From assembly GCF_001412595.2 (NCBI RefSeq), contig NZ_CP012640.2:2356001-2420000 (forward strand): a stretch of DNA of 64,000 nucleotides. The letters are read 5' to 3'. Below, piece after piece: positions 1-64,000 of the stretch. The notes under the pieces are model-generated. The model ran no database searches. It was not told the DNA's origin and saw nothing but the letters and a program-made list of their open reading frames with translations. The first letter of the stretch is position 1; each line of letters starts with the position of its first letter. A program made the position numbers and the translations under genes. The DNA comes from Massilia sp. WG5 (GTDB lineage: Bacteria > Pseudomonadota > Gammaproteobacteria > Burkholderiales > Burkholderiaceae_D).

Positions 1-1
1 C

Positions 2-313
2 ACGCGCGAGCAGGCCATCGCCGAACTGATGGCGTTGCCGGAACTGAAGGCATGGTCGGAGCAGATCGAGCAGGGCTCGCACGGCAAGGTGCACGGCGCC
101 GTGATCGAGGACGATCCGACAGCGCGCGTCATCGGCGGCAAGGCCTATTACCAGCTGAGCTTCGTCGAGAACCGCAAGCAGAACGTGCACCGCCGCGCCA
201 GCTTCCTGGTCGCGAAGACCGGCGACGAGATCCTGGTCGAGGATGCGGAAACCGACAGCCTGCAATCGCTGTCGGAATGGCGGCGCAATATCCAGCGCGT
301 CGAATTGAAATAG
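2..313 (+). CDS. C-terminal part of an unknown protein (5' end outside window)
   Basis: The reading frame is open from the first complete codon of the window to a TAG at 311-313, giving about 103 residues. The first ATG (29) has no ribosome binding site, so this is most likely the tail of a longer protein rather than a 94-residue gene. The tail is polar, with many Glu, Arg and Gln and no membrane segment or cysteine. I do not recognise the family and assign no function. It converges on the AraC-type gene at 401-1264, with a palindromic repeat between them. Confidence 0.6.
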   Translation, partial: TREQAIAELMALPELKAWSEQIEQGSHGKVHGAVIEDDPTARVIGGKAYYQLSFVENRKQNVHRRASFLVAKTGDEILVEDAETDSLQSLSEWRRNIQRVELK

Positions 314-326
314 ATAAGCAGCTTGG

Positions 327-346
327 ATTCCCGCTTCCACGGGAAT
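327..346. repeat. REP-like palindrome, short ATTCCCG variant
   Basis: ATTCCCG (327-333) pairs with CGGGAAT (340-346) across a 6-base loop. It lies between two converging genes and resembles the longer GTCGTCCCC palindromes at 12962, 23801, 34633, 53006 and 62364. It could also act as a bidirectional transcript end, although it has no clear T-run. Confidence 0.55.
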
Positions 347-400
347 GACGTTGTTCTTGAGGGAGCGCAAATCTCCTGCACCTTGATGCGCTTATCGTAG

Positions 401-1264
401 TCAGCGCTGCTGGCCGCGAGGCGCTGTCGCATGCAAATGTGGCGGCGCCACTCCTCCCCCGGCCGGCGGCTCCTGCACTCCCTTCCACTCCGCCAGATAA
501 TGCTGCGGCGTCCTGCCCAGCAAGCGCCTGAACATGCTCGTGAACGCGCTCGGGCTGGCATAGCCCAGCGTGCGCGCGATCGTGCCCACGCCCTCGCCGC
601 GCGCCAGCATCTCGAAGGCATGCGCCAGGTGCACCTGCTGCACCCACTGGCGGTAATGCAGCCCGGTCTCCTTCGGGAACAGGCGGATCAGGGTGCGCGC
701 GCTGGCGCCGGCGTCCGCAGCAAGGTCGTCGAGCCGGCGCGGGCTGCCCGGCTGGGCCATGATCCCGCTGCACAGCGCCTGCAGGCGGCGGTCGCGCGGC
801 CAGGGCACGGCGATCGGCACGGTTTCCATCGCCGCCAGCTCCGACAGGATCAGGCGCGCCAGGTCGCCGCCGCGGCCTTCGGGCGGATACGCGACCGGTT
901 CCAGCGCCAGCGCCAGGATCAGCTCGCGCAGCAGCGGGCTGACTTCCAGCACCCGGCAATCCTCGACCAAGCTGCCGGCGGCGTCGGCGTCGATGTAGAG
1001 GGTGCGCATGTTGACGTGGCTGAGCATGGTCAGCTCGTGCAGCACGCCGGGCGCGATCAGCAGCGCGCGGCGCGGCGGGATGATCCACACGCCATGCTCG
1101 GTACGCACCCGCATCACGCCGCCGCTGGCGTACAGCAGCTGCACCCAGGGGTGGCAATGGGCCTCGATGGTCTCGCCGTGCTGGACTTCGGACGGCACGG
1201 CCGTCACGCGGCGCGGCAGCGCGAGGAATTTCGGACGGTAGCGTGGGGAAGGCGTGAGTGTCAC
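401..1264 (-). CDS. AraC family transcriptional regulator (NimR-like)
   Basis: This 287-residue protein has an N-terminal cupin-like sensor half (residues ~20-130, with the AHCHPW motif) and a C-terminal double helix-turn-helix of AraC type (~180-265). The second helix-turn-helix carries the typical [20 protein letters not shown] signature. The only upstream start in frame is GTG at 1264, without an obvious ribosome binding site. It is divergent from the Fsr-type exporter at 1339, with 74 bases between the two starts, so it probably controls that exporter. This arrangement parallels nimR/nimT in enteric bacteria. The inducer is unknown. Confidence 0.85.
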
Positions 1265-1338
1265 TTTGGCGACGAAAAATGGAAGATGCGTTCGGATCGC
1301 CCATATTACACTGGCCGGTCACTCAGTTCATCCTTGCC

Positions 1339-2547
1339 ATGACCACATCCACGACTTCCCCCGGCGCCAGGACGGCGCAGACCGGCACGGTCCTGCAGAT
1401 CCTGTTTTCCGTCGCCTTCGTCCACCTGCTGAACGACTGCGTGCAGGCCGCGCTGCCGGCGATCTACCCGCTGCTCAAGCAGGAATTCGCGCTCAGCTTC
1501 GCGCAGGTCGGCCTGATCACCCTGACCTTCCAGTGCACGGCCTCGCTGCTGCAGCCCTGGATCGGCCTGTACACCGACAAGCACCCGATCCCCTTCCTGC
1601 TGCCGATGGGGATGTGCATGACCCTGCTCGGCGTGGCGCTGCTGTCGATGGCGGGCAGCTTCGGCATGCTGCTGCTGGGCGCCGGCATGATCGGGGTCGG
1701 CTCCTCGACCTTCCATCCGGAAGCCTCGCGCGTCGCGCGCCTGGCCTCGGGCGGGCGCTTCGGCTTCGCGCAGTCGCTGTTCCAGGTCGGCGGCAACCTG
1801 GGTTCGGCGCTCGGCCCGCTGCTGGCGGCCGCGATCCTGGTCGGGCGCGGGCACGGCAAGTTCGCCTGGTGCGCGATCCTGGTGGTGCTGGCGGTGCTGG
1901 TGCTGGTGGGCGTGAGCCGCTGGTACGGCAGCCACCTGAAGAACGCGCCGAAGAAGGCCGCGCTACATGCCGGTCCGCCGCTGCCGCGCAAGCGCGTGTT
2001 CCAGGCCCTGGCGGTGCTGGCGATGCTGGTGTTCTCGAAGTACATCTACATGGCCAGCCTGTCGAGCTACTACACCTTCTTCCTGATCGAGAAGTTCCAC
2101 GTGCCGGTCGGGACCGCGCAGATGTACCTGTTCCTGTTCCTGGCCTCGGTGGCGGTCGGCACCTTCGCCGGCGGCCCGATCGGCGACCGCATCGGCCGCA
2201 AGCGCGTGATCTGGGTTTCGATCCTGGGCGCGGCGCCGTTCACGCTGGCCCTGCCCTACGCCAGCCTGTTCTGGACCGGCGTGCTGTCGGTGGTGATCGG
2301 CCTGGTGATGTCCTCGGCCTTCTCGGCCATCGTGGTGTTCGCGCAGGAGCTGGTGCCGGGCAAGGTCGGCATGATCGCCGGGATCTTCTTCGGCCTGATG
2401 TTCGGCATCAGCGGCATCGGCGCCGCCGCCATGGGTCACATCGCCGACGTCGCCGGCATCGAGCAGGTGTACCGCATCGCCTCCTTCCTGCCGCTGCTGG
2501 GCATCCTGGCGGCGCTGCTGCCGGACATGGAGAAGGCGAAAGCCTAG
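1339..2547 (+). CDS. fsr: MFS exporter, fosmidomycin resistance (Fsr) type
   Basis: A 402-residue major facilitator superfamily protein with about 12 hydrophobic segments. Conserved stretches are those of Fsr: an early [16 protein letters not shown] helix, [13 protein letters not shown] in helix 4-5, and [15 protein letters not shown]. Fsr pumps fosmidomycin and other small toxic compounds out of the cell. I chose ATG 1339 because it gives the ~20-residue N-terminus typical of the family. A GTG at 1258 would add 27 residues and overlap the divergent regulator start. No strong ribosome binding site supports either. The last 4 bases overlap the end of the GntR gene on the other strand. The natural substrate is unknown. 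Confidence 0.85.
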
Positions 2548-3293
2548 GCTTCCGTGCCCTGGACGGCTTCCAGCGCCTCCTGCGCCCGGCGCAGCCGCTC
2601 GCGGCTGTTGCCGATGTGCAGGCGCATCGCGGCGCGGGCCGATTCGGCGTCGCCGCGCGCGATGGCGTCGACGATCTGCTGGTGCTCGCGTCCGACCTGT
2701 TCCATATAAGCCACCGGGTCGGCATGGGTCAGGCGCGCCGAGTTGACGCGCGCCCGCGGGATGATGTTCGCGCCCAGGTGCTGCAGGATGGCGCGGAAGT
2801 ATTCGTTGCCGGAAGCCTGGGCGATCGCCAGGTGGAAACGCTGGTCCAGCTCGACGGTGTCCTGCCCCGTGCTGGCCGCCTGCTGCAAGGCCGCCAGCGC
2901 CGCGCGCACCTCGTCCATCTGGGCGTCGGTGCGGCGCGTCGCCGCCAGCCCGGCGGCTTCGGTCTCCAGGCCGATCCGCAGTTCCAGCAAGGCGATCACG
3001 TCGCGCACCGTGGTCACGGTGGCCGGATCGATGCCCATCACCGGCGGTGGCGGCGGCAGCACGAAGGTGCCGATCCCGTGCCGCGTCTCGACCACGCCGG
3101 CCGCCTGCAGGCGCGAAATCGCTTCGCGCACCACGCTGCGGCTGACGCCCTGTTCCGTCATGATTTCCGTCTCGGTCGGCAGTTTGTCGCCGGGATGCAG
3201 CGCGCCATTGCGGATGTGTTCGGTCAGCTGCTCGACCACCAGCTGGGCGAGATTGCGGTGTTTCCGGGGAGTGGGGAGCGTCATGTTGCTCAT
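2544..3293 (-). CDS. GntR family regulator, FadR/FCD subfamily, likely regulator of garD
   Basis: A 249-residue protein with a winged helix-turn-helix (residues ~12-80; [22 protein letters not shown] is the recognition region) and an all-helical FCD effector domain (~95-235). The FCD domain has the metal-coordinating pattern D...H...H...H (RFHLAI, EHQQI, RLHIGN). ATG 3293 is preceded by AAAGG. It is divergent from garD with 117 bases between, and an 18-bp palindrome of the FadR-type spacing sits just downstream of the garD promoter. The simplest reading is repression of the aldarate genes relieved by an acid sugar, as in related FCD regulators of sugar-acid catabolism. This is inferred from position, not shown. 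Confidence 0.85.
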
Positions 3294-3315
3294 TGCCGAC
3301 CTTTAAATCAATCGA

Positions 3316-3344
3316 TTGCTATTTCAGGTAGGCCTGATTATACT
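3316..3344 (+). promoter_or_regulatory. Predicted sigma-70 promoter of garD
   Basis: TTGCTA (3316-3321) and TATACT (3339-3344) are separated by 17 bases, a good match to the sigma-70 consensus. The expected transcription start is near 3351. A perfect palindrome CAATCGATTG (3309-3318) overlaps the -35 box and may be an additional protein site; a similar AATCGAT core occurs upstream of gudP. Confidence 0.65.
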
Positions 3345-3354
3345 TGCCCTCAGC

Positions 3355-3372
3355 TTGTAAGACGTCAGACAA
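3355..3372. promoter_or_regulatory. Candidate GntR/FCD operator at the garD transcription start
   Basis: TTGTAAGACGTCAGACAA is an imperfect palindrome (TTGT-N2-GACGTC-N2-ACAA). It begins 10 bases after the -10 box of the garD promoter, so a bound repressor would cover the start of transcription. The TTGT/ACAA arms and spacing fit operators of FadR-type regulators; the adjacent divergent GntR/FCD gene is the obvious candidate protein. Confidence 0.6.
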
Positions 3373-3410
3373 CTGATGTTGAACAAACCTACACAAGCAC
3401 GGAGGCAATA

Positions 3411-4979
3411 ATGCGGTCAGAAACTACCGGAACGCCACGCAACATCCGGATGCACGACAAGGATAACGTCGCCATCGTCTCGAACGACGGCGGCCTGCCG
3501 GCCGGCACCGTCTTCCCGGACGGCCTGGTACTGAAGGACAAGGTCCCGCAGGGACACAAGGTGGCGCTGCGCCCCATCGCCCAGGGCGAAGCCATCCTGC
3601 GCTACAACGTCGCCATCGGCCACGCCCTGCGCGACATCGAGCCGGGCCAGTGGGTCGAAGAATCCCTGGTCGGCATGCCGCCGGCGCGCGAACTCGACAA
3701 CCTGCCGATCGCCACGATCCGCCCCGATCCCCTGCCCCCGCTGGAAGGCTACACCTTCGAAGGCTACCGCAACCCGGACGGTTCGGTCGGCACCCGCAAT
3801 ATCCTCGCGATCAGCACCACGGTGCAGTGCGTCTCCGGCGTGGTCGAGTTCGCGGTCAAGCGCATCAAGGACGAACTGCTGCCGAAGTACCCGAACGTCG
3901 ACGACGTCGTCAGCCTGGACCACACCTACGGCTGCGGCGTGGCGATCGAAGCGCCGGGCGCCGAGATCCCGATCCGCACCCTGCGCAACATCGCCAGGAA
4001 CCCGAACTTCGGCGGCCGCGCGATGCTGGTCAGCCTGGGCTGCGAGAAGCTGCAGCCGGGCCGCCTGTTCCCGGCCACCGGACTTTCCTCATCCATGCCG
4101 ATCAAGGACGTGAACGGCCCGGACCACGTCTGCCTGCAGGACAACGCCCACGTCGGCTTCGGCTCCATGATCGACAACATCATGGACACCGCCGAGCGCC
4201 ACCTGATGGAACTGAACGCGCGTGTGCGCGAGACCTGCCCTGCTTCGGACCTGGTGGTCGGCGTGCAGTGCGGCGGCAGCGACGCCTTCTCGGGCGTGAC
4301 CGCGAATCCGGCGGTCGGCTTCGCCAGCGACCTGCTGGTGCGCGCCGGCGCCGCCGTGATGTTCTCGGAAGTGACCGAAGTCCGCGACGGCATCGACCAG
4401 CTGACCGCGCGCGCCGTCGACGAAGCCACGGCCCAAGCCATGATCCGCGAGATGGCCTGGTACGACGACTACCTGAAGCGCGGTGGCGTCGACCGCAGCG
4501 CCAACACCACGCCCGGCAACAAGAAGGGCGGCTTGGCCAACATCGTCGAAAAGGCGATGGGCTCGATCATCAAGTCCGGCACCGCCCCGATTACCGGCGT
4601 GCTGTCGCCGGGCGAGAAGCTGCAGCAGAAGGGCCTGATCTACGCCGCCACCCCGGCCAGCGACTTCATCTGCGGCACCCTGCAGCTGGCCGCCGGCATG
4701 AACGTGCACGTGTTCACCACCGGCCGCGGCACGCCCTACGGCCTGGCGGCGGTGCCCGTGGTGAAGGTCGCCACCCGCGACGACCTGGCGCGCCGCTGGC
4801 ACGACCTCATGGACATCAACGCCGGCCGCATCGCCACCGGCGAGGCGACGATCCCGGACGTCGGCTGGGAACTGTTCAACTTCATCCTCGACGTGGCCAG
4901 CGGCCGCAAGAAGACCTGGGCCGAGCACTGGCGCCTGCATAACGCGCTGGCGCTGTTCAACCCGGCCCCGGTGACGTAA
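3411..4979 (+). CDS. garD: Galactarate dehydratase
   Basis: This 522-residue protein (E. coli GarD: 523) dehydrates D-galactarate to 5-keto-4-deoxy-D-glucarate, the first committed step of galactarate use. It has an N-terminal SAF domain (~10-85), then the UxaA-family catalytic region with [27 protein letters not shown] and [16 protein letters not shown]. These cysteine-containing motifs belong to the metal-binding site of the family. ATG 3411 is preceded by GGAGG at 3401-3405. The frame runs open far upstream to 1254, but that part is a shadow of fsr. It heads the aldarate block and is followed by a porin after a hairpin. Confidence 0.95.
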
Positions 4980-4998
4980 AGCGTTTTCACCCAGGAAC

Positions 4999-5033
4999 CT
5001 GCTGCGTCCGGCTTTCGACAGCCGGCGCGGCAG
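4999..5033. other. Intergenic hairpin between garD and the porin gene
   Basis: A long imperfect stem: CTGC (4999-5002)/GCAG (5030-5033), GCG/CGC, then CCGGCT (5008-5013)/AGCCGG (5020-5025) with a 6-base loop. No T-run follows, so it is more likely an mRNA-stabilising or processing hairpin, or a weak terminator, than a standard rho-independent terminator. Confidence 0.5.
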
Positions 5034-5074
5034 GCGCACGCCCCTACCCATAACAAACCCAAGGAGACAGCAGC

Positions 5075-6151
5075 ATGAAGAAAGCAGCAGCCCTGATCGT
5101 CGGCCTCGCAGCCGGCGCCGCCCAGGCCCAGGCCCAGACCTCGGTGGAGATCTACGGCATCATCGACGCCGCCATCGTCAGCGAACACGGCGGCGTAGCC
5201 AGCCCGACCACCAAGATCACCAGCGGCGCCGCCTCGGCCTCGCGCATCGGCTTCCGCGGCACCGAGAACCTGGGCGGCGGCCTGTCCGCTTTCTTCACGC
5301 TGGAAACCGGCACCAAGATCGACACCGGCGAGGTCGACGCCGCCGGCACCATCTTCAACCGCCAGGCTTTCGTCGGCCTGAAGGGCGCCGCCGGCCAGGT
5401 CGCGCTGGGCCGCCAGTACACCCCGTGGCACAAGGCCCTGGCCGCGGTCGACCCCTTCGGCACCGGTTACGCCGGCACCTCGAAGAACCTGTTCCCGGAT
5501 AACGGCTCGAACGTCCGCACCAGCAACACGATCACCTACGCCTCGCCGAAAGTCAGCGGCTTCGACGGCGAACTGGCGTATGCCTTCGGCGAGCAGCCGG
5601 ATGCCTCGACCGGCCGCCAGTTCGGCGCCGCGGTCGGCTACGCCAACGGCCCGCTGGCCCTGCGCGCGGCCTACAACAGCAAGAACACCGACGTCACCGC
5701 CACCGCCAGCGCGCCTTTCGTGAGCCGCTCGCTGGGCCGCAACACGCTCCTGACCGCGGCCTGGCAGCTGCCGCTGGCTTCGCTGCGCTTCGCCTACGGC
5801 ATCGACAAGGGCTTCAACGCCGCCACGCTGGGCAACGCGAACAATCCCTACGGCGGCGTGAAGCCGACCCCATCGACGGATGGCCGCTCGATCCTGCTGG
5901 GCGTCTCGGCGCCGGTCGGTCCGGGCACGCTGATGGCCTCGGTGATGCACAAGGACGACCGCACCAGCTTCAACCAGGACGCCAATGCCTGGGGCATCGG
6001 CTACCTGTACGCCCTGTCGAAGCGTACCGGCGTGTACGCGGCCTACGGCCATATCGATAACAGGAACGGCGCGGGTTACACTGTTGCCAACAATACCGAG
6101 ACGGGCACCGGCAACACCGGCTACAACCTGGGCCTGCGCCACGTCTTCTAA
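5075..6151 (+). CDS. Outer-membrane porin (Burkholderiales trimeric type)
   Basis: A 358-residue general porin with a signal peptide (cleavage expected after AQA near residue 19-21), an alternating beta-strand pattern, the conserved start SVEIYGIIDAA, the motif GFRGTENLGGGLSAFFTLE, and a C-terminal phenylalanine (HVF) needed for outer-membrane assembly. AAGGAG precedes ATG 5075. Its place directly after garD suggests that it admits aldarates or is induced with them. General porins are not very selective, so specificity for galactarate or glucarate is only inferred. Confidence 0.9.
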   Translation: MKKAAALIVGLAAGAAQAQAQTSVEIYGIIDAAIVSEHGGVASPTTKITSGAASASRIGFRGTENLGGGLSAFFTLETGTKIDTGEVDAAGTIFNRQAFVGLKGAAGQVALGRQYTPWHKALAAVDPFGTGYAGTSKNLFPDNGSNVRTSNTITYASPKVSGFDGELAYAFGEQPDASTGRQFGAAVGYANGPLALRAAYNSKNTDVTATASAPFVSRSLGRNTLLTAAWQLPLASLRFAYGIDKGFNAATLGNANNPYGGVKPTPSTDGRSILLGVSAPVGPGTLMASVMHKDDRTSFNQDANAWGIGYLYALSKRTGVYAAYGHIDNRNGAGYTVANNTETGTGNTGYNLGLRHVF

Positions 6152-6171
6152 AAGCCCGACAAGGAGACTGG

Positions 6172-7080
6172 ATGTTCGAGATCAGCCAGGTCCGCTGTTT
6201 CGTCGCCGTGGCGGAAGAGCTGCACTTCGGGCGCGCCGCCGAGCGCCTGAACATGACGCAGCCGCCGCTGAGCCGGCAGATCCAGCTGCTCGAACACCAC
6301 GTCGGCACCCGCCTGCTGGACCGCAGCAGCCGCGGCGTACGCCTGACGGCGGCCGGCAAGGCCTTCTTTCCCGAGGCGGCGCGCATCCTGCGCATGGCCG
6401 ACGAAGCGGTGGTGACGGCGCGCCGGGTCGCCAAGGGCGAACAGGGCGCGCTGGCGATCGGCTTCACCGCCGCCTTCGGCTACGGCCTGTTGCCCGACCT
6501 GGTGCGGCGCCTGCGCGAGCGCGCGCCCGGCATCTCGCTGACGCTGAAGGAACTCGTCACCACTTCCCAGCTCGAAGGACTCGACAGCGGCCAGCTCGAC
6601 ATCGGCCTGATGCGCCCGCACGCCCGTCATGGCGAGCTCGAGACCCTGCTGCTGGCGACCGAGCCGCTGATGCTGGCGATTCCGGAGCGCGAAGCGGCCG
6701 ACTGGCCGGAAGAGCCGACCCTGGACTGCGTGCACGGCAAGCCCTTCCTGATGTATTCGCCCTACGAGGCGCGCTACTTCTACCAACTGCTGATCAACTG
6801 CTTCGACGCGGCCGGCGTGGCGCCCGACGTGGTCGAGCACATCGGCCAGATCCACACCATGCTGGCCCTGGTCAGCTCGGGCGTGGGCGTGGCCCTGATC
6901 CCCACCGCGGCCGCGCGCCTGCAGTTGCGCGGCGTGGTCCTGCGCACCATGCATACCGAGCCGCGCGAGCCGGTCCAGACGATCTGCGCTTATCGCCGCG
7001 ACAATGGCAATCCCATCCTGAACGTCTTCCGACGCGACATCCTGCCGGCCTTCATCCAGAGTCAACGATCCAATTTTTGA
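6172..7080 (+). CDS. LysR family regulator, likely of the glucarate operon
   Basis: A 302-residue LysR protein with an N-terminal winged helix-turn-helix (residues 1-60; RAAERLNMTQPPLSRQI) followed by a two-lobed LysR substrate-binding domain (~90-295) of the BenM/CbbR kind. AAGGAG precedes ATG 6172, 20 bases after the porin. It lies on the same strand, directly upstream of gudP, gudD, garL, garR and glycerate kinase. A role as activator responding to glucarate, galactarate or an intermediate is the likely inference. The GntR protein at 2544 would then be a second layer of control. Confidence 0.85.
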   Translation: MFEISQVRCFVAVAEELHFGRAAERLNMTQPPLSRQIQLLEHHVGTRLLDRSSRGVRLTAAGKAFFPEAARILRMADEAVVTARRVAKGEQGALAIGFTAAFGYGLLPDLVRRLRERAPGISLTLKELVTTSQLEGLDSGQLDIGLMRPHARHGELETLLLATEPLMLAIPEREAADWPEEPTLDCVHGKPFLMYSPYEARYFYQLLINCFDAAGVAPDVVEHIGQIHTMLALVSSGVGVALIPTAAARLQLRGVVLRTMHTEPREPVQTICAYRRDNGNPILNVFRRDILPAFIQSQRSNF

Positions 7081-7091
7081 ATCGATCTAAA
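7076..7091. promoter_or_regulatory. Possible operator upstream of gudP
   Basis: TTTGAATCGATCTAAA is palindromic at 12 of 16 positions and overlaps the stop codon of the LysR gene. It ends 11 bases before the -35 box of the gudP promoter, a position suited to an activator. Its AATCGAT core recurs in the garD promoter region. The support is modest because such short palindromes occur by chance. Confidence 0.35.
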
Positions 7092-7102
7092 CACTCATTG
7101 GT

Positions 7103-7131
7103 TTGTTTGAGCATGATTGCCGCACTAATAT
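7103..7131 (+). promoter_or_regulatory. Predicted sigma-70 promoter of the gudP operon
   Basis: TTGTTT (7103-7108) and TAATAT (7126-7131) are 17 bases apart. Transcription would start near 7138, leaving a leader of about 65 bases before the GTG start of gudP. Confidence 0.65.
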
Positions 7132-7204
7132 GGGGTCATAAGAAAACCAAATGATCGGATCCCTGCCGCCGGCGGGGGCGACTCAACGACATCAGGAGAC
7201 CCTT

Positions 7205-8560
7205 GTGGAACAAGCACAAGCCATCAGGACCGCGGCAGCGGCCAAAGTCCAGACCCGTACCCGCTGGACGATCCTCGCCATGCTGTTCGTGATCACCACC
7301 ATCAACTACGCCGACCGCGCCACGATCTCGATCGCCGCCCCGGGCATCCGCAAAGAGCTCGGCCTCGACGCGATCCAGATGGGCTTCGTGTTCTCGGCCT
7401 TCGCCTGGTCCTATGTGCTGGCCCAGCTGCCGGGCGGCTGGCTGCTCGACCGCTTCGGTTCGAAGATCACCTATTTCTTCAGCATCTTCCTGTGGTCGGT
7501 CTTCACCATGCTGACCGGGACCGCCGGCTTCTTCGCCGGCGGCGCCGCGGTGTTCATGCTGTTCGCCCTGCGCCTGCTGGTCGGCGCCGCCGAAGCGCCC
7601 TCCTTCCCCGGCAACAGCCGCATCGCATCAAGCTGGTTCCCGACCAACGAGCGCGGCCTGGCCGCCGCCATCTTCAACTCGGCCCAGTACTTCGCCACCG
7701 TGCTGTTCGCACCGATCATGGGCTGGCTGGTCCACTCCTACGGCTGGCACAGCGTGTTCTTCGTGATGGGCGGCCTGGGCATCGTGATGGCCTTCGTCTG
7801 GCTCAAGGTCATCTACGGCCCGAAGGACCACCCCTCGGTCAGCCAGAGCGAACTGAAATACATCCAGGACGGCGGCGCCCTGGTCGACCTCGACGGCGCG
7901 CAGAAGGCCCCGGCGCAGGTCAACACCTTCGCCGCCATCAAGGAACTGCTGGGCAACCGCATGCTGCTGGGCGTGTACATCGGCCAGTACGCCATCACCA
8001 CGCTCACCTACTTCTTCCTGACCTGGTTCCCGGTCTACCTGGTGCAGGAGCGCCACATGACGATCCTGAAGGCCGGCTTCGTGGCTTCGGTGCCGGCGAT
8101 CGCGGGCTTCCTCGGCGGCGTCGCCGGCGGCTGGCTGTCGGACCGCCTGGCCAAGCGCGGCTACTCGCTGTCGGTGTCGCGCAAGGTGCCGATCGTGCTG
8201 GGCATGCTGATGTCGATGAGCATGATCGCCTGTAACTACATCGAGACCGACATGCTGGTCGTGGCCGTGATGTCGCTGGCCTTCTTCGGCAAGGGCGTCG
8301 GCGCGCTGGGCTGGGCGGTGGTGTCGGACACCTCGCCGAAGGAAGCCGGCGGCCTGTCGGGCGCCCTGTTCAACACCTTCGGCAACACCGCCGGCATCAC
8401 CACCCCGATCGTCATCGGCTACATCGTGCAGGCCACCGGCTCCTTCTCCGGCGCGCTGGTCTTCGTCGGCGCCAACGCGGCCCTGGCGATCGCCTGCTAC
8501 CTGTTCATCGTCGGCGACATCAAGCGCTTCAGCCTCTCCAAATCGCTGATCGCGAAGTAA
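7205..8560 (+). CDS. gudP: MFS glucarate/galactarate:H+ symporter
   Basis: A 451-residue 12-helix permease of the anion:cation symporter family (GudP/GarP/phthalate permease group). Markers are [15 protein letters not shown] in helix 1, the [14 protein letters not shown] loop and [14 protein letters not shown]. It imports D-glucarate and probably D-galactarate. I chose GTG 7205 because AGGAG lies at 7194-7198. An upstream ATG (7151) in frame would add 18 residues rich in Pro and Gly and lacks a ribosome binding site. The next gene is gudD 31 bases later, so these share an operon. Confidence 0.9.
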
Positions 8561-8591
8561 AGCAATCCTCATAGCTATCAAGGAAGTACAC

Positions 8592-9932
8592 ATGACACCC
8601 TACGTATCCGGCGCTCCCGTCGTCACCGAACTGCGCGTCGTTCCCGTGGCTGGCCGGGACAGCATGCTGCTGAACCTCTCCGGCGCCCACGGCCCCTGGT
8701 TCACCCGCAATATCGTGATCCTCAAGGACAGCGCCGGCAATACCGGCCTGGGCGAAGTGCCGGGCGGCGAGAAGATCCGCCAGACCATCGAGGACGCCAA
8801 GCCGCTCATCGTCGGCAAGACGCTGGGCGAGTACAACAACATCCTGAATGCGATGCGCCGGACCTTCGCCGACCGCGACGCGGGCGGGCGCGGCAACCAG
8901 ACCTTCGATTTGCGCACCACCATCCATGCCGTCACCGCGGTGGAGTCGGCCCTGCTCGACCTGCTGGGCCAGTTCATGAACGTGCCGGTCGCGGCCCTGC
9001 TGGGCGAAGGCCAGCAACGCGACGCCGTCGAGATGCTGGGCTACCTGTTCTACGTGGGCGACCGCCGGAAGACCAACCTCGACTACCGCAGCGAGCCGGA
9101 CGCCGGCAACGCCTGGTTCCGCCTGCGCAACGAAGAAGCGCTCACGCCCGAGGCCGTGGTGCGCCTGTGCGAAGCGGCGCGCGAGCGCTACGGCTTCAAC
9201 GACTTCAAGCTGAAGGGCGGCGTCCTGAGTGCGGACGAAGAGATGGAAGCGGTCGATGCGATGCACGAGCGCTTCCCGGATGCGCGCATCACGCTCGACC
9301 CGAACGGCGCCTGGTCGCTGAAGGACGCGATCCGCGTGTGCCGCGACAAGCACGGCGTGCTGGCCTATGCCGAAGACCCGTGCGGCGCGGAGAACGGCTT
9401 CTCGGGCCGCGAAGTGATGGCCGAGTTCCGCCGCGCCACCGGCCTGCCGACCGCGACCAACATGATCGCCACCGACTGGCGCCAGATGGCGCACTCGATC
9501 CAGCTGCAGTCGGTCGACATCCCGCTGGCCGACCCGCACTTCTGGACCATGCAGGGTTCGGTGCGCGTGGCCCAGCTGTGCGAGATGTTCGGGCTGACCT
9601 GGGGCTCGCATTCGAACAACCACTTCGACATCTCGCTGGCGATGTTCACCCACGTCGGCGCCGCCGCGCCCGGCAAGGTCACCGCGATCGACACCCACTG
9701 GATCTGGCAGGACGGCCAGCGCCTGACGAAGGAGCCGATGAAGATCGAAGGCGGCAAGATCCGCATTCCTTCCAGGCCGGGCCTGGGTATCGAGATCGAC
9801 GAGGCCGAGCTGGAAAAGGCGCACCAGGCGTATAAAAACATGGGCCTCGGTGCTCGCGACGACGCCGCCGCGATGCAGTTCCTTATCCCGAACTGGACCT
9901 TCGATAACAAGAAGCCCTGCCTGGTGCGCTGA
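8592..9932 (+). CDS. gudD: Glucarate dehydratase
   Basis: A 446-residue enolase-superfamily enzyme (E. coli GudD: 446) converting D-glucarate, and usually L-idarate, to 5-keto-4-deoxy-D-glucarate. The catalytic set is present, shifted by about one from E. coli: Lys206/Lys208 in FKLKGG, metal ligands Asp236, Glu261 and Asn290, and general base His340 in GSHSNNH. AAGGA precedes ATG 8592. With garD it lets both aldarates enter the same pathway through one common intermediate, which GarL then cleaves. Confidence 0.96.
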
Positions 9933-9964
9933 CTGGAAAAATCATGGCCTACAAGGAAAACGAC

Positions 9965-10738
9965 ATGCGTCCCTACAGCGGCATTCCGAACCGCTTCAAA
10001 CAGGATCTCCGTGACGGCAAGCGCCTGATCGGCTGCTGGTCTTCGCTGGCCAACCCCTTCACCACCGAGATCCTCGGTCTGGCCGGTTTCGACTGGCTGC
10101 TGCTGGACGGCGAGCATTCGCCGAACGACCTGAACAGCTTCATCCTGCAACTGATGGCGCTGAAGGACAGCCCGAGCGCGCCGGTGGTGCGCCCGCAGTC
10201 GAACGACACGGTGCAGATCAAGCGCCTGCTCGACGCCGGCTTCTACAACTTCCTGATCCCCTTCGTCGAGAACGCCGACGAGGCGGCCCAGGCAGTCGCC
10301 GCGACCCGCTATGCGCCGGAAGGCGTGCGCGGCGTCTCGGTCTCGATGCGCGGCAACCGCTTCGGCACCATCCCCGACTACCACCAGGTCAGCAACCGCC
10401 ACATCACGGTGGCCCTGCAGATCGAGAGCCGCACGGCGGTCGCCAACATCGAGGCCATCTGCGCGGTGGACGGCGTCGACTGCGTGTTCATCGGCCCGTC
10501 CGACCTGGCGGCCGACTATGGCTACCTGGGCAACTCGAACCACCCGGAAGTGCAGGAAGCGATGCAGCGCGTGTTCGCCGCCGCCAAGGCCGCCGGGGTG
10601 CCGGTCGGGATCCTGGCGCCGGCGGAAGACGATGCGCGCCGCTACATGGAAATGGGCGCAACGATGGTCGCCGTGGGCAGCGACCAGGGCCTGTTCCGCG
10701 CCGCCACCCAGGCGCTGCGCGACAAGTACGCACAGTAA
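9965..10738 (+). CDS. garL: 5-keto-4-deoxy-D-glucarate aldolase
   Basis: A class II HpcH/HpaI-type aldolase that splits 5-keto-4-deoxy-D-glucarate to pyruvate and tartronate semialdehyde. Starting at ATG 9965 (AAGGA at 9953-9957) gives 257 residues, against 256 in E. coli. An in-frame ATG at 9944 would add 7 residues and has no ribosome binding site. His51 in LDGEHSPND corresponds to the catalytic histidine. [14 protein letters not shown] and [13 protein letters not shown] carry the metal-binding Glu and Asp. It lies between gudD and garR. Confidence 0.95.
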
Positions 10739-10762
10739 TCTACGAAAGATACGGAGAACACA

Positions 10763-11656
10763 ATGAGCAAGATCGGATTCATCGGCCTGGGCATCATGGG
10801 CACCCCGATGGCGGGCAAGCTGATCGAGGGCGGCCACGAGGTGTACCTGTACACCCGCAGCAGCGTGCCGGGCGCGCTGGTCGAAGCCGGCGGCAAGGCC
10901 TGCGCCTCCAGCAAGGAAGTCGCGCAGAACGCCGACATCATCATCACCATGGTGCCGGACACCCCGCACGTGGCGGACGTCCTGTTCGGCGAGAACGGCG
11001 TGGCCGACGGCCTGAGCCCCGGCAAGGTGGTGGTCGACATGAGCTCGATCTCGCCGGTCGAGACCAAGGCCTTCGCCGAGCGCATCCGGCTGCTTGACTG
11101 CGAATACGTCGACGCCCCGGTCTCCGGCGGCGAAGTCGGCGCCAAGGCGGCCAGCCTCACCATCATGGTGGGCGGCTCGGAAGCGGCCTTCGAGCGCGTC
11201 AAGCCGCTGTTCGAACTGATGGGCAAGAACATCACCCTGGTGGGCGAGAACGGCGCCGGCCAGACCTGCAAGGTGGCCAACCAGATCATCGTCGCCCTGA
11301 ACATCGAGGCGGTCGGCGAAGCCCTGCTGTTCGCATCGAAGATGGGCGCCGACCCGGCCAAGGTGCGCCAGGCGCTGATGGGCGGCTTCGCCGCGTCGCG
11401 CATCCTCGAAGTGCACGGCGAGCGCATGGTCAAGCGCACCTTCGATCCGGGCTTCCGCATCGAACTGCACCAGAAGGACCTGAACCTGGCGCTGTCGAGC
11501 GCACGCGCGGTCGGCGTCTCGCTGCCGAATACCGCCACCGCCCAGGAACTGTTCAACAGCTGCGCGGCCCACGGCGGCGGCGGCTGGGACCACTCGGCGA
11601 TGGTGCGAGCGCTGGAGAAGATGGCGAACTTCGAAATCGGCCAGCAGCAAAAATGA
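10763..11656 (+). CDS. garR: Tartronate semialdehyde reductase (2-hydroxy-3-oxopropionate reductase)
   Basis: A 297-residue beta-hydroxyacid dehydrogenase that reduces tartronate semialdehyde to D-glycerate. It has the N-terminal dinucleotide motif GFIGLGIMGTPMA (residues 5-17), the substrate-binding DAPVSGGEVGA stretch (~118-128) and catalytic Lys170 in GQTCKVANQ. GGAG precedes ATG 10763. Its stop overlaps the start of the glycerate kinase by 4 bases, so the two are translationally coupled. Confidence 0.95.
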   Translation: MSKIGFIGLGIMGTPMAGKLIEGGHEVYLYTRSSVPGALVEAGGKACASSKEVAQNADIIITMVPDTPHVADVLFGENGVADGLSPGKVVVDMSSISPVETKAFAERIRLLDCEYVDAPVSGGEVGAKAASLTIMVGGSEAAFERVKPLFELMGKNITLVGENGAGQTCKVANQIIVALNIEAVGEALLFASKMGADPAKVRQALMGGFAASRILEVHGERMVKRTFDPGFRIELHQKDLNLALSSARAVGVSLPNTATAQELFNSCAAHGGGGWDHSAMVRALEKMANFEIGQQQK

Positions 11657-12939
11657 GCACGACGACGACGCGTTCGATCCCGCGTCAACTGCTGGTGAAG
11701 ATGTTCGAGGCTGCGATCGCGTCGGCCCAGCCCGACCATTGCGTGCCCCTGCACCTGCCCGAACCGGGCCCCGGCAGGACGATCGTGATCGGCGCCGGCA
11801 AGGCCTCGGCGGCCATGGCGCAGGCGCTCGAGAAAAGCTGGGCCGGTCCGCTGTCCGCGCTTTCCGGCCTGGTTGTCACGCGCTACGGCTATGCGGTGCC
11901 CTGCCAGCGCATCGGGATCGTCGAAGCCGCGCACCCGGTGCCGGACCAGGCCGGCCTGGATGCGGCCCGCCGGATCATGGAACTCGTCGAGGGCTTGGGT
12001 CCGGACGACACCGTGATCTGCCTGATCTCGGGCGGCGGCTCTTCGCTGCTGCCGCTGCCGCTCGACGGCATCACGCTGGAAGACAAGCAGGTCGTGAACC
12101 GCGCCCTGCTCGCCTCCGGCGCCACCATCAGCGAAATGAACTGCGTGCGGCGCCACCTCTCTGGCATCAAGGGCGGACGCCTGGCCGCGGCCTGCCATCC
12201 GGCGCGCGTGTTCACCCTGCTGATCTCCGACGTGCCCGGCGACCGTCCCTGCGACATCGCCTCCGGCCCGACGGTCGGCGACCCGAGCACCTGCGCGGAC
12301 GCGCTGGCGATCGTGCGCCGCTACGGCATCGAACTGCCGGCGGCGGTACGCGAGGTATTGGAGAGCGGACGTGGCGAATCGGTCAAGCCGGGCGACGCAC
12401 GCTTGGCGCGTTGCGAAACGCGCATGATCGCGACGCCGCAGATGGCGCTGGAAGCGGCGGCGCTGGTGGCGCTCGACGCCGGCATCACGCCTTATATTCT
12501 CGGCAATGCGATCGAGGGCGAGGCGCGCGACGTCGGCAAGGCGATGGCGGGCATGGCGCGCCAGGTGGCGGACCACGGCCAGCCCTTCGCCAAACCCTGC
12601 GTGATGCTGTCCGGCGGCGAAACCACGGTGACCGTGCGCGGCCGGGGCCGCGGCGGACGCAATGTCGAATTCCTGCTGGCGCTGGGACTGGCGCTGGAAG
12701 GCCGCGCGGGCATCCATGCGCTGGCGGGCGACACCGATGGCGTCGACGGCCAGGAAGAGATCGCGGGCGCCGTGCTGGCGCCGGATACGCTGGCGCGGGC
12801 CTGGGGGATCGGCATCAAGCCGGCCGATGCCTTGCAGGACAACGACGGCCACGGCTTCTTCGGCTCGCTGGACGATTCGGTGGTGACCGGGCCGACGCTC
12901 ACGAACGTGAACGACTTCCGGGCCATATTGATACTGTAA
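11653..12939 (+). CDS. Type-2 glycerate kinase (MOFRL family, GckA/TtuD-like)
   Basis: A 428-residue protein with an N-terminal glycerate-kinase (DUF4147) domain (~10-250) and a C-terminal MOFRL domain (~310-420). Visible motifs are IGAGKASAAMA, CLISGGGSSLLPLP, SEMNCVRRHLSGIKGGRL and SGGETTVTVRG. The family phosphorylates D-glycerate, usually to 2-phosphoglycerate. It was formerly annotated as hydroxypyruvate reductase TtuD. It closes the aldarate route into lower glycolysis. The ATGA overlap with garR marks it as the last operon gene, and a REP-like palindrome follows. Confidence 0.92.
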   Translation: MSTTTTRSIPRQLLVKMFEAAIASAQPDHCVPLHLPEPGPGRTIVIGAGKASAAMAQALEKSWAGPLSALSGLVVTRYGYAVPCQRIGIVEAAHPVPDQAGLDAARRIMELVEGLGPDDTVICLISGGGSSLLPLPLDGITLEDKQVVNRALLASGATISEMNCVRRHLSGIKGGRLAAACHPARVFTLLISDVPGDRPCDIASGPTVGDPSTCADALAIVRRYGIELPAAVREVLESGRGESVKPGDARLARCETRMIATPQMALEAAALVALDAGITPYILGNAIEGEARDVGKAMAGMARQVADHGQPFAKPCVMLSGGETTVTVRGRGRGGRNVEFLLALGLALEGRAGIHALAGDTDGVDGQEEIAGAVLAPDTLARAWGIGIKPADALQDNDGHGFFGSLDDSVVTGPTLTNVNDFRAILIL

Positions 12940-12961
12940 ACGCGTCGTCTTCGCGTAAACG

Positions 12962-12989
12962 CGTCGTCCCCGCGGAGGCGGGGACGACG
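12962..12989. repeat. REP-like palindrome, GTCGTCCCC family
   Basis: Perfect 12-bp stem, CGTCGTCCCCGC (12962-12973) with GCGGGGACGACG (12978-12989), and loop GGAG. It sits between the end of the glycerate kinase and the end of the 52-codon gene, which converge. A degenerate partial copy (CGCGTCGTCTTCGCG) lies just before it. Related copies are at 23801, 34633, 53006 and 62364. Confidence 0.8.
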
Positions 12990-13023
12990 TTAAAAAGCTA
13001 TCGGTACTGCTGCTGCCTGAATC

Positions 13024-13182
13024 TTACAGCTCGATCATCACGTTGCCTTCCGGGTCGATGCGGTTGCCGTAGGAGGCGACCCAGGCATTGAACAGGCTGC
13101 GCCAGAAGCCCTGGCCCGGCTGGCGGAAGGTCGGCGACGACATCGATTGCATCTGAGCGACTGCGCTGGACTGGTTGGACAT
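13024..13182 (-). CDS. Small protein of 52 residues, unknown
   Basis: A short reading frame from ATG (13180-13182) to TAA (13024-13026), with a good ribosome binding site (AAAGG, 7 bases before the ATG). The product is soluble-looking: a Ser/Gln/Met-rich first 18 residues, then QGFWRSLFNAWVASYGN, an amphipathic helix with three aromatic residues, and the acidic end IDPEGNVMIEL. I do not recognise a family. It lies downstream of, and on the same strand as, the glucokinase-RpiR gene, separated by an inverted repeat. Confidence 0.6.
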   Translation of the reverse strand: MSNQSSAVAQMQSMSSPTFRQPGQGFWRSLFNAWVASYGNRIDPEGNVMIEL

Positions 13183-13262
13183 GATTCGCCTTTCGAAGAA
13201 TATTTTGGATTGGTGTCCATCTTAGAGAGGCGGCGATATATCGTCCAATGATATGTCCGAAT

Positions 13263-13298
13263 GCCGGCCATCAAAAAACAATATGACTTATGGCCGGC
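13263..13298. terminator. Inverted repeat downstream of glucokinase-RpiR gene 1
   Basis: GCCGGCCAT (13263-13271) pairs with ATGGCCGGC (13290-13298) over an 18-base loop. The loop reads TTTTTTG on the minus strand. It lies 38 bases after the glucokinase-RpiR stop and 81 bases before the small gene. It may end the alpha-glucosidase/glucokinase transcript, although no T-run follows the stem. Confidence 0.45.
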
Positions 13299-13335
13299 CT
13301 GCCAGATCCGACATAAGGATCGGTGATATCAGGTT

Positions 13336-15204
13336 TCAGAGGTCGAGGTGCGAGATCATGAGGCCGCCCTGGTCCTGCTGGCCGAGCGAGAGGCCGACCG
13401 CCATGATGTCGATCAGGAGCAGCTGCAGCACCCGCGAGATCATCGACAGGAAGCCGACATTGTCCTCGGCATGGTCGACCGCCAGCACCACGCTGGCGCG
13501 CTTGGCCAGCGGCGATTCGCTGCTGCTGATGGCGATCACGTCGGCGCCGGCGGCGCGCGCCTTGTCGACCGCCGACAGCAGCTCGGGCAGGCGGCCCGAA
13601 TTCGAGATCGCGATCACCACGTCGCCCGGCCCCAGCAGGTCGGCGGCAAGGCTGAACAGGTGCGAATCGCCGTACAGCGCGGTCGGGATGCGGAAGCGGA
13701 AGAACTTGTGCTGGCCGTCTAGCGCCACCACGCGCGCATTCCCCATCGCGTAGAACTCGATGCGCCGGGCGCGGCTCACCAGCTCGATCGCGCGGTCGAT
13801 CGCGCGCACGTCGAGCTGGTCGCGGAATTTCAGGATCGCCGACACGGTGTTGTCGATCACTTTGGCGGACAGGTCGTGCGTGCTGTCGCTCATCCGCACC
13901 TGGCTGTGGCGCACCGGGATCGAACCGGTCAGCGAGCTGGCGAACTTCAGCTTGAAGTCGGCCAGGCCGAGGAAGCCCAGCGAGCGGCAGAAGCGGATCA
14001 CGGTCGGCTGGCTGACGTCGGCCAGCTTCGCGATGCCGGCGATCGGCTCGTTCAGCACCAGGCGCGGCTGCTCCAGCACCAGGCTGGCGACACGCTGCTC
14101 GGCCGGGGTCAGTTCCGGCTGGAGCTGGCGGATGCGGTCCATCAGGGTGTTGTCGCCGCTGCGCCCGCGCAGGTGCTCGGACAGGATATTCGCCACGCCG
14201 TCGAAAGCGACGTGCGGCGTGGTGATGACGTAGGTCGGGATGTCGGCGATGTAGCCGGAAAACCGCCCCTTGGCCTCGAAACGGGTGCGGAAGGGAGAGC
14301 TGCGGAACCACTCGCCCAGGCGCGGCACGATGCCGCCGCCGATGAAGATGCCGCCGAAGGCGCCCAGCGTCACCGCCAGGTTGGCCGCGGCGCCGCCCAG
14401 CATGCCGCAGAAGCATTCCAGCACTTCCAGGCACAGCGGGTCCTTGTCGTCCAGCGCGCCGGCGATGATGGAGGCCGAGTCGCGCACGGGCACAGGCAGC
14501 TGCGCGGACGCGGACGACTGCGCGGCGTTGCGCGCGGCCAGCGCGCGGTAGATCAGCTCCATGCCGGGACCGGAGATCAGGCGTTCGTTCGACACGTGGG
14601 TCCACTCGCGCCAGGCGGTCTGCAGGATCGCGAATTCGCGCTCGTCGCTGGGCGCGAAGTTCACGTGGCCGCCCTCGCTGCCGAGGGTGACGAAGCCGTC
14701 CACGGTCGGGATCCCGCCCGAGACGCCGAGGCCCGTGCCCGGTCCCAGCACGCCCAGCACCGCATGCGGCGCCGGCTTGCCCGGCCCGACCTGCATCAGG
14801 TCTTCCGGCTTCAGGCCGGGGATCGCCATCGCCAGCGCCGTGAAGTCGTTGACGATCAGGAGGGTGCTCAAGCCCAGCTCGCGCCGCACGGCGTCGGTCG
14901 AGAAGGCCCAGGGCCGGTTGGTCATGCGCACGTAGTCGCCGTCGACCGGGTTGGCCAGCGCCAGCGCCGCGTGGTGCAGGCGCACGTCCTCGTGTTCGGA
15001 CAGGTAGAAGCGCAGCAGCGGGACGATGCCGTCGAACTCGTCGCAGCGCAGCACCCGTACCGAGCGGTAGGCGCCGGGCGCCGTCTGCAGGGCGAAGCGT
15101 GCGTGCGTCGCCCCGATGTCGGCCAGCAGGCGCGGGCCGTCGGCGAAGGCGGTGCGGGCGAGTTTTCCTTCCCGATTCTGTTCGGCTGCCGGCTGCTCCT
15201 GCAT
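13336..15204 (-). CDS. glk: Bifunctional glucokinase / RpiR (HexR-like) regulator, copy 1
   Basis: A 622-residue fusion. Residues ~22-340 are a bacterial glucokinase: LLADIGATHARFAL phosphate loop, LIVNDFTALAMAIPG with the catalytic Asp, VLGPGTGLGVSG, and SEGGHVNFAP with sugar-binding Glu and His. Residues ~350-430 are an RpiR helix-turn-helix (LTPAEQRVASLVLEQP, LADVSQPTVIRFCRSLGF). Residues ~460-600 are a SIS sugar-phosphate domain (VVIAISNSGRLPELL). It should phosphorylate glucose and also bind DNA. Its start lies 2 bases after the alpha-glucosidase stop, so the two are co-transcribed. The fusion is known from Burkholderiales. The best DNA targets in this window are the TGTAGT-N3-ACTACA sites; that link is inferred. 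Confidence 0.95.
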   Translation of the reverse strand: MQEQPAAEQNREGKLARTAFADGPRLLADIGATHARFALQTAPGAYRSVRVLRCDEFDGIVPLLRFYLSEHEDVRLHHAALALANPVDGDYVRMTNRPWAFSTDAVRRELGLSTLLIVNDFTALAMAIPGLKPEDLMQVGPGKPAPHAVLGVLGPGTGLGVSGGIPTVDGFVTLGSEGGHVNFAPSDEREFAILQTAWREWTHVSNERLISGPGMELIYRALAARNAAQSSASAQLPVPVRDSASIIAGALDDKDPLCLEVLECFCGMLGGAAANLAVTLGAFGGIFIGGGIVPRLGEWFRSSPFRTRFEAKGRFSGYIADIPTYVITTPHVAFDGVANILSEHLRGRSGDNTLMDRIRQLQPELTPAEQRVASLVLEQPRLVLNEPIAGIAKLADVSQPTVIRFCRSLGFLGLADFKLKFASSLTGSIPVRHSQVRMSDSTHDLSAKVIDNTVSAILKFRDQLDVRAIDRAIELVSRARRIEFYAMGNARVVALDGQHKFFRFRIPTALYGDSHLFSLAADLLGPGDVVIAISNSGRLPELLSAVDKARAAGADVIAISSSESPLAKRASVVLAVDHAEDNVGFLSMISRVLQLLLIDIMAVGLSLGQQDQGGLMISHLDL

Positions 15205-15206
15205 GC

Positions 15207-16853
15207 TCAGCCCTTCGCCGCGACGCTGCCGAACCAGGCGCCGAAAGGCGGCAGGCTCACCGTCGTACCGACGACTTCACCGGCCATGCCGTGGCCTTCG
15301 AGCTTCGTGGCGCCGGCCGCTTCCGGCCAGTCGAAGCTCAGGGGCTGCCCGGTCGTGTTGAACACGGCCAGCACCGACAGGTAGCCCGGCAGGTCGCGCT
15401 GCAGGGCCAGCGCCTGTTCCGGCACGTCGAAGAAGGCGATGTCGCCGCGCGTGAGCTGCGGCATCGTGCGGCGCCAGTGGATGATGGCGCGCTGGAAGTT
15501 CAGCATCGATTGCGGGTCCTTGTCCTGCAGGTCCTCCGCCAGGGCCAGGTGTTCGGGCGGCACCGGCAGCCACGGCTTGCCGGTGGTGAAGCCGCCGTTG
15601 GCGTCGGCAGCGGTCCACGGCATCGGCGTGCGGCAGCCGTCGCGGCCCTTGAACTCGGGCCAGAAGGTGATGCCGTAGGGGTCCTGCAGCAGTTCGTAAG
15701 GCACGTCCGCTTCCGGCAGCGCCAGCTCGTCGCCCTGGTACAGGCAGGGCGTGCCCTTCAGCGACAGCTGGATCGCCAGCACCAGCTTCGACAGGGCCGG
15801 CGTCGAATCCGCCACCGAGGCGCCGCGGGCCCAGCGCGTGGCGACGCGGATCGCATCGTGGTTGCCGACCGACCAGGAAGCCCAGCCGTCCTTCACGCGC
15901 ACATTGAATTCCTCGACCTGCTGGCGGATGTGGGCGGCGGTAAACACGGGCGTCAGCAGGTTGAAGCTGTAGGCCATGTGCAGCTTGTCGCCGCCTTCGG
16001 TGTACTCGGCCATCTGGGCCAGCGCATCGTCGGACGAGACTTCGCCGATCGACACCGCGCCGAATTCGTTCAGCTGGGCGCGCACGCGCTGCAGGAAGGC
16101 GATGTTTTCCGGCTGGGTCTTGTCGTAGATGTGCGCCTGCATGCCGTAGGGGTTCACATCGGTGACGGTCGAGGTGTCGCGCACCAGCGCCGGCGGATTG
16201 CTGCGCAGCTGGCGGTCGTGGAAGTGGAAGACGCAGGCATCCATGCGCACGCCGTCGACGCCGCGCTCGAGCCAGAATCGCTGGGCGTCGAGGTGGGCCT
16301 GCTGCACTTCGGGATTGTGGAAGTTCAGCTGCGGCTGGCTGACCAGGAAGTTGTGCATGTAGTACTGCTTGCGGCGGGTATCCCACTGCCAGGCCGAGCC
16401 GCCGAACACGGACAGCCAGTTGTTCGGCGGATTGCCGTCCGGGAGCGGGTCGGCCCACACATACCAGTCGGACTTCGGGTTGTCGCGGCTGGCGCGGCTC
16501 TCGGCGAACCATGGGTGATTGTCGGCGGTATGCGACATCACCTGGTCGATCATGATCTTCAGGCCCAGGCTGTGCGCCCTGGCGACCAGGGCGTCGAAGT
16601 CGGCCAGGGTGCCGAACATCGGATCGACGTCGCAGTAGTCCGCGATATCGTAGCCGAAGTCCTTCTGCGGCGACTTGAAGAAAGGCGACAGCCAGACGAT
16701 GTCCACCCCCAGGCCGGCGATGTAATCGAGCTTGGCCGTGATGCCGGGCAGGTCGCCGACGCCGTCACCATTGGTGTCGAGATAGCTGCGCGGATAAACT
16801 TGATAAATGATGGCTTCTTTCCACCACGGATTGTTCGCGTCGGGAGTCGTCAT
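15207..16853 (-). CDS. GH13 alpha-glucosidase (GH13_23-like), cytoplasmic
   Basis: A 548-residue enzyme without signal peptide, hydrolysing maltose and maltodextrins to glucose. The (beta/alpha)8 motifs are MIDQVMSHTAD (region I), GVRMDACVFHFHD with nucleophile Asp205, acid/base Glu271 in VSIGEVSSDD, and Asp333 in VGNHDAIRVATRW. The N-terminus WWKEAIIYQVYPRSYLDTNGDGVGDL is typical of oligo-1,6-glucosidase and alpha-glucosidase relatives. It heads an operon with glucokinase-RpiR 1: glucose released here would be phosphorylated by the next product. The divergent pullulanase shares its promoter region, where a HexR-like site lies at 17000-17014. Confidence 0.93.
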   Translation of the reverse strand: MTTPDANNPWWKEAIIYQVYPRSYLDTNGDGVGDLPGITAKLDYIAGLGVDIVWLSPFFKSPQKDFGYDIADYCDVDPMFGTLADFDALVARAHSLGLKIMIDQVMSHTADNHPWFAESRASRDNPKSDWYVWADPLPDGNPPNNWLSVFGGSAWQWDTRRKQYYMHNFLVSQPQLNFHNPEVQQAHLDAQRFWLERGVDGVRMDACVFHFHDRQLRSNPPALVRDTSTVTDVNPYGMQAHIYDKTQPENIAFLQRVRAQLNEFGAVSIGEVSSDDALAQMAEYTEGGDKLHMAYSFNLLTPVFTAAHIRQQVEEFNVRVKDGWASWSVGNHDAIRVATRWARGASVADSTPALSKLVLAIQLSLKGTPCLYQGDELALPEADVPYELLQDPYGITFWPEFKGRDGCRTPMPWTAADANGGFTTGKPWLPVPPEHLALAEDLQDKDPQSMLNFQRAIIHWRRTMPQLTRGDIAFFDVPEQALALQRDLPGYLSVLAVFNTTGQPLSFDWPEAAGATKLEGHGMAGEVVGTTVSLPPFGAWFGSVAAKG

Positions 16854-16999
16854 GATAAGGGTGTCCGATTGGTAAATTTTTACGCAATATACAGTATCGA
16901 TCTCGACCTGACAATCGTCCCAACCGAGAAGGATTTTAGTAAATATCCTTTAAAATCATAAGACTATATAAAACATGACCGAAGAATATATGGCACTGT

Positions 17000-17014
17000 A
17001 GTAGTCAAACTACA
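17000..17014. promoter_or_regulatory. HexR-like palindrome between alpha-glucosidase and pullulanase
   Basis: AGTAGTCAAACTACA matches TGTAGT-N3-ACTACA at 14 of 15 positions (core GTAGT-CAA-ACTAC, a perfect inverted repeat). It lies 66 bases before the pullulanase start used here and about 150 bases upstream of the alpha-glucosidase. Sites of the same pattern occur only at other maltodextrin genes (37813, 46697, 46954). The 226-base intergenic stretch is otherwise AT-rich, as expected for two divergent promoters. Confidence 0.7.
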
Positions 17015-17079
17015 GAATCAATGTTAGGGTGACAAACTTGCCGCCCGGCCGCATGCCGCGTTTCTCAATGAGCTATCCG

Positions 17080-19821
17080 ATGACAAGTAAAACCATTACC
17101 GCTGCAGGCCTCCTGTCCCTGCTGGCCTGCGGCGGCGTCCACGCCGCGATTTCTCCCGAAGCCTGCGACAGCAAGGCTTTCCAGACCGTCCTGCATCCGG
17201 CCGCCGCCAGCTTCGACGCGCGCGCCGTCTGGCTCGACCGGCGCCTGATCGCCTTCCCCGGCGCCGCGCCGAACGGCGTGTTCAAGCTCTACTACTCGCC
17301 AGTCGCGTCGATCGCCGCGCCGGTCGGCGGCAAGGTCGCGGGCGCGGCCGGCGCCCTCGGCCTCGGCCTGTTCCAGGGCGGCGTCCCTGCGCCGCTGGCC
17401 GCGCGCTTCAAGTGGCTGGGCGCCGGTCCGGTGCTGCAGCTGGATGAGAACGACGTCACCCGGATGAACGAACTGCACCGCGGGCAGCTGGTGCTGGTGC
17501 AGGAAGATGCGCAAGGCAGCGTGCTCGCCGCCACGCGCGTGCAGGCGGCGGGTGCGCTGGACGACCTGTATGCCGCGGCGGCCGGCCTGGACAAGCTCGG
17601 CGTCGACATCGACAGCGCCAGCAAGCGCACCGGCTTCAGCGTATGGGCGCCGACCGCCCGCCAGGCCGCCGTCTGCGTCTACAATTCGCCCACGTCGATG
17701 GCGCGCGCGGTCTACCAGCTGAACAGCGACCCGGCCACCGGCGCCTGGAGCGCCCAGGTGCCGGGAGACCTCACCGGCAAATACTACAAATACGTGGTCG
17801 ACGTGCCGGTCGACGGCGCGGCGGGATCCGGTGGCATCGTACGCAACCTGGTGACCGACCCCTACTCCATCAGCCTGAGCACCGATTCGAAGCGCAGCTA
17901 TATCGCGCGCCTGGATTCGCCGCGCCTGACGCCGGCCGGCTGGGACGCGCCGTCTCCGCAGACCGTCAGGAACCCGACCGACATGGTGGTCTACGAGCTG
18001 CACGTGCGCGACTTTTCGATCAACGACGACAGCGTGCCCGAGCGCCTGCGCGGCAAGTACGGCGCCTTCACCCGCCTCGAGTCCAACGGCATGCGCCACC
18101 TGGCCGCGCTGGCGAAAAGCGGCCTGACCGACATCCACCTGCTGCCGGTGTACGACATCGGCAGCGTGCCCGAGGTGGGCTGCGCCGTGCCGAAGCCCAG
18201 CGGCGCGCCGGACAGCGAAAACCAGCAGGCGCTGGTGAAGAAGACCGCGGAAACCGACTGCTTCAACTGGGGCTACGACCCCTACCATTACAACGCGCCG
18301 GAAGGCAGCTATGCGAGCGATCCGGCGGACGGCGCGCGCCGCGTGATCGAATTCCGCGAGATGGTGGGCAGCCTGCACAAGCTCGGCCTGCGGGTCGGCA
18401 TGGACGTGGTGTTCAACCACACCTTCATCGCCGGCCAGAACGAGAAGTCGGTGCTCGACCGCGTCGTGCCCGGCTACTACCACCGCCTGAACGCCACCGG
18501 CGGCATCGAGCGCTCGACCTGCTGCGACAATACGGCCACCGAAAACCTCATGATGGGCAAGCTGATGATCGATTCGGTGGCCCTGTGGGCAACCCAGTAC
18601 AGGATCGATTCCTTCCGCTTCGACCTGATGGGGCACCAGCCGCGCGCCACGATGGAAGCGCTGCAGCGGAAAGTGAACGCGGCCGCCGGCCATCCGGTGC
18701 AGCTGATCGGCGAAGGCTGGAACTTCGGCGAAGTGGCCAACGGCGCGCGCTTCGTGCAGGCCTCGCAACTGTCGCTGAACGGCAGCGGCATCGGCACCTT
18801 CAACGACCGCACCCGCGACGCCGTGCGCGGCGGCTCGGCCGGCGATTCCGGCGAGGCGCTGTTTGCGCGCCAGGGCTGGATCAACGGCCTGGTCTACGAT
18901 CCGAACGCCCACGCCGGCGCCCATTCGGCCGAAGAGCTGATGCGCACCGCGGACCTGGTGCGCGCCGGCCTGGCGGGCTCGATCCGCAGCTACCCGCTGC
19001 AGACCTGGGACGGCAAGACCGTGCCGCTCGACGCCATCGACTACAACGGCCAGCCGGCAGGCTATGCCAGCGAGCCCTCGGAAGTCGTCAACTACGTCGA
19101 GAACCACGACAACCAGACCCTGTACGACATCGACGTGTTCAAGCTGCCGGCATCGACCTCCAGCCAGGACCGCGCGCGCGTGCAGGTGCTGGGCATGGCG
19201 GTGGACGCCTTCGCGCAGGGCATCGCCTACTACCACGCCGGCATCGACATACTGCGTTCGAAGTCCCTGGACCGCAACAGCTTCAACTCGGGCGACTGGT
19301 TCAACCGCCTCGACTGGCGCTACCGCGACAACTACTTCGGCACCGGCCTGCCCCCAAGCGAGGACAACGGCAAGGACTACGCGCTGATCAAGCCCCTGCT
19401 GTCGAATCCGGCGTTCAAGCCGGCGCCGTCGGACATCGCCTTCGCGCGCGACGCCTTCCGCGACCTGCTGGCCATCCGCGCCAGCTCGGCCCTGTTCCGC
19501 CTGCCGACCGCCGCCGAGATCAAGCGCCGCCTGCGCTTCTTCAACACCGGCCCAGGCCAGAACCCGACCGTGGCGGCGGCCCACCTGGATGGCGAAGGCT
19601 ACCCGGGCGCCAACTTCAGGGGCATCAGCTACTTCATCAACGTCGACAAGGTCGGGCACACGGTGCTTGATCCGCAGGCCGTGGGCAAGACGATGCGCCT
19701 GCATCCGGTGTTCCTGGCCCCGAACGTGGCCGACAAGCGCGCGACCCAGGCGCGCTTCGATCCGGCCAGCGGTTCCTTCGATATTCCGCCGCGGACGGCG
19801 GTGGTGTTCGTGGAGGACTGA
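17080..19821 (+). CDS. Exported pullulanase-type alpha-1,6-glucosidase (GH13)
   Basis: About 913 residues from ATG 17080. Other in-frame starts (17029 GTG, 17053, 17068) cannot be excluded, because none has a clear ribosome binding site. The hydrophobic leader LLSLLACGG could be a type I signal or, through LLAC, a lipoprotein signal as in Klebsiella pullulanase. N-terminal pullulanase and CBM48 modules (~20-290) precede the GH13 barrel: VFNH (His447), SFRFDLMGH with Asp515, LIGEGW with Glu545, and VENHDNQ with Asp677. YNWGYDP-like [17 protein letters not shown] is a type I pullulanase signature. It debranches alpha-1,6 links in starch products. It is divergent from the alpha-glucosidase operon. 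Confidence 0.92.
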
Positions 19822-19823
19822 GC

Positions 19824-21614
19824 TCAGCCCTTGCGCGCAAACCCGTCCACGCTCCAGTCCTCGCTCCCGACCCCATGCCGGACGGTGAACAGCCCGTCCG
19901 GATCGTAGCGCTGCTTTATCTTCAGCAGCTTCGGATAGTTGGGTCCCCAATAGGCATCCTGCCAGCGCTGCTGGAAGAAGTCGCTTTCCGAAACGTAGGC
20001 GCCGGCGTCCGGCGCCGCCTTGCGCAGCAGGTCCATCGCGCGGCGGATCTTGGCGGCGCGGCGCTGCGCTTCCTTGTCGTCGACCTTCGCGCCCGGCATG
20101 CCGGGATAGGCGGCGTCGCCGCCGCCGGCGATGATGGCCAGGGCGAAGGCGTCGACCACGCCCGGATGGCTCGAGGTAGCGCGGGTCGCGGCCAGCGCCT
20201 GCGCCGGTGCACCGGCGATCCCCTTGTTGAAGTGCAGTTCGACCCACCATTGCTGCGACGCCGCGCACAGGCTGTCCACCAGCCGGGCCTGCGCGCCCTC
20301 GTCCAGCAGGCTGGCCGGCAGCCAGGTCGATTCGTAGCCGTGGATGTACCAGCCGACCTGGCCGCGGTCGCCCTGCCACACGACGTGGTGCGCCGGCGCA
20401 CCCTCGCGCTCGTCGCGCGCCATGATGCCGGGCGCCGTCTTGCTCCAGAAATCCCCATCCCAGAAGCGCCGCGCCGGCACCGCCATGATGGTCGGTTCCT
20501 TGAAGTTGTAGTCTTCGCTGGCGCGCACCCAGTCCAGGAAGGGCGCCCACAGCGCCTTCGCCTCGGCGCCGCTCAAGCCCTGGAACACCATCGACAGGTG
20601 CAGCTGCCTGCCCTCGCGCAGCGACACGGTTTCGCCCCAATGCGGATTGAACAGGCGTTCATGGTAGAAGGCGACGAAGCGCGCGACCAGGGCCTTGAAC
20701 GCCGCATCGGAGTCCGCCGTGATCTCGCCGAACACGCCGCCGAAGAATTCCGGCAGCTCGTGGGTGCGCAGCGTCATGCGCGTGACGACGCCGAACGACC
20801 CTCCCCCGCCGCCCTTGATGGCCCAGAACAGGTCCGGATTCGTGTACGCGTTGGCGATCCGGGCCTGGCCATCCGCGGTGACGATCTCCGCCTCGAGCAG
20901 GCTGGCGGCGGCGGTGCCGTAGCGCTTCGAGAAGCTGCCGAAGCCGCCGCCCTGCACCAGTCCCGGCACGCCGACCGTGGTGCAGCCGCCGCCCTGCACG
21001 TAGCGGCCGGCCTTCGTGGTCACGGCCGTGTAGGCATCGATCCACATCGCGCCGGCGCCGACGCTCACCGCGGGCACGGCCTCGCTTCCCTTGCCGCCCT
21101 GGGGTACGAAGGCGTCGATGACGGTGACCTCGTTCATGGCGCGCGGCCACACCAGCAGCGAGTCCGGCGCGTTCGACCCGCCCTTGTAGCTGTGACCGCC
21201 GCCCTTCACGACCAGGCGCAGCTTGTGGGTGCGGGCGAAGTTGACGGCGGCGACGATGTCGGCCGTCTCGCGCGCCGCCACCGCATAGGCGCTCGGCTGC
21301 GACAGCCAGGCATCCTGCCAGCCGCTGGTCTGGGTCAGCGCGGGATTGTCGCCGACGAAGTACGGGTTCTTCAGCTGCTCGCGCATGGCGGCGCAGGCGG
21401 CGGCATCCGCGGCGCAGCCGGCGAACGGCGGCGCCAGCGGCATCAGCCGTCCCGAGGTCGCGCGCCGCAGCCCGTCCCACTCGGCGGCGCTGGGCCAGCC
21501 GGCGCCGCCGGGGCGCACCCGCGAAAGAACCGTCTTCGCCCGCGCCGGTTCGGGCACGCCGCCCGCCAGCAGCGCTGCGCCCAGGGAAGCCTTCAATACC
21601 TCGCGTCGTTTCAT
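19824..21614 (-). CDS. Tat-exported FAD-linked oxidase (BBE/AA7 type)
   Basis: A 596-residue protein with a twin-arginine-like leader (KRREVLK, then a hydrophobic stretch), an FAD-binding PCMH domain (~105-285) and a C-terminal BBE segment (WGPNYPKLLKIKQRYDP). His141 in GGGHSYKGGS and Cys211 in GGGCTTVG are placed for the two covalent flavin links typical of berberine-bridge/oligosaccharide oxidases. Its end lies 2 bases from the end of the converging pullulanase. The family includes gluco-oligosaccharide oxidases (CAZy AA7) but also alkaloid and alcohol oxidases, so maltodextrin oxidation is a suggestion from context only. Confidence 0.85.
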   Translation of the reverse strand: MKRREVLKASLGAALLAGGVPEPARAKTVLSRVRPGGAGWPSAAEWDGLRRATSGRLMPLAPPFAGCAADAAACAAMREQLKNPYFVGDNPALTQTSGWQDAWLSQPSAYAVAARETADIVAAVNFARTHKLRLVVKGGGHSYKGGSNAPDSLLVWPRAMNEVTVIDAFVPQGGKGSEAVPAVSVGAGAMWIDAYTAVTTKAGRYVQGGGCTTVGVPGLVQGGGFGSFSKRYGTAAASLLEAEIVTADGQARIANAYTNPDLFWAIKGGGGGSFGVVTRMTLRTHELPEFFGGVFGEITADSDAAFKALVARFVAFYHERLFNPHWGETVSLREGRQLHLSMVFQGLSGAEAKALWAPFLDWVRASEDYNFKEPTIMAVPARRFWDGDFWSKTAPGIMARDEREGAPAHHVVWQGDRGQVGWYIHGYESTWLPASLLDEGAQARLVDSLCAASQQWWVELHFNKGIAGAPAQALAATRATSSHPGVVDAFALAIIAGGGDAAYPGMPGAKVDDKEAQRRAAKIRRAMDLLRKAAPDAGAYVSESDFFQQRWQDAYWGPNYPKLLKIKQRYDPDGLFTVRHGVGSEDWSVDGFARKG

Positions 21615-21701
21615 GCCTCATCCCTTGTTATCAGTTTATTCACGGAAAGCATGAATCAACTTGGCGCGATGAGCAAGCTGTTTGAAACGACAGGGACCGG
21701 T

Positions 21702-21800
21702 TTACACGCCGGTCGGCCGGGCCAGGCCGGAACCGAGCGCGCACAACATGATCAGGGTGGCCATGATCGCCAGGCGCTTGATGTCATCCGGATGCATCAT
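21702..21800 (-). CDS. Small predicted membrane peptide of 32 residues
   Basis: ATG (21798-21800, followed at once by a second ATG) to TAA (21702-21704), preceded by GGAGA at 5-6 bases. The product begins with the charged MMHPDDIKR, continues with a ~16-residue hydrophobic stretch (LAIMATLIMLCALGSGLA) and ends RPTGV, the layout of a single-pass small membrane protein. It lies alone between glucokinase-RpiR 2 and the FAD oxidase, on the same strand as both. No family recognised. The rest of the 249-base gap (21615-21863) shows no other gene. Confidence 0.5.
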   Translation of the reverse strand: MMHPDDIKRLAIMATLIMLCALGSGLARPTGV

Positions 21801-21863
21801 GCGGCTCTCCAATGAGGGAATACCCCATTGTGGAATGCCGCACGGAAACATCATTGAAGACGA

Positions 21864-23735
21864 TCAGATATCGAGGTGTGAAATCAGCAGGCGACGCCGT
21901 TCGCTATCCCCTTCGCCGTGGTCGCCGTTCTCCTGGCCCAGTGAGATGCCGACCGCCATGATGTCGATGAGGAGAAGCTGCAGGATGCGCGAGATCATCG
22001 ACAGGAAGGTGGTCGAGTCTTCGCTGTGGTCGACCGCCAGGCAGATGCTGGCCTTGCGCGCCAGCGCCGACTTGCTGCTGGTGATGGCGATGACGTCGGC
22101 GCCCGCCGCGCGCGCGGTGTCGACGGCCGACAGCAGTTCCGGCAGCTGGCCGGTGGTCGAGATCGCGATCACCACGTCGCCCGGCCCCAGCAGCTCGGCC
22201 GCCAGGCTGAAGAGGTGCGAATCGCCGTAGGACGAGGTCGGGATGCGGAAGCGGAAGAACTTGTGCTGGCCGTCCAGCGCCACCACGCGCGAGTTGCCCA
22301 TCGCGTAGAACTCGACGCGCTTGGCGCGGCGCAGGATCTCGATGGCGCGGTCGATCGAGTTCACGTCGAGCTGGTCGCGGAACTTCAGGATCGCCGACAC
22401 CGTGTTGTCGATGACTTTGGCCGACAGGTCGTGCGTGCTGTCGCTCATCCGCACCTGGCTGTGGCGCACCGGGATGGTGCCGGTCAGGCTGCCCGCGAAC
22501 TTGAGCTTGAAGTCGGCCAGGCCGGAAAAGCCCAGCGAGCGGCAGAAGCGGATCACGGTCGGCTGGCTGACGTCGGCCAGCTTCGCGATCTCGGCGATCG
22601 GCTCGGACAGCACCTTGCGCGGATGCTCCAGCACCAGGGTCGCGACGCGCTGCTCGGCCGGCGAGAGTTCATGCTGCAGGTGCTGCACGCGCTCCATCAG
22701 CGTGTTGGCGCCGGTGCGGCCGCGCAGGTGCTCCGAGAGGATGCTGGCCACGCCGTACAGCGCCGGGTTCGGCGTCATGATCACGTAGGTCGGGATCTGC
22801 GCCAGGTAGCTCGAGAAGCGGCCCTTGGCTTCGAAGCGGGCGCGGAACGGCGAGGTGGCGAACCACTGCGCCACGCGCGGCACGATGCCGCCGCCGATGA
22901 AGATGCCGCCGAAGGCGCCGAGGGTCACGGCCAGGTTGGCGGCCGCCCCGCCCAGCATGCCGGCGAAGCATTCCAGCACTTCCAGGCACAGCGGGTCCTG
23001 CTGCTCGAGGGCGGAGCTGACGATGTCGGCGGCGTTGCGAGGTGGAGCCTGCACGCCGTTGCGCTGGGCCAGCGCGCGGTAGATGATCTCCATGCCGGGG
23101 CCGGAGATCAGGCGTTCGTTCGACACGTGCTGCCACTCGCGCCAGGCGTACTGCAGGATCGCGAACTCGCGCTCGTCGGCCGGCGCGAAGTTGACGTGGC
23201 CGCCCTCGCTGCCGAGGGTGACGAAGCCATCGACGGTCGGAATCACGCCGGACACGCCCAGGCCCGTGCCCGGTCCCAGCACGCCGGCCACCGCGTGCGG
23301 CTGCGGGGTGCCGCCGCCGATCTGCAGCAGCTCGTCCGGCTTGAAGCCCGGCAGCGCCATCGCCAGCGCGGTGAAGTCGTTCACGATCAGCAGCGTGGTC
23401 AGGCCGAGTGCGCGCCGCACCTCGTCGGTCGAGAACTGCCAGTCGCGGTTGGTCATGCGGATGAAATCGCCGCTGATCGGATTCGCCAGCGCGAAGGCGG
23501 CGTGGCTGATCCGCACTTCGCCCAGCTGCGCCCTGGCCTGCGCCAGATAGGCGTTCAGCAGCGGGACGATGCCGGTATAGTCGTCACACAGCAGCACGGC
23601 GACATTGCGCAGCACGCCCGGCGCGCTCTCCAGCGCAAACCGCGCATGGGTCGCGCCGATGTCGGCCAGCAGGCGGGGGCCGTCGGAGTAGGCGGCGCGA
23701 GGTTGCTTCTGTTCGGTGTCGGACTCGGTATTCAT
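21864..23735 (-). CDS. glk: Bifunctional glucokinase / RpiR (HexR-like) regulator, copy 2
   Basis: A 623-residue paralogue of the protein at 13336, with the same order: glucokinase (~22-345; LLADIGATHARFALESAPG, VNDFTALAMALPGF, GPGTGLGVSG, SEGGHVNFAP), RpiR helix-turn-helix (~355-435; ADVSQPTVIRFCRSLGFSGL) and SIS domain (~465-605; VVIAISTTGQLPELL). The first 15-20 residues and the end (an extra GDHGEGDSERRR before the common LLISHLDI ending) differ from copy 1. I chose ATG 23735. An upstream TTG at 23777 would add 14 residues. It is not in an operon with a glycosidase, and no TGTAGT-N3-ACTACA site precedes it. Confidence 0.94.
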   Translation of the reverse strand: MNTESDTEQKQPRAAYSDGPRLLADIGATHARFALESAPGVLRNVAVLLCDDYTGIVPLLNAYLAQARAQLGEVRISHAAFALANPISGDFIRMTNRDWQFSTDEVRRALGLTTLLIVNDFTALAMALPGFKPDELLQIGGGTPQPHAVAGVLGPGTGLGVSGVIPTVDGFVTLGSEGGHVNFAPADEREFAILQYAWREWQHVSNERLISGPGMEIIYRALAQRNGVQAPPRNAADIVSSALEQQDPLCLEVLECFAGMLGGAAANLAVTLGAFGGIFIGGGIVPRVAQWFATSPFRARFEAKGRFSSYLAQIPTYVIMTPNPALYGVASILSEHLRGRTGANTLMERVQHLQHELSPAEQRVATLVLEHPRKVLSEPIAEIAKLADVSQPTVIRFCRSLGFSGLADFKLKFAGSLTGTIPVRHSQVRMSDSTHDLSAKVIDNTVSAILKFRDQLDVNSIDRAIEILRRAKRVEFYAMGNSRVVALDGQHKFFRFRIPTSSYGDSHLFSLAAELLGPGDVVIAISTTGQLPELLSAVDTARAAGADVIAITSSKSALARKASICLAVDHSEDSTTFLSMISRILQLLLIDIMAVGISLGQENGDHGEGDSERRRLLISHLDI

Positions 23736-23800
23736 TGCCCAAGGATACCATTGATTGAATGGCACCAAAACAGTCAAAACGCCATCCCTGCAATCACCTC

Positions 23801-23826
23801 GTCATCCCCGCGCAGGCGGGGACGAC
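23801..23826. repeat. REP-like palindrome, GTCGTCCCC family
   Basis: GTCATCCCCGC-N4-GCGGGGACGAC, an 11-bp stem with one mismatch, followed by a half copy (GCGGGGACGACGAG, about 23835-23848). It lies between the end of the DHA2 exporter gene and the start of glucokinase-RpiR 2, both on the minus strand. Confidence 0.75.
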
Positions 23827-23855
23827 GGTAGTAAGCGGGGACGACGAGCTGTCAA

Positions 23856-25349
23856 CTACTCCGCCTGCGCCGGCTGCGGCTTTGCCGCCCCCTCCACCTG
23901 CACATGCGGCATGAACAGCAGGATCACCAGCCCGGCCAGCACGATCACGGTGCCGGCGCCGAAGATGTTGGCGATGGCATGCCGGTAGACCTCGCGCATG
24001 GCCGGGTCGAGGACCACGCCGGCGCCGGCGCTGGCCGCGGCCTTGATGCCATGGGCCTGCAGCTGGTGCGCCAGGATCGCGCCGGACCCGGTCACGCCGA
24101 GCAGGCCGCCGAGCGAACGGAAGAAGGTCAGCATCGCCGTGCCGACGCCGCGCCGCGCGGCCGGCAGCGCGCTCTGCACGACGATGGTCATGTTCGGCAT
24201 CACCAGGCCCAGGCCGGCGCCGAGGAAGAAGATCGGCGGCTCGATGAACAGGTAGCCGCGGCCGCTTTCCATGGCCCAGGTCAGCGCGGCGAAGGCGGCC
24301 ACCGCCACCGCCAGGCCCGCCACCTGCCCTTCCTTGTACTTGTTGGCGCGCGCCACAAGCCGGCCGACCAGGCTCGAGGCGATGATCATCCCGGCCATCA
24401 TCGGCACCGTCAGCATGCCGGAATTGGCCGGGCTGCTGCCCATCACGAGCTGGAAGAACAGCGGGAAGAACACGCTCGATCCCATCAGGCCGACGAAGCT
24501 CAGCGCCATCACCACGCTGGCCAGGTTGAAGACCCGGTTGCCGAACAGGTCGGGCGGCAGCACCGGCTCGGGGGCGCGGCGCAGGTGCATGACCAGCCAG
24601 CTCCCCAGCACCACGGTCAGCAGCGCGCAGACCTTGATCTCGGGCGCGTCCCACGGCCATTCGGTGCCGCCCAGCGCCAGGATCAGCAGCAGCGAGACGA
24701 TGCTGGCGGTGAGCAGGACCGAGCCCAGGTAGTCGATGCGGTGCGCATGCGTGGCGGCCGGCTTGCGCAGCGAGCGCGCGATCGACCAGCAGGCGAAGGC
24801 GCCGACCGGCAGGTTGATGAAGAAGATCCAGTGCCAGGACAGCAGGTCGGTCATCACGCCGCCCAGCACCGGCCCGAGCACGCTGGTAATGGCGAACACG
24901 ATCGCGATCGACCCCTGGCGCCTGGCGCGGTCCTTGGGCGCCACCAGGTCGCTGATGATGATCTGGGCCAGCGGCATGAAGCCGCCGGCGCCCATGCCCT
25001 GGATCGCGCGGAACACGATCAGCTGGGTCATGCTGCCGGCCAGGCCGCACAGCACCGAGCCGATCAGGAAGGTGGCGAGCGCGGTGAAGATCATCGGCCG
25101 GCGGCCGTACTGGTCGGCCATCTTGCCGTACAGGGGCATGGTGGCGGTCGAGGCCAGCACGTAGGCGGTCACCACCCAGGATAAATGGGCCATGCCGCCG
25201 AGGTCGCCGACGATGCGCGGCAGCGCGGTGGCGACGATGCTCTGGTCGAGGGCGCCCAGGCCGAGCACGGCCATGAGGGCGAAGTAAACGGCGCGGATCT
25301 CCTTCTCGGAGACCGGTGCGGGCGCGATGGCGTGCGGAGTCTGGGTCAT
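23856..25349 (-). CDS. DHA2-family multidrug MFS exporter (EmrB/QacA type)
   Basis: A 497-residue drug:H+ antiporter with 14 predicted helices. The family motifs are LDQSIVATALPRIVGDLGG in helix 1, WVVTAYVLASTATMPLYGKMADQYGRR (motif A) and QGMGAGGFMPLAQIIISD; GSVLGPVLGG-like SVLGPVLGGVMTD is motif C of exporters. Its start overlaps the stop of the MarR gene by 4 bases, so the pair forms an operon, probably with drug-induced release of MarR. Substrates cannot be told from sequence. Confidence 0.92.
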   Translation of the reverse strand: MTQTPHAIAPAPVSEKEIRAVYFALMAVLGLGALDQSIVATALPRIVGDLGGMAHLSWVVTAYVLASTATMPLYGKMADQYGRRPMIFTALATFLIGSVLCGLAGSMTQLIVFRAIQGMGAGGFMPLAQIIISDLVAPKDRARRQGSIAIVFAITSVLGPVLGGVMTDLLSWHWIFFINLPVGAFACWSIARSLRKPAATHAHRIDYLGSVLLTASIVSLLLILALGGTEWPWDAPEIKVCALLTVVLGSWLVMHLRRAPEPVLPPDLFGNRVFNLASVVMALSFVGLMGSSVFFPLFFQLVMGSSPANSGMLTVPMMAGMIIASSLVGRLVARANKYKEGQVAGLAVAVAAFAALTWAMESGRGYLFIEPPIFFLGAGLGLVMPNMTIVVQSALPAARRGVGTAMLTFFRSLGGLLGVTGSGAILAHQLQAHGIKAAASAGAGVVLDPAMREVYRHAIANIFGAGTVIVLAGLVILLFMPHVQVEGAAKPQPAQAE

Positions 25350-25798
25350 GGGCGTGCGATGGATTTGAGGGGTTCGATGGCGGCCGCCAGCGCGTCGAGC
25401 TGGGCGGCGTCGAGACGGGCGACGCGCTGGGCCAGCCAGTCCAGGCGTTGCGCGTGCAGTTGGTCGTTGATGGCCTGGCCGGCCTCGGTGAGCTGCAGGC
25501 CGGTGCGGCGCCGGTCCTCGGGATCGGGCGCGCCGCGCGCCAGCAGGCCGGCCTCTTCGAGCGCCTTGACCTGGGCGCTCATGGTCGGGGTGCGCACCTG
25601 CTTCATGCGCGCCAGCTCGGCCACGCCGATGCCCGGCTGGTGGCCGACGGCGCCCAGCAGCATGGCCTGCATCAGCGACAGGCCGGAGGTCTGGCGTTCG
25701 GTGTCGCGGCGGATTTCGCGCACCAGCAGCTTGATGGCGTCGCGCAGGTCTTCCGCGAGCTGGACGCTGCGGCCGGAAGGATCGGAAGCTCGTGTCAT
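25346..25798 (-). CDS. MarR family repressor of the adjacent exporter
   Basis: A 150-residue MarR protein: dimerising helices at both ends and a winged helix-turn-helix in the middle (GVAELARMKQVRTPTMSAQVKALEEAGLLARG) with the wing DPEDRRRTGLQLTEAG. It is the first gene of a two-gene operon with the DHA2 exporter (ATGA overlap). A perfect 17-bp palindrome lies 11 bases upstream of its start, so autorepression of the operon is likely. Confidence 0.9.
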   Translation of the reverse strand: MTRASDPSGRSVQLAEDLRDAIKLLVREIRRDTERQTSGLSLMQAMLLGAVGHQPGIGVAELARMKQVRTPTMSAQVKALEEAGLLARGAPDPEDRRRTGLQLTEAGQAINDQLHAQRLDWLAQRVARLDAAQLDALAAAIEPLKSIARP

Positions 25799-25808
25799 GA
25801 TGATTAGA

Positions 25809-25825
25809 TTAGGTAGGCTACCTAA
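25809..25825. promoter_or_regulatory. Probable MarR operator
   Basis: TTAGGTAG-G-CTACCTAA is a perfect inverted repeat, 11 bases upstream of the MarR start codon. Length and position are those of MarR-family operators, which block the promoter of their own operon. Confidence 0.75.
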
Positions 25826-25892
25826 CCATATTAGGACAAAAGCTTGGCGAGTTCAAGCGTGCGAATCGGGCCTCGTGCTGACCTTCCTCAAA

Positions 25893-25938
25893 TAACTTCC
25901 ATTTAATAGCAATTTTTATTGCCTTCAAATAGAAGTTA
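25893..25938. repeat. AT-rich 46-base nested inverted repeat
   Basis: TAACTTC (25893-25899) pairs with GAAGTTA (25932-25938) and ATTT (25901-25904) with AAAT (25927-25930). Inside lies a second hairpin, GCAAT-TTTT-ATTGC (25909-25922). It is strikingly AT-rich for this genome and sits 55 bases before the lipoprotein gene. It could be a regulatory RNA structure, an operator cluster or a decayed small mobile element. The remaining 195-base gap shows no gene. Confidence 0.5.
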
Positions 25939-25993
25939 ACGATACATTAATCACGCAATCCGGCACTGATGACCTGACCTGGGAGATTCGACC

Positions 25994-26344
25994 ATGCCTC
26001 ACCTGTCCATGTTCCGCTTGCCCCATGCGTGCGGCCTGGCGATCCTTGCAATCACCCTCGGCGGCTGTGCCGGCACGCGGCATGCGAACGAGCCCGCAAG
26101 CGCGGACGCGCTGCGCGGCCAGTACGCCTTGGCCGATGGGCGCCAGCTGACGATGGCCGGCAGCGCCCACCGGATTCGCGCACAGTTCGGCGGCCGGCCG
26201 GACACCCTTGTCGTGCCGGCCGGCGGCGCCGTGTTCGATGCGGTGGACGGCAGCTTCCGGCTGCGCTTCAATCAGCTCGAGAACGGGATCGTGGCCGACG
26301 TGACGCTTGACGAGATGCCAGCCATGCCAGGCCCGCGCCGATGA
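25994..26344 (+). CDS. Small putative lipoprotein, unknown
   Basis: A 116-residue protein with a signal sequence and a lipobox (LGGC, Cys at residue 25). GGGAG precedes ATG 25994. The mature part looks like a small beta-rich domain (LRGQYALADGRQLTMAG, then FGGRPDTLVVPAGGAVFDAVDGSFRLRFNQ). No family recognised; the wording of the mature part is reminiscent of short periplasmic domains that report on outer-membrane material, but this is weak. Its last 77 bases overlap the end of the nepI-like gene on the opposite strand. Confidence 0.75.
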   Translation: MPHLSMFRLPHACGLAILAITLGGCAGTRHANEPASADALRGQYALADGRQLTMAGSAHRIRAQFGGRPDTLVVPAGGAVFDAVDGSFRLRFNQLENGIVADVTLDEMPAMPGPRR

Positions 26345-27485
26345 CCAGCACTGTCGCGCTCATGCTGAAACTGGCGCGGTAGCCGCTGGCGTCGAACAGG
26401 ATGCCGCCGAGCGTCGCGCCGGAGGCGATCGCCAGCTGCACCACGGCCACGATCAGGCCGCCGCCCGCCTCCGCATCCTGCGGCAGGGTGCGCGCCAGCC
26501 AGGTCCACCAGCCGACCGGCGCCGCGGTCCCGACCAGGCCCCAGATGCCCAGCAGGACAGCGGTCGTCGTCACCGAAGAACCGAAGGCCATCAGCGCCAC
26601 GCCGATCGCCGCCATGAGGAGCGGAATGAGGATCAGGGTCCGGTACAGGCCCTTCTCCAGGAAGCCGCCGATCAGCGTGGTGCCGACGAAACCGGCCACG
26701 CCGACGACCAGCAGCATGCCCGACAGCCCCGATACGCCGAGCTTCGTCACCGTTTCGAGGAAGGGGCGCAGGTAGGTGAACAAGGCGAACTGCCCCATGA
26801 AGAACAGGGCCACGCCCGCCATCCCCAGCGCCACCTCCGGACGCCGCAGCAGGCGGAAGGCGTCGCCAACCCCTGCCCCGCCCTGCGCCTGCATCTTCGG
26901 CAGGCTGGCGAGCTTCCAGCCGAAGGCGATCGCGGCGACCGGCACCACGGCGAAGAAGGCGCCGCGCCAGCCGACCACGCTGCCCAGGAAGCTGCCCAGC
27001 GGGGCCGCCACCACCGTCGCCAGGGCGTTGCCGCCATTGACGATCGCCAGCGCGCGCGGCACCTGGTGGTCCGGCACCAGGCGCATCGCCGTCGCCGCCG
27101 ACATCGACCAGAAGCCGCCGATCGCCACGCCGATGAAGGCGCGGCCGATCATGAAGACCGTGTAGTCGGGTGCGAAGGCGGCGACGGTCCCCGACACCAT
27201 CATCATCAGGGTCAGCGCCAGCAGCAGCAGCTTGCGGTCCAGCCGTCCGGCCAGCGGCGCGATGAACAGGCTGGTCACCAGCGCAAACGCGCCGGACACG
27301 GAAATCGCCTGCCCGGCCTGCCCTTCGCTGATGTGCAGGTCGGCCGCCACGGGCGTGAGCAGGCTGACCGGCATGAACTCGGAGGCGACCAGCACGAAGG
27401 CGCCGAGCGCCATCGCGAACACTGCGCCCCACGCCGCCGGCCTGTCGCTCGCTTCAACCTGGTCGGCTGTGACGCGCATGTCCAT
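26268..27485 (-). CDS. nepI: MFS exporter, NepI-like (purine ribonucleoside efflux type)
   Basis: A 405-residue DHA1-family transporter with 12 helices. The N-terminal stretch ASEFMPVSLLTPVAADLHISEGQAGQAISVSGAFA-type sequence is that of NepI of E. coli, which exports purine ribonucleosides such as inosine. AAGGAG precedes ATG 27485. It follows yahK by 10 bases in an operon whose promoter faces a LysR regulator, so its real substrate here may be tied to that aldehyde reductase rather than to nucleosides. The 3' end overlaps a converging lipoprotein gene. Confidence 0.8.
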   Translation of the reverse strand: MDMRVTADQVEASDRPAAWGAVFAMALGAFVLVASEFMPVSLLTPVAADLHISEGQAGQAISVSGAFALVTSLFIAPLAGRLDRKLLLLALTLMMMVSGTVAAFAPDYTVFMIGRAFIGVAIGGFWSMSAATAMRLVPDHQVPRALAIVNGGNALATVVAAPLGSFLGSVVGWRGAFFAVVPVAAIAFGWKLASLPKMQAQGGAGVGDAFRLLRRPEVALGMAGVALFFMGQFALFTYLRPFLETVTKLGVSGLSGMLLVVGVAGFVGTTLIGGFLEKGLYRTLILIPLLMAAIGVALMAFGSSVTTTAVLLGIWGLVGTAAPVGWWTWLARTLPQDAEAGGGLIVAVVQLAIASGATLGGILFDASGYRASFSMSATVLVIGAGLAWLASRQASRRPRSRSRAD

Positions 27486-27495
27486 GGCTGTCTCC

Positions 27496-28545
27496 TTAGG
27501 CCGCCAGCGTGGCGCTGTCGATCACGAAGCGGTACTTCACGTCGCCCTTGAGCATGCGCTCGTAGGCGGCGTTGATCTCGTCTGCGCGGATCATCTCGAT
27601 GTCGGCGACGATGCCGTGTTCGGCGCAGAAGTCCAGCATCTCCTGGGTTTCCGGGATCCCGCCGATCATCGAGCCGGCCAGCGCGCGGCGCTTCATGATC
27701 AGGTTGAACACCTGCGGCGACGGGTGCGGCGTGGCCGGCGCGCCGACCAGCACCATGGTGCCGTCGCGCTTCAGCAGGGTCAGGTAGGCGTCGAGGTCGT
27801 GCGGGGCCGCCACGGTGTTGACGATCAGGTCCAGCGTCTTCGCACGCGCGGCCATCGCCGCCGGGTCCTTCGACACCACCACTTCGTGCGCGCCCAGGGC
27901 TTCGGCGTTCTGGCGTTTCGATTCCGAGGTCGTGAACGCGACCACGTGCGCGCCCATCGCGCGCGCCAGCTTGATGCCCATGTGGCCCAGGCCGCCGATG
28001 CCGACGATGCCGACCGTCTTGCCGGGGCCGGCCTTCCAGTGGCGCAGCGGGGAATAGGTGGTGATGCCGGCGCACAGCAGCGGCGCCACCGCGGCCAGCT
28101 GGTCTTCGGCGTGGTTCACGCGCAGCACGTAGCGCTCGTGCACGACGATCTGCTGCGAGTAGCCGCCCAGCGTGTGGCCCGGCGCGTCCCGGGTCGGACC
28201 GTTGTAGGTGCCGACCATGCCGTCGCAGTAGTTTTCCAGGCCTTCTTCGCAATCGGCGCAGTGCTGGCAGCTGTCGACCATGCAGCCGACGCCGACCAGG
28301 TCGCCGACCTTGTAGTTGTGCACATGCGCGCCGACGCTCGACACGCGGCCGACGATCTCGTGGCCCGGCACGCAGGGATACAGGGTGCCGGCCCATTCGC
28401 CGCGCACGGTATGCAGGTCGGAGTGGCAGACGCCGCAAAAGGCGATGTCGATCTGGACGTCGTGCGGACCCGGCGCGCGGCGGGTGATGTCCATCGATTC
28501 CAGCGGCTGGTCGCCGGCGTAGGCGCCGTAGGCTTTCACAGTCAT
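27496..28545 (-). CDS. yahK: Zinc-dependent NADP aldehyde reductase / alcohol dehydrogenase
   Basis: A 349-residue medium-chain dehydrogenase closely resembling E. coli YahK along its whole length (AYAGDQPLESMDITRR, GVCHSDLHTVRGEW, PCVPGHEIVGRV, GLENYCDGMVGTYN, VGIGGLGHMGIKLARAMGA). It has the catalytic zinc ligands and a structural zinc cluster (Cys residues in VDSCQHCADCEEGLENYC). YahK reduces a broad range of aldehydes with NADPH. ATG 28545 is preceded by AGGAG, which excludes a longer form. First gene of an operon with the nepI-like exporter, divergent from a LysR gene. Confidence 0.93.
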   Translation of the reverse strand: MTVKAYGAYAGDQPLESMDITRRAPGPHDVQIDIAFCGVCHSDLHTVRGEWAGTLYPCVPGHEIVGRVSSVGAHVHNYKVGDLVGVGCMVDSCQHCADCEEGLENYCDGMVGTYNGPTRDAPGHTLGGYSQQIVVHERYVLRVNHAEDQLAAVAPLLCAGITTYSPLRHWKAGPGKTVGIVGIGGLGHMGIKLARAMGAHVVAFTTSESKRQNAEALGAHEVVVSKDPAAMAARAKTLDLIVNTVAAPHDLDAYLTLLKRDGTMVLVGAPATPHPSPQVFNLIMKRRALAGSMIGGIPETQEMLDFCAEHGIVADIEMIRADEINAAYERMLKGDVKYRFVIDSATLAA

Positions 28546-28629
28546 GTTCGCTCCTATGTGTTCATTCGCAAAGGGAGGCATGATAAGCGCAAACCTGGCG
28601 GTAAAACGAGGCTGGAATTGCATGGGCTT

Positions 28630-28644
28630 ATGAATCTGGCTCAT
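28630..28644. promoter_or_regulatory. LysR-type box between yahK and its regulator
   Basis: ATGAATCTGGCTCAT contains a T-N11-A LysR box with inverted arms ATGA/TCAT, 36 bases upstream of the LysR start and 85 bases upstream of yahK. It closely resembles the box at 40685-40699 beside a second, related LysR gene. Confidence 0.55.
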
Positions 28645-28679
28645 GAATTACAGACTTGATTAGGATTACACTGTCATCA

Positions 28680-29609
28680 ATGGCCCGCGAAAACATCAAC
28701 GACATCCTCGTCTTCCTCGCCGTCGCGCGCGAGCGCAGCTTCACGCGCGCCGCGGCCAAGCTCGGCATGACGCAGTCCGCCCTCAGCCACATCATCCGCG
28801 GGCTGGAAGAGCGCCTCGGCGTGCGCCTGTTGACCCGCACCACGCGCAGCGTCTCGCCCACCGACGCCGGCGAGCGCCTGCTGCAGAACGTGGGCCCGCG
28901 GCTGGACGAGATCGAAGCGGAGATCGCCGCCGTCAGCGACCTGGGCGACAAGCCGGCGGGCACGGTGCGCATCACGGCCATCGACCACGTGGTCGACAGC
29001 GTGCTGTGGCCGCGGCTGGCGCCGATCCTGCCGCAGTACCCGGACCTGCACGTCGAGATCAGCGCCGACTACCGCATGGTCGACATCGCCGCCGAGCGCT
29101 ACGACATCGGCGTGCGCTTCGGCGACCAGCTCGAGAAGGACATGATCGCGGTGCGCCTGACGCCGGACGTGAAGATGATGATCGTCGGCGCCCCCGCCTA
29201 CTTCGCGCACCGGCCGGTCCCGGCGTCGAGCCAGGACCTCATCAAGCACAACTGCATCAACCTGCGCCTGGCCAGCAGCGGGGGTTTGTATGCCTGGGAG
29301 CTGCGCCACGAAGGCCGGGAACTGGAAGCGCGGGTGCGCGGCCAGCTGACCTTCAACAGCGCCTACCAGATCCTGAATGCGGCCCTGGGCGGCTGCGGCC
29401 TGGCCTTCGTTCCGGAGGACCTGGCCGGCGCGCACGTGCGGGCGGGACGCTTGACCAGCGTGATGGAAGACTGGTGCCCGACCTTCCCCGGCCTGCACGC
29501 CTATTACCCGAGCCGGCGCCAGAACTCGCGCGCGCTGGCGCTGGTGATCGAGGCGATCCGCCTCAAGAGCGACCGCGATGATGGCGGCGAGCAGGCTTCA
29601 GCTTCTTGA
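28680..29609 (+). CDS. LysR family regulator of yahK-nepI
   Basis: A 309-residue LysR protein: winged helix-turn-helix (1-62; ARERSFTRAAAKLGMTQSALSHIIRGLEERLG) and a substrate-binding domain (~92-300) of the group that includes PgrR and DmlR. I start at ATG 28680; an upstream ATG (28656) would add 8 residues. The helix-turn-helix is nearly identical to that of the LysR gene at 39789, and both face a similar ATGA...CTCAT box. Its last 12 bases overlap the end of the converging GNAT gene. Confidence 0.88.
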   Translation: MARENINDILVFLAVARERSFTRAAAKLGMTQSALSHIIRGLEERLGVRLLTRTTRSVSPTDAGERLLQNVGPRLDEIEAEIAAVSDLGDKPAGTVRITAIDHVVDSVLWPRLAPILPQYPDLHVEISADYRMVDIAAERYDIGVRFGDQLEKDMIAVRLTPDVKMMIVGAPAYFAHRPVPASSQDLIKHNCINLRLASSGGLYAWELRHEGRELEARVRGQLTFNSAYQILNAALGGCGLAFVPEDLAGAHVRAGRLTSVMEDWCPTFPGLHAYYPSRRQNSRALALVIEAIRLKSDRDDGGEQASAS

Positions 29610-30035
29610 CCGTAGCGAGTAAGCGATCTCGGAAGAACTCACTGGCTTACGCTGCCAACCCTGTGCAGCATAAAACCGGTCTGCCCTCGTGTTGGCGCCA
29701 GTGCTCAGGTGGACACGATCATGGCCAAGCTCGAACAGCCAGTCGACGGCTTGCTCGAGCAATGATTTGCCGAGTCCCCGTCCCTCATGACCCGGGCTTA
29801 CGAAGAGTGCCGAGATGGATGCGTTGACCTTGTCCGCGTAGCAAAAAGCGACGATTTCCCCCCCGCTTTCGGCAACCCACCCGCGCCCCGACTTTTCCAG
29901 GAAGTCCTCGTACATCGCTGCGGTGATGCGACCCGGATCGGACAGGACGTTTTCCGTCACGGACAGCCGTATCCGGGACATTTCGGGAATGTCGGCGCTG
30001 GTGGCTTGCCTGAGCAATAGGAGATGTCCGTTCAT
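29598..30035 (-). CDS. GNAT family N-acetyltransferase
   Basis: A 145-residue single-domain acetyltransferase. The acetyl-CoA loop is GHEGRGLGKSLLEQAV (residues ~82-97), preceded by the beta-strand ISALFVSP and followed by the terminal FYAAQGWQRK motif. Substrate unknown; the fold covers small molecules, amines and peptides. It converges with the LysR gene, with a 12-base overlap. Confidence 0.85.
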   Translation of the reverse strand: MNGHLLLLRQATSADIPEMSRIRLSVTENVLSDPGRITAAMYEDFLEKSGRGWVAESGGEIVAFCYADKVNASISALFVSPGHEGRGLGKSLLEQAVDWLFELGHDRVHLSTGANTRADRFYAAQGWQRKPVSSSEIAYSLRSRS

Positions 30036-30158
30036 GCGCGAACCCGGATGGAAACCGATGAGTATAGTGACGCATCGAGCGCCCTGTCTGCACGAAAAAG
30101 AAAAAAGCGCGAAAATGTGTGATTACACCTCCATTTGCCGTTTCAGGCATCTATCACA

Positions 30159-31376
30159 ATGTCCAATGCAGCTTCTCCTGCCCTGCCCCGCGGCAGCGGC
30201 ATCAATCCCGCGCCACTTGGCCTTGCAGTCATACTGATCGCCCTCGGCGCCTTGTATCTTGCACAAGCCGTCAGCGCGAGCCAGGCCGCGCTCTACGTGG
30301 TCGGCGCCCTGCTCGGCCTCGCGCTGTACCACGCCGCCTTCGGCTTCACGTCCTCGTGGCGCGTGTTCATCGCCGACGGCCGCGGCGCCGGCCTGCGCGC
30401 CCAGATGATCATGCTCGCCATCGGCGTGGCCCTGTTCTTCCCGGCGCTGGCCGCCGGCACCCTGTTCGGCGCGCCGGTCAAGGGCCTGGTGTCGCCGGCC
30501 GGCACCTCCGTCATCGTCGGCGCCTTCATGTTCGGCATCGGCATGCAGCTCGGCGGCGGCTGCGCCTCCGGCACCCTGTACACGGTCGGCGGCGGCAGCA
30601 CGCGCATGATCGTGACGCTGATCGCCTTCATCGTCGGTTCCGTCATCGGCACCGCGCACATGCCCTTCTGGACTTCGCTGCCGCAACTGAAGCCGATCTC
30701 GCTGGTCACCACGCTGGGCCTGGCGCCAGCGCTGCTGCTCAACTGGCTGGTGTTCGCGCTGATTGCCGCCATCACGGTGGTGGTCGAAAAGCGCCGCCAC
30801 GGCCGCCTGGTCGCGCCGGACCTGCCGGCGAACCGCGCCGCCACCTGGCTGCACGGTCCATGGCCGCTGGTGGCCGGCGCCATCGCGCTGGTGCTGCTCA
30901 ACTTCGCCACGCTCGCGCTGTCGGGCCGTCCGTGGGGCGTGACCTCGGCGTTCGCGCTGTGGGGCGCCAAGGCCGCCTCCCTGGTCGGCTTCGACCCGGC
31001 CAGCTGGACCTACTGGTCGAGCAAGGCCAACGCCGCCGCGCTGGCCGCGCCGATCTCGAAGGACGTGACCTCGGTGATGGACATCGGCATCGTGCTCGGC
31101 GCGATGGCGGCGGCGGCGCTGGCCGGCCGCTATTCGCCGGTGTGGAAGCTGCCGCTGCGCTCCCTGATCGCGGCCGTCGTCGGCGGCCTGCTGCTCGGCT
31201 ACGGCGCGCGCCTGGCCTACGGCTGCAATATCGGCGCCTACTTCAGCGGCATCATCTCCGGCAGCCTGCACGGCTGGCTGTGGCTGGTCGCCGCCTTCAC
31301 CGGCAATGTGTTCGGCACGCGCCTGCGCCCGCTGTTCGGGCTCGAGGTCGAGCGGATCAAGCAGACCGGCTGCTGA
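30159..31376 (+). CDS. YeeE/YedE family sulfur-compound transporter
   Basis: A 405-residue membrane protein with about ten helices arranged as two repeats. Each repeat carries the family cysteine motif: GGGCASGTLYTVGGG in the first half and AYGCNIGAYFSGI in the second. YeeE/TsuA members carry thiosulfate across the inner membrane by a relay of such cysteines; others handle selenium or unknown sulfur species. I start at ATG 30159, eight codons after a TTG at 30135. No sulfur-metabolism gene sits next to it, so the cargo remains open. Confidence 0.88.
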   Translation: MSNAASPALPRGSGINPAPLGLAVILIALGALYLAQAVSASQAALYVVGALLGLALYHAAFGFTSSWRVFIADGRGAGLRAQMIMLAIGVALFFPALAAGTLFGAPVKGLVSPAGTSVIVGAFMFGIGMQLGGGCASGTLYTVGGGSTRMIVTLIAFIVGSVIGTAHMPFWTSLPQLKPISLVTTLGLAPALLLNWLVFALIAAITVVVEKRRHGRLVAPDLPANRAATWLHGPWPLVAGAIALVLLNFATLALSGRPWGVTSAFALWGAKAASLVGFDPASWTYWSSKANAAALAAPISKDVTSVMDIGIVLGAMAAAALAGRYSPVWKLPLRSLIAAVVGGLLLGYGARLAYGCNIGAYFSGIISGSLHGWLWLVAAFTGNVFGTRLRPLFGLEVERIKQTGC

Positions 31377-31385
31377 AGCGGCGAT

Positions 31386-32450
31386 CTACTTCAGCACCGC
31401 CTCCGCATCGACGATGTCCACGCCCTGCAGCTGGCCCAGCCAGGCATCGAACCAGGGCTTGTGCGAAGCGCCGACGATGGACAGCACGCGCGCGGCCGGA
31501 CGTTCGCGGAAGGTCTCGCGGATGTTGGCGACCATGCGCAGGTTGCGCACTTCCCAGCCGCCGACGAACATGCGCGGATAGCCTTCCGGCGACTGGGCGC
31601 GCAGGGACGGGACCACATTGACTTCGGCCAGCACCCGCAGGGTGTTCGGGTCGTTGACGGCGCGGTACAGCGGCAGCAGGTCGGACGCCTGCTTCAGCGG
31701 CTCCTCGCGTTTCTGGAGCGCGTCCAGTTCCGCGCGGCCCGTGGCCCAGGCGGCTTCGAGCGCCCTGGCGTAGGCCTTGACGTCCGGGACGTCGATGTTG
31801 TCGCCGGTATGGTTGTCGACCGGGTAGACCCGCTCCAGGCCCAACCGGGCGGCCAGGCGCGCGGCCAGCTGGATGCTTTCGTTGTTGCGCGTGCCGAGCT
31901 TGCCGAGCTGCTCGACCAGCGCGGCATCCAGGCCATCGCCGGCGCGGCGCTCGGCCTCGGGCAGGCGCAGCCACTGCACATAGCCGGACGCCGGTTCGTG
32001 CGCGGCCAGGAACAGCGCGGCCAGGTGCCGCCGCTGGGCCGGCGCCGGCTGCGCGGGCCAGGTCTTGAGGGTTTTATGGATCTCGGCCAGCGCGGCCGGG
32101 ATCTCCAGCCCGGTCGCCTTTCGCGCCGCGTCGGGCGCGTCGCAATAGTCGGCGCCGTACTTCGCGGGATGGCGCAGCGCGAGATCGCAGTCCTCGCCGG
32201 GCTCGTCCTCGATGGTGACGATCTCGGGCTTGAACGCCGCGAGCCGGTCCAGCACCGGGTCCAGCGCCGCGGGCTTGAAACTCTTCGGCATCTCGCGCAA
32301 GTGCACGGTGCCCAGCACCAGCACCTGCGCGCGCGGCCCGGCCATGTCGCGGTCGAGCGTCGTCAGGTCGATCCGCGCTGGCGCCTGCGCCTGCACCACC
32401 AGCGGCAATGCCGCGATCGATCCCCAGGTCCACTTCGTCCATGTTCCCAT
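31386..32450 (-). CDS. Exported DUF5694 protein (TraB/TIKI-like fold)
   Basis: A 354-residue protein with a short hydrophobic leader (SIAALPLVVQAQA). Family markers are VLVLGTVHLREMP near the start, TIEDEPGEDCDL, and the terminal SIVGASHKPWFDAWL. The conserved GTxH and GxxH motifs relate it to the TraB/PrgY/TIKI proteins, some of which are metal-dependent peptidases. Activity here is not known. GGAG before ATG 32450 sets the start and excludes the longer form from 32468. It converges on the YedE gene with 9 bases between. Confidence 0.75.
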   Translation of the reverse strand: MGTWTKWTWGSIAALPLVVQAQAPARIDLTTLDRDMAGPRAQVLVLGTVHLREMPKSFKPAALDPVLDRLAAFKPEIVTIEDEPGEDCDLALRHPAKYGADYCDAPDAARKATGLEIPAALAEIHKTLKTWPAQPAPAQRRHLAALFLAAHEPASGYVQWLRLPEAERRAGDGLDAALVEQLGKLGTRNNESIQLAARLAARLGLERVYPVDNHTGDNIDVPDVKAYARALEAAWATGRAELDALQKREEPLKQASDLLPLYRAVNDPNTLRVLAEVNVVPSLRAQSPEGYPRMFVGGWEVRNLRMVANIRETFRERPAARVLSIVGASHKPWFDAWLGQLQGVDIVDAEAVLK

Positions 32451-32587
32451 CCGGTTCTCCCTTGGCATTGATTGTCATGTAGCTGGACAATGTAGAAAAA
32501 TGCGCGAGCGGACTCAAGCCCGATGTGAACAGAGTGTTATTTTCACGGCTTGAAGTGCCGAAAAGCCGGACAGGCGGGAGGGTGGAG

Positions 32588-32896
32588 ATGAGGTGGTGGA
32601 CGAGATGGCGGATGGGCGCCGTATGCGCCGACTACAAGGCCTTGCTGGACCGGTTCCTCGACGGCGCGATGCCGACGGCGACGTTCCGGACCTTGTATTT
32701 CAAGCGGTTCAAGGAAGAGACCCGCTACATGAGCAGCGACTTGTTCGAGGTGCTGGACGGGCTCTTTGCCGATCTCGATGGGTTGACCGACGACCCGGAA
32801 CTGCTTGCCGCGAAGCCGGATTATTTCATCGACGAGGCCCGGCTGCGCGCGCGGGTCCAGGCGGCATCGCGCCGCCTGGCCTCCTTTACCGCTTAG
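32588..32896 (+). CDS. Colicin-immunity-like protein without a visible toxin
   Basis: A 102-residue acidic, helical protein from ATG 32588 (GGGAGG at 32577-32582). The pattern YKALLDRFLDGAMPTATF...FKEETRYMSSDLFEVLDGLFADLDGLTDDPEL...IDEARLRARV matches the colicin D/E5-type immunity family (PF09204-like), which blocks tRNA-cleaving toxins by mimicking RNA. There is no toxin gene, secretion gene or repeat-rich polymorphic toxin nearby: the neighbours are a DUF5694 protein and an alpha-amylase. It may be an orphan immunity gene protecting against neighbours. The family call is from pattern memory. Confidence 0.65.
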   Translation: MRWWTRWRMGAVCADYKALLDRFLDGAMPTATFRTLYFKRFKEETRYMSSDLFEVLDGLFADLDGLTDDPELLAAKPDYFIDEARLRARVQAASRRLASFTA

Positions 32897-32908
32897 CGGC
32901 TGCGCGCC

Positions 32909-34600
32909 TCAATCCAGCGCAATCAGCGCCACCGGCGCGCGCAGCTCGAACTGCACCTTGCCTTTCGCAACCATGGCGCTCTTGCCGGTGTACCAGTCAC
33001 GCACGGTCTGGCCGTCCGAGAACACGCCCGCCACCGGGATCGCCACCGTGCGGTCCTGCGGCAGGCCGATCGCCACCACCACGCGGTCGCTCACGCCGCC
33101 CTTGTCATAGGTGCGCTTGAAAACGTAGGGGCTCGATTGCAGCATCTGGTGCATGCCCGCGCCGACCGCCGGATGCGCGTGGCGGAAGCGGGCCAGGCGG
33201 GCCCAGTGCTCGCGCACCTCGGCCACGCCGAACAGGCCGACGCGGGTGTTGTTCTTCAGCTGGTCCCAGTTCATGAAGGAGCGCAGGTTGGCGTCGCCTT
33301 CCGCACCGTCGATCTTCAGCACGCGCGCGGTCTCGTCGCCGTAGTAGATCTGGGCCTGGCCAGGCGCCAGCAGCAGTTTGTTCGCCGCTTCCATCGGGTG
33401 CTCGCGCAGCGCGTCGAAGGGATGGCCGTCGTCGTGCGAGTCCAGGTAGTTCAGCACCGAGTAGCCCTTCAGCGGGCCGTTCAGCGCCGCCGAATAGCTT
33501 GAAAACAGCTGTTCGTAGTCCTGGCGCGCATCGCCCGCCATGCTGAAGTTGATCATGCTGTCGAAGCCGTTGTCGTAATAATCGACCTTCGCGCCGCCGT
33601 CATAGGTGAACTCGCGGCCGGCCTTGACCGAGTAGCCGTAGGTCTCGGCCGTCATGAAGAACGGCAGGTTGCCGATCCTGGCCACCGCCTGCTTGCCGGC
33701 CGGGGTGCGCTTCCAGTCCTCGTAGGCGCTGCTGGCGACCTTCTTGAGGTCCTTCCACACGCCCGGTTCGGTGTGCTTGACGGTGTCGGCGCGGAAGCCG
33801 TCGAAGCCGTACTTGCGCACCCAGTCGGCGTGCCATTTCATCAGGTAGTAACGCGGCGCACGCGGGTAGCCGGTGCGCTTGAAGAAGTCGTTCAGCTCGG
33901 CCATCTCGCGCTCGTAGCGCCCTTCCTTCTTCCACTTCGCCGCCACCGCCGGCGGCACCTCGACCTTCTCGTTGCTGTCGGTGCGGAAGTCCGGCAGGTT
34001 CTTCACCAGCGTGCAGCTGACCGTACCCTTGAAGTCCTTGAAGTTGCAGGCCGGCTCCGTGCGCACCCACTCGGCGGGCCAGACCGGATCCTCGGCCGTC
34101 ACCGGACCGGTGTGGTTCATCACCACGTCCAGCAGCACGCGGATGCCACGCGCGTGGGCGGCGTCGACCAGCTCGTGCATGTCCTTCTCGGTGCCGAGAT
34201 TGGCGTCGATGCTGGTGAAGTCGCGCGCCCAGTAGCCGTGGAAGCCGTAGGACTTGCCGGTGCCTTCGTCGGTGGAACCATGGATCTGCTCCACCGGCGG
34301 CGTGATCCAGATCGCGTCCACGCCCAGGTCGTCGAAATACCCCTCCTTGATCTTCTGCGTGACGCCGGCCAGGTCGCCGCCCATGAAGCCGCGCGCCGTT
34401 GCGGCGTCATCCTTGCGGCCGTAGGCATGGTCGTTGGCCGGGTTGCCGTTGTTGAAGCGGTCCGTCAGCAGGAAGTAGACGGTCGCGTTCTCCCAGGTGA
34501 AGGGCTTGCCTTTGACCGGCGACAGGTCCGGCGCGGCGGACGCGGCGGACGCGGCGCCGAAGGCAAGCATCAGGGAAACGGCAAGGGCAGACAATTTCAT
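32909..34600 (-). CDS. Exported GH13 alpha-amylase (MalS-like, GH13_19 type)
   Basis: A 563-residue amylase with a signal peptide (cleavage near SAA-APD, residue ~23). Motifs: LLDVVMNHTG (region I), GFRADTVKH with nucleophile Asp272, MTAETYG with Glu319, and LDSHDDGH with Asp390, where the usual Asn of NHD is Ser. A long insertion between residues 165 and 250 separates regions I and II, as in MalS-type periplasmic amylases. It cuts maltodextrins in the periplasm. AAAGGA precedes ATG 34600. It is the third gene after the SLC45 transporter and phosphoglucomutase, with a REP-like element in the gap. Confidence 0.92.
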   Translation of the reverse strand: MKLSALAVSLMLAFGAASAASAAPDLSPVKGKPFTWENATVYFLLTDRFNNGNPANDHAYGRKDDAATARGFMGGDLAGVTQKIKEGYFDDLGVDAIWITPPVEQIHGSTDEGTGKSYGFHGYWARDFTSIDANLGTEKDMHELVDAAHARGIRVLLDVVMNHTGPVTAEDPVWPAEWVRTEPACNFKDFKGTVSCTLVKNLPDFRTDSNEKVEVPPAVAAKWKKEGRYEREMAELNDFFKRTGYPRAPRYYLMKWHADWVRKYGFDGFRADTVKHTEPGVWKDLKKVASSAYEDWKRTPAGKQAVARIGNLPFFMTAETYGYSVKAGREFTYDGGAKVDYYDNGFDSMINFSMAGDARQDYEQLFSSYSAALNGPLKGYSVLNYLDSHDDGHPFDALREHPMEAANKLLLAPGQAQIYYGDETARVLKIDGAEGDANLRSFMNWDQLKNNTRVGLFGVAEVREHWARLARFRHAHPAVGAGMHQMLQSSPYVFKRTYDKGGVSDRVVVAIGLPQDRTVAIPVAGVFSDGQTVRDWYTGKSAMVAKGKVQFELRAPVALIALD

Positions 34601-34632
34601 TCAGGGTCCTTTGGTGATGGATGAGAACTTGG

Positions 34633-34652
34633 GTCCCCGCCTGCGCGGGGAC
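34633..34652. repeat. REP-like palindrome, GTCGTCCCC family (inverted orientation)
   Basis: GTCCCCGC (34633-34640) pairs with GCGGGGAC (34645-34652) around CTGC, in the opposite orientation to most other copies. It fills the gap between the phosphoglucomutase stop and the alpha-amylase start on the minus strand. Confidence 0.75.
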
Positions 34653-34658
34653 GACGGG

Positions 34659-37704
<3,046 letters not shown>

Positions 37705-37745
37705 CTGTGTCCCCTAACGGTGCCCGGGCTGGCGCCGAACTACCT

Positions 37746-37783
37746 CCATGTAGCAAAGTAACATGGCGATTGTTGAGTGTCAA
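37746..37783 (-). promoter_or_regulatory. Promoter and overlapping palindrome of the SLC45 transporter operon
   Basis: On the minus strand a perfect -35 box TTGACA (37783-37778) is followed after 17 bases by TACTTT (37760-37755). A palindrome with arms CCATGT (37746-37751) and ACATGG (37761-37766) covers this -10 box. Its inner part, TGTAGC-AAA-GTAACA on the plus strand, is a degenerate relative of the HexR-like site upstream. A protein bound here would block the promoter. Confidence 0.55.
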
Positions 37784-37790
37784 CGTAACA

Positions 37791-37810
37791 ACGCCCGCAA
37801 AAGCGGGCGT
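37791..37810 (-). terminator. Hairpin terminator after deaD
   Basis: ACGCCCGC (37791-37798) and GCGGGCGT (37803-37810) form a perfect 8-bp GC-rich stem with a 4-base loop, about 25 bases beyond the deaD stop. On the minus strand the stem is followed by the moderately T-rich GTTGTTACGTTG. It separates deaD from the transporter operon promoter. Confidence 0.65.
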
Positions 37811-37812
37811 TT

Positions 37813-37827
37813 TGTAGTCAAATTACG
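37813..37827. promoter_or_regulatory. HexR-like site upstream of the SLC45 transporter operon
   Basis: TGTAGTCAAATTACG matches TGTARTNNNAYTACA at 14 of 15 positions. It lies between the deaD stop and the transporter promoter, about 110 bases upstream of the transporter start. Confidence 0.65.
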
Positions 37828-37833
37828 ACTGCA

Positions 37834-39657
<1,824 letters not shown>

Positions 39658-39788
39658 GTAGGAAATTCTCTTAAAAATCGAAGGCAAACCTGCAGTTTAC
39701 TCTCTCACGGGGCGCTAAGCCCGGATTATTTGCTGGAGACGCGGCAGGCATACCACGATGTCAACAGCCGCTGCTACACTTCCCGACC

Positions 39789-40688
39789 ATGCCACGTCCC
39801 GATTTCAACCATCTGCAAGCCTTCGTCCTGGTCGCGCGCGAGCGCAGTTTCACGCGCGCCGCCGCCCAGCTGGGCGTGTCGCAATCGGCCCTCAGCCACA
39901 CGATCCGCGCGCTGGAATCGAAGCTGGGCGTGCGCCTGCTGACCCGCAGCACCCGCGGCGTCGCGCCGACCGAGGCCGGCGACAAGCTGTACGCCTCGCT
40001 CGAGCCGCATTACGAAGCCATCGAAGCAGGCCTGTCGGCGCTGGGCGAGGCGCGCGACAGGCCGGCCGGCACGATCCGCATCACGACCCACGACCACGCG
40101 GCCGGCACGATCCTGTGGCCGAAGCTGTCGAAGGTGCTGGCAAGCTACCCCGACGTCAGGGTCGAGATCAGCATCAACTACGGCCTGATCGACATCGTCG
40201 CCGAGCGCTTCGATGCCGGCGTGCGCCTGGGGGCCCAGGTCGCCCGGGACATGATCGCGGTGCGCATCTCGCCGGACATGAAGCGCGCGGTGGTCGGCAG
40301 TCCCGCCTACCTGGCCGGACGGCCGCTGCCGCAAACGCCGCAGGACCTGACGCGCCATAACTGCATCAACATGCGCCTGCCGACCTATGGCGGCCTGGCG
40401 CCGTGGGAATTCGTCAAGGACGGCAAGGAACTGCAGGTGCAGGTCGAGGGCCAGGCCATCTTCAATACCACGCCGCAGAAACTGCAGGCGGCGCTGGACG
40501 GCGCCGGACTGGCCAGCCTGCCGGACGACATGGTGCGCGAGCACGTCGCCGCCGGCCGCCTGCAGCGGGTGCTGGAAGACTGGTGCCCGACCTACCCCGG
40601 CTACCACCTCTACTACCCGAGCCGCCGCCAGGCATCGCCGGCCTTCGCGCTGGTGGTCGAGGCGCTGCGCTGGCGCTCCAATTCATGA
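39789..40688 (+). CDS. LysR family regulator of the tautomerase-CMD-cupin operon
   Basis: A 299-residue LysR protein with helix-turn-helix ARERSFTRAAAQLGVSQSALSHTIRALESKLG (residues ~15-47) and a substrate-binding domain (~90-290). It is closely similar to the LysR at 28680 (both end with a YYPSRRQ motif near the C-terminus). It lies directly upstream of three co-directional genes, and a T-N11-A box overlaps its own stop codon, so it likely activates them. Such LysR-tautomerase-CMD-cupin sets are common in proteobacteria. Confidence 0.88.
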   Translation: MPRPDFNHLQAFVLVARERSFTRAAAQLGVSQSALSHTIRALESKLGVRLLTRSTRGVAPTEAGDKLYASLEPHYEAIEAGLSALGEARDRPAGTIRITTHDHAAGTILWPKLSKVLASYPDVRVEISINYGLIDIVAERFDAGVRLGAQVARDMIAVRISPDMKRAVVGSPAYLAGRPLPQTPQDLTRHNCINMRLPTYGGLAPWEFVKDGKELQVQVEGQAIFNTTPQKLQAALDGAGLASLPDDMVREHVAAGRLQRVLEDWCPTYPGYHLYYPSRRQASPAFALVVEALRWRSNS

Positions 40689-40699
40689 GATTTCCTCAT
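40685..40699. promoter_or_regulatory. LysR-type box upstream of the tautomerase operon
   Basis: ATGAG-ATTTC-CTCAT is a perfect inverted repeat with T-N11-A spacing. A further palindrome CTCATGAG lies at 40727-40734. A -10-like TATAGT (40746-40751) has no good -35 box at 17 bases, which suits an activator-dependent promoter for the operon starting at 40784. Confidence 0.6.
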
Positions 40700-40783
40700 A
40701 TCGGCATTGAATAAACCCCGGCTATTCTCATGAGTCGGCGCTGGCTATAGTGGAACCCTGATCACGCATCGAGGATTCATGCC

Positions 40784-41026
40784 ATGCCGCATATCATCGT
40801 CAAACTCTGGCCGGGAAAATCCCGGCGCCACAAGCAGCAACTGGCCGACGAGATCACCCGCAGCGTCACCAGCGTCCTCGGCTACGGCGAGGAATCGGTC
40901 TCGGTCGGCTTCGAAGAGGTCGGCGCAGGCGACTGGATGAAGCAGGTCTACGAACCGGATATCGTCGCCGCGCAGGACCGTCTCTTCAAGAAACCCGGCT
41001 ACGGCCCGCTGCGAGGCCAGTCATGA
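40784..41026 (+). CDS. 4-oxalocrotonate tautomerase family protein (PptA-like)
   Basis: An 80-residue tautomerase-superfamily protein beginning Met-Pro-His-Ile-Ile-Val; Pro2 becomes the catalytic N-terminal proline after removal of Met. The [22 protein letters not shown] helix and the [11 protein letters not shown] strand fit the PptA subgroup. GAGG lies upstream. The stop overlaps the start of the CMD gene by 4 bases. The substrate is unknown. Confidence 0.88.
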
Positions 41027-41697
41027 TGTCACCCGCATTGAAGCACTATACCCAGGACCTGGTGCTCGGCGAACTGTGGCAGCGCCCCGGCCTGGCGCCG
41101 CGCGACCGCAGCCTGGTCACCTTGTCCGTGCTGGTGTCGAAGAACCAGTCCCAGGACCTGCCCTTCTACCTGAACCGCGCGCTCGACAGCGGCGTCGAGC
41201 CGGGCGAGATCGCGGAGCTGATCACCCACCTGGCCTTCTATTCGGGCTGGGCCAATGCCAGCGCGGCCGACGCCGCGGCCAAGACCGTGTTCGCCGGACG
41301 GCAGATCGATCCCGCCACGCTGCCGCCGGCGGCACCGGCGCCGCTGCCGCTGGACGAACAGGCCGAGGCGGCGCGCGCGAAAAACGTCGACCAGAACTTC
41401 GGCGAGGTGGCGCCCGGCGTCGTCAAGTACACGACCGAGGCCCTGTTCCGCGACCTCTGGCAGCGCCCCGGCCTGGCGCCGCGCGACCGCAGTCTGGTCA
41501 CCGTCAGCGCCCTGGTGGCGAACGGCCAGGTCGCCCAGCTCACCTACCACCTCAAGCGCGCCATGGACAATGGCCTGACCGGGCAGCAGGCCTCCGAGGC
41601 GCTGACCCAGCTCGCCTTCTACGCAGGCTGGCCGAACGTGTTTTCGGCCATGCCGGTCTTCAAGGACGTTTTCGCACAACGCAGCAGAAAGGAATGA
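41023..41697 (+). CDS. Tandem carboxymuconolactone decarboxylase (CMD) domain protein
   Basis: A 224-residue protein with two CMD domains (residues ~8-90 and ~135-220), each with the sequence [17 protein letters not shown] / [17 protein letters not shown] followed by the helix containing HLAFYSGW or QLAFYAGW. The AhpD-type CxxC pair is absent (no cysteine at all), so this is not a peroxidase of that kind. It lies between the tautomerase and cupin genes, with overlaps at both ends (4 bases at its start; its stop lies beside the next start). Confidence 0.88.
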
Positions 41698-41699
41698 AC

Positions 41700-42119
41700 A
41701 TGCATCTCAAACCTGTGGGCTCGCAGCCCTCGATGAAAGGCCCCGAGGAATACTTCACGGGCACCGTGCGGATCGATCCGCTGAACAGCGCGCCGGCGCC
41801 CTCGCGCGTGTCCTGCGCGAGCGTGACGTTCGAGCCGGGCGCGCGCTCGGCCTGGCACACGCATCCGCTGGGCCAGACCCTGGTGGTCACGAGCGGCTGC
41901 GGCTGGACCCAGTGCGAGGGCGAGCCGATCGTCGAGATCCGCGCCGGCGACGTGGTCTGGTGCCCGCCCGGCCACAAGCACTGGCATGGCGCATCAAGGA
42001 CCACGTCGATGACGCACATCGCCATCCAGGAAGCGCTGGATGGCGTGAACGTGGTATGGCTGGAGAAGGTCAGCGACGAGCAGTACCTGGCCGGCCCGCC
42101 GCCACGATCGCCGCAATGA
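41700..42119 (+). CDS. Cupin domain protein
   Basis: A 139-residue single cupin from ATG 41700, with AAAGGA six bases upstream; an ATG at 41694 would add two residues. Metal-binding motifs are [14 protein letters not shown] (first cupin motif) and PPGHKHWHG (second). The closest well-described relatives are manganese cupins of the hydroxynitrile lyase/GraTol group, but the reaction here is unknown. Its last 50 bases overlap the end of the converging halogenase gene. Confidence 0.85.
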
Positions 42120-43602
42120 AGTCCTTGTGCGCCGGCATCACGTCGACGCACTTGCCGATCACCTGCTCGATATTCCCGAGGAAGTCCTGCAGCTCCTTCT
42201 CGTCGAGCAGGCCGGCCAGCGGATGGTGACCCTGGGCGCGCACGCCCTGGCCGTGCAGCACCTGCTGCCAGCCGACTTCGGCGAACAGCTCGTTGTTCTC
42301 GCGGACCACCCGGCCGTGGCTCTTGTACAGCTCGAGCTTGCGGCGCAGGGTCTCCGGGATCTCCATCGTGCGGCAGTGGTCCCAGAACGGCGTGTCGTTC
42401 CGTTCGGTCGCGTGGTAGTGCAGGATGATGAAGTCGCGGATGCGCTCGACTTCGAAGTCGCACTGGGCGTTGAACTCGTCGATGTCGGCCTGGTTGAAAC
42501 CGGCATCCGGGAAGAAGCCCACCAGGCGCGACACGGTCGACTGGACCAGGTGGATCGAGGTCGACTCCAGCGGCTCCAGGAAGCCCGAGGACAGGCCGAT
42601 CGCGACCACGTTCTTGTTCCAGGTCTTCTTGCGCTTGCCGGCCGTGAAGCGCAGCATCTTCGGATCGGCCAGCGCCTTGCCGTCCAGGTTCCGCATCAGG
42701 ATGGCGGCGGCTTCGTCGTCGCTCATGAAGCGGCTCGCATACACGTGGCCGTTGCCGGTGCGGTGCTGCAGGCCGATCCGCCATTGCCACCCGGCCGGGC
42801 GCGCGCTCGCGCGCGTGTACGGCGGCAGATCGCCCGCCAGCTCGCAGGGCACGGCCCAGGCCCGGTCGCAGGGCAGCCAGTGGCTCCAGTCCTCGAAGCC
42901 GGTCTTCAGGGTCTGTTCGATCAGCAGCGCGCGGAAGCCCGAGCAATCGATGAACAGGTCGCCCGCGATCGTCTCGCCGTTTTCCATCACCACCGAGTCG
43001 ATGAAGCCATCGGCACGCTGGCGCACGTCGACCACCTTGCCCTCGGTGCGGACCACGCCATGGTGTTCGGCGTAGTTGCGCAGGTAGCGCGCGTACAGGC
43101 CGGCGTCCAGGTGGAAGGCGTAGGGGATGTCGGCCAGCGGCGAATTCGGCATGTCGGTGGACGGGCGCATGAACTTGCCGGCCTTGGCCGCCATGCGGTT
43201 GAGCGAATAGCGTTCCAGGTCCGGCGCCTTGCCCATCTGCCAGGCGCGCAGCCAGTACTGGAAGAACTCCAGTGTCCACAGCGGCTGGCCGAAGGTGCCG
43301 AAGCCGTGCATGTAGCGTTCGCCGAGCCGGCCCCAGTCCTCGAACTCGATGCCGAGCTTGAAGGTGGCGCGGGTCTCGCGCATGAATTCGTCCTCGTTGA
43401 TGCCGAGGGCGGTATTGAACAGGCGGATCATCGGGATCGTCGATTCGCCGACGCCGACGGTCGATATCTCGTCCGATTCGATCAGGCGGATCGCGTAGCG
43501 GTTCTGCAGGAGGCGCGAGAGCGAGGCTGCGGTCATCCAGCCGGCGGTGCCGCCGCCGACGATCACGATGTTCTTGAGTGGGGTAAGTGTCTCGTTTTTC
43601 AT
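42070..43602 (-). CDS. Flavin-dependent tryptophan-halogenase-family protein
   Basis: A 510-residue protein with FAD motif [16 protein letters not shown] (residues 13-28), catalytic Lys82 in [10 protein letters not shown] (Lys79 of PrnA) and Glu346 in FLEPLES. The halogenase signature WxWxIP reads Trp272-Gln-Trp-Arg-Ile-Gly277, so the proline is replaced by glycine. Such genes beside TonB receptors are typical of carbohydrate loci in Xanthomonas, Caulobacter and Sphingomonas, where some members halogenate indoles in vitro but the cellular role is unclear. It is on the same strand as the TonB receptor, with a terminator-like hairpin between them. Confidence 0.9.
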
Positions 43603-43621
43603 TGTGTTAGCAGCATATGTA

Positions 43622-43660
43622 AAAAGCCTCCTGCGCGGTAGTACCGGGCAAGAGGCTTTT
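43622..43660 (-). terminator. Terminator or attenuator between TonB receptor and halogenase
   Basis: AAAAGCCTC and GAGGCTTTT form a 9-bp stem with a 21-base loop. On the minus strand the stem runs into TTTTT. It sits 31 bases after the receptor stop and 19 bases before the halogenase start. It probably reduces read-through, giving much receptor and little halogenase. Confidence 0.75.
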
Positions 43661-43691
43661 GTTTAACTGTCGGCTTGCGCCAACACCTGAA

Positions 43692-46457
43692 TTACATCTT
43701 GTAGTTCAGGCCGAACAGCACGGTGCGGCCGTAGCGGGTGTCTTCGATGACGTTATCCTTGGTCTTGCGATAACGCTTGAAGTGCGCGTCGTTGACGTTG
43801 TTCATCTCCACCAGGAAGGACAGGCCTTTCATCGGGCCGGTCTGGATCTCGTAGCCGAACTGCAGGTCGAGAACCTTGTCGCCGTTGATGTAGGTGAGTT
43901 CGCGGTCGCCGGTGTTGGTGGCGACTTCACCGATGAAGTCCGAACGATAACGCTCTGCGGCACGGGCCGAGAAGCCTGCCTTCTCGTAGTACAGGGTCAG
44001 GCTGGCGACGCGGCGCGACAGGCCCGGCAGGCCCATGGTGCCCGAACCGCCTTCGGCCGTGTCAGGCAGGTTGACTGCGCTGCTGTTCTGCGAGGCGTTG
44101 GCCACCACGCCGAAACCGTCCAGGTAACGGCTGAACACGTTCAGCGGCATCGACGCTGCCAGTTCCACGCCCTTGATGTTGCCGCCATTGCCGTTCACCG
44201 GCGAGGAGAACAGGCCGATGTTGGTCGGCGCCTTGACGGTGGTCGGCTGCAGGTACGGCGTGTAGTCGATCGTGCGGCTGGTGGTCACGATGTAAGTGTC
44301 CAGCTTCTTGTAGAACACCGCGGCGCTCACGTAGGCCTTGCTGTCCCAGTACTTCTCGTACGACAGGTCGATGCCCTTGGCGCGGAACGGATCCAGTTTC
44401 GGGTTGCCGCCGCTGCCGTTGTAGATGCCGCGGGTCGCGTCGTAGCCGAAGTTGCCGCTGGCGCGCATGTCGTTCAGGGTCGGACGGGCCATGATCTTCG
44501 ACAGCGAGAAGCGCAGTGCCTGCTGGTTGCCCAGGTCGCCGATCAGGTTCAGGCTCGGCAGGAAGTCGTTGTAGCTGGTGCCTGCGGAGACCGGCGAGGT
44601 CGGACGGGTCGCGTCGCTGGTGCCGCCGGCGGTGTCCACCGAGTAGGCGGTCGAATCCTGCTTGGTGTGAACCATCTGCAGGCCCAGGGCGCCGCGCAGC
44701 GGCATGCTGCCGAGTTGCGAATCGATGCCCAGCTTGGCGAAGGCGGTCGTGACCTTTTCATTCACGATCCAGTCCTTGTTCGTGATGTCCGGGTGCATCT
44801 TCTGCTTCAGGTCGTACAGCGCGTTCAGGTTCGCGACCGGATCGAAGGTGATCACGTTGATGCCGGTGCCGGCGGCCATGCCCGAACCGCTGCCGGCCGG
44901 GTAAGCCTCGGTGGCGAACGGGCTGCTGCTGCCCTTCACCGACAGCAGGTCTTCGGTGTACTCGCGGGTCTTCGAACGGTTCGAGACGTTCACGCCGGCG
45001 GTCAGCTTGCTGAAGAACATGCCTTCCGGCAGGTCACGCGTTGCGTCCAGGCGGATCGCGTCGATCTTGTCGTAGACGTGCGGGAACTTGACGTAGCCAG
45101 CCTGGATGTCGGCGCCGCCCCAGCCCTGCGGGTCGGTCAGCTTGACGACGTTCGGGTCGGCGTAGTTCAGGCCCGGCACGAAGTTCTCGCTGCCGGCGGT
45201 GAACTTGACGGTGTCGAGGGTGGTCGAGCTGCCGTAGGTTTCGATGTTGGTGCCGGTACGCTCGGCCGAGTTGTACGACAGGTCCAGGTTGGCGGTCCAG
45301 TCCTGGGTCACGCGCAGCTTGTTGTTCCAGCCGATCGACTTGGTGGTGTCGCTCCACGACACGGCGTCGTTACGCAGCACGGCGCGCACGTTGTTGAAGG
45401 CGCCCGAGGTGACGTTGTTGCCCGACAGGACAGGGTTGATCAGCTGGCCCGGCTGGTCGTAGGCATTGTTGGTGCCGTCGTTCAGCGGCATCTGGATGCC
45501 ACGGGTGCGGTTGTTGCGGTCGTACTTCGTGTACAGCAGGTCGACGGTCGAGGTGAAGTCCTTGCTCGGACGGTACTGGATCACGCCCATCAGGCCGTTG
45601 CGCGACTGCGAATAGCCGTCGGTCCAGGCGTTGAAGCCGTTGTACGGGACGTTGACGTCCTGGCCATTGTACTTGGCGGTGCCGTTGCCCCAGGATTCGA
45701 AGCGGGTGGTGTCGCCGCTCTTGCCCTGCAGGCGGGCGAAGCCGAAGGCCACGCCGATCTGGCGGTTCGCGAACTGGTCGATGTACGAGAAGGTGAAGCG
45801 GTTGCCGTGGCCCTTGTCGTTATCCATGCCCAGGCCGGTCTTTTCGCGGCGGTAGTTCACGGCCATGGTGCGCTTGGCGAAGTCCAGCGGACGCACGGTC
45901 TGCAGGTCGACGGTGCCCGACAGGCCCTGGCCGACCAGGGCGCCGTCCGGGGTCTTGTAGATCACCACGCCCGACAGCAGCTCGGACGGGTACTGGTCGA
46001 ATTCGACGCCGCGCGAGTCGCCGGTCGAGACTTGCTCGCGGCCGTTCAGCAGGCCGGTCGAGAAGTCCGGCGACATGCCGCGGATCGAGATCACGGCCGC
46101 CTGGCCGTTGGTGCGCTGGGCGGTCACGCCCGGCAGACGGGCGATCGATTCGGCGATCGACTGGTCCGGCAGCTTGCCGATGTCTTCGGCCGAAATCGCC
46201 TCGACGATGGAGTCGTTGTTCTTCTTGACGGAGATGGCCGCCTCGATACCGCGGCGGATGCCGGTCACCTGGACGGTCTGGATGCTGGAATTGCTTGCGC
46301 CGGTCGCCGCGGCGTCCTGGCCGCTGGTCGTTTCTTGCGCGAGCGCGGCGTGGCTGGCCAGCGCCATGAAAACGGCGCAGCCGGCTGCAACCGGGCTGAG
46401 CTTGAATGCGATGCTGCCCGGCACAGTGCGCGCCGCGCGCTTATTGATCAGGTTCAT
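43692..46457 (-). CDS. TonB-dependent receptor for maltodextrin
   Basis: A 921-residue outer-membrane receptor: signal peptide (ending near ALA-QET), plug domain (~45-165; VQVTGIRRGIEAAISVKK, AEDIGKLPDQSIAESIARLPGV, RGMSPDFSTGLLNGR) and a 22-strand barrel ending in FGLNYKM. It belongs to the large TonB receptor group of Caulobacter and Xanthomonas (TIGR01782-like), whose best-known member takes up maltodextrins. Strong GAGGGGA before ATG 46457 excludes a longer form from 46520. Context (divergent GH13 amylase, HexR-like sites in the shared 527-base gap) supports a starch-derived substrate. Confidence 0.93.
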   Translation of the reverse strand: MNLINKRAARTVPGSIAFKLSPVAAGCAVFMALASHAALAQETTSGQDAAATGASNSSIQTVQVTGIRRGIEAAISVKKNNDSIVEAISAEDIGKLPDQSIAESIARLPGVTAQRTNGQAAVISIRGMSPDFSTGLLNGREQVSTGDSRGVEFDQYPSELLSGVVIYKTPDGALVGQGLSGTVDLQTVRPLDFAKRTMAVNYRREKTGLGMDNDKGHGNRFTFSYIDQFANRQIGVAFGFARLQGKSGDTTRFESWGNGTAKYNGQDVNVPYNGFNAWTDGYSQSRNGLMGVIQYRPSKDFTSTVDLLYTKYDRNNRTRGIQMPLNDGTNNAYDQPGQLINPVLSGNNVTSGAFNNVRAVLRNDAVSWSDTTKSIGWNNKLRVTQDWTANLDLSYNSAERTGTNIETYGSSTTLDTVKFTAGSENFVPGLNYADPNVVKLTDPQGWGGADIQAGYVKFPHVYDKIDAIRLDATRDLPEGMFFSKLTAGVNVSNRSKTREYTEDLLSVKGSSSPFATEAYPAGSGSGMAAGTGINVITFDPVANLNALYDLKQKMHPDITNKDWIVNEKVTTAFAKLGIDSQLGSMPLRGALGLQMVHTKQDSTAYSVDTAGGTSDATRPTSPVSAGTSYNDFLPSLNLIGDLGNQQALRFSLSKIMARPTLNDMRASGNFGYDATRGIYNGSGGNPKLDPFRAKGIDLSYEKYWDSKAYVSAAVFYKKLDTYIVTTSRTIDYTPYLQPTTVKAPTNIGLFSSPVNGNGGNIKGVELAASMPLNVFSRYLDGFGVVANASQNSSAVNLPDTAEGGSGTMGLPGLSRRVASLTLYYEKAGFSARAAERYRSDFIGEVATNTGDRELTYINGDKVLDLQFGYEIQTGPMKGLSFLVEMNNVNDAHFKRYRKTKDNVIEDTRYGRTVLFGLNYKM

Positions 46458-46662
46458 GTGTCCCCTCAAATCGTTCATATCTATGTTTTTTCCCGAAAAC
46501 ACTAGCCGGAGAGCCATCACTACGGGAGCCAGAAGAAAAACGTTCTTAGACGTTCTGTCAAGGATTCTGTACTAAAACTAGATGCACTGTCAACGGAACT
46601 TGCCTCTGACTACGCCAATGTGGATTTTTTATGTGCTTTTCTTAGAGTGAAGCCGAATATCG

Positions 46663-46679
46663 TTGTATGCGAGCTACAA
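46663..46679. promoter_or_regulatory. Degenerate HexR-like palindrome
   Basis: TTGTATGCGAGCTACAA keeps the outer arms TTGTA/TACAA at the same spacing as the site 34 bases to the right, but its inner bases differ. It may be a weaker second binding site. Confidence 0.4.
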
Positions 46680-46696
46680 AGTCGATATACAGACAA

Positions 46697-46711
46697 TGTA
46701 GTCGTACTACA
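46697..46711. promoter_or_regulatory. HexR-like site, perfect TGTAGT-N3-ACTACA
   Basis: TGTAGTCGTACTACA is a perfect inverted repeat, about 240 bases upstream of the TonB receptor start and 274 bases upstream of the amylase. This is the best match of the four sites in the window. Confidence 0.75.
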
Positions 46712-46745
46712 AACCGCTTACTTTGCACCAACATGGCTTGCTTTT

Positions 46746-46760
46746 GCACCAGCTTGGTGC
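46746..46760. promoter_or_regulatory. Second palindrome type, GCACCA-N3-TGGTGC
   Basis: GCACCA-GCT-TGGTGC is an inverted repeat; its left arm (TTTGCACCA) is repeated directly 20 bases earlier (46722-46730). It could bind a second regulator, for example of the LacI family, which often control maltodextrin receptors. No such gene lies in the window. Confidence 0.45.
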
Positions 46761-46953
46761 GAATTTTCGTAGTAGATTTTCAACCTAGATCAAGGAATAC
46801 GTTCGAAAGGATGTAATTACTCTATTGAAATGCTGTAGCAAAACTAGCGATTCAACGGAGTACTGTCGTTGATGCCATATCTGCGCTGGTGTATTCTCTA
46901 GGAAACAATGCAAAGGCGGCATATTTTTCAAGACACTTCTGTCCGCCAGCCTA

Positions 46954-46968
46954 TGTAGTTGCACTACT
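46954..46968. promoter_or_regulatory. HexR-like site at the amylase start
   Basis: TGTAGTTGCACTACT matches the palindrome at 14 of 15 positions. It ends 3 bases before the ribosome binding site (GGAG, 46972-46975) of the amylase at 46985, so a bound protein would block transcription elongation or the promoter directly. Confidence 0.7.
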
Positions 46969-46984
46969 TATGGAGACACTTCGC

Positions 46985-48871
46985 ATGCCCGGCAGCTTCC
47001 GCCACACCCTTTCCAGCATCCTCATCGGCACCGCCCTCCTCGCCACCGGCGCAGCTTGCCCGGCTGCCCCCGCCCAGGCCTCCGCCATCGACCACGTCGA
47101 TCCGCCGTTCTGGTGGGCCGGCATGCACGACAAGCGGCTGCAGCTGATGGTGCACGGTCCCGGCATCGCCGATCTCGAGCCGGCGCTGGCCTATCCCGGC
47201 GTGCGCATCGCCCAGGTGACGCGGGTCGCCAACCGCAACTACCTGTTCATCGACCTGGTCGTCGACGAGCAGGCGGCGCCGGGCAGCTTCCGGATCGACT
47301 TCAGCGGCAAGGGCGAAGCGCAGGGACGCAGCGCCAGCTACGCCTACCGCCTGCTGGCGCGCGAGCCGGGGTCGAGCCAGCGCCAGGGTTTCGACACCAA
47401 GGATGCGATATACCAGGTCATGCCGGACCGCTTCGCCAACGGCGACCCGCGTAACGACAGCGTCGCCGGCCTGGCCGACAAGCTGGACCGCAAGCTCGGC
47501 CACGGCCGCCACGGCGGCGACATCCAGGGCATGATCGAGCACCTCGACTACATCGCCGGCATGGGCTTCACCCAGCTGTGGCCGACGCCGCTGGTGGAGA
47601 ACGACATGCCGGCTGCTTCCTACCACGGCTACGCCGCCACCGATCACTACAGGATCGACCCGCGCTACGGCAGCAACGAGGATTACCTGCGCCTGTCGAA
47701 AGAGGCGCGCAAGCATGGCATCGGCCTGATCCAGGACGTGGTGCTCTCGCACATCGGCAAGAACCACTGGTGGATGAAGGACCTGCCGACGCCGGACTGG
47801 CTCAACCATCCCGGCACGTTCGTGGGAACGAAGCACCACCGCACCGCCGTGCAGGACCCCTACGCCTCCAAGGAAGACGCCAGCAACTTCACCACCGGCT
47901 GGTTCAGCCCGGGCATGCCGGACATGAACCAGACCAATCCGCTGGTCGCCAATTACCTCATCCAGAACAATATCTGGTGGATCGAGTACGCGGGCCTGAG
48001 CGGGCTGCGGATCGACACCTTCGGCTACTCCGACGGCGCCTTCCTGAGCGAGTACACGAAACGCCTGATGGACGAGTACCCGCACCTGAACATGGTGGGC
48101 GAGGAATGGAGCAAGCTGCCGGCCGTGGTCTCGCACTGGCAGCGCGGCAAGGTCAACTTCAACGGCTACGTCAGCTCGATGCCCAGCATGATGGATTTCC
48201 CGCTGACCGAGGCGATGCGCACCGCGCTGGCCGACCGCAAGGGCCAGAACATCTTCACCGACGTCTACGAGACCCTGTCGCAGGATTACCTGTATCCGGA
48301 CCCGAGCCGCCTGGTGCTGTTCGAGGCCAACCACGACATGTCGCGCATCTTCAGCGAAGTGCATGAAGACTACGACCGCTACAAGATGGACATCGCCTTC
48401 GTGATGACGATGCCGCGCATCCCGCAGTTCTATACCGGCGACGAACTCCTGATGACCAGCGCTACCGGCGAGCGCGACGACAACAGCTACCGCCGCGACT
48501 TCCCGGGCGGCTGGGCCGGCGACAAGGTCAATGCCTTCACCGGCGCCGGCCTCAGCGCGCGCCAGCGCGAGGCCCAGGACTTCGTGAAGAAGCTGGTCAA
48601 CTGGCGCAAGAACAGCCCCGTCATCCACCACGGCAAGCTGATGCACTACGGGCCCGAGGACAACACCTATGTCTACTTCCGCTACGACGACAAGAACAAG
48701 GTGATGGTGGCCTTCAACGCGAACGACAAGGAAACCGTGCTGGATGCGGCGCGCTTCCACGAGATGCTGTCGGGAGTGACGTCCGGGCGCGATGTGCTGA
48801 CCGGCAAAGTCTACGATTTGAAGGACCAGATCCGGCTGCCGGCAAAGTCGACGCTGATTCTGGAAATCTGA
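46985..48871 (+). CDS. Exported GH13 neopullulanase/cyclomaltodextrinase-like amylase (SusA type)
   Basis: A 628-residue enzyme with a signal peptide (cleavage near AQASA-IDH). An N-terminal immunoglobulin-like cyclomaltodextrinase domain (~38-130) precedes the GH13 barrel: VVLSHIGKNHWW, GLRIDTFGYSD with nucleophile Asp344, VGEEW with acid/base Glu373, and FEANHDMSR with the transition-state Asp. A small beta C-domain ends it. Related enzymes cleave cyclodextrins, pullulan and maltodextrins in the periplasm (SusA of Bacteroides). I chose ATG 46985, with GGAG nine bases upstream, over ATG 46970. It is divergent from the TonB receptor and followed by a six-hairpin glycosidase and an esterase. 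Confidence 0.92.
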   Translation: MPGSFRHTLSSILIGTALLATGAACPAAPAQASAIDHVDPPFWWAGMHDKRLQLMVHGPGIADLEPALAYPGVRIAQVTRVANRNYLFIDLVVDEQAAPGSFRIDFSGKGEAQGRSASYAYRLLAREPGSSQRQGFDTKDAIYQVMPDRFANGDPRNDSVAGLADKLDRKLGHGRHGGDIQGMIEHLDYIAGMGFTQLWPTPLVENDMPAASYHGYAATDHYRIDPRYGSNEDYLRLSKEARKHGIGLIQDVVLSHIGKNHWWMKDLPTPDWLNHPGTFVGTKHHRTAVQDPYASKEDASNFTTGWFSPGMPDMNQTNPLVANYLIQNNIWWIEYAGLSGLRIDTFGYSDGAFLSEYTKRLMDEYPHLNMVGEEWSKLPAVVSHWQRGKVNFNGYVSSMPSMMDFPLTEAMRTALADRKGQNIFTDVYETLSQDYLYPDPSRLVLFEANHDMSRIFSEVHEDYDRYKMDIAFVMTMPRIPQFYTGDELLMTSATGERDDNSYRRDFPGGWAGDKVNAFTGAGLSARQREAQDFVKKLVNWRKNSPVIHHGKLMHYGPEDNTYVYFRYDDKNKVMVAFNANDKETVLDAARFHEMLSGVTSGRDVLTGKVYDLKDQIRLPAKSTLILEI

Positions 48872-48875
48872 CGCA

Positions 48876-48947
48876 GGGTGGGCACCATGTGCCCACGCGA
48901 ACGCCAACATTACGCAAACGTCACGCGTGGGCACGGGTGCCCACCCT
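48876..48947. repeat. Inverted pair of GTGGGCAC hairpins
   Basis: Hairpin 1 is GTGGGCAC-CAT-GTGCCCAC (48878-48896); hairpin 2 is GTGGGCAC-GG-GTGCCCAC (48927-48944). Together with their flanks (AGGGTGGGCAC ... GTGCCCACCCT) they form one large inverted repeat of about 72 bases with a 28-base centre. It fills the gap between the amylase stop and the next start codon. The layout is that of a paired REP element or a very small mobile element. Confidence 0.75.
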
Positions 48948-48950
48948 ACT

Positions 48951-51872
48951 ATGAAGCCAACTATCCTCGCCATCGCCGCGGCCCTTGTCGCACAATCCAT
49001 TCCAGCCCTCGCCGCCGAGGCGCCGCCCCTGCGCTTCGACCTCTACGTGCGCGGCGCCTTCAACGGCTGGGGCACCGACAACCAGCTGGCCTGGAAGGGC
49101 AAGGGCGTGTACGAGACCGACATCCTGATCAGCCCCGGCAACCACGCCTTCAAGATCGGCAGCAAGGACTGGAACGCCGAGTGGGTCGCGAACCCGTCCG
49201 CCAGCGTGGCGGTCAAGCCCGGCGCGGCCTATCCGCTGGCCCTCGAGGCGGGCCCCGAGGACTACCTGTTCACGAAGCAGACCACGACCTTCCGCTTCCG
49301 CGTCGACGTCAGCGATCCGGCGAAACCGGTGCTCAGCGTGAACCGCGTCGACACCCCGGCCGCCGGCCCGGCCGTCGATCCGCACGCGAACGCCGGCGCG
49401 ACCGCCTCCCTGGCGTTCCCGACCTGGGACGGCAAGCAGGAGACGGCGCGGTTCTCGGTGCGCGACCCGCAGGCGCCTCTGCGCAGCTACGCGCACTCGA
49501 CCACCATGCAGCTGCGGGACCCCGGCCCGCAGTACACCACCTACCAGGAAGACGCGGCCCTGCCCCGGGTCCGCAGCGGCAACCTCGGCTTCGACGCCCT
49601 GTTCGCGCTGGCGGCCCACGAGATGCGCCTGGACTCCGTCAAGGAGATCCGCGACGGTAACTACAACGGCAACAACGCGATCCCCTGCGACTGCTTCGAG
49701 ACCGGGGAAAAGTGGCACTACGTCTGGACCCGCGACCTGTCCTATGCCGCCGACCTCGGCCTGGCCATGCTGGATCCGCAGCGGGTGCGCAATTCGCTGC
49801 TGTTCAAGCTTTCCGGCTGGCGCGACGGCATCGCCAGGGCCCCGCAGGTCGCAGGCACGCCGGACGGACTGCAGGTCGTGCAGGACACCGGCAGCGGCGG
49901 CAGCTGGCCGGTCAGCACCGACCGCATCACCTGGGCCTTCGCCGCCGAGGAAGTGCTGAAATCCCTGCCCCCTGCCGAGCGCCAGGCCTTCGCCGCCACC
50001 GCGCTGAAAGCCCTGTCGAACACCATCGACAACGACCGCCTCGCCGCCTTCGACAAAGCCACCGGCCTGTACACGGGCGAGGAATCCTTCCTCGACTGGC
50101 GCGACCAGAGCTATGCGGCATGGATTCCGCAAGACCTGGCCTCGATGGCGAGTTCGAAGGCGCTGTCGACCAACGTCGGCCACTACAAGGCCCTGAGCCT
50201 GGCCAGCCAGCTGGCGCGCGAACAGGGAGACGCGGCCCGCGCCGCGCGCTACGCAGGCTGGGCGCGCGAGCTGAAGCGCGCCATCAACGCCCGCCTCTGG
50301 CTGCAGGACGCCGGCATGTACAGCAGCCTCACCGCCGCGCACTTCGACGGCGCGCCGATGCACAAGTTCGACTGGCTGGGACAGTCGCTCGCCATCCTCA
50401 CCGGCGTCGCCGACGCCAGGCAGGCGCGCAGCATCCTGGCCAGCTATCCGCACGGCCCGATGGGCGCGCCCGTGATCTGGCCACAGCAGCTTGACATGCC
50501 GGTCTACCACAACCGCGCGATGTGGCCTTTCGTGACGGCCTACGGACTGCGCGCCGCGGTGGCGGGCCGGAACGTGGCGGTGGCCGACGCCGCCTACGAT
50601 TCGCTGATGCGCGGCGCCGCCCTGAACCTGTCGAACATGGAGAACCTGGAGTGGCTGTCCGGCCAGTCCGTGCTGCTGGACGAAGCCCATCCCGGGCTGA
50701 TCGGGCCCGTCATCAACTCGAAGCGCCAGCTGTGGTCCGTCGGCGCCTACCTCGGCATGGTGGTGCGCAACGTCTTCGGGGTCTCGACCACCGGCGATGG
50801 CGTCAATCTGCAGCCCTTCGTGACCGCGAAACTGCGCAGCGGCGTGTTCGCGGCCGCCGACAGCGTCACGCTGGACAACCTGCGCCTGCAGGGCCACAGG
50901 ATCGCCGTGACGCTGCGCCTGCCGAAGGCTGCCGGTGCAGGCACGAACGGCGTCTACGCGGTCGAGCGCATCCTCCTGGACGGCAAGCCCGTCGCCGGCG
51001 CCATCCCGTGGAGCGCGCTGGCGTCCGAGAACCATATCGAGATCGTGCTTGGCGCGCTGGAGCCGGGCGAGCAGGCGATCCGCCGCGTGAACGCCGACCC
51101 GTATCTGGAGACGCCGGCCGTGTTCGGGCCGCACGAGCCGGTCATCGCGGCCATGCGACGCGACGGCGCCGGCCACGCCATCCTCGACATCGCATCGACC
51201 GACAAAGGCGAGGTACGCTACAACGTCTACCGCGACGGCAGGCTGGTGGCCACGAAGCTGCCGGCCGGCGCCTGGACCGCCCGCCAGGCCTCGAGCACCG
51301 CCTGCTATGCCGTCGAAGCGGAATTTACCGGCTCCGGCAACCGCAGCCATCACAGCCGGCCGCGCTGCGTCGATGCCGGCATCGCCATCGCCGTCACCGA
51401 CGCGCGCGTGAAGGCGGACGTGCCGCTAGCCCCGCCGAACGCACGCTTCGACGAGCCGCACCTGGCCGGCTGGGGCAAGCCGCAGGACCGCTTCAGCGTC
51501 AGGGACATCAGGGCGCCGGCGGCCGGCCGGTACGCCGTGCAGGTCCGCTACCACAACGGCGCCAACCAGGTGAACCTGGGCATCAGCGGTGGCGTAAAAT
51601 GGCTGGCGGTCAAGGATGAGTCCGGCGCCATCGTCGCGCAGGGCGTGGTGCAGCTGCCGCACGCGCGCCTCGAGAAGGCACATACGCCGATCGTGTATTC
51701 GACCCCGCTGACGGTGCGCTTGACAGCGAAGACCGCCTATCGGATCGAGATGAGCGACTTCTATAACATGAGCTACCTGCAGAGCAACAGCAGCTTCAGT
51801 GCGGCCGGCGGCGTCGAGGGACCATCGAACCGCTTCGACATCTATGGCGTGCGCCTGCTGCGCGTGCGCTGA
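48951..51872 (+). CDS. Exported six-hairpin glycosidase-like protein with X25/CBM-like N-terminal domain
   Basis: A 973-residue protein with a signal peptide (ends ALA-AEA). Residues ~25-120 resemble the X25 domain of pullulanases (LYVRGAFNGWGTDNQLAWKGKGVYETDI). Residues ~190-620 look like an (alpha/alpha)6 six-hairpin glycosidase (HYVWTRDLSYAADLGLAMLD, SFLDWRDQSYAAW, GPVINSKRQLWSVGAYLGMV). The last ~200 residues look like a galactose-binding-like beta domain. The exact GH family cannot be given; an exo-acting glucosidase on maltodextrin ends is plausible. GTG 48927 would lie within hairpin 2, and ATG 48951 has no ribosome binding site, so coupling to the amylase is possible. Confidence 0.8.
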   Translation: MKPTILAIAAALVAQSIPALAAEAPPLRFDLYVRGAFNGWGTDNQLAWKGKGVYETDILISPGNHAFKIGSKDWNAEWVANPSASVAVKPGAAYPLALEAGPEDYLFTKQTTTFRFRVDVSDPAKPVLSVNRVDTPAAGPAVDPHANAGATASLAFPTWDGKQETARFSVRDPQAPLRSYAHSTTMQLRDPGPQYTTYQEDAALPRVRSGNLGFDALFALAAHEMRLDSVKEIRDGNYNGNNAIPCDCFETGEKWHYVWTRDLSYAADLGLAMLDPQRVRNSLLFKLSGWRDGIARAPQVAGTPDGLQVVQDTGSGGSWPVSTDRITWAFAAEEVLKSLPPAERQAFAATALKALSNTIDNDRLAAFDKATGLYTGEESFLDWRDQSYAAWIPQDLASMASSKALSTNVGHYKALSLASQLAREQGDAARAARYAGWARELKRAINARLWLQDAGMYSSLTAAHFDGAPMHKFDWLGQSLAILTGVADARQARSILASYPHGPMGAPVIWPQQLDMPVYHNRAMWPFVTAYGLRAAVAGRNVAVADAAYDSLMRGAALNLSNMENLEWLSGQSVLLDEAHPGLIGPVINSKRQLWSVGAYLGMVVRNVFGVSTTGDGVNLQPFVTAKLRSGVFAAADSVTLDNLRLQGHRIAVTLRLPKAAGAGTNGVYAVERILLDGKPVAGAIPWSALASENHIEIVLGALEPGEQAIRRVNADPYLETPAVFGPHEPVIAAMRRDGAGHAILDIASTDKGEVRYNVYRDGRLVATKLPAGAWTARQASSTACYAVEAEFTGSGNRSHHSRPRCVDAGIAIAVTDARVKADVPLAPPNARFDEPHLAGWGKPQDRFSVRDIRAPAAGRYAVQVRYHNGANQVNLGISGGVKWLAVKDESGAIVAQGVVQLPHARLEKAHTPIVYSTPLTVRLTAKTAYRIEMSDFYNMSYLQSNSSFSAAGGVEGPSNRFDIYGVRLLRVR

Positions 51873-51883
51873 ACAGGAAACCT

Positions 51884-52969
51884 ATGAAACGACTCATGAA
51901 GACGGCCGCGGCGGCGATGCTGCTGGCCCTGGCAGCCGGGCAGGCCGGCGCCACCACGGTCCGCGTGCACTACCCGGCCGGCAAGGAAGGCATCCGCATC
52001 GTCGGCGACAAGGGGCCGATGAGCTGGTCGAAAAGCGTGCCGGCGCAGGGGCCGGAGGGTCCGGTGAACATCTGGACCTATACCTGGCCCGACGCGCTGG
52101 GCGAGGTGCAGATGAAGCCGACGCTGGGCGAGGACAAGGTCTCGGTCGGCGGCGCCTACAAGCTGGCGGCGGGCAGCACGGTCGACATCTACCCCTTCTT
52201 CGGCGCGCCCTTCGGCAAGCTCACCATCGTGAAGGATTTCGCCTCGCCACAGCTGAAGAACAGCCGCGCGCTGCGCATCTGGCTGCCGCCCAGCTATGCC
52301 GAGAACCCGGCCAAGCGCTATCCGGTGCTGTACATGCACGACGGCCAGAACCTGTTCGATGCGAAGACCGCGTCCTATGGCGTCGAATGGGGCATCGACG
52401 AAACCATGAACCGCCTGGTGGCGATGGGGACGGTGGACGAGGTGATCGTGGTCGGCATCGACAACACGCCGGACCGCATCCCCGAATACACGCCCTGCTG
52501 CGACCCGAAATACGGCGGCGGCAAGCTCGATGCCTACGGCGCCTTCATCGTCGAGACGGTAAAGCCATACATCGACCAGCACTACCGCACCCTGCCGGGC
52601 AAGGAGACGACCGCGATCATGGGTTCCTCGCTGGGCGGCATCGCCTCGGTCGCGATCGCGCAGCGCTACCCGGACCTGTTCTCGAAGGCGGGCGGCGTGT
52701 CCAGCTCGTTCTGGTGGAACAAGGGCGCTTTGATCTCGAAGCTGCCGGCGCACCTGCCGGTCAAGTTCTACCTCGACGCCGGCACCAGCGACGACGGCCT
52801 GGAAGACACCAGCAAAATGGTCGAGGCCATGCGCGCCAAGGGCTACCGCGAGAGCGAGGACCTGATGTTCTTCAAGGCCGAAGGCGGCCGCCACAACGAG
52901 GCGTCGTGGGCGGCGCGGGTGGAGAAGCCGCTGACGTGGTTCTTCCCGTGGGGGAGCACGAAGCAATAA
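51884..52969 (+). CDS. Exported alpha/beta hydrolase, esterase family, with N-terminal CBM-like domain
   Basis: A 361-residue protein with a signal peptide (ends AGA-TTV). A ~95-residue beta-rich domain precedes a Fes/Esterase-D type hydrolase (~115-355; RIWLPPSYAENPAKRYPVLYMHDGQNLFD). The nucleophile is Ser249 in GSSLGG, with His near residue 345 in GGRHNEASW. Members remove acyl groups from sugars or polysaccharides; relatives are common beside amylases and receptors. It begins 11 bases after the six-hairpin gene, so it belongs to the amylase operon. Action on acylated glucans is inferred from context only. Confidence 0.83.
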   Translation: MKRLMKTAAAAMLLALAAGQAGATTVRVHYPAGKEGIRIVGDKGPMSWSKSVPAQGPEGPVNIWTYTWPDALGEVQMKPTLGEDKVSVGGAYKLAAGSTVDIYPFFGAPFGKLTIVKDFASPQLKNSRALRIWLPPSYAENPAKRYPVLYMHDGQNLFDAKTASYGVEWGIDETMNRLVAMGTVDEVIVVGIDNTPDRIPEYTPCCDPKYGGGKLDAYGAFIVETVKPYIDQHYRTLPGKETTAIMGSSLGGIASVAIAQRYPDLFSKAGGVSSSFWWNKGALISKLPAHLPVKFYLDAGTSDDGLEDTSKMVEAMRAKGYRESEDLMFFKAEGGRHNEASWAARVEKPLTWFFPWGSTKQ

Positions 52970-53005
52970 AGACGGCGCTGCGATTTCGTTCACGCACCGT
53001 AAAAA

Positions 53006-53032
53006 CGTCGTTCCCGCGCAGGCGGGAATCCA
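53006..53032. repeat. REP-like palindrome, CGTCGTTCCCGC variant
   Basis: CGTTCCCGC-N4-GCGGGAATC, with the same CGCAGG centre as the GTCGTCCCC copies. A half copy in inverted orientation (CCTGCGCGGGGA, about 53048-53059) follows. Confidence 0.75.
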
Positions 53033-53059
53033 ATTCGGCGTGTACCACCTGCGCGGGGA

Positions 53060-53086
53060 GTCATTTCGGGCAATGCCCGGAATGAC
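53060..53086. repeat. Second palindrome, GTCATTTCGGGC type
   Basis: GTCATTTCGGGC pairs with GCCCGGAATGAC over a 3-base loop (12 bp, one G-T pair). It completes a cluster of two and a half palindromes in the 120-base gap between the converging esterase and GNAT genes and may also end both transcripts. Confidence 0.7.
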
Positions 53087-53089
53087 GCT

Positions 53090-53605
53090 CTACTGTTCCG
53101 GCAATTCCATACTATATAAATTCGTCCCCGCATCCCCCGGCGCCAGGTGCGTGAACCGCACGAAGCCCATCCCCAGCTTGCGCAGCAGGCCGTTGGAGGC
53201 GATGTTGTTGGGCGAGACGATCGCCAGCAGGCGGCGGATGCCCAGGGTCGGCGCGTAGTCCAGCACGGCCCGCGCGGCCTCGAAGGCATAGCCCTGGCCG
53301 CGCCAGTCGGGCAGGTAGGCGTAGCCGAGGTCGATCTCGTCCAGGGTGTCGCGCTTGATCAGGCCGCACATGCCGATCGGTACGCCCGCTTCCTTCAGTT
53401 CGACCACGTACAGGGAATGGCCGCGCTCTTCCTGCATGGCGATCGGCCCGATCAGCAAGGCCTGGTGCGCCTGTTCCACCGTGCGGATGCCCTTGTCGCC
53501 GATGTGCTCGATGAAGGCCGGGTCGTTGACCAGCGCGCAGAAGAAGGCGGCGTCGTCCGTCCTTGCGGTGCGTACGCGCAAGCGCGCGGTCTCGACAATC
53601 TTCAT
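53090..53605 (-). CDS. GNAT acetyltransferase, RimJ/RimL type
   Basis: A 171-residue acetyltransferase of the RimJ/RimL group: start VETARLRVRTARTDDAAFFCALVNDPAFIEHIG, acetyl-CoA loop LPDWRGQGYAFEAARAVLDYA (~100-120) and the ASNGLLRKLGMGFV end motif. It starts 4 bases after the stop of the next GNAT gene upstream, so the two form an operon. Some members acetylate ribosomal proteins, others small molecules; the target is unknown. Confidence 0.88.
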   Translation of the reverse strand: MKIVETARLRVRTARTDDAAFFCALVNDPAFIEHIGDKGIRTVEQAHQALLIGPIAMQEERGHSLYVVELKEAGVPIGMCGLIKRDTLDEIDLGYAYLPDWRGQGYAFEAARAVLDYAPTLGIRRLLAIVSPNNIASNGLLRKLGMGFVRFTHLAPGDAGTNLYSMELPEQ

Positions 53606-53609
53606 TGCT

Positions 53610-54140
53610 TCACTCTTTCTCGGGATAGTCCCAGCGCGCCGGGTCTTCCAGTAATTTATACATCACATAGGCGTCGACATAACCCAGGCGGCGGTGCAGG
53701 TAAGCCTTGGGCAGGGTGCCGACGATCGAGAAGCCGAGCCGCTTCCACAGGTTGATCGCGGCATTGTTGGTGCTGACGACGTAATTGAACTGCATCGCCA
53801 GGTAACGCTGGCGGCGCGCTTCTTCGATGCTGTGCTCGCCCAGCATGCGGCCCACCCCCACGCCCTGGGCGTTCGGGCTCACCATATAGGCGGCATTCGC
53901 CACGTGGGCCCCGCGTCCGGCGTGGTTCGGCTGCAGCTTGTACATTCCGAGCACCCTCTCCTCCCCCTTCACCGCCACGAAGGTCGTCGCGCTCGGCGCG
54001 AACCAGTACTCATGGCTGTCTTCACGGCTGGTGGCGGGACCGTGGGCGAAGGTTTCGCCGCTGGCGACATGCGCCTGGAAGATGCTCCACATGGCATTGA
54101 AGTCGGTGTCATTGGCTGGTCGAATCTGGATGTCTCTCAC
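53610..54140 (-). CDS. GNAT family N-acetyltransferase
   Basis: A 176-residue acetyltransferase with N-terminal strand IQIRPANDTDFNAMWSIFQAHV, acetyl-CoA loop SPNAQGVGVGRMLGEHSIEEAR (~90-110) and NNAAINLWKRLGFSIVGTLP. Its GTG start at 54140 has only a weak ribosome binding site. First gene of a two-GNAT operon. Substrate unknown. Confidence 0.87.
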   Translation of the reverse strand: MRDIQIRPANDTDFNAMWSIFQAHVASGETFAHGPATSREDSHEYWFAPSATTFVAVKGEERVLGMYKLQPNHAGRGAHVANAAYMVSPNAQGVGVGRMLGEHSIEEARRQRYLAMQFNYVVSTNNAAINLWKRLGFSIVGTLPKAYLHRRLGYVDAYVMYKLLEDPARWDYPEKE

Positions 54141-54211
54141 TGCTGGCCTGCCTACATATAACGAAAGCGCAAGATTCTAAACCGCATTTTATCCGCACGG
54201 CTAGGGAAAAA

Positions 54212-54227
54212 TGTAACTGCATTTACA
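54212..54227. promoter_or_regulatory. Possible operator upstream of the GNAT operon
   Basis: TGTAA-CTGCAT-TTACA is an inverted repeat in the 173-base gap between codA and the GNAT pair. The gap has no convincing gene: an AGGAGG at 54226-54231 on the plus strand is followed only by very short frames. Confidence 0.35.
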
Positions 54228-54313
54228 GGAGGAAATTGAATTGCGGTAGGCAACTTTTCCTGCAGATTTAGCACAAACTTCCTGCGGATCGCGCGATTTT
54301 CTGCCAAAAATCC

Positions 54314-55594
54314 CTACTCCTTCCGGGTAAGGCGAAAATCGACGCTGGCCGGCCGGTCTGGCAGGTGCAGGGTGGCACGCGCCGGCGGCGCTTCACTGAT
54401 GACCCGGCCGCGGCGCAGCACCAGGCGGCGCGCGGCGCGCAGGCGGATCGCCTCGACCGGACCACCGGCGTCGAGCAGCACCAGGTCGGCATTGCAGCCC
54501 GGCGCGATGCCGTAGCCCTGCAGGCCGAGGATGCGCGCCGGGGTCTCGGTGACGGCCTGGAAACACTGGCGCATGGCGGCCTGGCCCGTCATCTGGGCTA
54601 CGTGCAGGCCCATGTGCGCGACTTCCAGCATGTCGCCGGAGCCGAGGCCGTACCACGGATCCATCACGCAGTCGTGGCCGAACGCGACCGGCACCCCGGC
54701 GGCCAGCAGTTCCGGCACCCGGGTCATGCCGCGCCGCTTCGGATAGCTGTCGTGGCGGCCCTGCAGGGTGATGTTGATGAGGGGGTTGGCGATCGCCGCC
54801 ACGCCCGATTCGGCGATCAGCGGAATCAGCTTGCTGGCGTAATAGTTGTCCATCGAATGCATCGACGTCAGGTGCGAGCCCGTCACCCTGCCCTGCAGCC
54901 CGAGCCGCTGGGTCTCGCAGGCCAGGGTCTCGATGTGGCGCGACAGCGGGTCGTCGGTCTCGTCGCAATGCATGTCGACCATCAGGCCCTGCTCCGCCGC
55001 GAATTCGCACAGCAGGCGCACCGACTCGGCGCCGAGCGCCATGGTGCGCTCAAAATGCGGGATGCCGCCGACCACGTCCACGCCCATCGCGATCGCGCGC
55101 TTCAGGTTGCCGAAAGCGCTTGGGCTCCGCAGCAGGCCGTCCTGCGGGAAGGCGACCAGCTGCAGGTCGATGTAGGGCGCCACGCGGCGCTTCACTTCCA
55201 GCAGGGCCTCGACCGCCAGCAACCGGTCGTCGCAGACGTCGACGTGGGTGCGGATCGCCAGCAGGCCGCGCGCCACGGCCCAGTCGCAGTACTGCAGCGC
55301 GCGTTCGATCAGGGCTTCCTGCGCCAGCTGGGGTTTCAGCTCGCCCCACAGCGCGATCCCCTCCAGCAGGGTGCCGGACTCGTTCACGCGCGGCAGGCCG
55401 TAGCTGAGGGTGGCGTCCATGTGGAAGTGGGCGTCCACGAAGGGCGGGCTCACGAGGCTGCCTTCGGCGTCGATCTCGCGCCGGCCCTGCTGCGGCAGCG
55501 TCGGCCCGACCGCGGCGATGCGCTCGCCCTCGATGGCGATGTCGATCGAATGGCGGCCGTCGGCCAGGGTGGCGTTGCGGATGACGAGGTCCAT
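54314..55594 (-). CDS. codA: Cytosine deaminase / amidohydrolase family
   Basis: A 426-residue amidohydrolase (E. coli CodA: 427). Metal ligands are His56 and His58 in VDAHFHMD, the VDMHCDETDD loop with His and Glu, a His in GSHLTSMHSMD, and Asp in GHDCVMDPWYG. Cytosine deaminase converts cytosine to uracil; relatives act on isoguanine or creatinine. AGGAG before ATG 55594 fixes the start. No codB-type permease is adjacent, so a salvage role is likely but the substrate is not certain. Confidence 0.88.
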   Translation of the reverse strand: MDLVIRNATLADGRHSIDIAIEGERIAAVGPTLPQQGRREIDAEGSLVSPPFVDAHFHMDATLSYGLPRVNESGTLLEGIALWGELKPQLAQEALIERALQYCDWAVARGLLAIRTHVDVCDDRLLAVEALLEVKRRVAPYIDLQLVAFPQDGLLRSPSAFGNLKRAIAMGVDVVGGIPHFERTMALGAESVRLLCEFAAEQGLMVDMHCDETDDPLSRHIETLACETQRLGLQGRVTGSHLTSMHSMDNYYASKLIPLIAESGVAAIANPLINITLQGRHDSYPKRRGMTRVPELLAAGVPVAFGHDCVMDPWYGLGSGDMLEVAHMGLHVAQMTGQAAMRQCFQAVTETPARILGLQGYGIAPGCNADLVLLDAGGPVEAIRLRAARRLVLRRGRVISEAPPARATLHLPDRPASVDFRLTRKE

Positions 55595-55620
55595 GCGCTT
55601 TCTCCTGATGAGGTAAGTCA

Positions 55621-55640
55621 TTGTACCGTTAATGATACAA
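55621..55640. promoter_or_regulatory. Candidate operator upstream of codA
   Basis: TTGTA-N3-TTAA-N3-TACAA, a 20-bp inverted repeat (16 of 20 symmetric), 27 bases before the codA start. Its right end contains TACAAT on the minus strand, usable as a -10 box, so a bound protein would repress codA. Confidence 0.5.
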
Positions 55641-55769
55641 ATTAATAAACTATGCTGCGGCGCAAGATTTCCTTGCAAAAACAACACAAATACTTCTTTC
55701 CAACACTTACGAACGCCTTTACACTAGATCTTATTGCAGTGCGTCATAACTGAATAAAAAGGGATCCAG

Positions 55770-56522
55770 ATGACTCCATTTTCCGACCAGTTGTCCGCCG
55801 TCCGCCAGGCCCAGTTGGAGGCCCAGCTCGACATGTTCCGCAACTTGAGCTCGCGCGCGCTCGACAGCGCCAGCCAGCTCGTCGCGCTGAACATGCGCAC
55901 CTCGCGTGCCACGATGGAGCAGGCCGCCGGCACCGTGAAGCACCTGCTCGAAGCGCGCGATCCGCGCGACCTGTTCGCCGTCGGTTCCGCCGCCCAGGGC
56001 CAATGGCAAACCCTGTTCTCCTATGGCCGCGAGCTGTTCGGCCTGGCCATCGGGGCGCGTGCGCTGCCCACGCCGATGCCGCTGCTGGCCGCACCGGCGC
56101 CGACCGCGAACGTCCCGACCACCTATACCCAGGTCATCGAGCAGGCCTCGATCGCCGCCGATGCCGCTGCCACGATCACCAGCGAGATCGCCGCCGCCGC
56201 CGTGGACATCGGCGCCGCGCAGGCCGAAGCCGCGATCGATGCCGGGACCGTGCATCCGCAGGCCGAACCGGCAGCCGACGCCCGGCTCGCCCAAGCCGAA
56301 GCGCTGATCGACGCCGCCATCGCCGACGAGGTTCCGCCCGCCGAACCCACGCCGCTGGCCAAGGCCCTGCACGAGGTCGCCCCGAAACCGGCCGCCGCCG
56401 AGCATCCGATCGCCTCCACCGTGCCGCTGCAGGCCGAAGGCCAGGTCGCGCTGCCGGCCGTCGCCCCGGTCGACAACACGGTGCGGCCGGCCAAGCCGTC
56501 GCGCGGCCCGCGCCGCAAGTAA
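55770..56522 (+). CDS. phaP: Phasin family protein (polyhydroxyalkanoate granule)
   Basis: A 250-residue protein whose first ~100 residues form the phasin helices (FSDQLSAVRQAQLEAQLDMFRNLSSRALDSASQLVALNMRTSRATMEQA, then LLEARDPRDLFAVGSAAQGQWQ). The remainder is Ala/Pro/Glu-rich and low-complexity, ending in a basic SRGPRRK tail. Phasins coat polyhydroxybutyrate granules. AAGGGA precedes ATG 55770. No PHB synthase is in the window. Confidence 0.9.
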   Translation: MTPFSDQLSAVRQAQLEAQLDMFRNLSSRALDSASQLVALNMRTSRATMEQAAGTVKHLLEARDPRDLFAVGSAAQGQWQTLFSYGRELFGLAIGARALPTPMPLLAAPAPTANVPTTYTQVIEQASIAADAAATITSEIAAAAVDIGAAQAEAAIDAGTVHPQAEPAADARLAQAEALIDAAIADEVPPAEPTPLAKALHEVAPKPAAAEHPIASTVPLQAEGQVALPAVAPVDNTVRPAKPSRGPRRK

Positions 56523-56596
56523 GCGGACAGCGCAAGAGCCTGCCAAACAGGGTACATTAGCGGTCCTCGGAAACGGAACGAAGAACAGGACAGGCA

Positions 56597-58348
56597 ATGG
56601 GTTTGGCAAGGCTGATCGGCGGCTTCGTACGCCGGCATTGGCGTTCGTACGCGTCGTCGGCGGTCATGCTGTTCGGCGTCGCCCTGTGCTCGGTGCTGGT
56701 GCCGCGCAAGGTCGGCGCCACCATCGACGCCCTGGCGGCGCACCGCCTCCAGGGCCACGAACTCACCATCCAGCTGCTGCAGCTGCTGGGCCTGGGCCTG
56801 GCGATCTATGTCTTGCGCGTGGCCTGGCGGCTGCGCCTGTATTCGGCCGCCTACCGTCTCGGGGTCGAGCTGCGCACGAAGCTGTATGCGCGCCTCTCGG
56901 CCCAGGGCCCGGCCTTCTACCAGCGCCAGCGCACCGGCGACCTGATGGCGCTGGCCACCAATGACATCGACGCCATCGAGCAGGCCGCCGGCGAGGCGAT
57001 GCTGGCCGGCTTCGACGGCACGCTTACCCTGGTCATGGTGCTCGGCATCATGTTCCTCGGCGTCGACTGGCGCCTGACCCTGATCGCCCTCCTGCCCTTC
57101 CCGCTGATGGCGCTGGCGTTCTGGCGCATTTCCAGCCACATCCACACGGCCTCCGGCGATTCGCTGAGGCGCTTTTCCGCCCTCAACGACCACGTACAGG
57201 AGACCCTGAGCGGCGTGCGCACCCTGCGCGCCCTCGGCCTCGAGCAGCGCAGCGCCAGCCAGTTCGCGGAGCTCGCGTCGAACGCGGCCCACGCCAGCCT
57301 GACGGCGCAGAAATGGGAAGCGGCCTACGAGCCGGCGGTCGGCCTGACCCTCACCGCCGCCACCGGCCTGACCCTCGGCCTGGGCGGCTACCTGGTGTGG
57401 AACGGCCAGCTCACCATCGGTTCGCTGACCAGTTTCACGATGTACCTCGGACAGCTGATCTGGCCGATGTTCGCGGCCGGCTGGGTGCTGTCGCTGATCG
57501 AGCGCGGACGCGCCGCGCTGGCGCGCCTGCAGCCGCTGCTGGAGGCGCCGCTGACCGTGGTCGACGAGGGCACCGTCGACACGCTGCAGCGCGGCCCGCT
57601 GGTGCTGGACGGGGTGCGCTTTGCCTACGGGGGACAGGAGCGTGCTGCGCTGCAGGATATCTCGCTGCGCCTGGAGCCGGGCCAGACCCTGGGCCTGGTC
57701 GGCCCCACCGGCGCCGGCAAGTCGACCCTGCTGCGGGTGCTGCTGCGCCAGGCCGAGCCCCAGCACGGCCATGTCAGCTGGGGCGGGCATGCGCTCGACG
57801 AGTACCGGCTGGCCACGCTGCGCGCCGGGATCAGCTGGGTGCCGCAGGAGTCCTTCCTGTTCTCGGCCTCGATCGCCGAGAACATCGCCCTCGGCCGCCC
57901 CGGCGCCGCGCGCGCGGAGATCGAGCAGGCGGCGAAGATGGCCGACATCCACGACGATATCCTGCGTTTCCCGGACGCTTACGACACCCCGGTCGGCGAA
58001 AAAGGCATCACCCTGTCCGGCGGCCAGCGCCAGCGCGTCGCGATCGCGCGCGCACTGCTGGTGCAAAGCCCGCTGCTGCTGCTCGACGATGCCTTGTCCG
58101 CCGTCGATACCGGCACCGAAACCCGCATCCTCGACCACCTCGACGAGCTGCGCGCCAGCCGCCCGGAACTGTCGGCAGTCATCGCCAGCCATCGCCTGTC
58201 GGCCGTGGTCAAGGCCGACCTGATCGTCGTGCTGAAGGAAGGCCGGATCCTCGAATCGGGCAGCCACGAAACGCTGCTGGAACGCGATGGATGGTATGCC
58301 AGCCAGTGGCGCTATCAACAACTGGAGGCCAGCCTCGATGCAGTCTAA
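56597..58348 (+). CDS. mdlA: ABC transporter half, MdlA-like
   Basis: A 583-residue fused membrane/ATPase half-transporter: six helices (~1-310) and a nucleotide-binding domain with Walker A GPTGAGKST, Q-loop WVPQESFLFS, signature LSGGQ and Walker B LLLLDDALSAVD. The catalytic Glu after Walker B is Asp, so this half is the degenerate partner of a heterodimer, as in MdlA/SmdA. AGGACAGG precedes ATG 56597. It overlaps the second half by 11 bases. The pair is probably a multidrug or lipid exporter in the inner membrane. Confidence 0.92.
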   Translation: MGLARLIGGFVRRHWRSYASSAVMLFGVALCSVLVPRKVGATIDALAAHRLQGHELTIQLLQLLGLGLAIYVLRVAWRLRLYSAAYRLGVELRTKLYARLSAQGPAFYQRQRTGDLMALATNDIDAIEQAAGEAMLAGFDGTLTLVMVLGIMFLGVDWRLTLIALLPFPLMALAFWRISSHIHTASGDSLRRFSALNDHVQETLSGVRTLRALGLEQRSASQFAELASNAAHASLTAQKWEAAYEPAVGLTLTAATGLTLGLGGYLVWNGQLTIGSLTSFTMYLGQLIWPMFAAGWVLSLIERGRAALARLQPLLEAPLTVVDEGTVDTLQRGPLVLDGVRFAYGGQERAALQDISLRLEPGQTLGLVGPTGAGKSTLLRVLLRQAEPQHGHVSWGGHALDEYRLATLRAGISWVPQESFLFSASIAENIALGRPGAARAEIEQAAKMADIHDDILRFPDAYDTPVGEKGITLSGGQRQRVAIARALLVQSPLLLLDDALSAVDTGTETRILDHLDELRASRPELSAVIASHRLSAVVKADLIVVLKEGRILESGSHETLLERDGWYASQWRYQQLEASLDAV

Positions 58349-60134
58349 GGAAAAAACCACGCCGGCCCAGGCCAGGCGGGCCGCCGGCCTGCTGCGCCGC
58401 GCCGCCCATCCGGACCGGGCCCACCTTGGCCGGGCCACGGCCTGGCTGATCCTGGCCGCCGGCCTCGAAGTGCTCGGCCCCCTGCTCGGCAAGAAGCTGA
58501 TCGACGAGCACCTGCTGCCGCATCACCTGGACTGGACCCGCATGGGGCTGCTGCTGGCGGGCGTGCTGCTCACCGGCTGGGCCGCTTCCTGGCTGCGCTT
58601 CCTGCAGCTGGTGCGCCTGTCGGGCCTGGCGATGCGTTCGGTGCAGCGCCTGCGCGAATGGGTCTACGGCCACGTGCTGCGCCTGCCGATGGCCTTCTTC
58701 GACCGCGCCATCACGGGCCAGCTGGTGAGCCGCGTGACCAACGATACCGAGGCCGTGAAGACCCTGTACATCCAGGTGCTGTTCGTGATCCTCGACAGCA
58801 GCATCGTCCTGGTCGGCACCTCGATCGCGATGGCCTGGCTCGACTGGCGCCTGATGCTGATCGTGCTGGCCCTGCTGCCGGCCGTCCTCGGCATCATCTG
58901 GCTGTACCAGCGCCTGAGCGCGCCGGCCGTCACCCGCGCGCGCGCCCTGCGCAGCGACATCAACGCCCAGATGGCGGAATCGATCGGCGGCATGAGCGTG
59001 CTGCAGGCGAACAATGCCCAGCACCGCTTCGGCGAACGTTTCCAAGCCACCAACGACCAGCACTACACGGCGCGCCTGGCCGAGCTGCGCGCCAACGCCT
59101 TCCTGCTGCGCCCGGCCCTCGACTTCCTCAACGTGATCCTGCTGGCGGTGGTGATCTTCAGCTTCGGCCGCCAGAGCATGGGCGCGGTCGAGGTCGGGGT
59201 GCTGTACGCCTTCATCAGCTATATCGCGCGGGTGGTCGAGCCGCTGATCCAGATCACGATGCAGTTTAGCGGCCTGCAGCAGGCGGTGGTCGCCACCGCG
59301 CGCGTGGCCGCGCTGCTCGACGAAGCCAACGCGCCCGAACACGGCAAGCGCAGCGGCAGCGGCGGCCGCCCGGCCGACAATCCCGCCGGGGCCGACCCGG
59401 ACGCGCCGGCGGTGCGGGTGCGCGACCTGAGCTTCGGCTACGTCGAGGGCGTCAGCGTACTGCACCACCTGTCGCTCGAGATCCCGCAGGGCGCCTTCGT
59501 CGGCATCGTCGGCCACACCGGCAGCGGCAAGTCGACCCTGCTGTCGCTGCTGCTGCGCTACTACCCGGCCGGCGCGGGCAGCATCGAGATCCACGGCGAG
59601 CCGCTGGCCGGCATCCCCAACGAACGCTTCCGCAACGAGGTCGGGCTGGTGCCCCAGGATCCCTTCCTGCTGGCGGCGTCGGCGCGCGAGAACATCGACA
59701 TGGGGCGCGGGCTGCCGCCGGACCAGATCGAGACCGCGGCGCGCGCGGCCCACGCGCACGACTTCATCGCCGCGCTGGAACAGGGCTACGACACGCCGCT
59801 CGGCGAAGGCGGCTCGCGCCTGTCGTCCGGCCAGAAGCAGCTGATCGCGATCGCGCGCGCCCTGGCCGGAAAACCGCGCATCCTGCTGCTGGACGAAGCG
59901 ACCTCGCGCATCGACAGCCAGACCGAGCAGATCGTGCAGCAGGCCGTGGTCGGGCTGCGCGGCAAGGTCACCGTGATCGCGATCGCGCACCGCCTGTCGA
60001 CCATCCGCGACGCCGACCGCATCATCGTGCTGAACCACGGCCGCATCAGCGAAGCCGGCAAGCACGAGGAGCTGATGCGCATCGAAGGAGGCCTGTACCA
60101 GCGCCTGTATCTGCTGCAGCAGCTGGCTGTCTGA
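58338..60134 (+). CDS. mdlB: ABC transporter half, MdlB-like
   Basis: A 598-residue half-transporter: membrane domain (~30-330) and ATPase with Walker A GHTGSGKST, signature LSSGQ, Walker B ILLLDEATSRID including the catalytic Glu, and H-loop AIAHRLST. It supplies the competent ATP site of the MdlAB heterodimer. I chose ATG 58338 with GGAGG upstream, overlapping mdlA by 11 bases. A Gly/Ser/Pro-rich linker (~335-355) separates the two domains. Confidence 0.92.
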   Translation: MQSKEKTTPAQARRAAGLLRRAAHPDRAHLGRATAWLILAAGLEVLGPLLGKKLIDEHLLPHHLDWTRMGLLLAGVLLTGWAASWLRFLQLVRLSGLAMRSVQRLREWVYGHVLRLPMAFFDRAITGQLVSRVTNDTEAVKTLYIQVLFVILDSSIVLVGTSIAMAWLDWRLMLIVLALLPAVLGIIWLYQRLSAPAVTRARALRSDINAQMAESIGGMSVLQANNAQHRFGERFQATNDQHYTARLAELRANAFLLRPALDFLNVILLAVVIFSFGRQSMGAVEVGVLYAFISYIARVVEPLIQITMQFSGLQQAVVATARVAALLDEANAPEHGKRSGSGGRPADNPAGADPDAPAVRVRDLSFGYVEGVSVLHHLSLEIPQGAFVGIVGHTGSGKSTLLSLLLRYYPAGAGSIEIHGEPLAGIPNERFRNEVGLVPQDPFLLAASARENIDMGRGLPPDQIETAARAAHAHDFIAALEQGYDTPLGEGGSRLSSGQKQLIAIARALAGKPRILLLDEATSRIDSQTEQIVQQAVVGLRGKVTVIAIAHRLSTIRDADRIIVLNHGRISEAGKHEELMRIEGGLYQRLYLLQQLAV

Positions 60135-60245
60135 TATATGTATCTTTTTCGCATATCTCCCGGAAAATCTGTATTTCTTTGCAGCAAGCGGCGTAAAATG
60201 TCTGGTTGAGTCCCGCGTGGGACATCGACACGTCCCCGGGGAACT

Positions 60246-62333
60246 ATGTTGGCAGGCCTATATCGCGGATCGCATCATCGGCGCAGTCTGGGACTGCTGG
60301 CGGCGCTCTTCCTGGCCTCCGGCCTGGCCCTTGCCGACGCCCCGCCGCCGCTCGCCGAGCGCCTGGCGGCGCTCCAGGACGTCAGCCGTTTCACGCCCTT
60401 GCGCGCCCTGCCGCAGCTGGCCCGGCTGGAGCAGGAAAGCCGCGCCGCGCCGCTGGCCGAGAAAGCCGCTTTCCTCGACCTGTCCTGCAAGACCCATAAA
60501 AGCCTCGGCCATCTCGACCTGGCCGGCAAGCTGTGCGACGAGCTGATCGCGCTCGGCCAGCAGCATGCCGACGACACGATCGTCGCGCGCGGCCTGCTGT
60601 CCAAGGCGTATGTGCTGTTCGCGAGGAACGACCTGGCCCAGTCGCACCAACTGGTCTGGCAGGCGGAAAAGCTGGCCGCCGGCAGCCGCGACATGGACTT
60701 GCGGGTACGCTCCACGATCTCCTCGGGCGAATCCTTTGCCGAGGAAGGCAACTTCCCGATGGCGCTGGGCAAGCTGCAGGCCGCCGTCACGCTGGCGCGC
60801 CAGAGCGGCCAGCCGATGCTGATGACGATCGCGTACAACTCGCTGGCCTACCTGTATAACCAGATGCGCGAGCACGAAAAGGGCTTCGAGGCGCTGACGG
60901 AAGCCTACCGCGCCGCGGAGGGCATCGACTCGCCGGGACGCCTGGCGACCCTCAAGAATACCGAATACGCGCTGTCGATCGAAACCGGCCAGGTCCAGCG
61001 CGGCCGGAACGCCCTGCTGGCTGCGGTCGAACTGGAACGCAAGATCGGCGCCGGACCGATGGTCGCGACTTCGCTGGTCAACCTGGCGGATTGCTACCTG
61101 AAGCTGAAGGATTACCGCAACGCCCTCTCCTACGCCCAACAGGCGCTTGAACAGGCGCGCCTGCTCAACAAAGAGAGCTCGATCGCGACCGCGTACACGA
61201 ACATCGGCGAAGCCTACCTGGGGCTGGGCCGCATCGACGAGGGCAAGAAGAAACTCGAAGAAGCCCTGGCGTGGTACGAGAAGCAGGGCGACAAGCCGTC
61301 GCTGCACGACTTCCTGTCCGAATACGGCGACGCCCTGGAACGCGCCGGCGACCTGGCCGGCGCCCTGAAGGCCTACCATCGCGAGCGGACCCTGTCGAAC
61401 GAACTGTTCGAAAAGCGCCGCCAGAAGGCGGTCATGGAGCTGCAGGCAAAATACGAGTCCGACGCGCGCCAGCGCCAAATCGAACTGCTGCGCCAGGAAA
61501 ACCAGGTCAAGAGCACCGAGATCGACAACCGCCGCCTGCAGCAGCGCGTCTGGTGGCTGCTGGCCGTGGTCTTTGCGCTGGCCTCGGTGATCGTCTACTT
61601 CCTGTACCGCAAGGTGCGCCAGGCCAATGCCCAGCTCGAAGAAAAGAACCTCGAACTCAAGCAGCAGAGCGCGCGCGACCCGCTGACGGCCCTGTACAAC
61701 CGCCGCCACTTCCAGGAATTCATGCGCGGCCACCAGGAGATCGCCCAGCGCGGCGCCGGCGCGCACACCGGTTCCGCGGACGAGACGGTCAGCGCCCTCT
61801 ACCTGATGGACGTCGACCACTTCAAGCACATCAACGACACCTACGGCCACGGCGCCGGCGATGCGGTGCTGCGCGAGATCGCCGACGCCCTGCGCGACAT
61901 CCTGCGCGAGACCGACATGATCGTGCGCTGGGGCGGCGAGGAATTCCTGGCCTTCCTGCCGGCGGTGCCGCGCAGCAGCCTGGACGACGTTGCGCGCCGC
62001 CTGCTGAACGGCATCCCGGCCCGCGCCGTCGTCTACCAGGGCGTCACGCTGTCGGTGAACGTCTCGATCGGCTTCGCGCCCTTCCCGCTGGCGCCGGGCG
62101 GCAAGCCGATGTCATGGGAACGCGCCGTCAACCTGGTCGACATGGCGCTCTACCTGGCCAAGGGCCACGGCCGCAACCGCGCCTACGGCGTGCAGGGTTT
62201 TGCGCACGATACCAGCATGAGCATGGAAGAGATCGAGCAGGACATCGAAGCCGCCTGGCGCTCGGGCAGCGTCGAGCTGTCGATCGTGCAGGGCAACTGG
62301 ACGCATCCGCAGTTGCAGGCGCTGTCGGCCTGA
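60246..62333 (+). CDS. TPR-sensor diguanylate cyclase
   Basis: A 695-residue protein: signal sequence or anchor (~12-31), a periplasmic solenoid of about eight TPR repeats (~40-400; SLVNLADCYLKLKDYRNALSYAQQALEQA is a clear one), a coiled coil, a membrane helix (~435-455), and a GGDEF domain (~475-650). The active site is GGEEF (563-567) and the inhibitory site RETD (554-557) is intact, so product feedback is expected. It makes cyclic di-GMP in response to a periplasmic signal or partner. GGGGA precedes ATG 60246. It converges on a lipoprotein gene, with a REP-like palindrome between. Confidence 0.93.
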   Translation: MLAGLYRGSHHRRSLGLLAALFLASGLALADAPPPLAERLAALQDVSRFTPLRALPQLARLEQESRAAPLAEKAAFLDLSCKTHKSLGHLDLAGKLCDELIALGQQHADDTIVARGLLSKAYVLFARNDLAQSHQLVWQAEKLAAGSRDMDLRVRSTISSGESFAEEGNFPMALGKLQAAVTLARQSGQPMLMTIAYNSLAYLYNQMREHEKGFEALTEAYRAAEGIDSPGRLATLKNTEYALSIETGQVQRGRNALLAAVELERKIGAGPMVATSLVNLADCYLKLKDYRNALSYAQQALEQARLLNKESSIATAYTNIGEAYLGLGRIDEGKKKLEEALAWYEKQGDKPSLHDFLSEYGDALERAGDLAGALKAYHRERTLSNELFEKRRQKAVMELQAKYESDARQRQIELLRQENQVKSTEIDNRRLQQRVWWLLAVVFALASVIVYFLYRKVRQANAQLEEKNLELKQQSARDPLTALYNRRHFQEFMRGHQEIAQRGAGAHTGSADETVSALYLMDVDHFKHINDTYGHGAGDAVLREIADALRDILRETDMIVRWGGEEFLAFLPAVPRSSLDDVARRLLNGIPARAVVYQGVTLSVNVSIGFAPFPLAPGGKPMSWERAVNLVDMALYLAKGHGRNRAYGVQGFAHDTSMSMEEIEQDIEAAWRSGSVELSIVQGNWTHPQLQALSA

Positions 62334-62363
62334 ACGACGTCGTACCGGCGCCATAAAAACAAG

Positions 62364-62389
62364 GTCGTCCCCGCGCAGGCGGGGACGAC
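62364..62389. repeat. REP-like palindrome, GTCGTCCCC family
   Basis: GTCGTCCCCGC-GCAG-GCGGGGACGAC, a perfect 11-bp stem, between the stop of the diguanylate cyclase and the stop of the converging lipoprotein gene. Confidence 0.8.
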
Positions 62390-62395
62390 GGTAAA

Positions 62396-62734
62396 TCAGC
62401 GCGCCGCCTCCTGCATCTTCTCGCCCGCCTGCTCGACCTTCTCCCCGACCTTCGCCGTCGCCCGGTCCAGGTTGTTCCTGGCCTGGGCGGTCGCTTCCTT
62501 GGCCTTCTCGCGCGCCTGCTCGGCCGCGGCGTCGGCCTTGACCACCTGCTGCTGGACCGCATCCTGCACCTTCGCGCCGGCGTCGTCGACGACCTTGCCG
62601 GCCTTCTGGGCGGGGCCCATGGCATCGCCCGACGATTGCTCGCAGCCGGTTAGCGGGACGACTGCCGCGGCGGCCAGCACCATGGCTGACATGGCTGATA
62701 TGGCTGATATGGCTGACATGGGCTTGCGCTTCAT
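62396..62734 (-). CDS. Coiled-coil lipoprotein, unknown
   Basis: A 112-residue protein with a lipobox (LTGC, Cys at residue 31). The mature part is one long charged Ala/Lys/Glu/Gln coiled coil with repeated AKVxD/E and EQAxEK units, like small apolipoprotein-like or LEA-like envelope proteins. AAAGGAGG precedes ATG 62734. The signal peptide is encoded partly by a 9-base tandem repeat. Function unknown. Confidence 0.8.
   Translation of the reverse strand: MKRKPMSAISAISAMSAMVLAAAAVVPLTGCEQSSGDAMGPAQKAGKVVDDAGAKVQDAVQQQVVKADAAAEQAREKAKEATAQARNNLDRATAKVGEKVEQAGEKMQEAAR
62682..62717. repeat. 9-base tandem repeat inside a signal peptide
   Basis: Four copies of ATGGCTGA(C/T) in a row. On the minus strand they encode Ser-Ala-Met or Ser-Ala-Ile units in the leader of the lipoprotein. 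Gain or loss of a copy would keep the frame and change only the leader length. Confidence 0.85.
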
Positions 62735-62758
62735 TTCCTGCCTCCTTTCTGACTGGAC

Positions 62759-63667
62759 TTACTGGTTTCCGGAACCATCCTGCGGCGCCGCCAGCGGATG
62801 CTCGCGGTGCATCATGTCTTCGCGGCGCGCCGCTTCGATCCTGTCCTGCAGCGCGCGCGTGTTGTCGTCCTCGCCCCAGCGGCGGATGAAGGCCTGCAGG
62901 CGGATGCGCGCCTTCTCCCAGCCGGCCGCCACCGCCAGCGCCGACTCGGCCGCGGCGCTGGTCTCGTTCCAGGCCTTGGCGCGCAGGCGCCGCCGGGTGC
63001 AGATCGCCGCTTCATCGTTGAGGCCCTGCTGCAGGTGCTGCAGCTGCTCCGGCGTGGCGCTGGTCTTGCGCAGGGCGATCAGCTCGGCCTGCGCCTCGCT
63101 GCCCTTGCACTGGTGCGCCAGGGCGATCGCGGCGTCGATGCGGCGGTCGATCTTCTTCGCCGAGGGCTTGGCCATCAGCCACACACCCCACAGCACGGCC
63201 AGCGCCAGGATCCACCAGCGCAGCCGGATCGGCCGGCGGGCAGGCGGATGCGCGGCCAGCGGCGGACGCGGCACTTCCTGCGGCGGCGGCGCTGCCGGTC
63301 CTGCCGTCGATCCTGACGCCGCTGCGCCGGCTGGCCCGGCGGCCTGCGCGGCGGCCTTGCCGCTGCGGCCGAACTCGGTCGCGCTGGGGGCCGCGGCCGT
63401 GGTCTCGGGACGCGGCGGATTCGATGGCGCGGCCGGCGGCGGCGCGTCCGACCAGCCGGACAGCGCGGCCGCGGCGCTCGCGCCCGCAGTAGCGGCGGCC
63501 GCCGCCGCGGCGGCCCGCGGCGCAGCCGCATCCGGGATGGCCGCAGCCGGCGCCCGCGCGCCCGCGCGCCCCTGCGCGGTCCCGCACCAGGGGCAGAAAT
63601 TCACGGGCCGCGGCGCCGGACGGCCGCAAGCCTCGTTGATACAGCGGTAGATTGCTTCGTCGGCCAC
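62759..63667 (-). CDS. Zinc-ribbon membrane protein, unknown
   Basis: A 302-residue protein. An N-terminal zinc ribbon (Cys residues in YRCINEACG and FCPWCG, ~9-29) is followed by a long Ala/Pro-rich linker (~38-140), one membrane helix (LRWWILALAVLWGVWLM, ~149-165) and a helical C-domain (~170-290). GTG start at 63667 with AAGGGAG upstream. It follows the GYF-type gene by 9 bases, so both probably act together at the membrane. No enzyme motif seen. Confidence 0.75.
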   Translation of the reverse strand: MADEAIYRCINEACGRPAPRPVNFCPWCGTAQGRAGARAPAAAIPDAAAPRAAAAAAAATAGASAAAALSGWSDAPPPAAPSNPPRPETTAAAPSATEFGRSGKAAAQAAGPAGAAASGSTAGPAAPPPQEVPRPPLAAHPPARRPIRLRWWILALAVLWGVWLMAKPSAKKIDRRIDAAIALAHQCKGSEAQAELIALRKTSATPEQLQHLQQGLNDEAAICTRRRLRAKAWNETSAAAESALAVAAGWEKARIRLQAFIRRWGEDDNTRALQDRIEAARREDMMHREHPLAAPQDGSGNQ

Positions 63668-63676
63668 GGCGCTCCC

Positions 63677-64000
63677 TTATTCCGGATCGGGAATGCCGTC
63701 GTCGGGATCCGGAATCGCGGTATCGAAAGTACCCGCCAGTTCCGGGACCTCGCCGATCGTCTTCCACTTGTCCAGGCGCGGATTCCACTGCATGTTCCAG
63801 ATCCGCGTGGCATGCTCGACCTCGCCGCGCGCCAGCATCTGCGCGACCTCCTCCAGCGCATACGGGCCGCGCTGGGCGCCGTTCACGAACAGCTTGTAGC
63901 GCGCCGCCATCGGGGTGGCGCCGACCACGAAAGCCGCCGGACCGACGCTTTCGGGATGCAGGCCGGCCGCCGGCGCCGCCGGCATGGACGGGCTGACGAT
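63677..64000 (-). CDS. GYF_2 (DUF4339)-like domain protein, partial at window end
   Basis: The frame is open to the end of the window, so the N-terminus may lie outside; an ATG at 63985 would give 102 residues. The central part (YKLFVNGAQRGPYALEEVAQMLARGEVEHATRIWNMQWNPRLDKW) is a GYF_2 domain, with its GPY and W...W residues, usually a protein-interaction module at the membrane. The end is acidic (DTAIPDPDDGIPDPE). It is paired with the zinc-ribbon protein downstream. Confidence 0.75.
   Translation of the reverse strand: MVSPSMPAAPAAGLHPESVGPAAFVVGATPMAARYKLFVNGAQRGPYALEEVAQMLARGEVEHATRIWNMQWNPRLDKWKTIGEVPELAGTFDTAIPDPDDGIPDPE

Follow-up and report, generated by a model that had tools for sequence, protein, structure and literature searches.

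The Pseudomonas regulator RccR, a KDPG sensor of the RpiR family, has a published 15-bp consensus with TGTAGT and ACTACA as half-sites and N3 between them, and it binds sites with TGTAGTAAAACTACA and TGTAGTTTTACTACT (PMC5489143). The same paper describes two operators in one promoter, sites located on core promoters and in the promoter of rccR itself, and a ligand common to RccR and HexR of Pseudomonas. For HexR, the consensus TTGT-N7-8-ACAA is given in PMC4357207. An earlier note on the DNA studied here had compared its palindrome TGTAGT-N3-ACTACA with the HexR word TGTAAT-N3-ATTACA; the RccR consensus is closer (PMC5489143).

Literature searches gave no characterised regulon for a glucokinase-RpiR fusion among the matches listed, found no maltodextrin regulon in Massilia, and for the palindrome pattern with maltose returned nothing relevant among the best 15 of 43 matches. 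In Xanthomonas and Caulobacter, maltodextrin systems have a TonB receptor beside alpha-glucan enzymes, an arrangement also found in the locus described here.

In this study, we analysed a window of 64,000 nucleotides from Massilia sp. WG5 (coordinates refer to this window) together with related loci. The palindrome and its degenerate copies are probably operators of alpha-glucan genes bound by the RpiR/RccR-type domain of two glucokinase fusions, GlkR1 and GlkR2, as judged from comparative sequence evidence.

Predicted operators and adjoining genes

Eight operators are predicted in the window, five between the genes for a TonB receptor and a cyclomaltodextrinase, two upstream of a sugar-transporter operon and one between the genes for an alpha-glucosidase and a pullulanase; they are conserved in the majority of the 30 to 58 regions compared. 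Four of the positions (17000, 37813, 46697 and 46954) had been described in the earlier note as the same 15-bp repeat, with no further copy seen by eye. These positions stand, but the sequences are not identical: 46697 (TGTAGTCGTACTACA) is the sole exact TGTAGT-N3-ACTACA palindrome in the window, the sites at 17000 (AGTAGTCAAACTACA) and 46954 (TGTAGTTGCACTACT) carry one mismatch each, and the site at 37813 (TGTAGTCAAATTACG) carries two. Nor are they alone, since four further sites, at 46568, 46664, 46834 and 37749, were recognised as members because relatives keep them.

The gene of the TonB-dependent receptor (43692..46520, minus strand; TIGR01782 over cut-off), with that of a tryptophan-halogenase-like protein behind it (42070..43602, minus; Pfam), faces away from the gene of a cyclomaltodextrinase-like GH13 protein (46889..48871, plus; Pfam), for which ATG 46970 or 46985 is the likely start as judged from the sequence. 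Genes for a glycoside hydrolase-like protein (48927..51872, plus; weak Pfam matches) and an esterase-like protein (51884..52969, plus; Pfam) are located further along. Predicted operator A (46697..46711, no strand assigned), the exact palindrome, is found within one mismatch in 51 of 58 regions and at a fixed spacing from operator C in 49 of 58. Predicted operator B (TGTATGCGAGCTACA, 46664..46678, plus) is 33 bp from operator A; its form TGTATT-N4-CTACA, to which the window's copy has one mismatch, occurs at up to one mismatch in 53/58 regions, operator C being excluded from this count. Predicted operator C (TGTACTAAAACTAGA, 46568..46582, plus) covers the spacer/-10 side of the likely TonB-receptor promoter and is kept in all 58 regions, with TTGACA preceding it in 48; a promoter scan of this intergenic region gave one match, which is not above shuffles (mean 0.8). 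On the other side, the presumed cyclomaltodextrinase promoter has predicted operator D (TGTAGCAAAACTAGC, 46834..46848, plus; kept in 43/50 regions) upstream of it, and predicted operator E (46954..46968, no strand assigned; 47/50) is directly 5' of the cyclomaltodextrinase gene.

The transporter operon comprises genes for an MFS sugar transporter (36379..37704; distant GPH-sucrose match), a phosphoglucomutase (34659..36404; NF005737 over cut-off) and an alpha-amylase family protein (32909..34600; Pfam), all on the minus strand. Upstream of it is a degenerate predicted operator at 37813..37827 (minus strand, CGTAATTTGACTACA), where most relatives have TGTTGTTTGACTACA (28 of 30 MFS upstream regions within two mismatches, 21 of 30 exact). 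A reading of this site as a by-product of a helicase-gene hairpin was dropped, as most relatives keep TGTTGTTTGACTACA there, and a terminator scan found none at 37813. The second predicted operator (TGTTACTTTGCTACA, 37749..37763, minus) occupies the expected -10 place of the MFS promoter. At this position, 30/30 MFS upstream regions have TGTTAYTTTGCTACA, and TTGACA is present at promoter spacing in 30/30; the promoter scan returned no match at this site.

Between the alpha-glucosidase-like GH13 gene (15207..16853, minus; Pfam, best NCBIfam matches under cut-offs) and the gene of a pullulanase-type alpha-1,6-glucosidase (17029..19821, plus; TIGR02103 over cut-off, start codon uncertain), the predicted operator at 17000..17014 (no strand assigned) is conserved as GTAGTTT-N2-YTAC in 30/30 alpha-glucosidase upstream regions. 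An N6 reading at 16997 (TGTAGT-AGTCAA-ACTACA) was discarded, the form common to relatives being the 15-bp one.

Both fusion genes are located among these genes on the minus strand and encode a glucokinase with an RpiR HTH and a SIS domain: glkR1 at 13336..15204 (622 aa; Pfam) and glkR2 at 21864..23777 (637 aa; Pfam/NCBIfam). GlkR1 follows the alpha-glucosidase gene at up to 120 bp in 50 of 57 genomes; it is absent from the other 7 and thus not required. GlkR2 is downstream of the MFS gene on the same strand in relatives, and two of them (G001 and G047) have a contiguous MFS-pgm-amylase-GlkR2 order.

Significance and distribution of the palindrome

At up to three mismatches, the window holds 18 places against 3.55 expected, a number reached by 0/100 shuffles. 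For significance of site counts, 2000 shuffles were made per intergenic region. The TonB receptor/cyclomaltodextrinase region has 1, 2, 3 and 5 sites at up to 0, 1, 2 and 3 mismatches, reached by 0/2000 shuffles at every level; the single 1-mismatch site between alpha-glucosidase and pullulanase was reached by 3/2000 and the single 2-mismatch site upstream of MFS by 8/2000. A weight matrix was trained on sites including the window's own, so that its scores for the window are descriptive only.

In the whole genome, 8 palindrome places were found at up to one mismatch compared to 18 for the reversed control; the genome-wide count was therefore dropped as a sign of enrichment, the reversed pattern being at least as frequent there. 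The 62 genomes of the genus contain 44 exact places versus 34 for the reversed control. The signal of the palindrome is the location of the sites, not their counts: 41 of the 44 exact places adjoin the TonB receptor and/or cyclomaltodextrinase gene, and all 41 genomes with an exact palindrome have such a copy. The 8 places of the genome comprise three in the window, three in open frames and two intergenic ones elsewhere, one located before an isoamylase gene and the other before a GH97 gene; the genes annotated beside sites at this threshold are alpha-glucan genes. Three of 8 places within 1% of the genome correspond to a binomial probability of 6e-5 for the given 64-kb window and 0.006 for any such window, although the window was not blindly chosen.

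Random placement, which the earlier note had named as a result that would speak against its proposal, is thus not what the sites show, and the proposal of one regulon over the maltodextrin genes is supported by comparative evidence from the conservation and location of the sites. The proposed regulon is larger than given there, with additional sites in the window and further alpha-glucan genes outside it.

Fusion proteins and their link to the palindrome

Both fusions exceed the Pfam cut-offs of PF01418 and PF01380 and thereby belong to the RpiR family. With the HexR model NF008451 (cut-off 296 bits), GlkR2 scores 227.4, GlkR1 214.5 and a stand-alone HexR-like protein of the same genome 264.1. 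The segments NDFTA and EGGH have a catalytic role in E. coli-type glucokinase. They are present in 7/7 fusions compared by alignment to the solved glucokinase 1q18, according to which the fusions should be active glucokinases. The KDPG-contact residues of RccR, S139, H148, R152, H164, S183, S185 and S188, correspond to S, H, R, H, S, T and L in GlkR2 and to A, H, R, H, S, S and L in GlkR1, with K270/R277 outside the aligned part of the fusions; because several ligand residues are changed, the effector is a guess.

The association of fusion and motif recurs in other families. All 80 fusion loci of the Burkholderia/Paraburkholderia/Caballeronia type have exactly one exact copy of the palindrome, 2147-2789 bp before the fusion, for example before zwf-pgl-fusion in Caballeronia. 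At up to one mismatch, neither the reversed control (1.66 Mb of fusion loci) nor HexR TGTAAT-N3-ATTACA (the 80 loci) gave any match. In a genome of another family (G118), the fusion follows sugar ABC-transporter genes with LamB at a distance of about 1.1 kb and in the same orientation; this locus has the sites TGTAGTTTGACTACT and TGTTGTTTGACTACA, both of which are also seen in the genus of the window. The earlier suggestion that the fusions act as the regulator through their RpiR domain thus receives comparative support from the 80/80 loci.

Candidate regulators

The fusions are the best candidate regulator because of the 80/80 fusion-motif link, their location among the regulated genes and the different operator of the stand-alone protein. 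The latter resembles HexR and RccR, and its gene, one of two further RpiR genes in the genome, is located behind zwf (G000 2096477); that the stand-alone protein binds the starch operators, with the fusions acting mainly as glucokinases, is unlikely. It belongs to the same family, it is nearer to a solved RccR-like protein (216.7 bits) than GlkR2 (187.7 bits), and its recognition helix (VSEPTVVRFCRTLG) is almost identical to that of the fusions (VSQPTVIRFCRSLG). The solved protein, presumably RccR, carries the same E as the stand-alone helix, so that the recognition helix is not decisive; a Q/E exchange as the reason for ACTACA versus TTTACA was dropped since RccR binds ACTACA. A HexR-type-like word at 46768, found in 17/58 TonB receptor/cyclomaltodextrinase regions including the window's, favours the stand-alone protein too, and its zwf operator GTAGTAAATTTACA is two mismatches from the palindrome. 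In all 30 loci opened, the stand-alone gene is behind zwf. However, the operator in these 30/30 loci has TTTACA as its right half, and none of the starch sites in the window is within two mismatches of the whole word. The stand-alone gene is not located near the starch genes, unlike those of the fusions. In a genome with both kinds of zwf (G068), the zwf of the fusion is preceded by palindromes at one and at two mismatches; the other zwf lacks them, but it lacks the HexR-type word as well. A joint control of starch uptake and oxidative glucose metabolism, in which GlkR2 and the stand-alone protein share sites, would be compatible with the preferred reading and is a reasonable possibility, if not the expected one: TGTAGT is common to both kinds of site, RccR and HexR of Pseudomonas have a common ligand (PMC5489143), and the word at 46768 would fit, but it is not matched in 41/58 regions.

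Other proteobacteria use LacI-type regulators for their maltodextrin genes, and the earlier note had considered binding by such a protein, and not by the RpiR domain, as evidence against its proposal. The genome has 9 LacI genes, but none of them is in the window, and among the receptor and cyclomaltodextrinase matches listed for the loci around them, with 14 window proteins as queries, there was one distant TonB-receptor match (L050). None of five other regulator genes in the window (three LysR, one AraC, one MarR) had a match in the parts of three related islands that were compared. The motif goes with the fusion in a second family, and binding of the palindrome by a LacI, LysR or MarR type regulator is highly improbable.

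Proposed mechanism

GlkR1 and GlkR2 would most likely be repressors, as predicted operators lie on the likely TonB-receptor promoter and at the MFS -10 place, and two flank the presumed cyclomaltodextrinase promoter. With five operators in the 449-bp intergenic region, a SIS tetramer could bridge sites. Maltodextrin would be taken up and cut to glucose, which the glucokinase domain of the fusion may convert to glucose-6-phosphate; a phosphorylated sugar (glucose-6-phosphate or KDPG) could then bind the SIS domain and release the DNA. The switch would control itself, because both fusion genes are in palindrome-headed operons, here or in relatives. More speculatively, and rather doubtfully, the fusion might be a flux sensor whose own glucose-6-phosphate acts on SIS, sensing how fast starch yields glucose instead of a metabolite pool alone; in this genus, the duplicated pair would have taken over starch uptake, with zwf passed to the stand-alone HexR-like protein and its operator with TTTACA for ACTACA.

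This analysis provides a proposed function and operator set for the glucokinase-RpiR fusion, in which a type of central-carbon regulator may have moved to polymer uptake. Since a single chain carries the enzyme and the DNA-binding domain, whether turnover of the enzyme drives its own gene switch can be tested directly. Also, zwf offers a natural comparison, as in each of two families it adjoins a different RpiR protein and has a different operator.

Comparison with known systems

RccR and the GlkR fusions have the HTH_6 + SIS architecture in common, and the exact site at 46697 agrees with the RccR operator, which is a match of sites and not measured binding. Unlike the fusions, RccR is without a glucokinase domain; its residues S139, S185 and S188 are only partly kept in them. 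It targets pyruvate, glyoxylate and gluconeogenesis genes (aceEF, glyoxylate shunt), whereas the sites of the window are at starch genes, and a second, 28-bp type of site also distinguishes it from the window system. HexR is of the RpiR family like the fusions and represses genes of sugar-acid pathways via palindromic operators; its known targets zwf, edd and gap differ from the starch genes of the window. Compared to the TonB maltodextrin systems of Xanthomonas and Caulobacter, the candidate regulator here is of the RpiR and not the LacI type. The fusion of the Burkholderia type (NF010701) has the three-domain order of GlkR1 and GlkR2, and the exact palindrome is upstream of the Burkholderia-type fusion in 80/80 loci; the GlkR fusions score 801.4 and 809.8, below the cut-off of 920, with 1220.4 for the Caballeronia fusion. 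The NF010701 fusion is located with zwf-pgl, as seen in Caballeronia, whereas in the genus of the window it is duplicated and among starch genes. In the proposed reading, an enzyme-regulator of the RccR/HexR type has been redirected to starch use.

Gene blocks and conserved words in the window

The window (67% GC; positions 2,356,001-2,420,000 of a 6.2 Mb genome) contains alpha-glucan genes which, by domain and family annotation, form three blocks: an alpha-glucosidase gene with GlkR1 (13336..15204, minus strand), divergent from a pullulanase gene; genes for an MFS transporter, a phosphoglucomutase and an amylase; and a TonB receptor gene with a halogenase-like gene, divergent from a cyclomaltodextrinase gene and two further genes. 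GlkR1 and GlkR2 (21864..23777, minus strand) are fusions of a glucokinase with RpiR helix-turn-helix and SIS domains. Apart from these blocks, porin, LysR, MFS, enolase-family, HpcH/HpaI, hydroxyacid dehydrogenase and MOFRL-family genes at 5075-12939 look like an aldarate catabolic cluster, judging from the families.

The palindrome TGTAGT-N3-ACTACA, which the earlier note had described as one shared 15-bp repeat, is present at 17000, 37813, 46697 and 46954, but the four copies are not identical (1, 2, 0 and 1 mismatches, respectively). It is also not confined to these sites, the only ones that the earlier note had found by eye: further conserved words are at 46568, 46664 and 46834 between the receptor and cyclomaltodextrinase genes. 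Five conserved words are located in this intergenic region, of which 28 of 58 examples were aligned and all 58 scored; the weight matrix was trained on the same sites as scored. Predicted operator C (46568) is kept in all 58 regions, B (46664) in 53 and A (46697) in 51, 49 of the 58 having A at a fixed spacing from C, while D (46834) is kept in 43/50 and E (46954) in 47/50 regions. Left out of the 58 were G004 and G026, with a distant cyclomaltodextrinase copy only, G013, with none, and G006, where the contig ends. Where genomes lack the exact word at A, variants such as TGTAGTCGCGCTACA are kept in most. By eye and spacing, operator C falls within the receptor promoter, flanked by TTGACA and a hexamer resembling a -10; a promoter consensus scan gave one match in the receptor/cyclomaltodextrinase region, not above shuffles, and none before the MFS gene.

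At three promoters (MFS, alpha-glucosidase and zwf), the analysis covered 30 of 60 to 62 loci each, chosen by highest similarity. Upstream of the MFS gene (best 30 of 60), TGTTAYTTTGCTACA occupies the expected -10 place in 30/30 with TTGACA in place, again as read by eye and spacing, and TGTTGTTTGACTACA, the 37813 site, is found within two mismatches in 28/30. The site upstream of alpha-glucosidase is conserved in 30/30 (best 30 of 60).

Two other words lie beside the operator array. The inverted repeat GCACC-N5-GGTGC at 46746-46760, conserved in 36/58 relatives, resembles an NtrC site and could also form a hairpin. At 46768-46782, CGTAGTAGATTTTCA, found in 17/58 relatives, is like the HexR-type word before zwf and is a possible second RpiR input. 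Both words point to further regulators.

Distribution of the palindrome in genome and genus

Allowing at most one mismatch, the genome contains 8 places, compared to 18 for the reversed control, so that the number of places proves nothing; the signal is the position of the sites. Three of the 8 are in the window, three are inside open frames (one of them, L005, has no gene by the composition rule, yet long open frames on both strands), and both intergenic places elsewhere precede alpha-glucan genes, namely an isoamylase gene, with a second site of two mismatches 75 bp away, and a GH97 gene. The looser pattern TGTWRYNNNRYTACA gave 14 rows, as did the reversed control, corresponding to 10 distinct places: the MFS, receptor/cyclomaltodextrinase, isoamylase and GH97 sites, a GH13 amylase/porin pair, a TonB receptor gene without assigned substrate, a PilZ gene, dnaG and two places without annotation. 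The word located between the amylase and porin genes is TGTAGTTTAGTTACA (L279 1501-1515), and TGTTGCAGAATTACA (L278 1501-1515) lies about 100 bp before the TonB receptor gene.

Across the genus, whose genomes have a common history, an exact copy occurs in 41 of 62 genomes at 44 places in total (34 for the reversed pattern). The random genome-wide placement against which the earlier note had set its proposal was not seen: 41 of the 44 exact places adjoin a TonB receptor and/or cyclomaltodextrinase gene (28 of 29 opened loci of relatives, 11 genomes via the cyclomaltodextrinase gene, a second place in G016, and the window). The others are near a chemoreceptor gene (L017), near a gene whose product has fn3-like and carboxypeptidase-regulatory domains (L084), and before a GH31 gene in the relative G054 (L085 1501-1515). 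Because of this last copy, regulon membership may vary between species.

Candidate regulators and linkage to the fusion

Nine LacI genes are present in the genome, none of them within the window. It has four RpiR genes. Besides the two fusions, these are a stand-alone, HexR-like gene that follows zwf and a distant family member next to another TonB receptor gene (L161 2865-6618). The stand-alone gene is behind zwf in 30/30 opened loci, and this zwf is preceded by GTAGTAAATTTACA in 30/30; two conserved words of the GTAGTAAATTTAC type lie before zwf in these 30 loci (L160 4904-4950). The zwf word TGTAGTAAATTTACA is two mismatches from the palindrome, but every starch site in the window differs from TGTAGTAAATTTACA by more than two mismatches. 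In G047 and G049, the RpiR genes are limited to a single fusion plus the stand-alone gene, and sites are kept; therefore, GlkR2 without GlkR1 would suffice.

In 50 of 57 genomes, GlkR1 immediately follows the alpha-glucosidase gene; the remaining 7 have one fusion only among the matches listed. In 51/60, GlkR2 follows the MFS gene in the same orientation and at most 12 kb downstream; of the 9 exceptions, 3 have the two genes on separate contigs. In the parts of related islands that were compared, MFS, phosphoglucomutase, amylase and GlkR2 genes are contiguous on one strand in G001 and G047. Both fusion genes therefore belong, here or in relatives, to operons headed by a palindrome.

Fusions are uncommon: of 150 genomes sampled from the order, 9 have a GlkR2 match with an E-value of 1e-120 or lower. 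In the best 80 of at least 555 relatives (Burkholderia, Paraburkholderia, Caballeronia, Trinickia, Mycetohabitans and Pararobbsia; close kin, not independent), all 80 fusion loci have exactly one exact palindrome, 2147-2789 bp upstream of the fusion, reading TGTAGTTAAACTACA 79 times. In these 1.66 Mb, neither the reversed pattern nor the HexR site TGTAAT-N3-ATTACA, cited for comparison in the earlier note, was found at up to one mismatch. In the one annotated locus, from Caballeronia, zwf and pgl are between palindrome and fusion. In G118, from another family, the fusion is about 1.1 kb downstream of genes for an ABC-transporter ATPase (UgpC over the cut-off, MalK-like below it) and two permeases on the same strand, with LamB nearby. 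The sites before the permeases are TGTAGTTTGACTACT and TGTTGTTTGACTACA, which in the genus of the window occur at 9/30 alpha-glucosidase and 21/30 MFS promoters, respectively (best 30 each). Judged by these loci, the palindrome travels with the fusion.

Proposed mechanism and comparison with RccR

Given the observed anatomy of the sites, the best reading, by position and by analogy with RccR and HexR, is that operator occupancy at the promoters would cause repression, that bridging between the five sites would strengthen it, and that it would be relieved when the fusion itself phosphorylates glucose from maltodextrin.

RccR has the published 15-bp consensus TGTAGT/ACTACA, backed by ChIP-seq, SPR and footprinting, with sites TGTAGTTTTACTACT and TGTAGTAAAACTACA at aceE and an affinity for the 15-bp site that is reduced by KDPG (PMC5489143). 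RccR is described as a tetramer in which residues of three subunits hold KDPG, namely S139, H148, R152, H164, S183, S185, S188, K270 and R277 (PMC10810197). The RpiR part of GlkR2 can be aligned with 8ju9, a crystal sequence of the RpiR family, taken as RccR because residues 139, 148, 152, 164, 183, 185 and 188 read S, H, R, H, S, S and S. Since this alignment ends before K270 and R277, a phosphosugar is the likely ligand of the fusion, and KDPG in particular is uncertain. Compared to RccR, GlkR2 keeps S139, H148, R152, H164 and S183, with T at S185 and L at S188, whereas GlkR1 has A at S139, S at S185 and L at S188.
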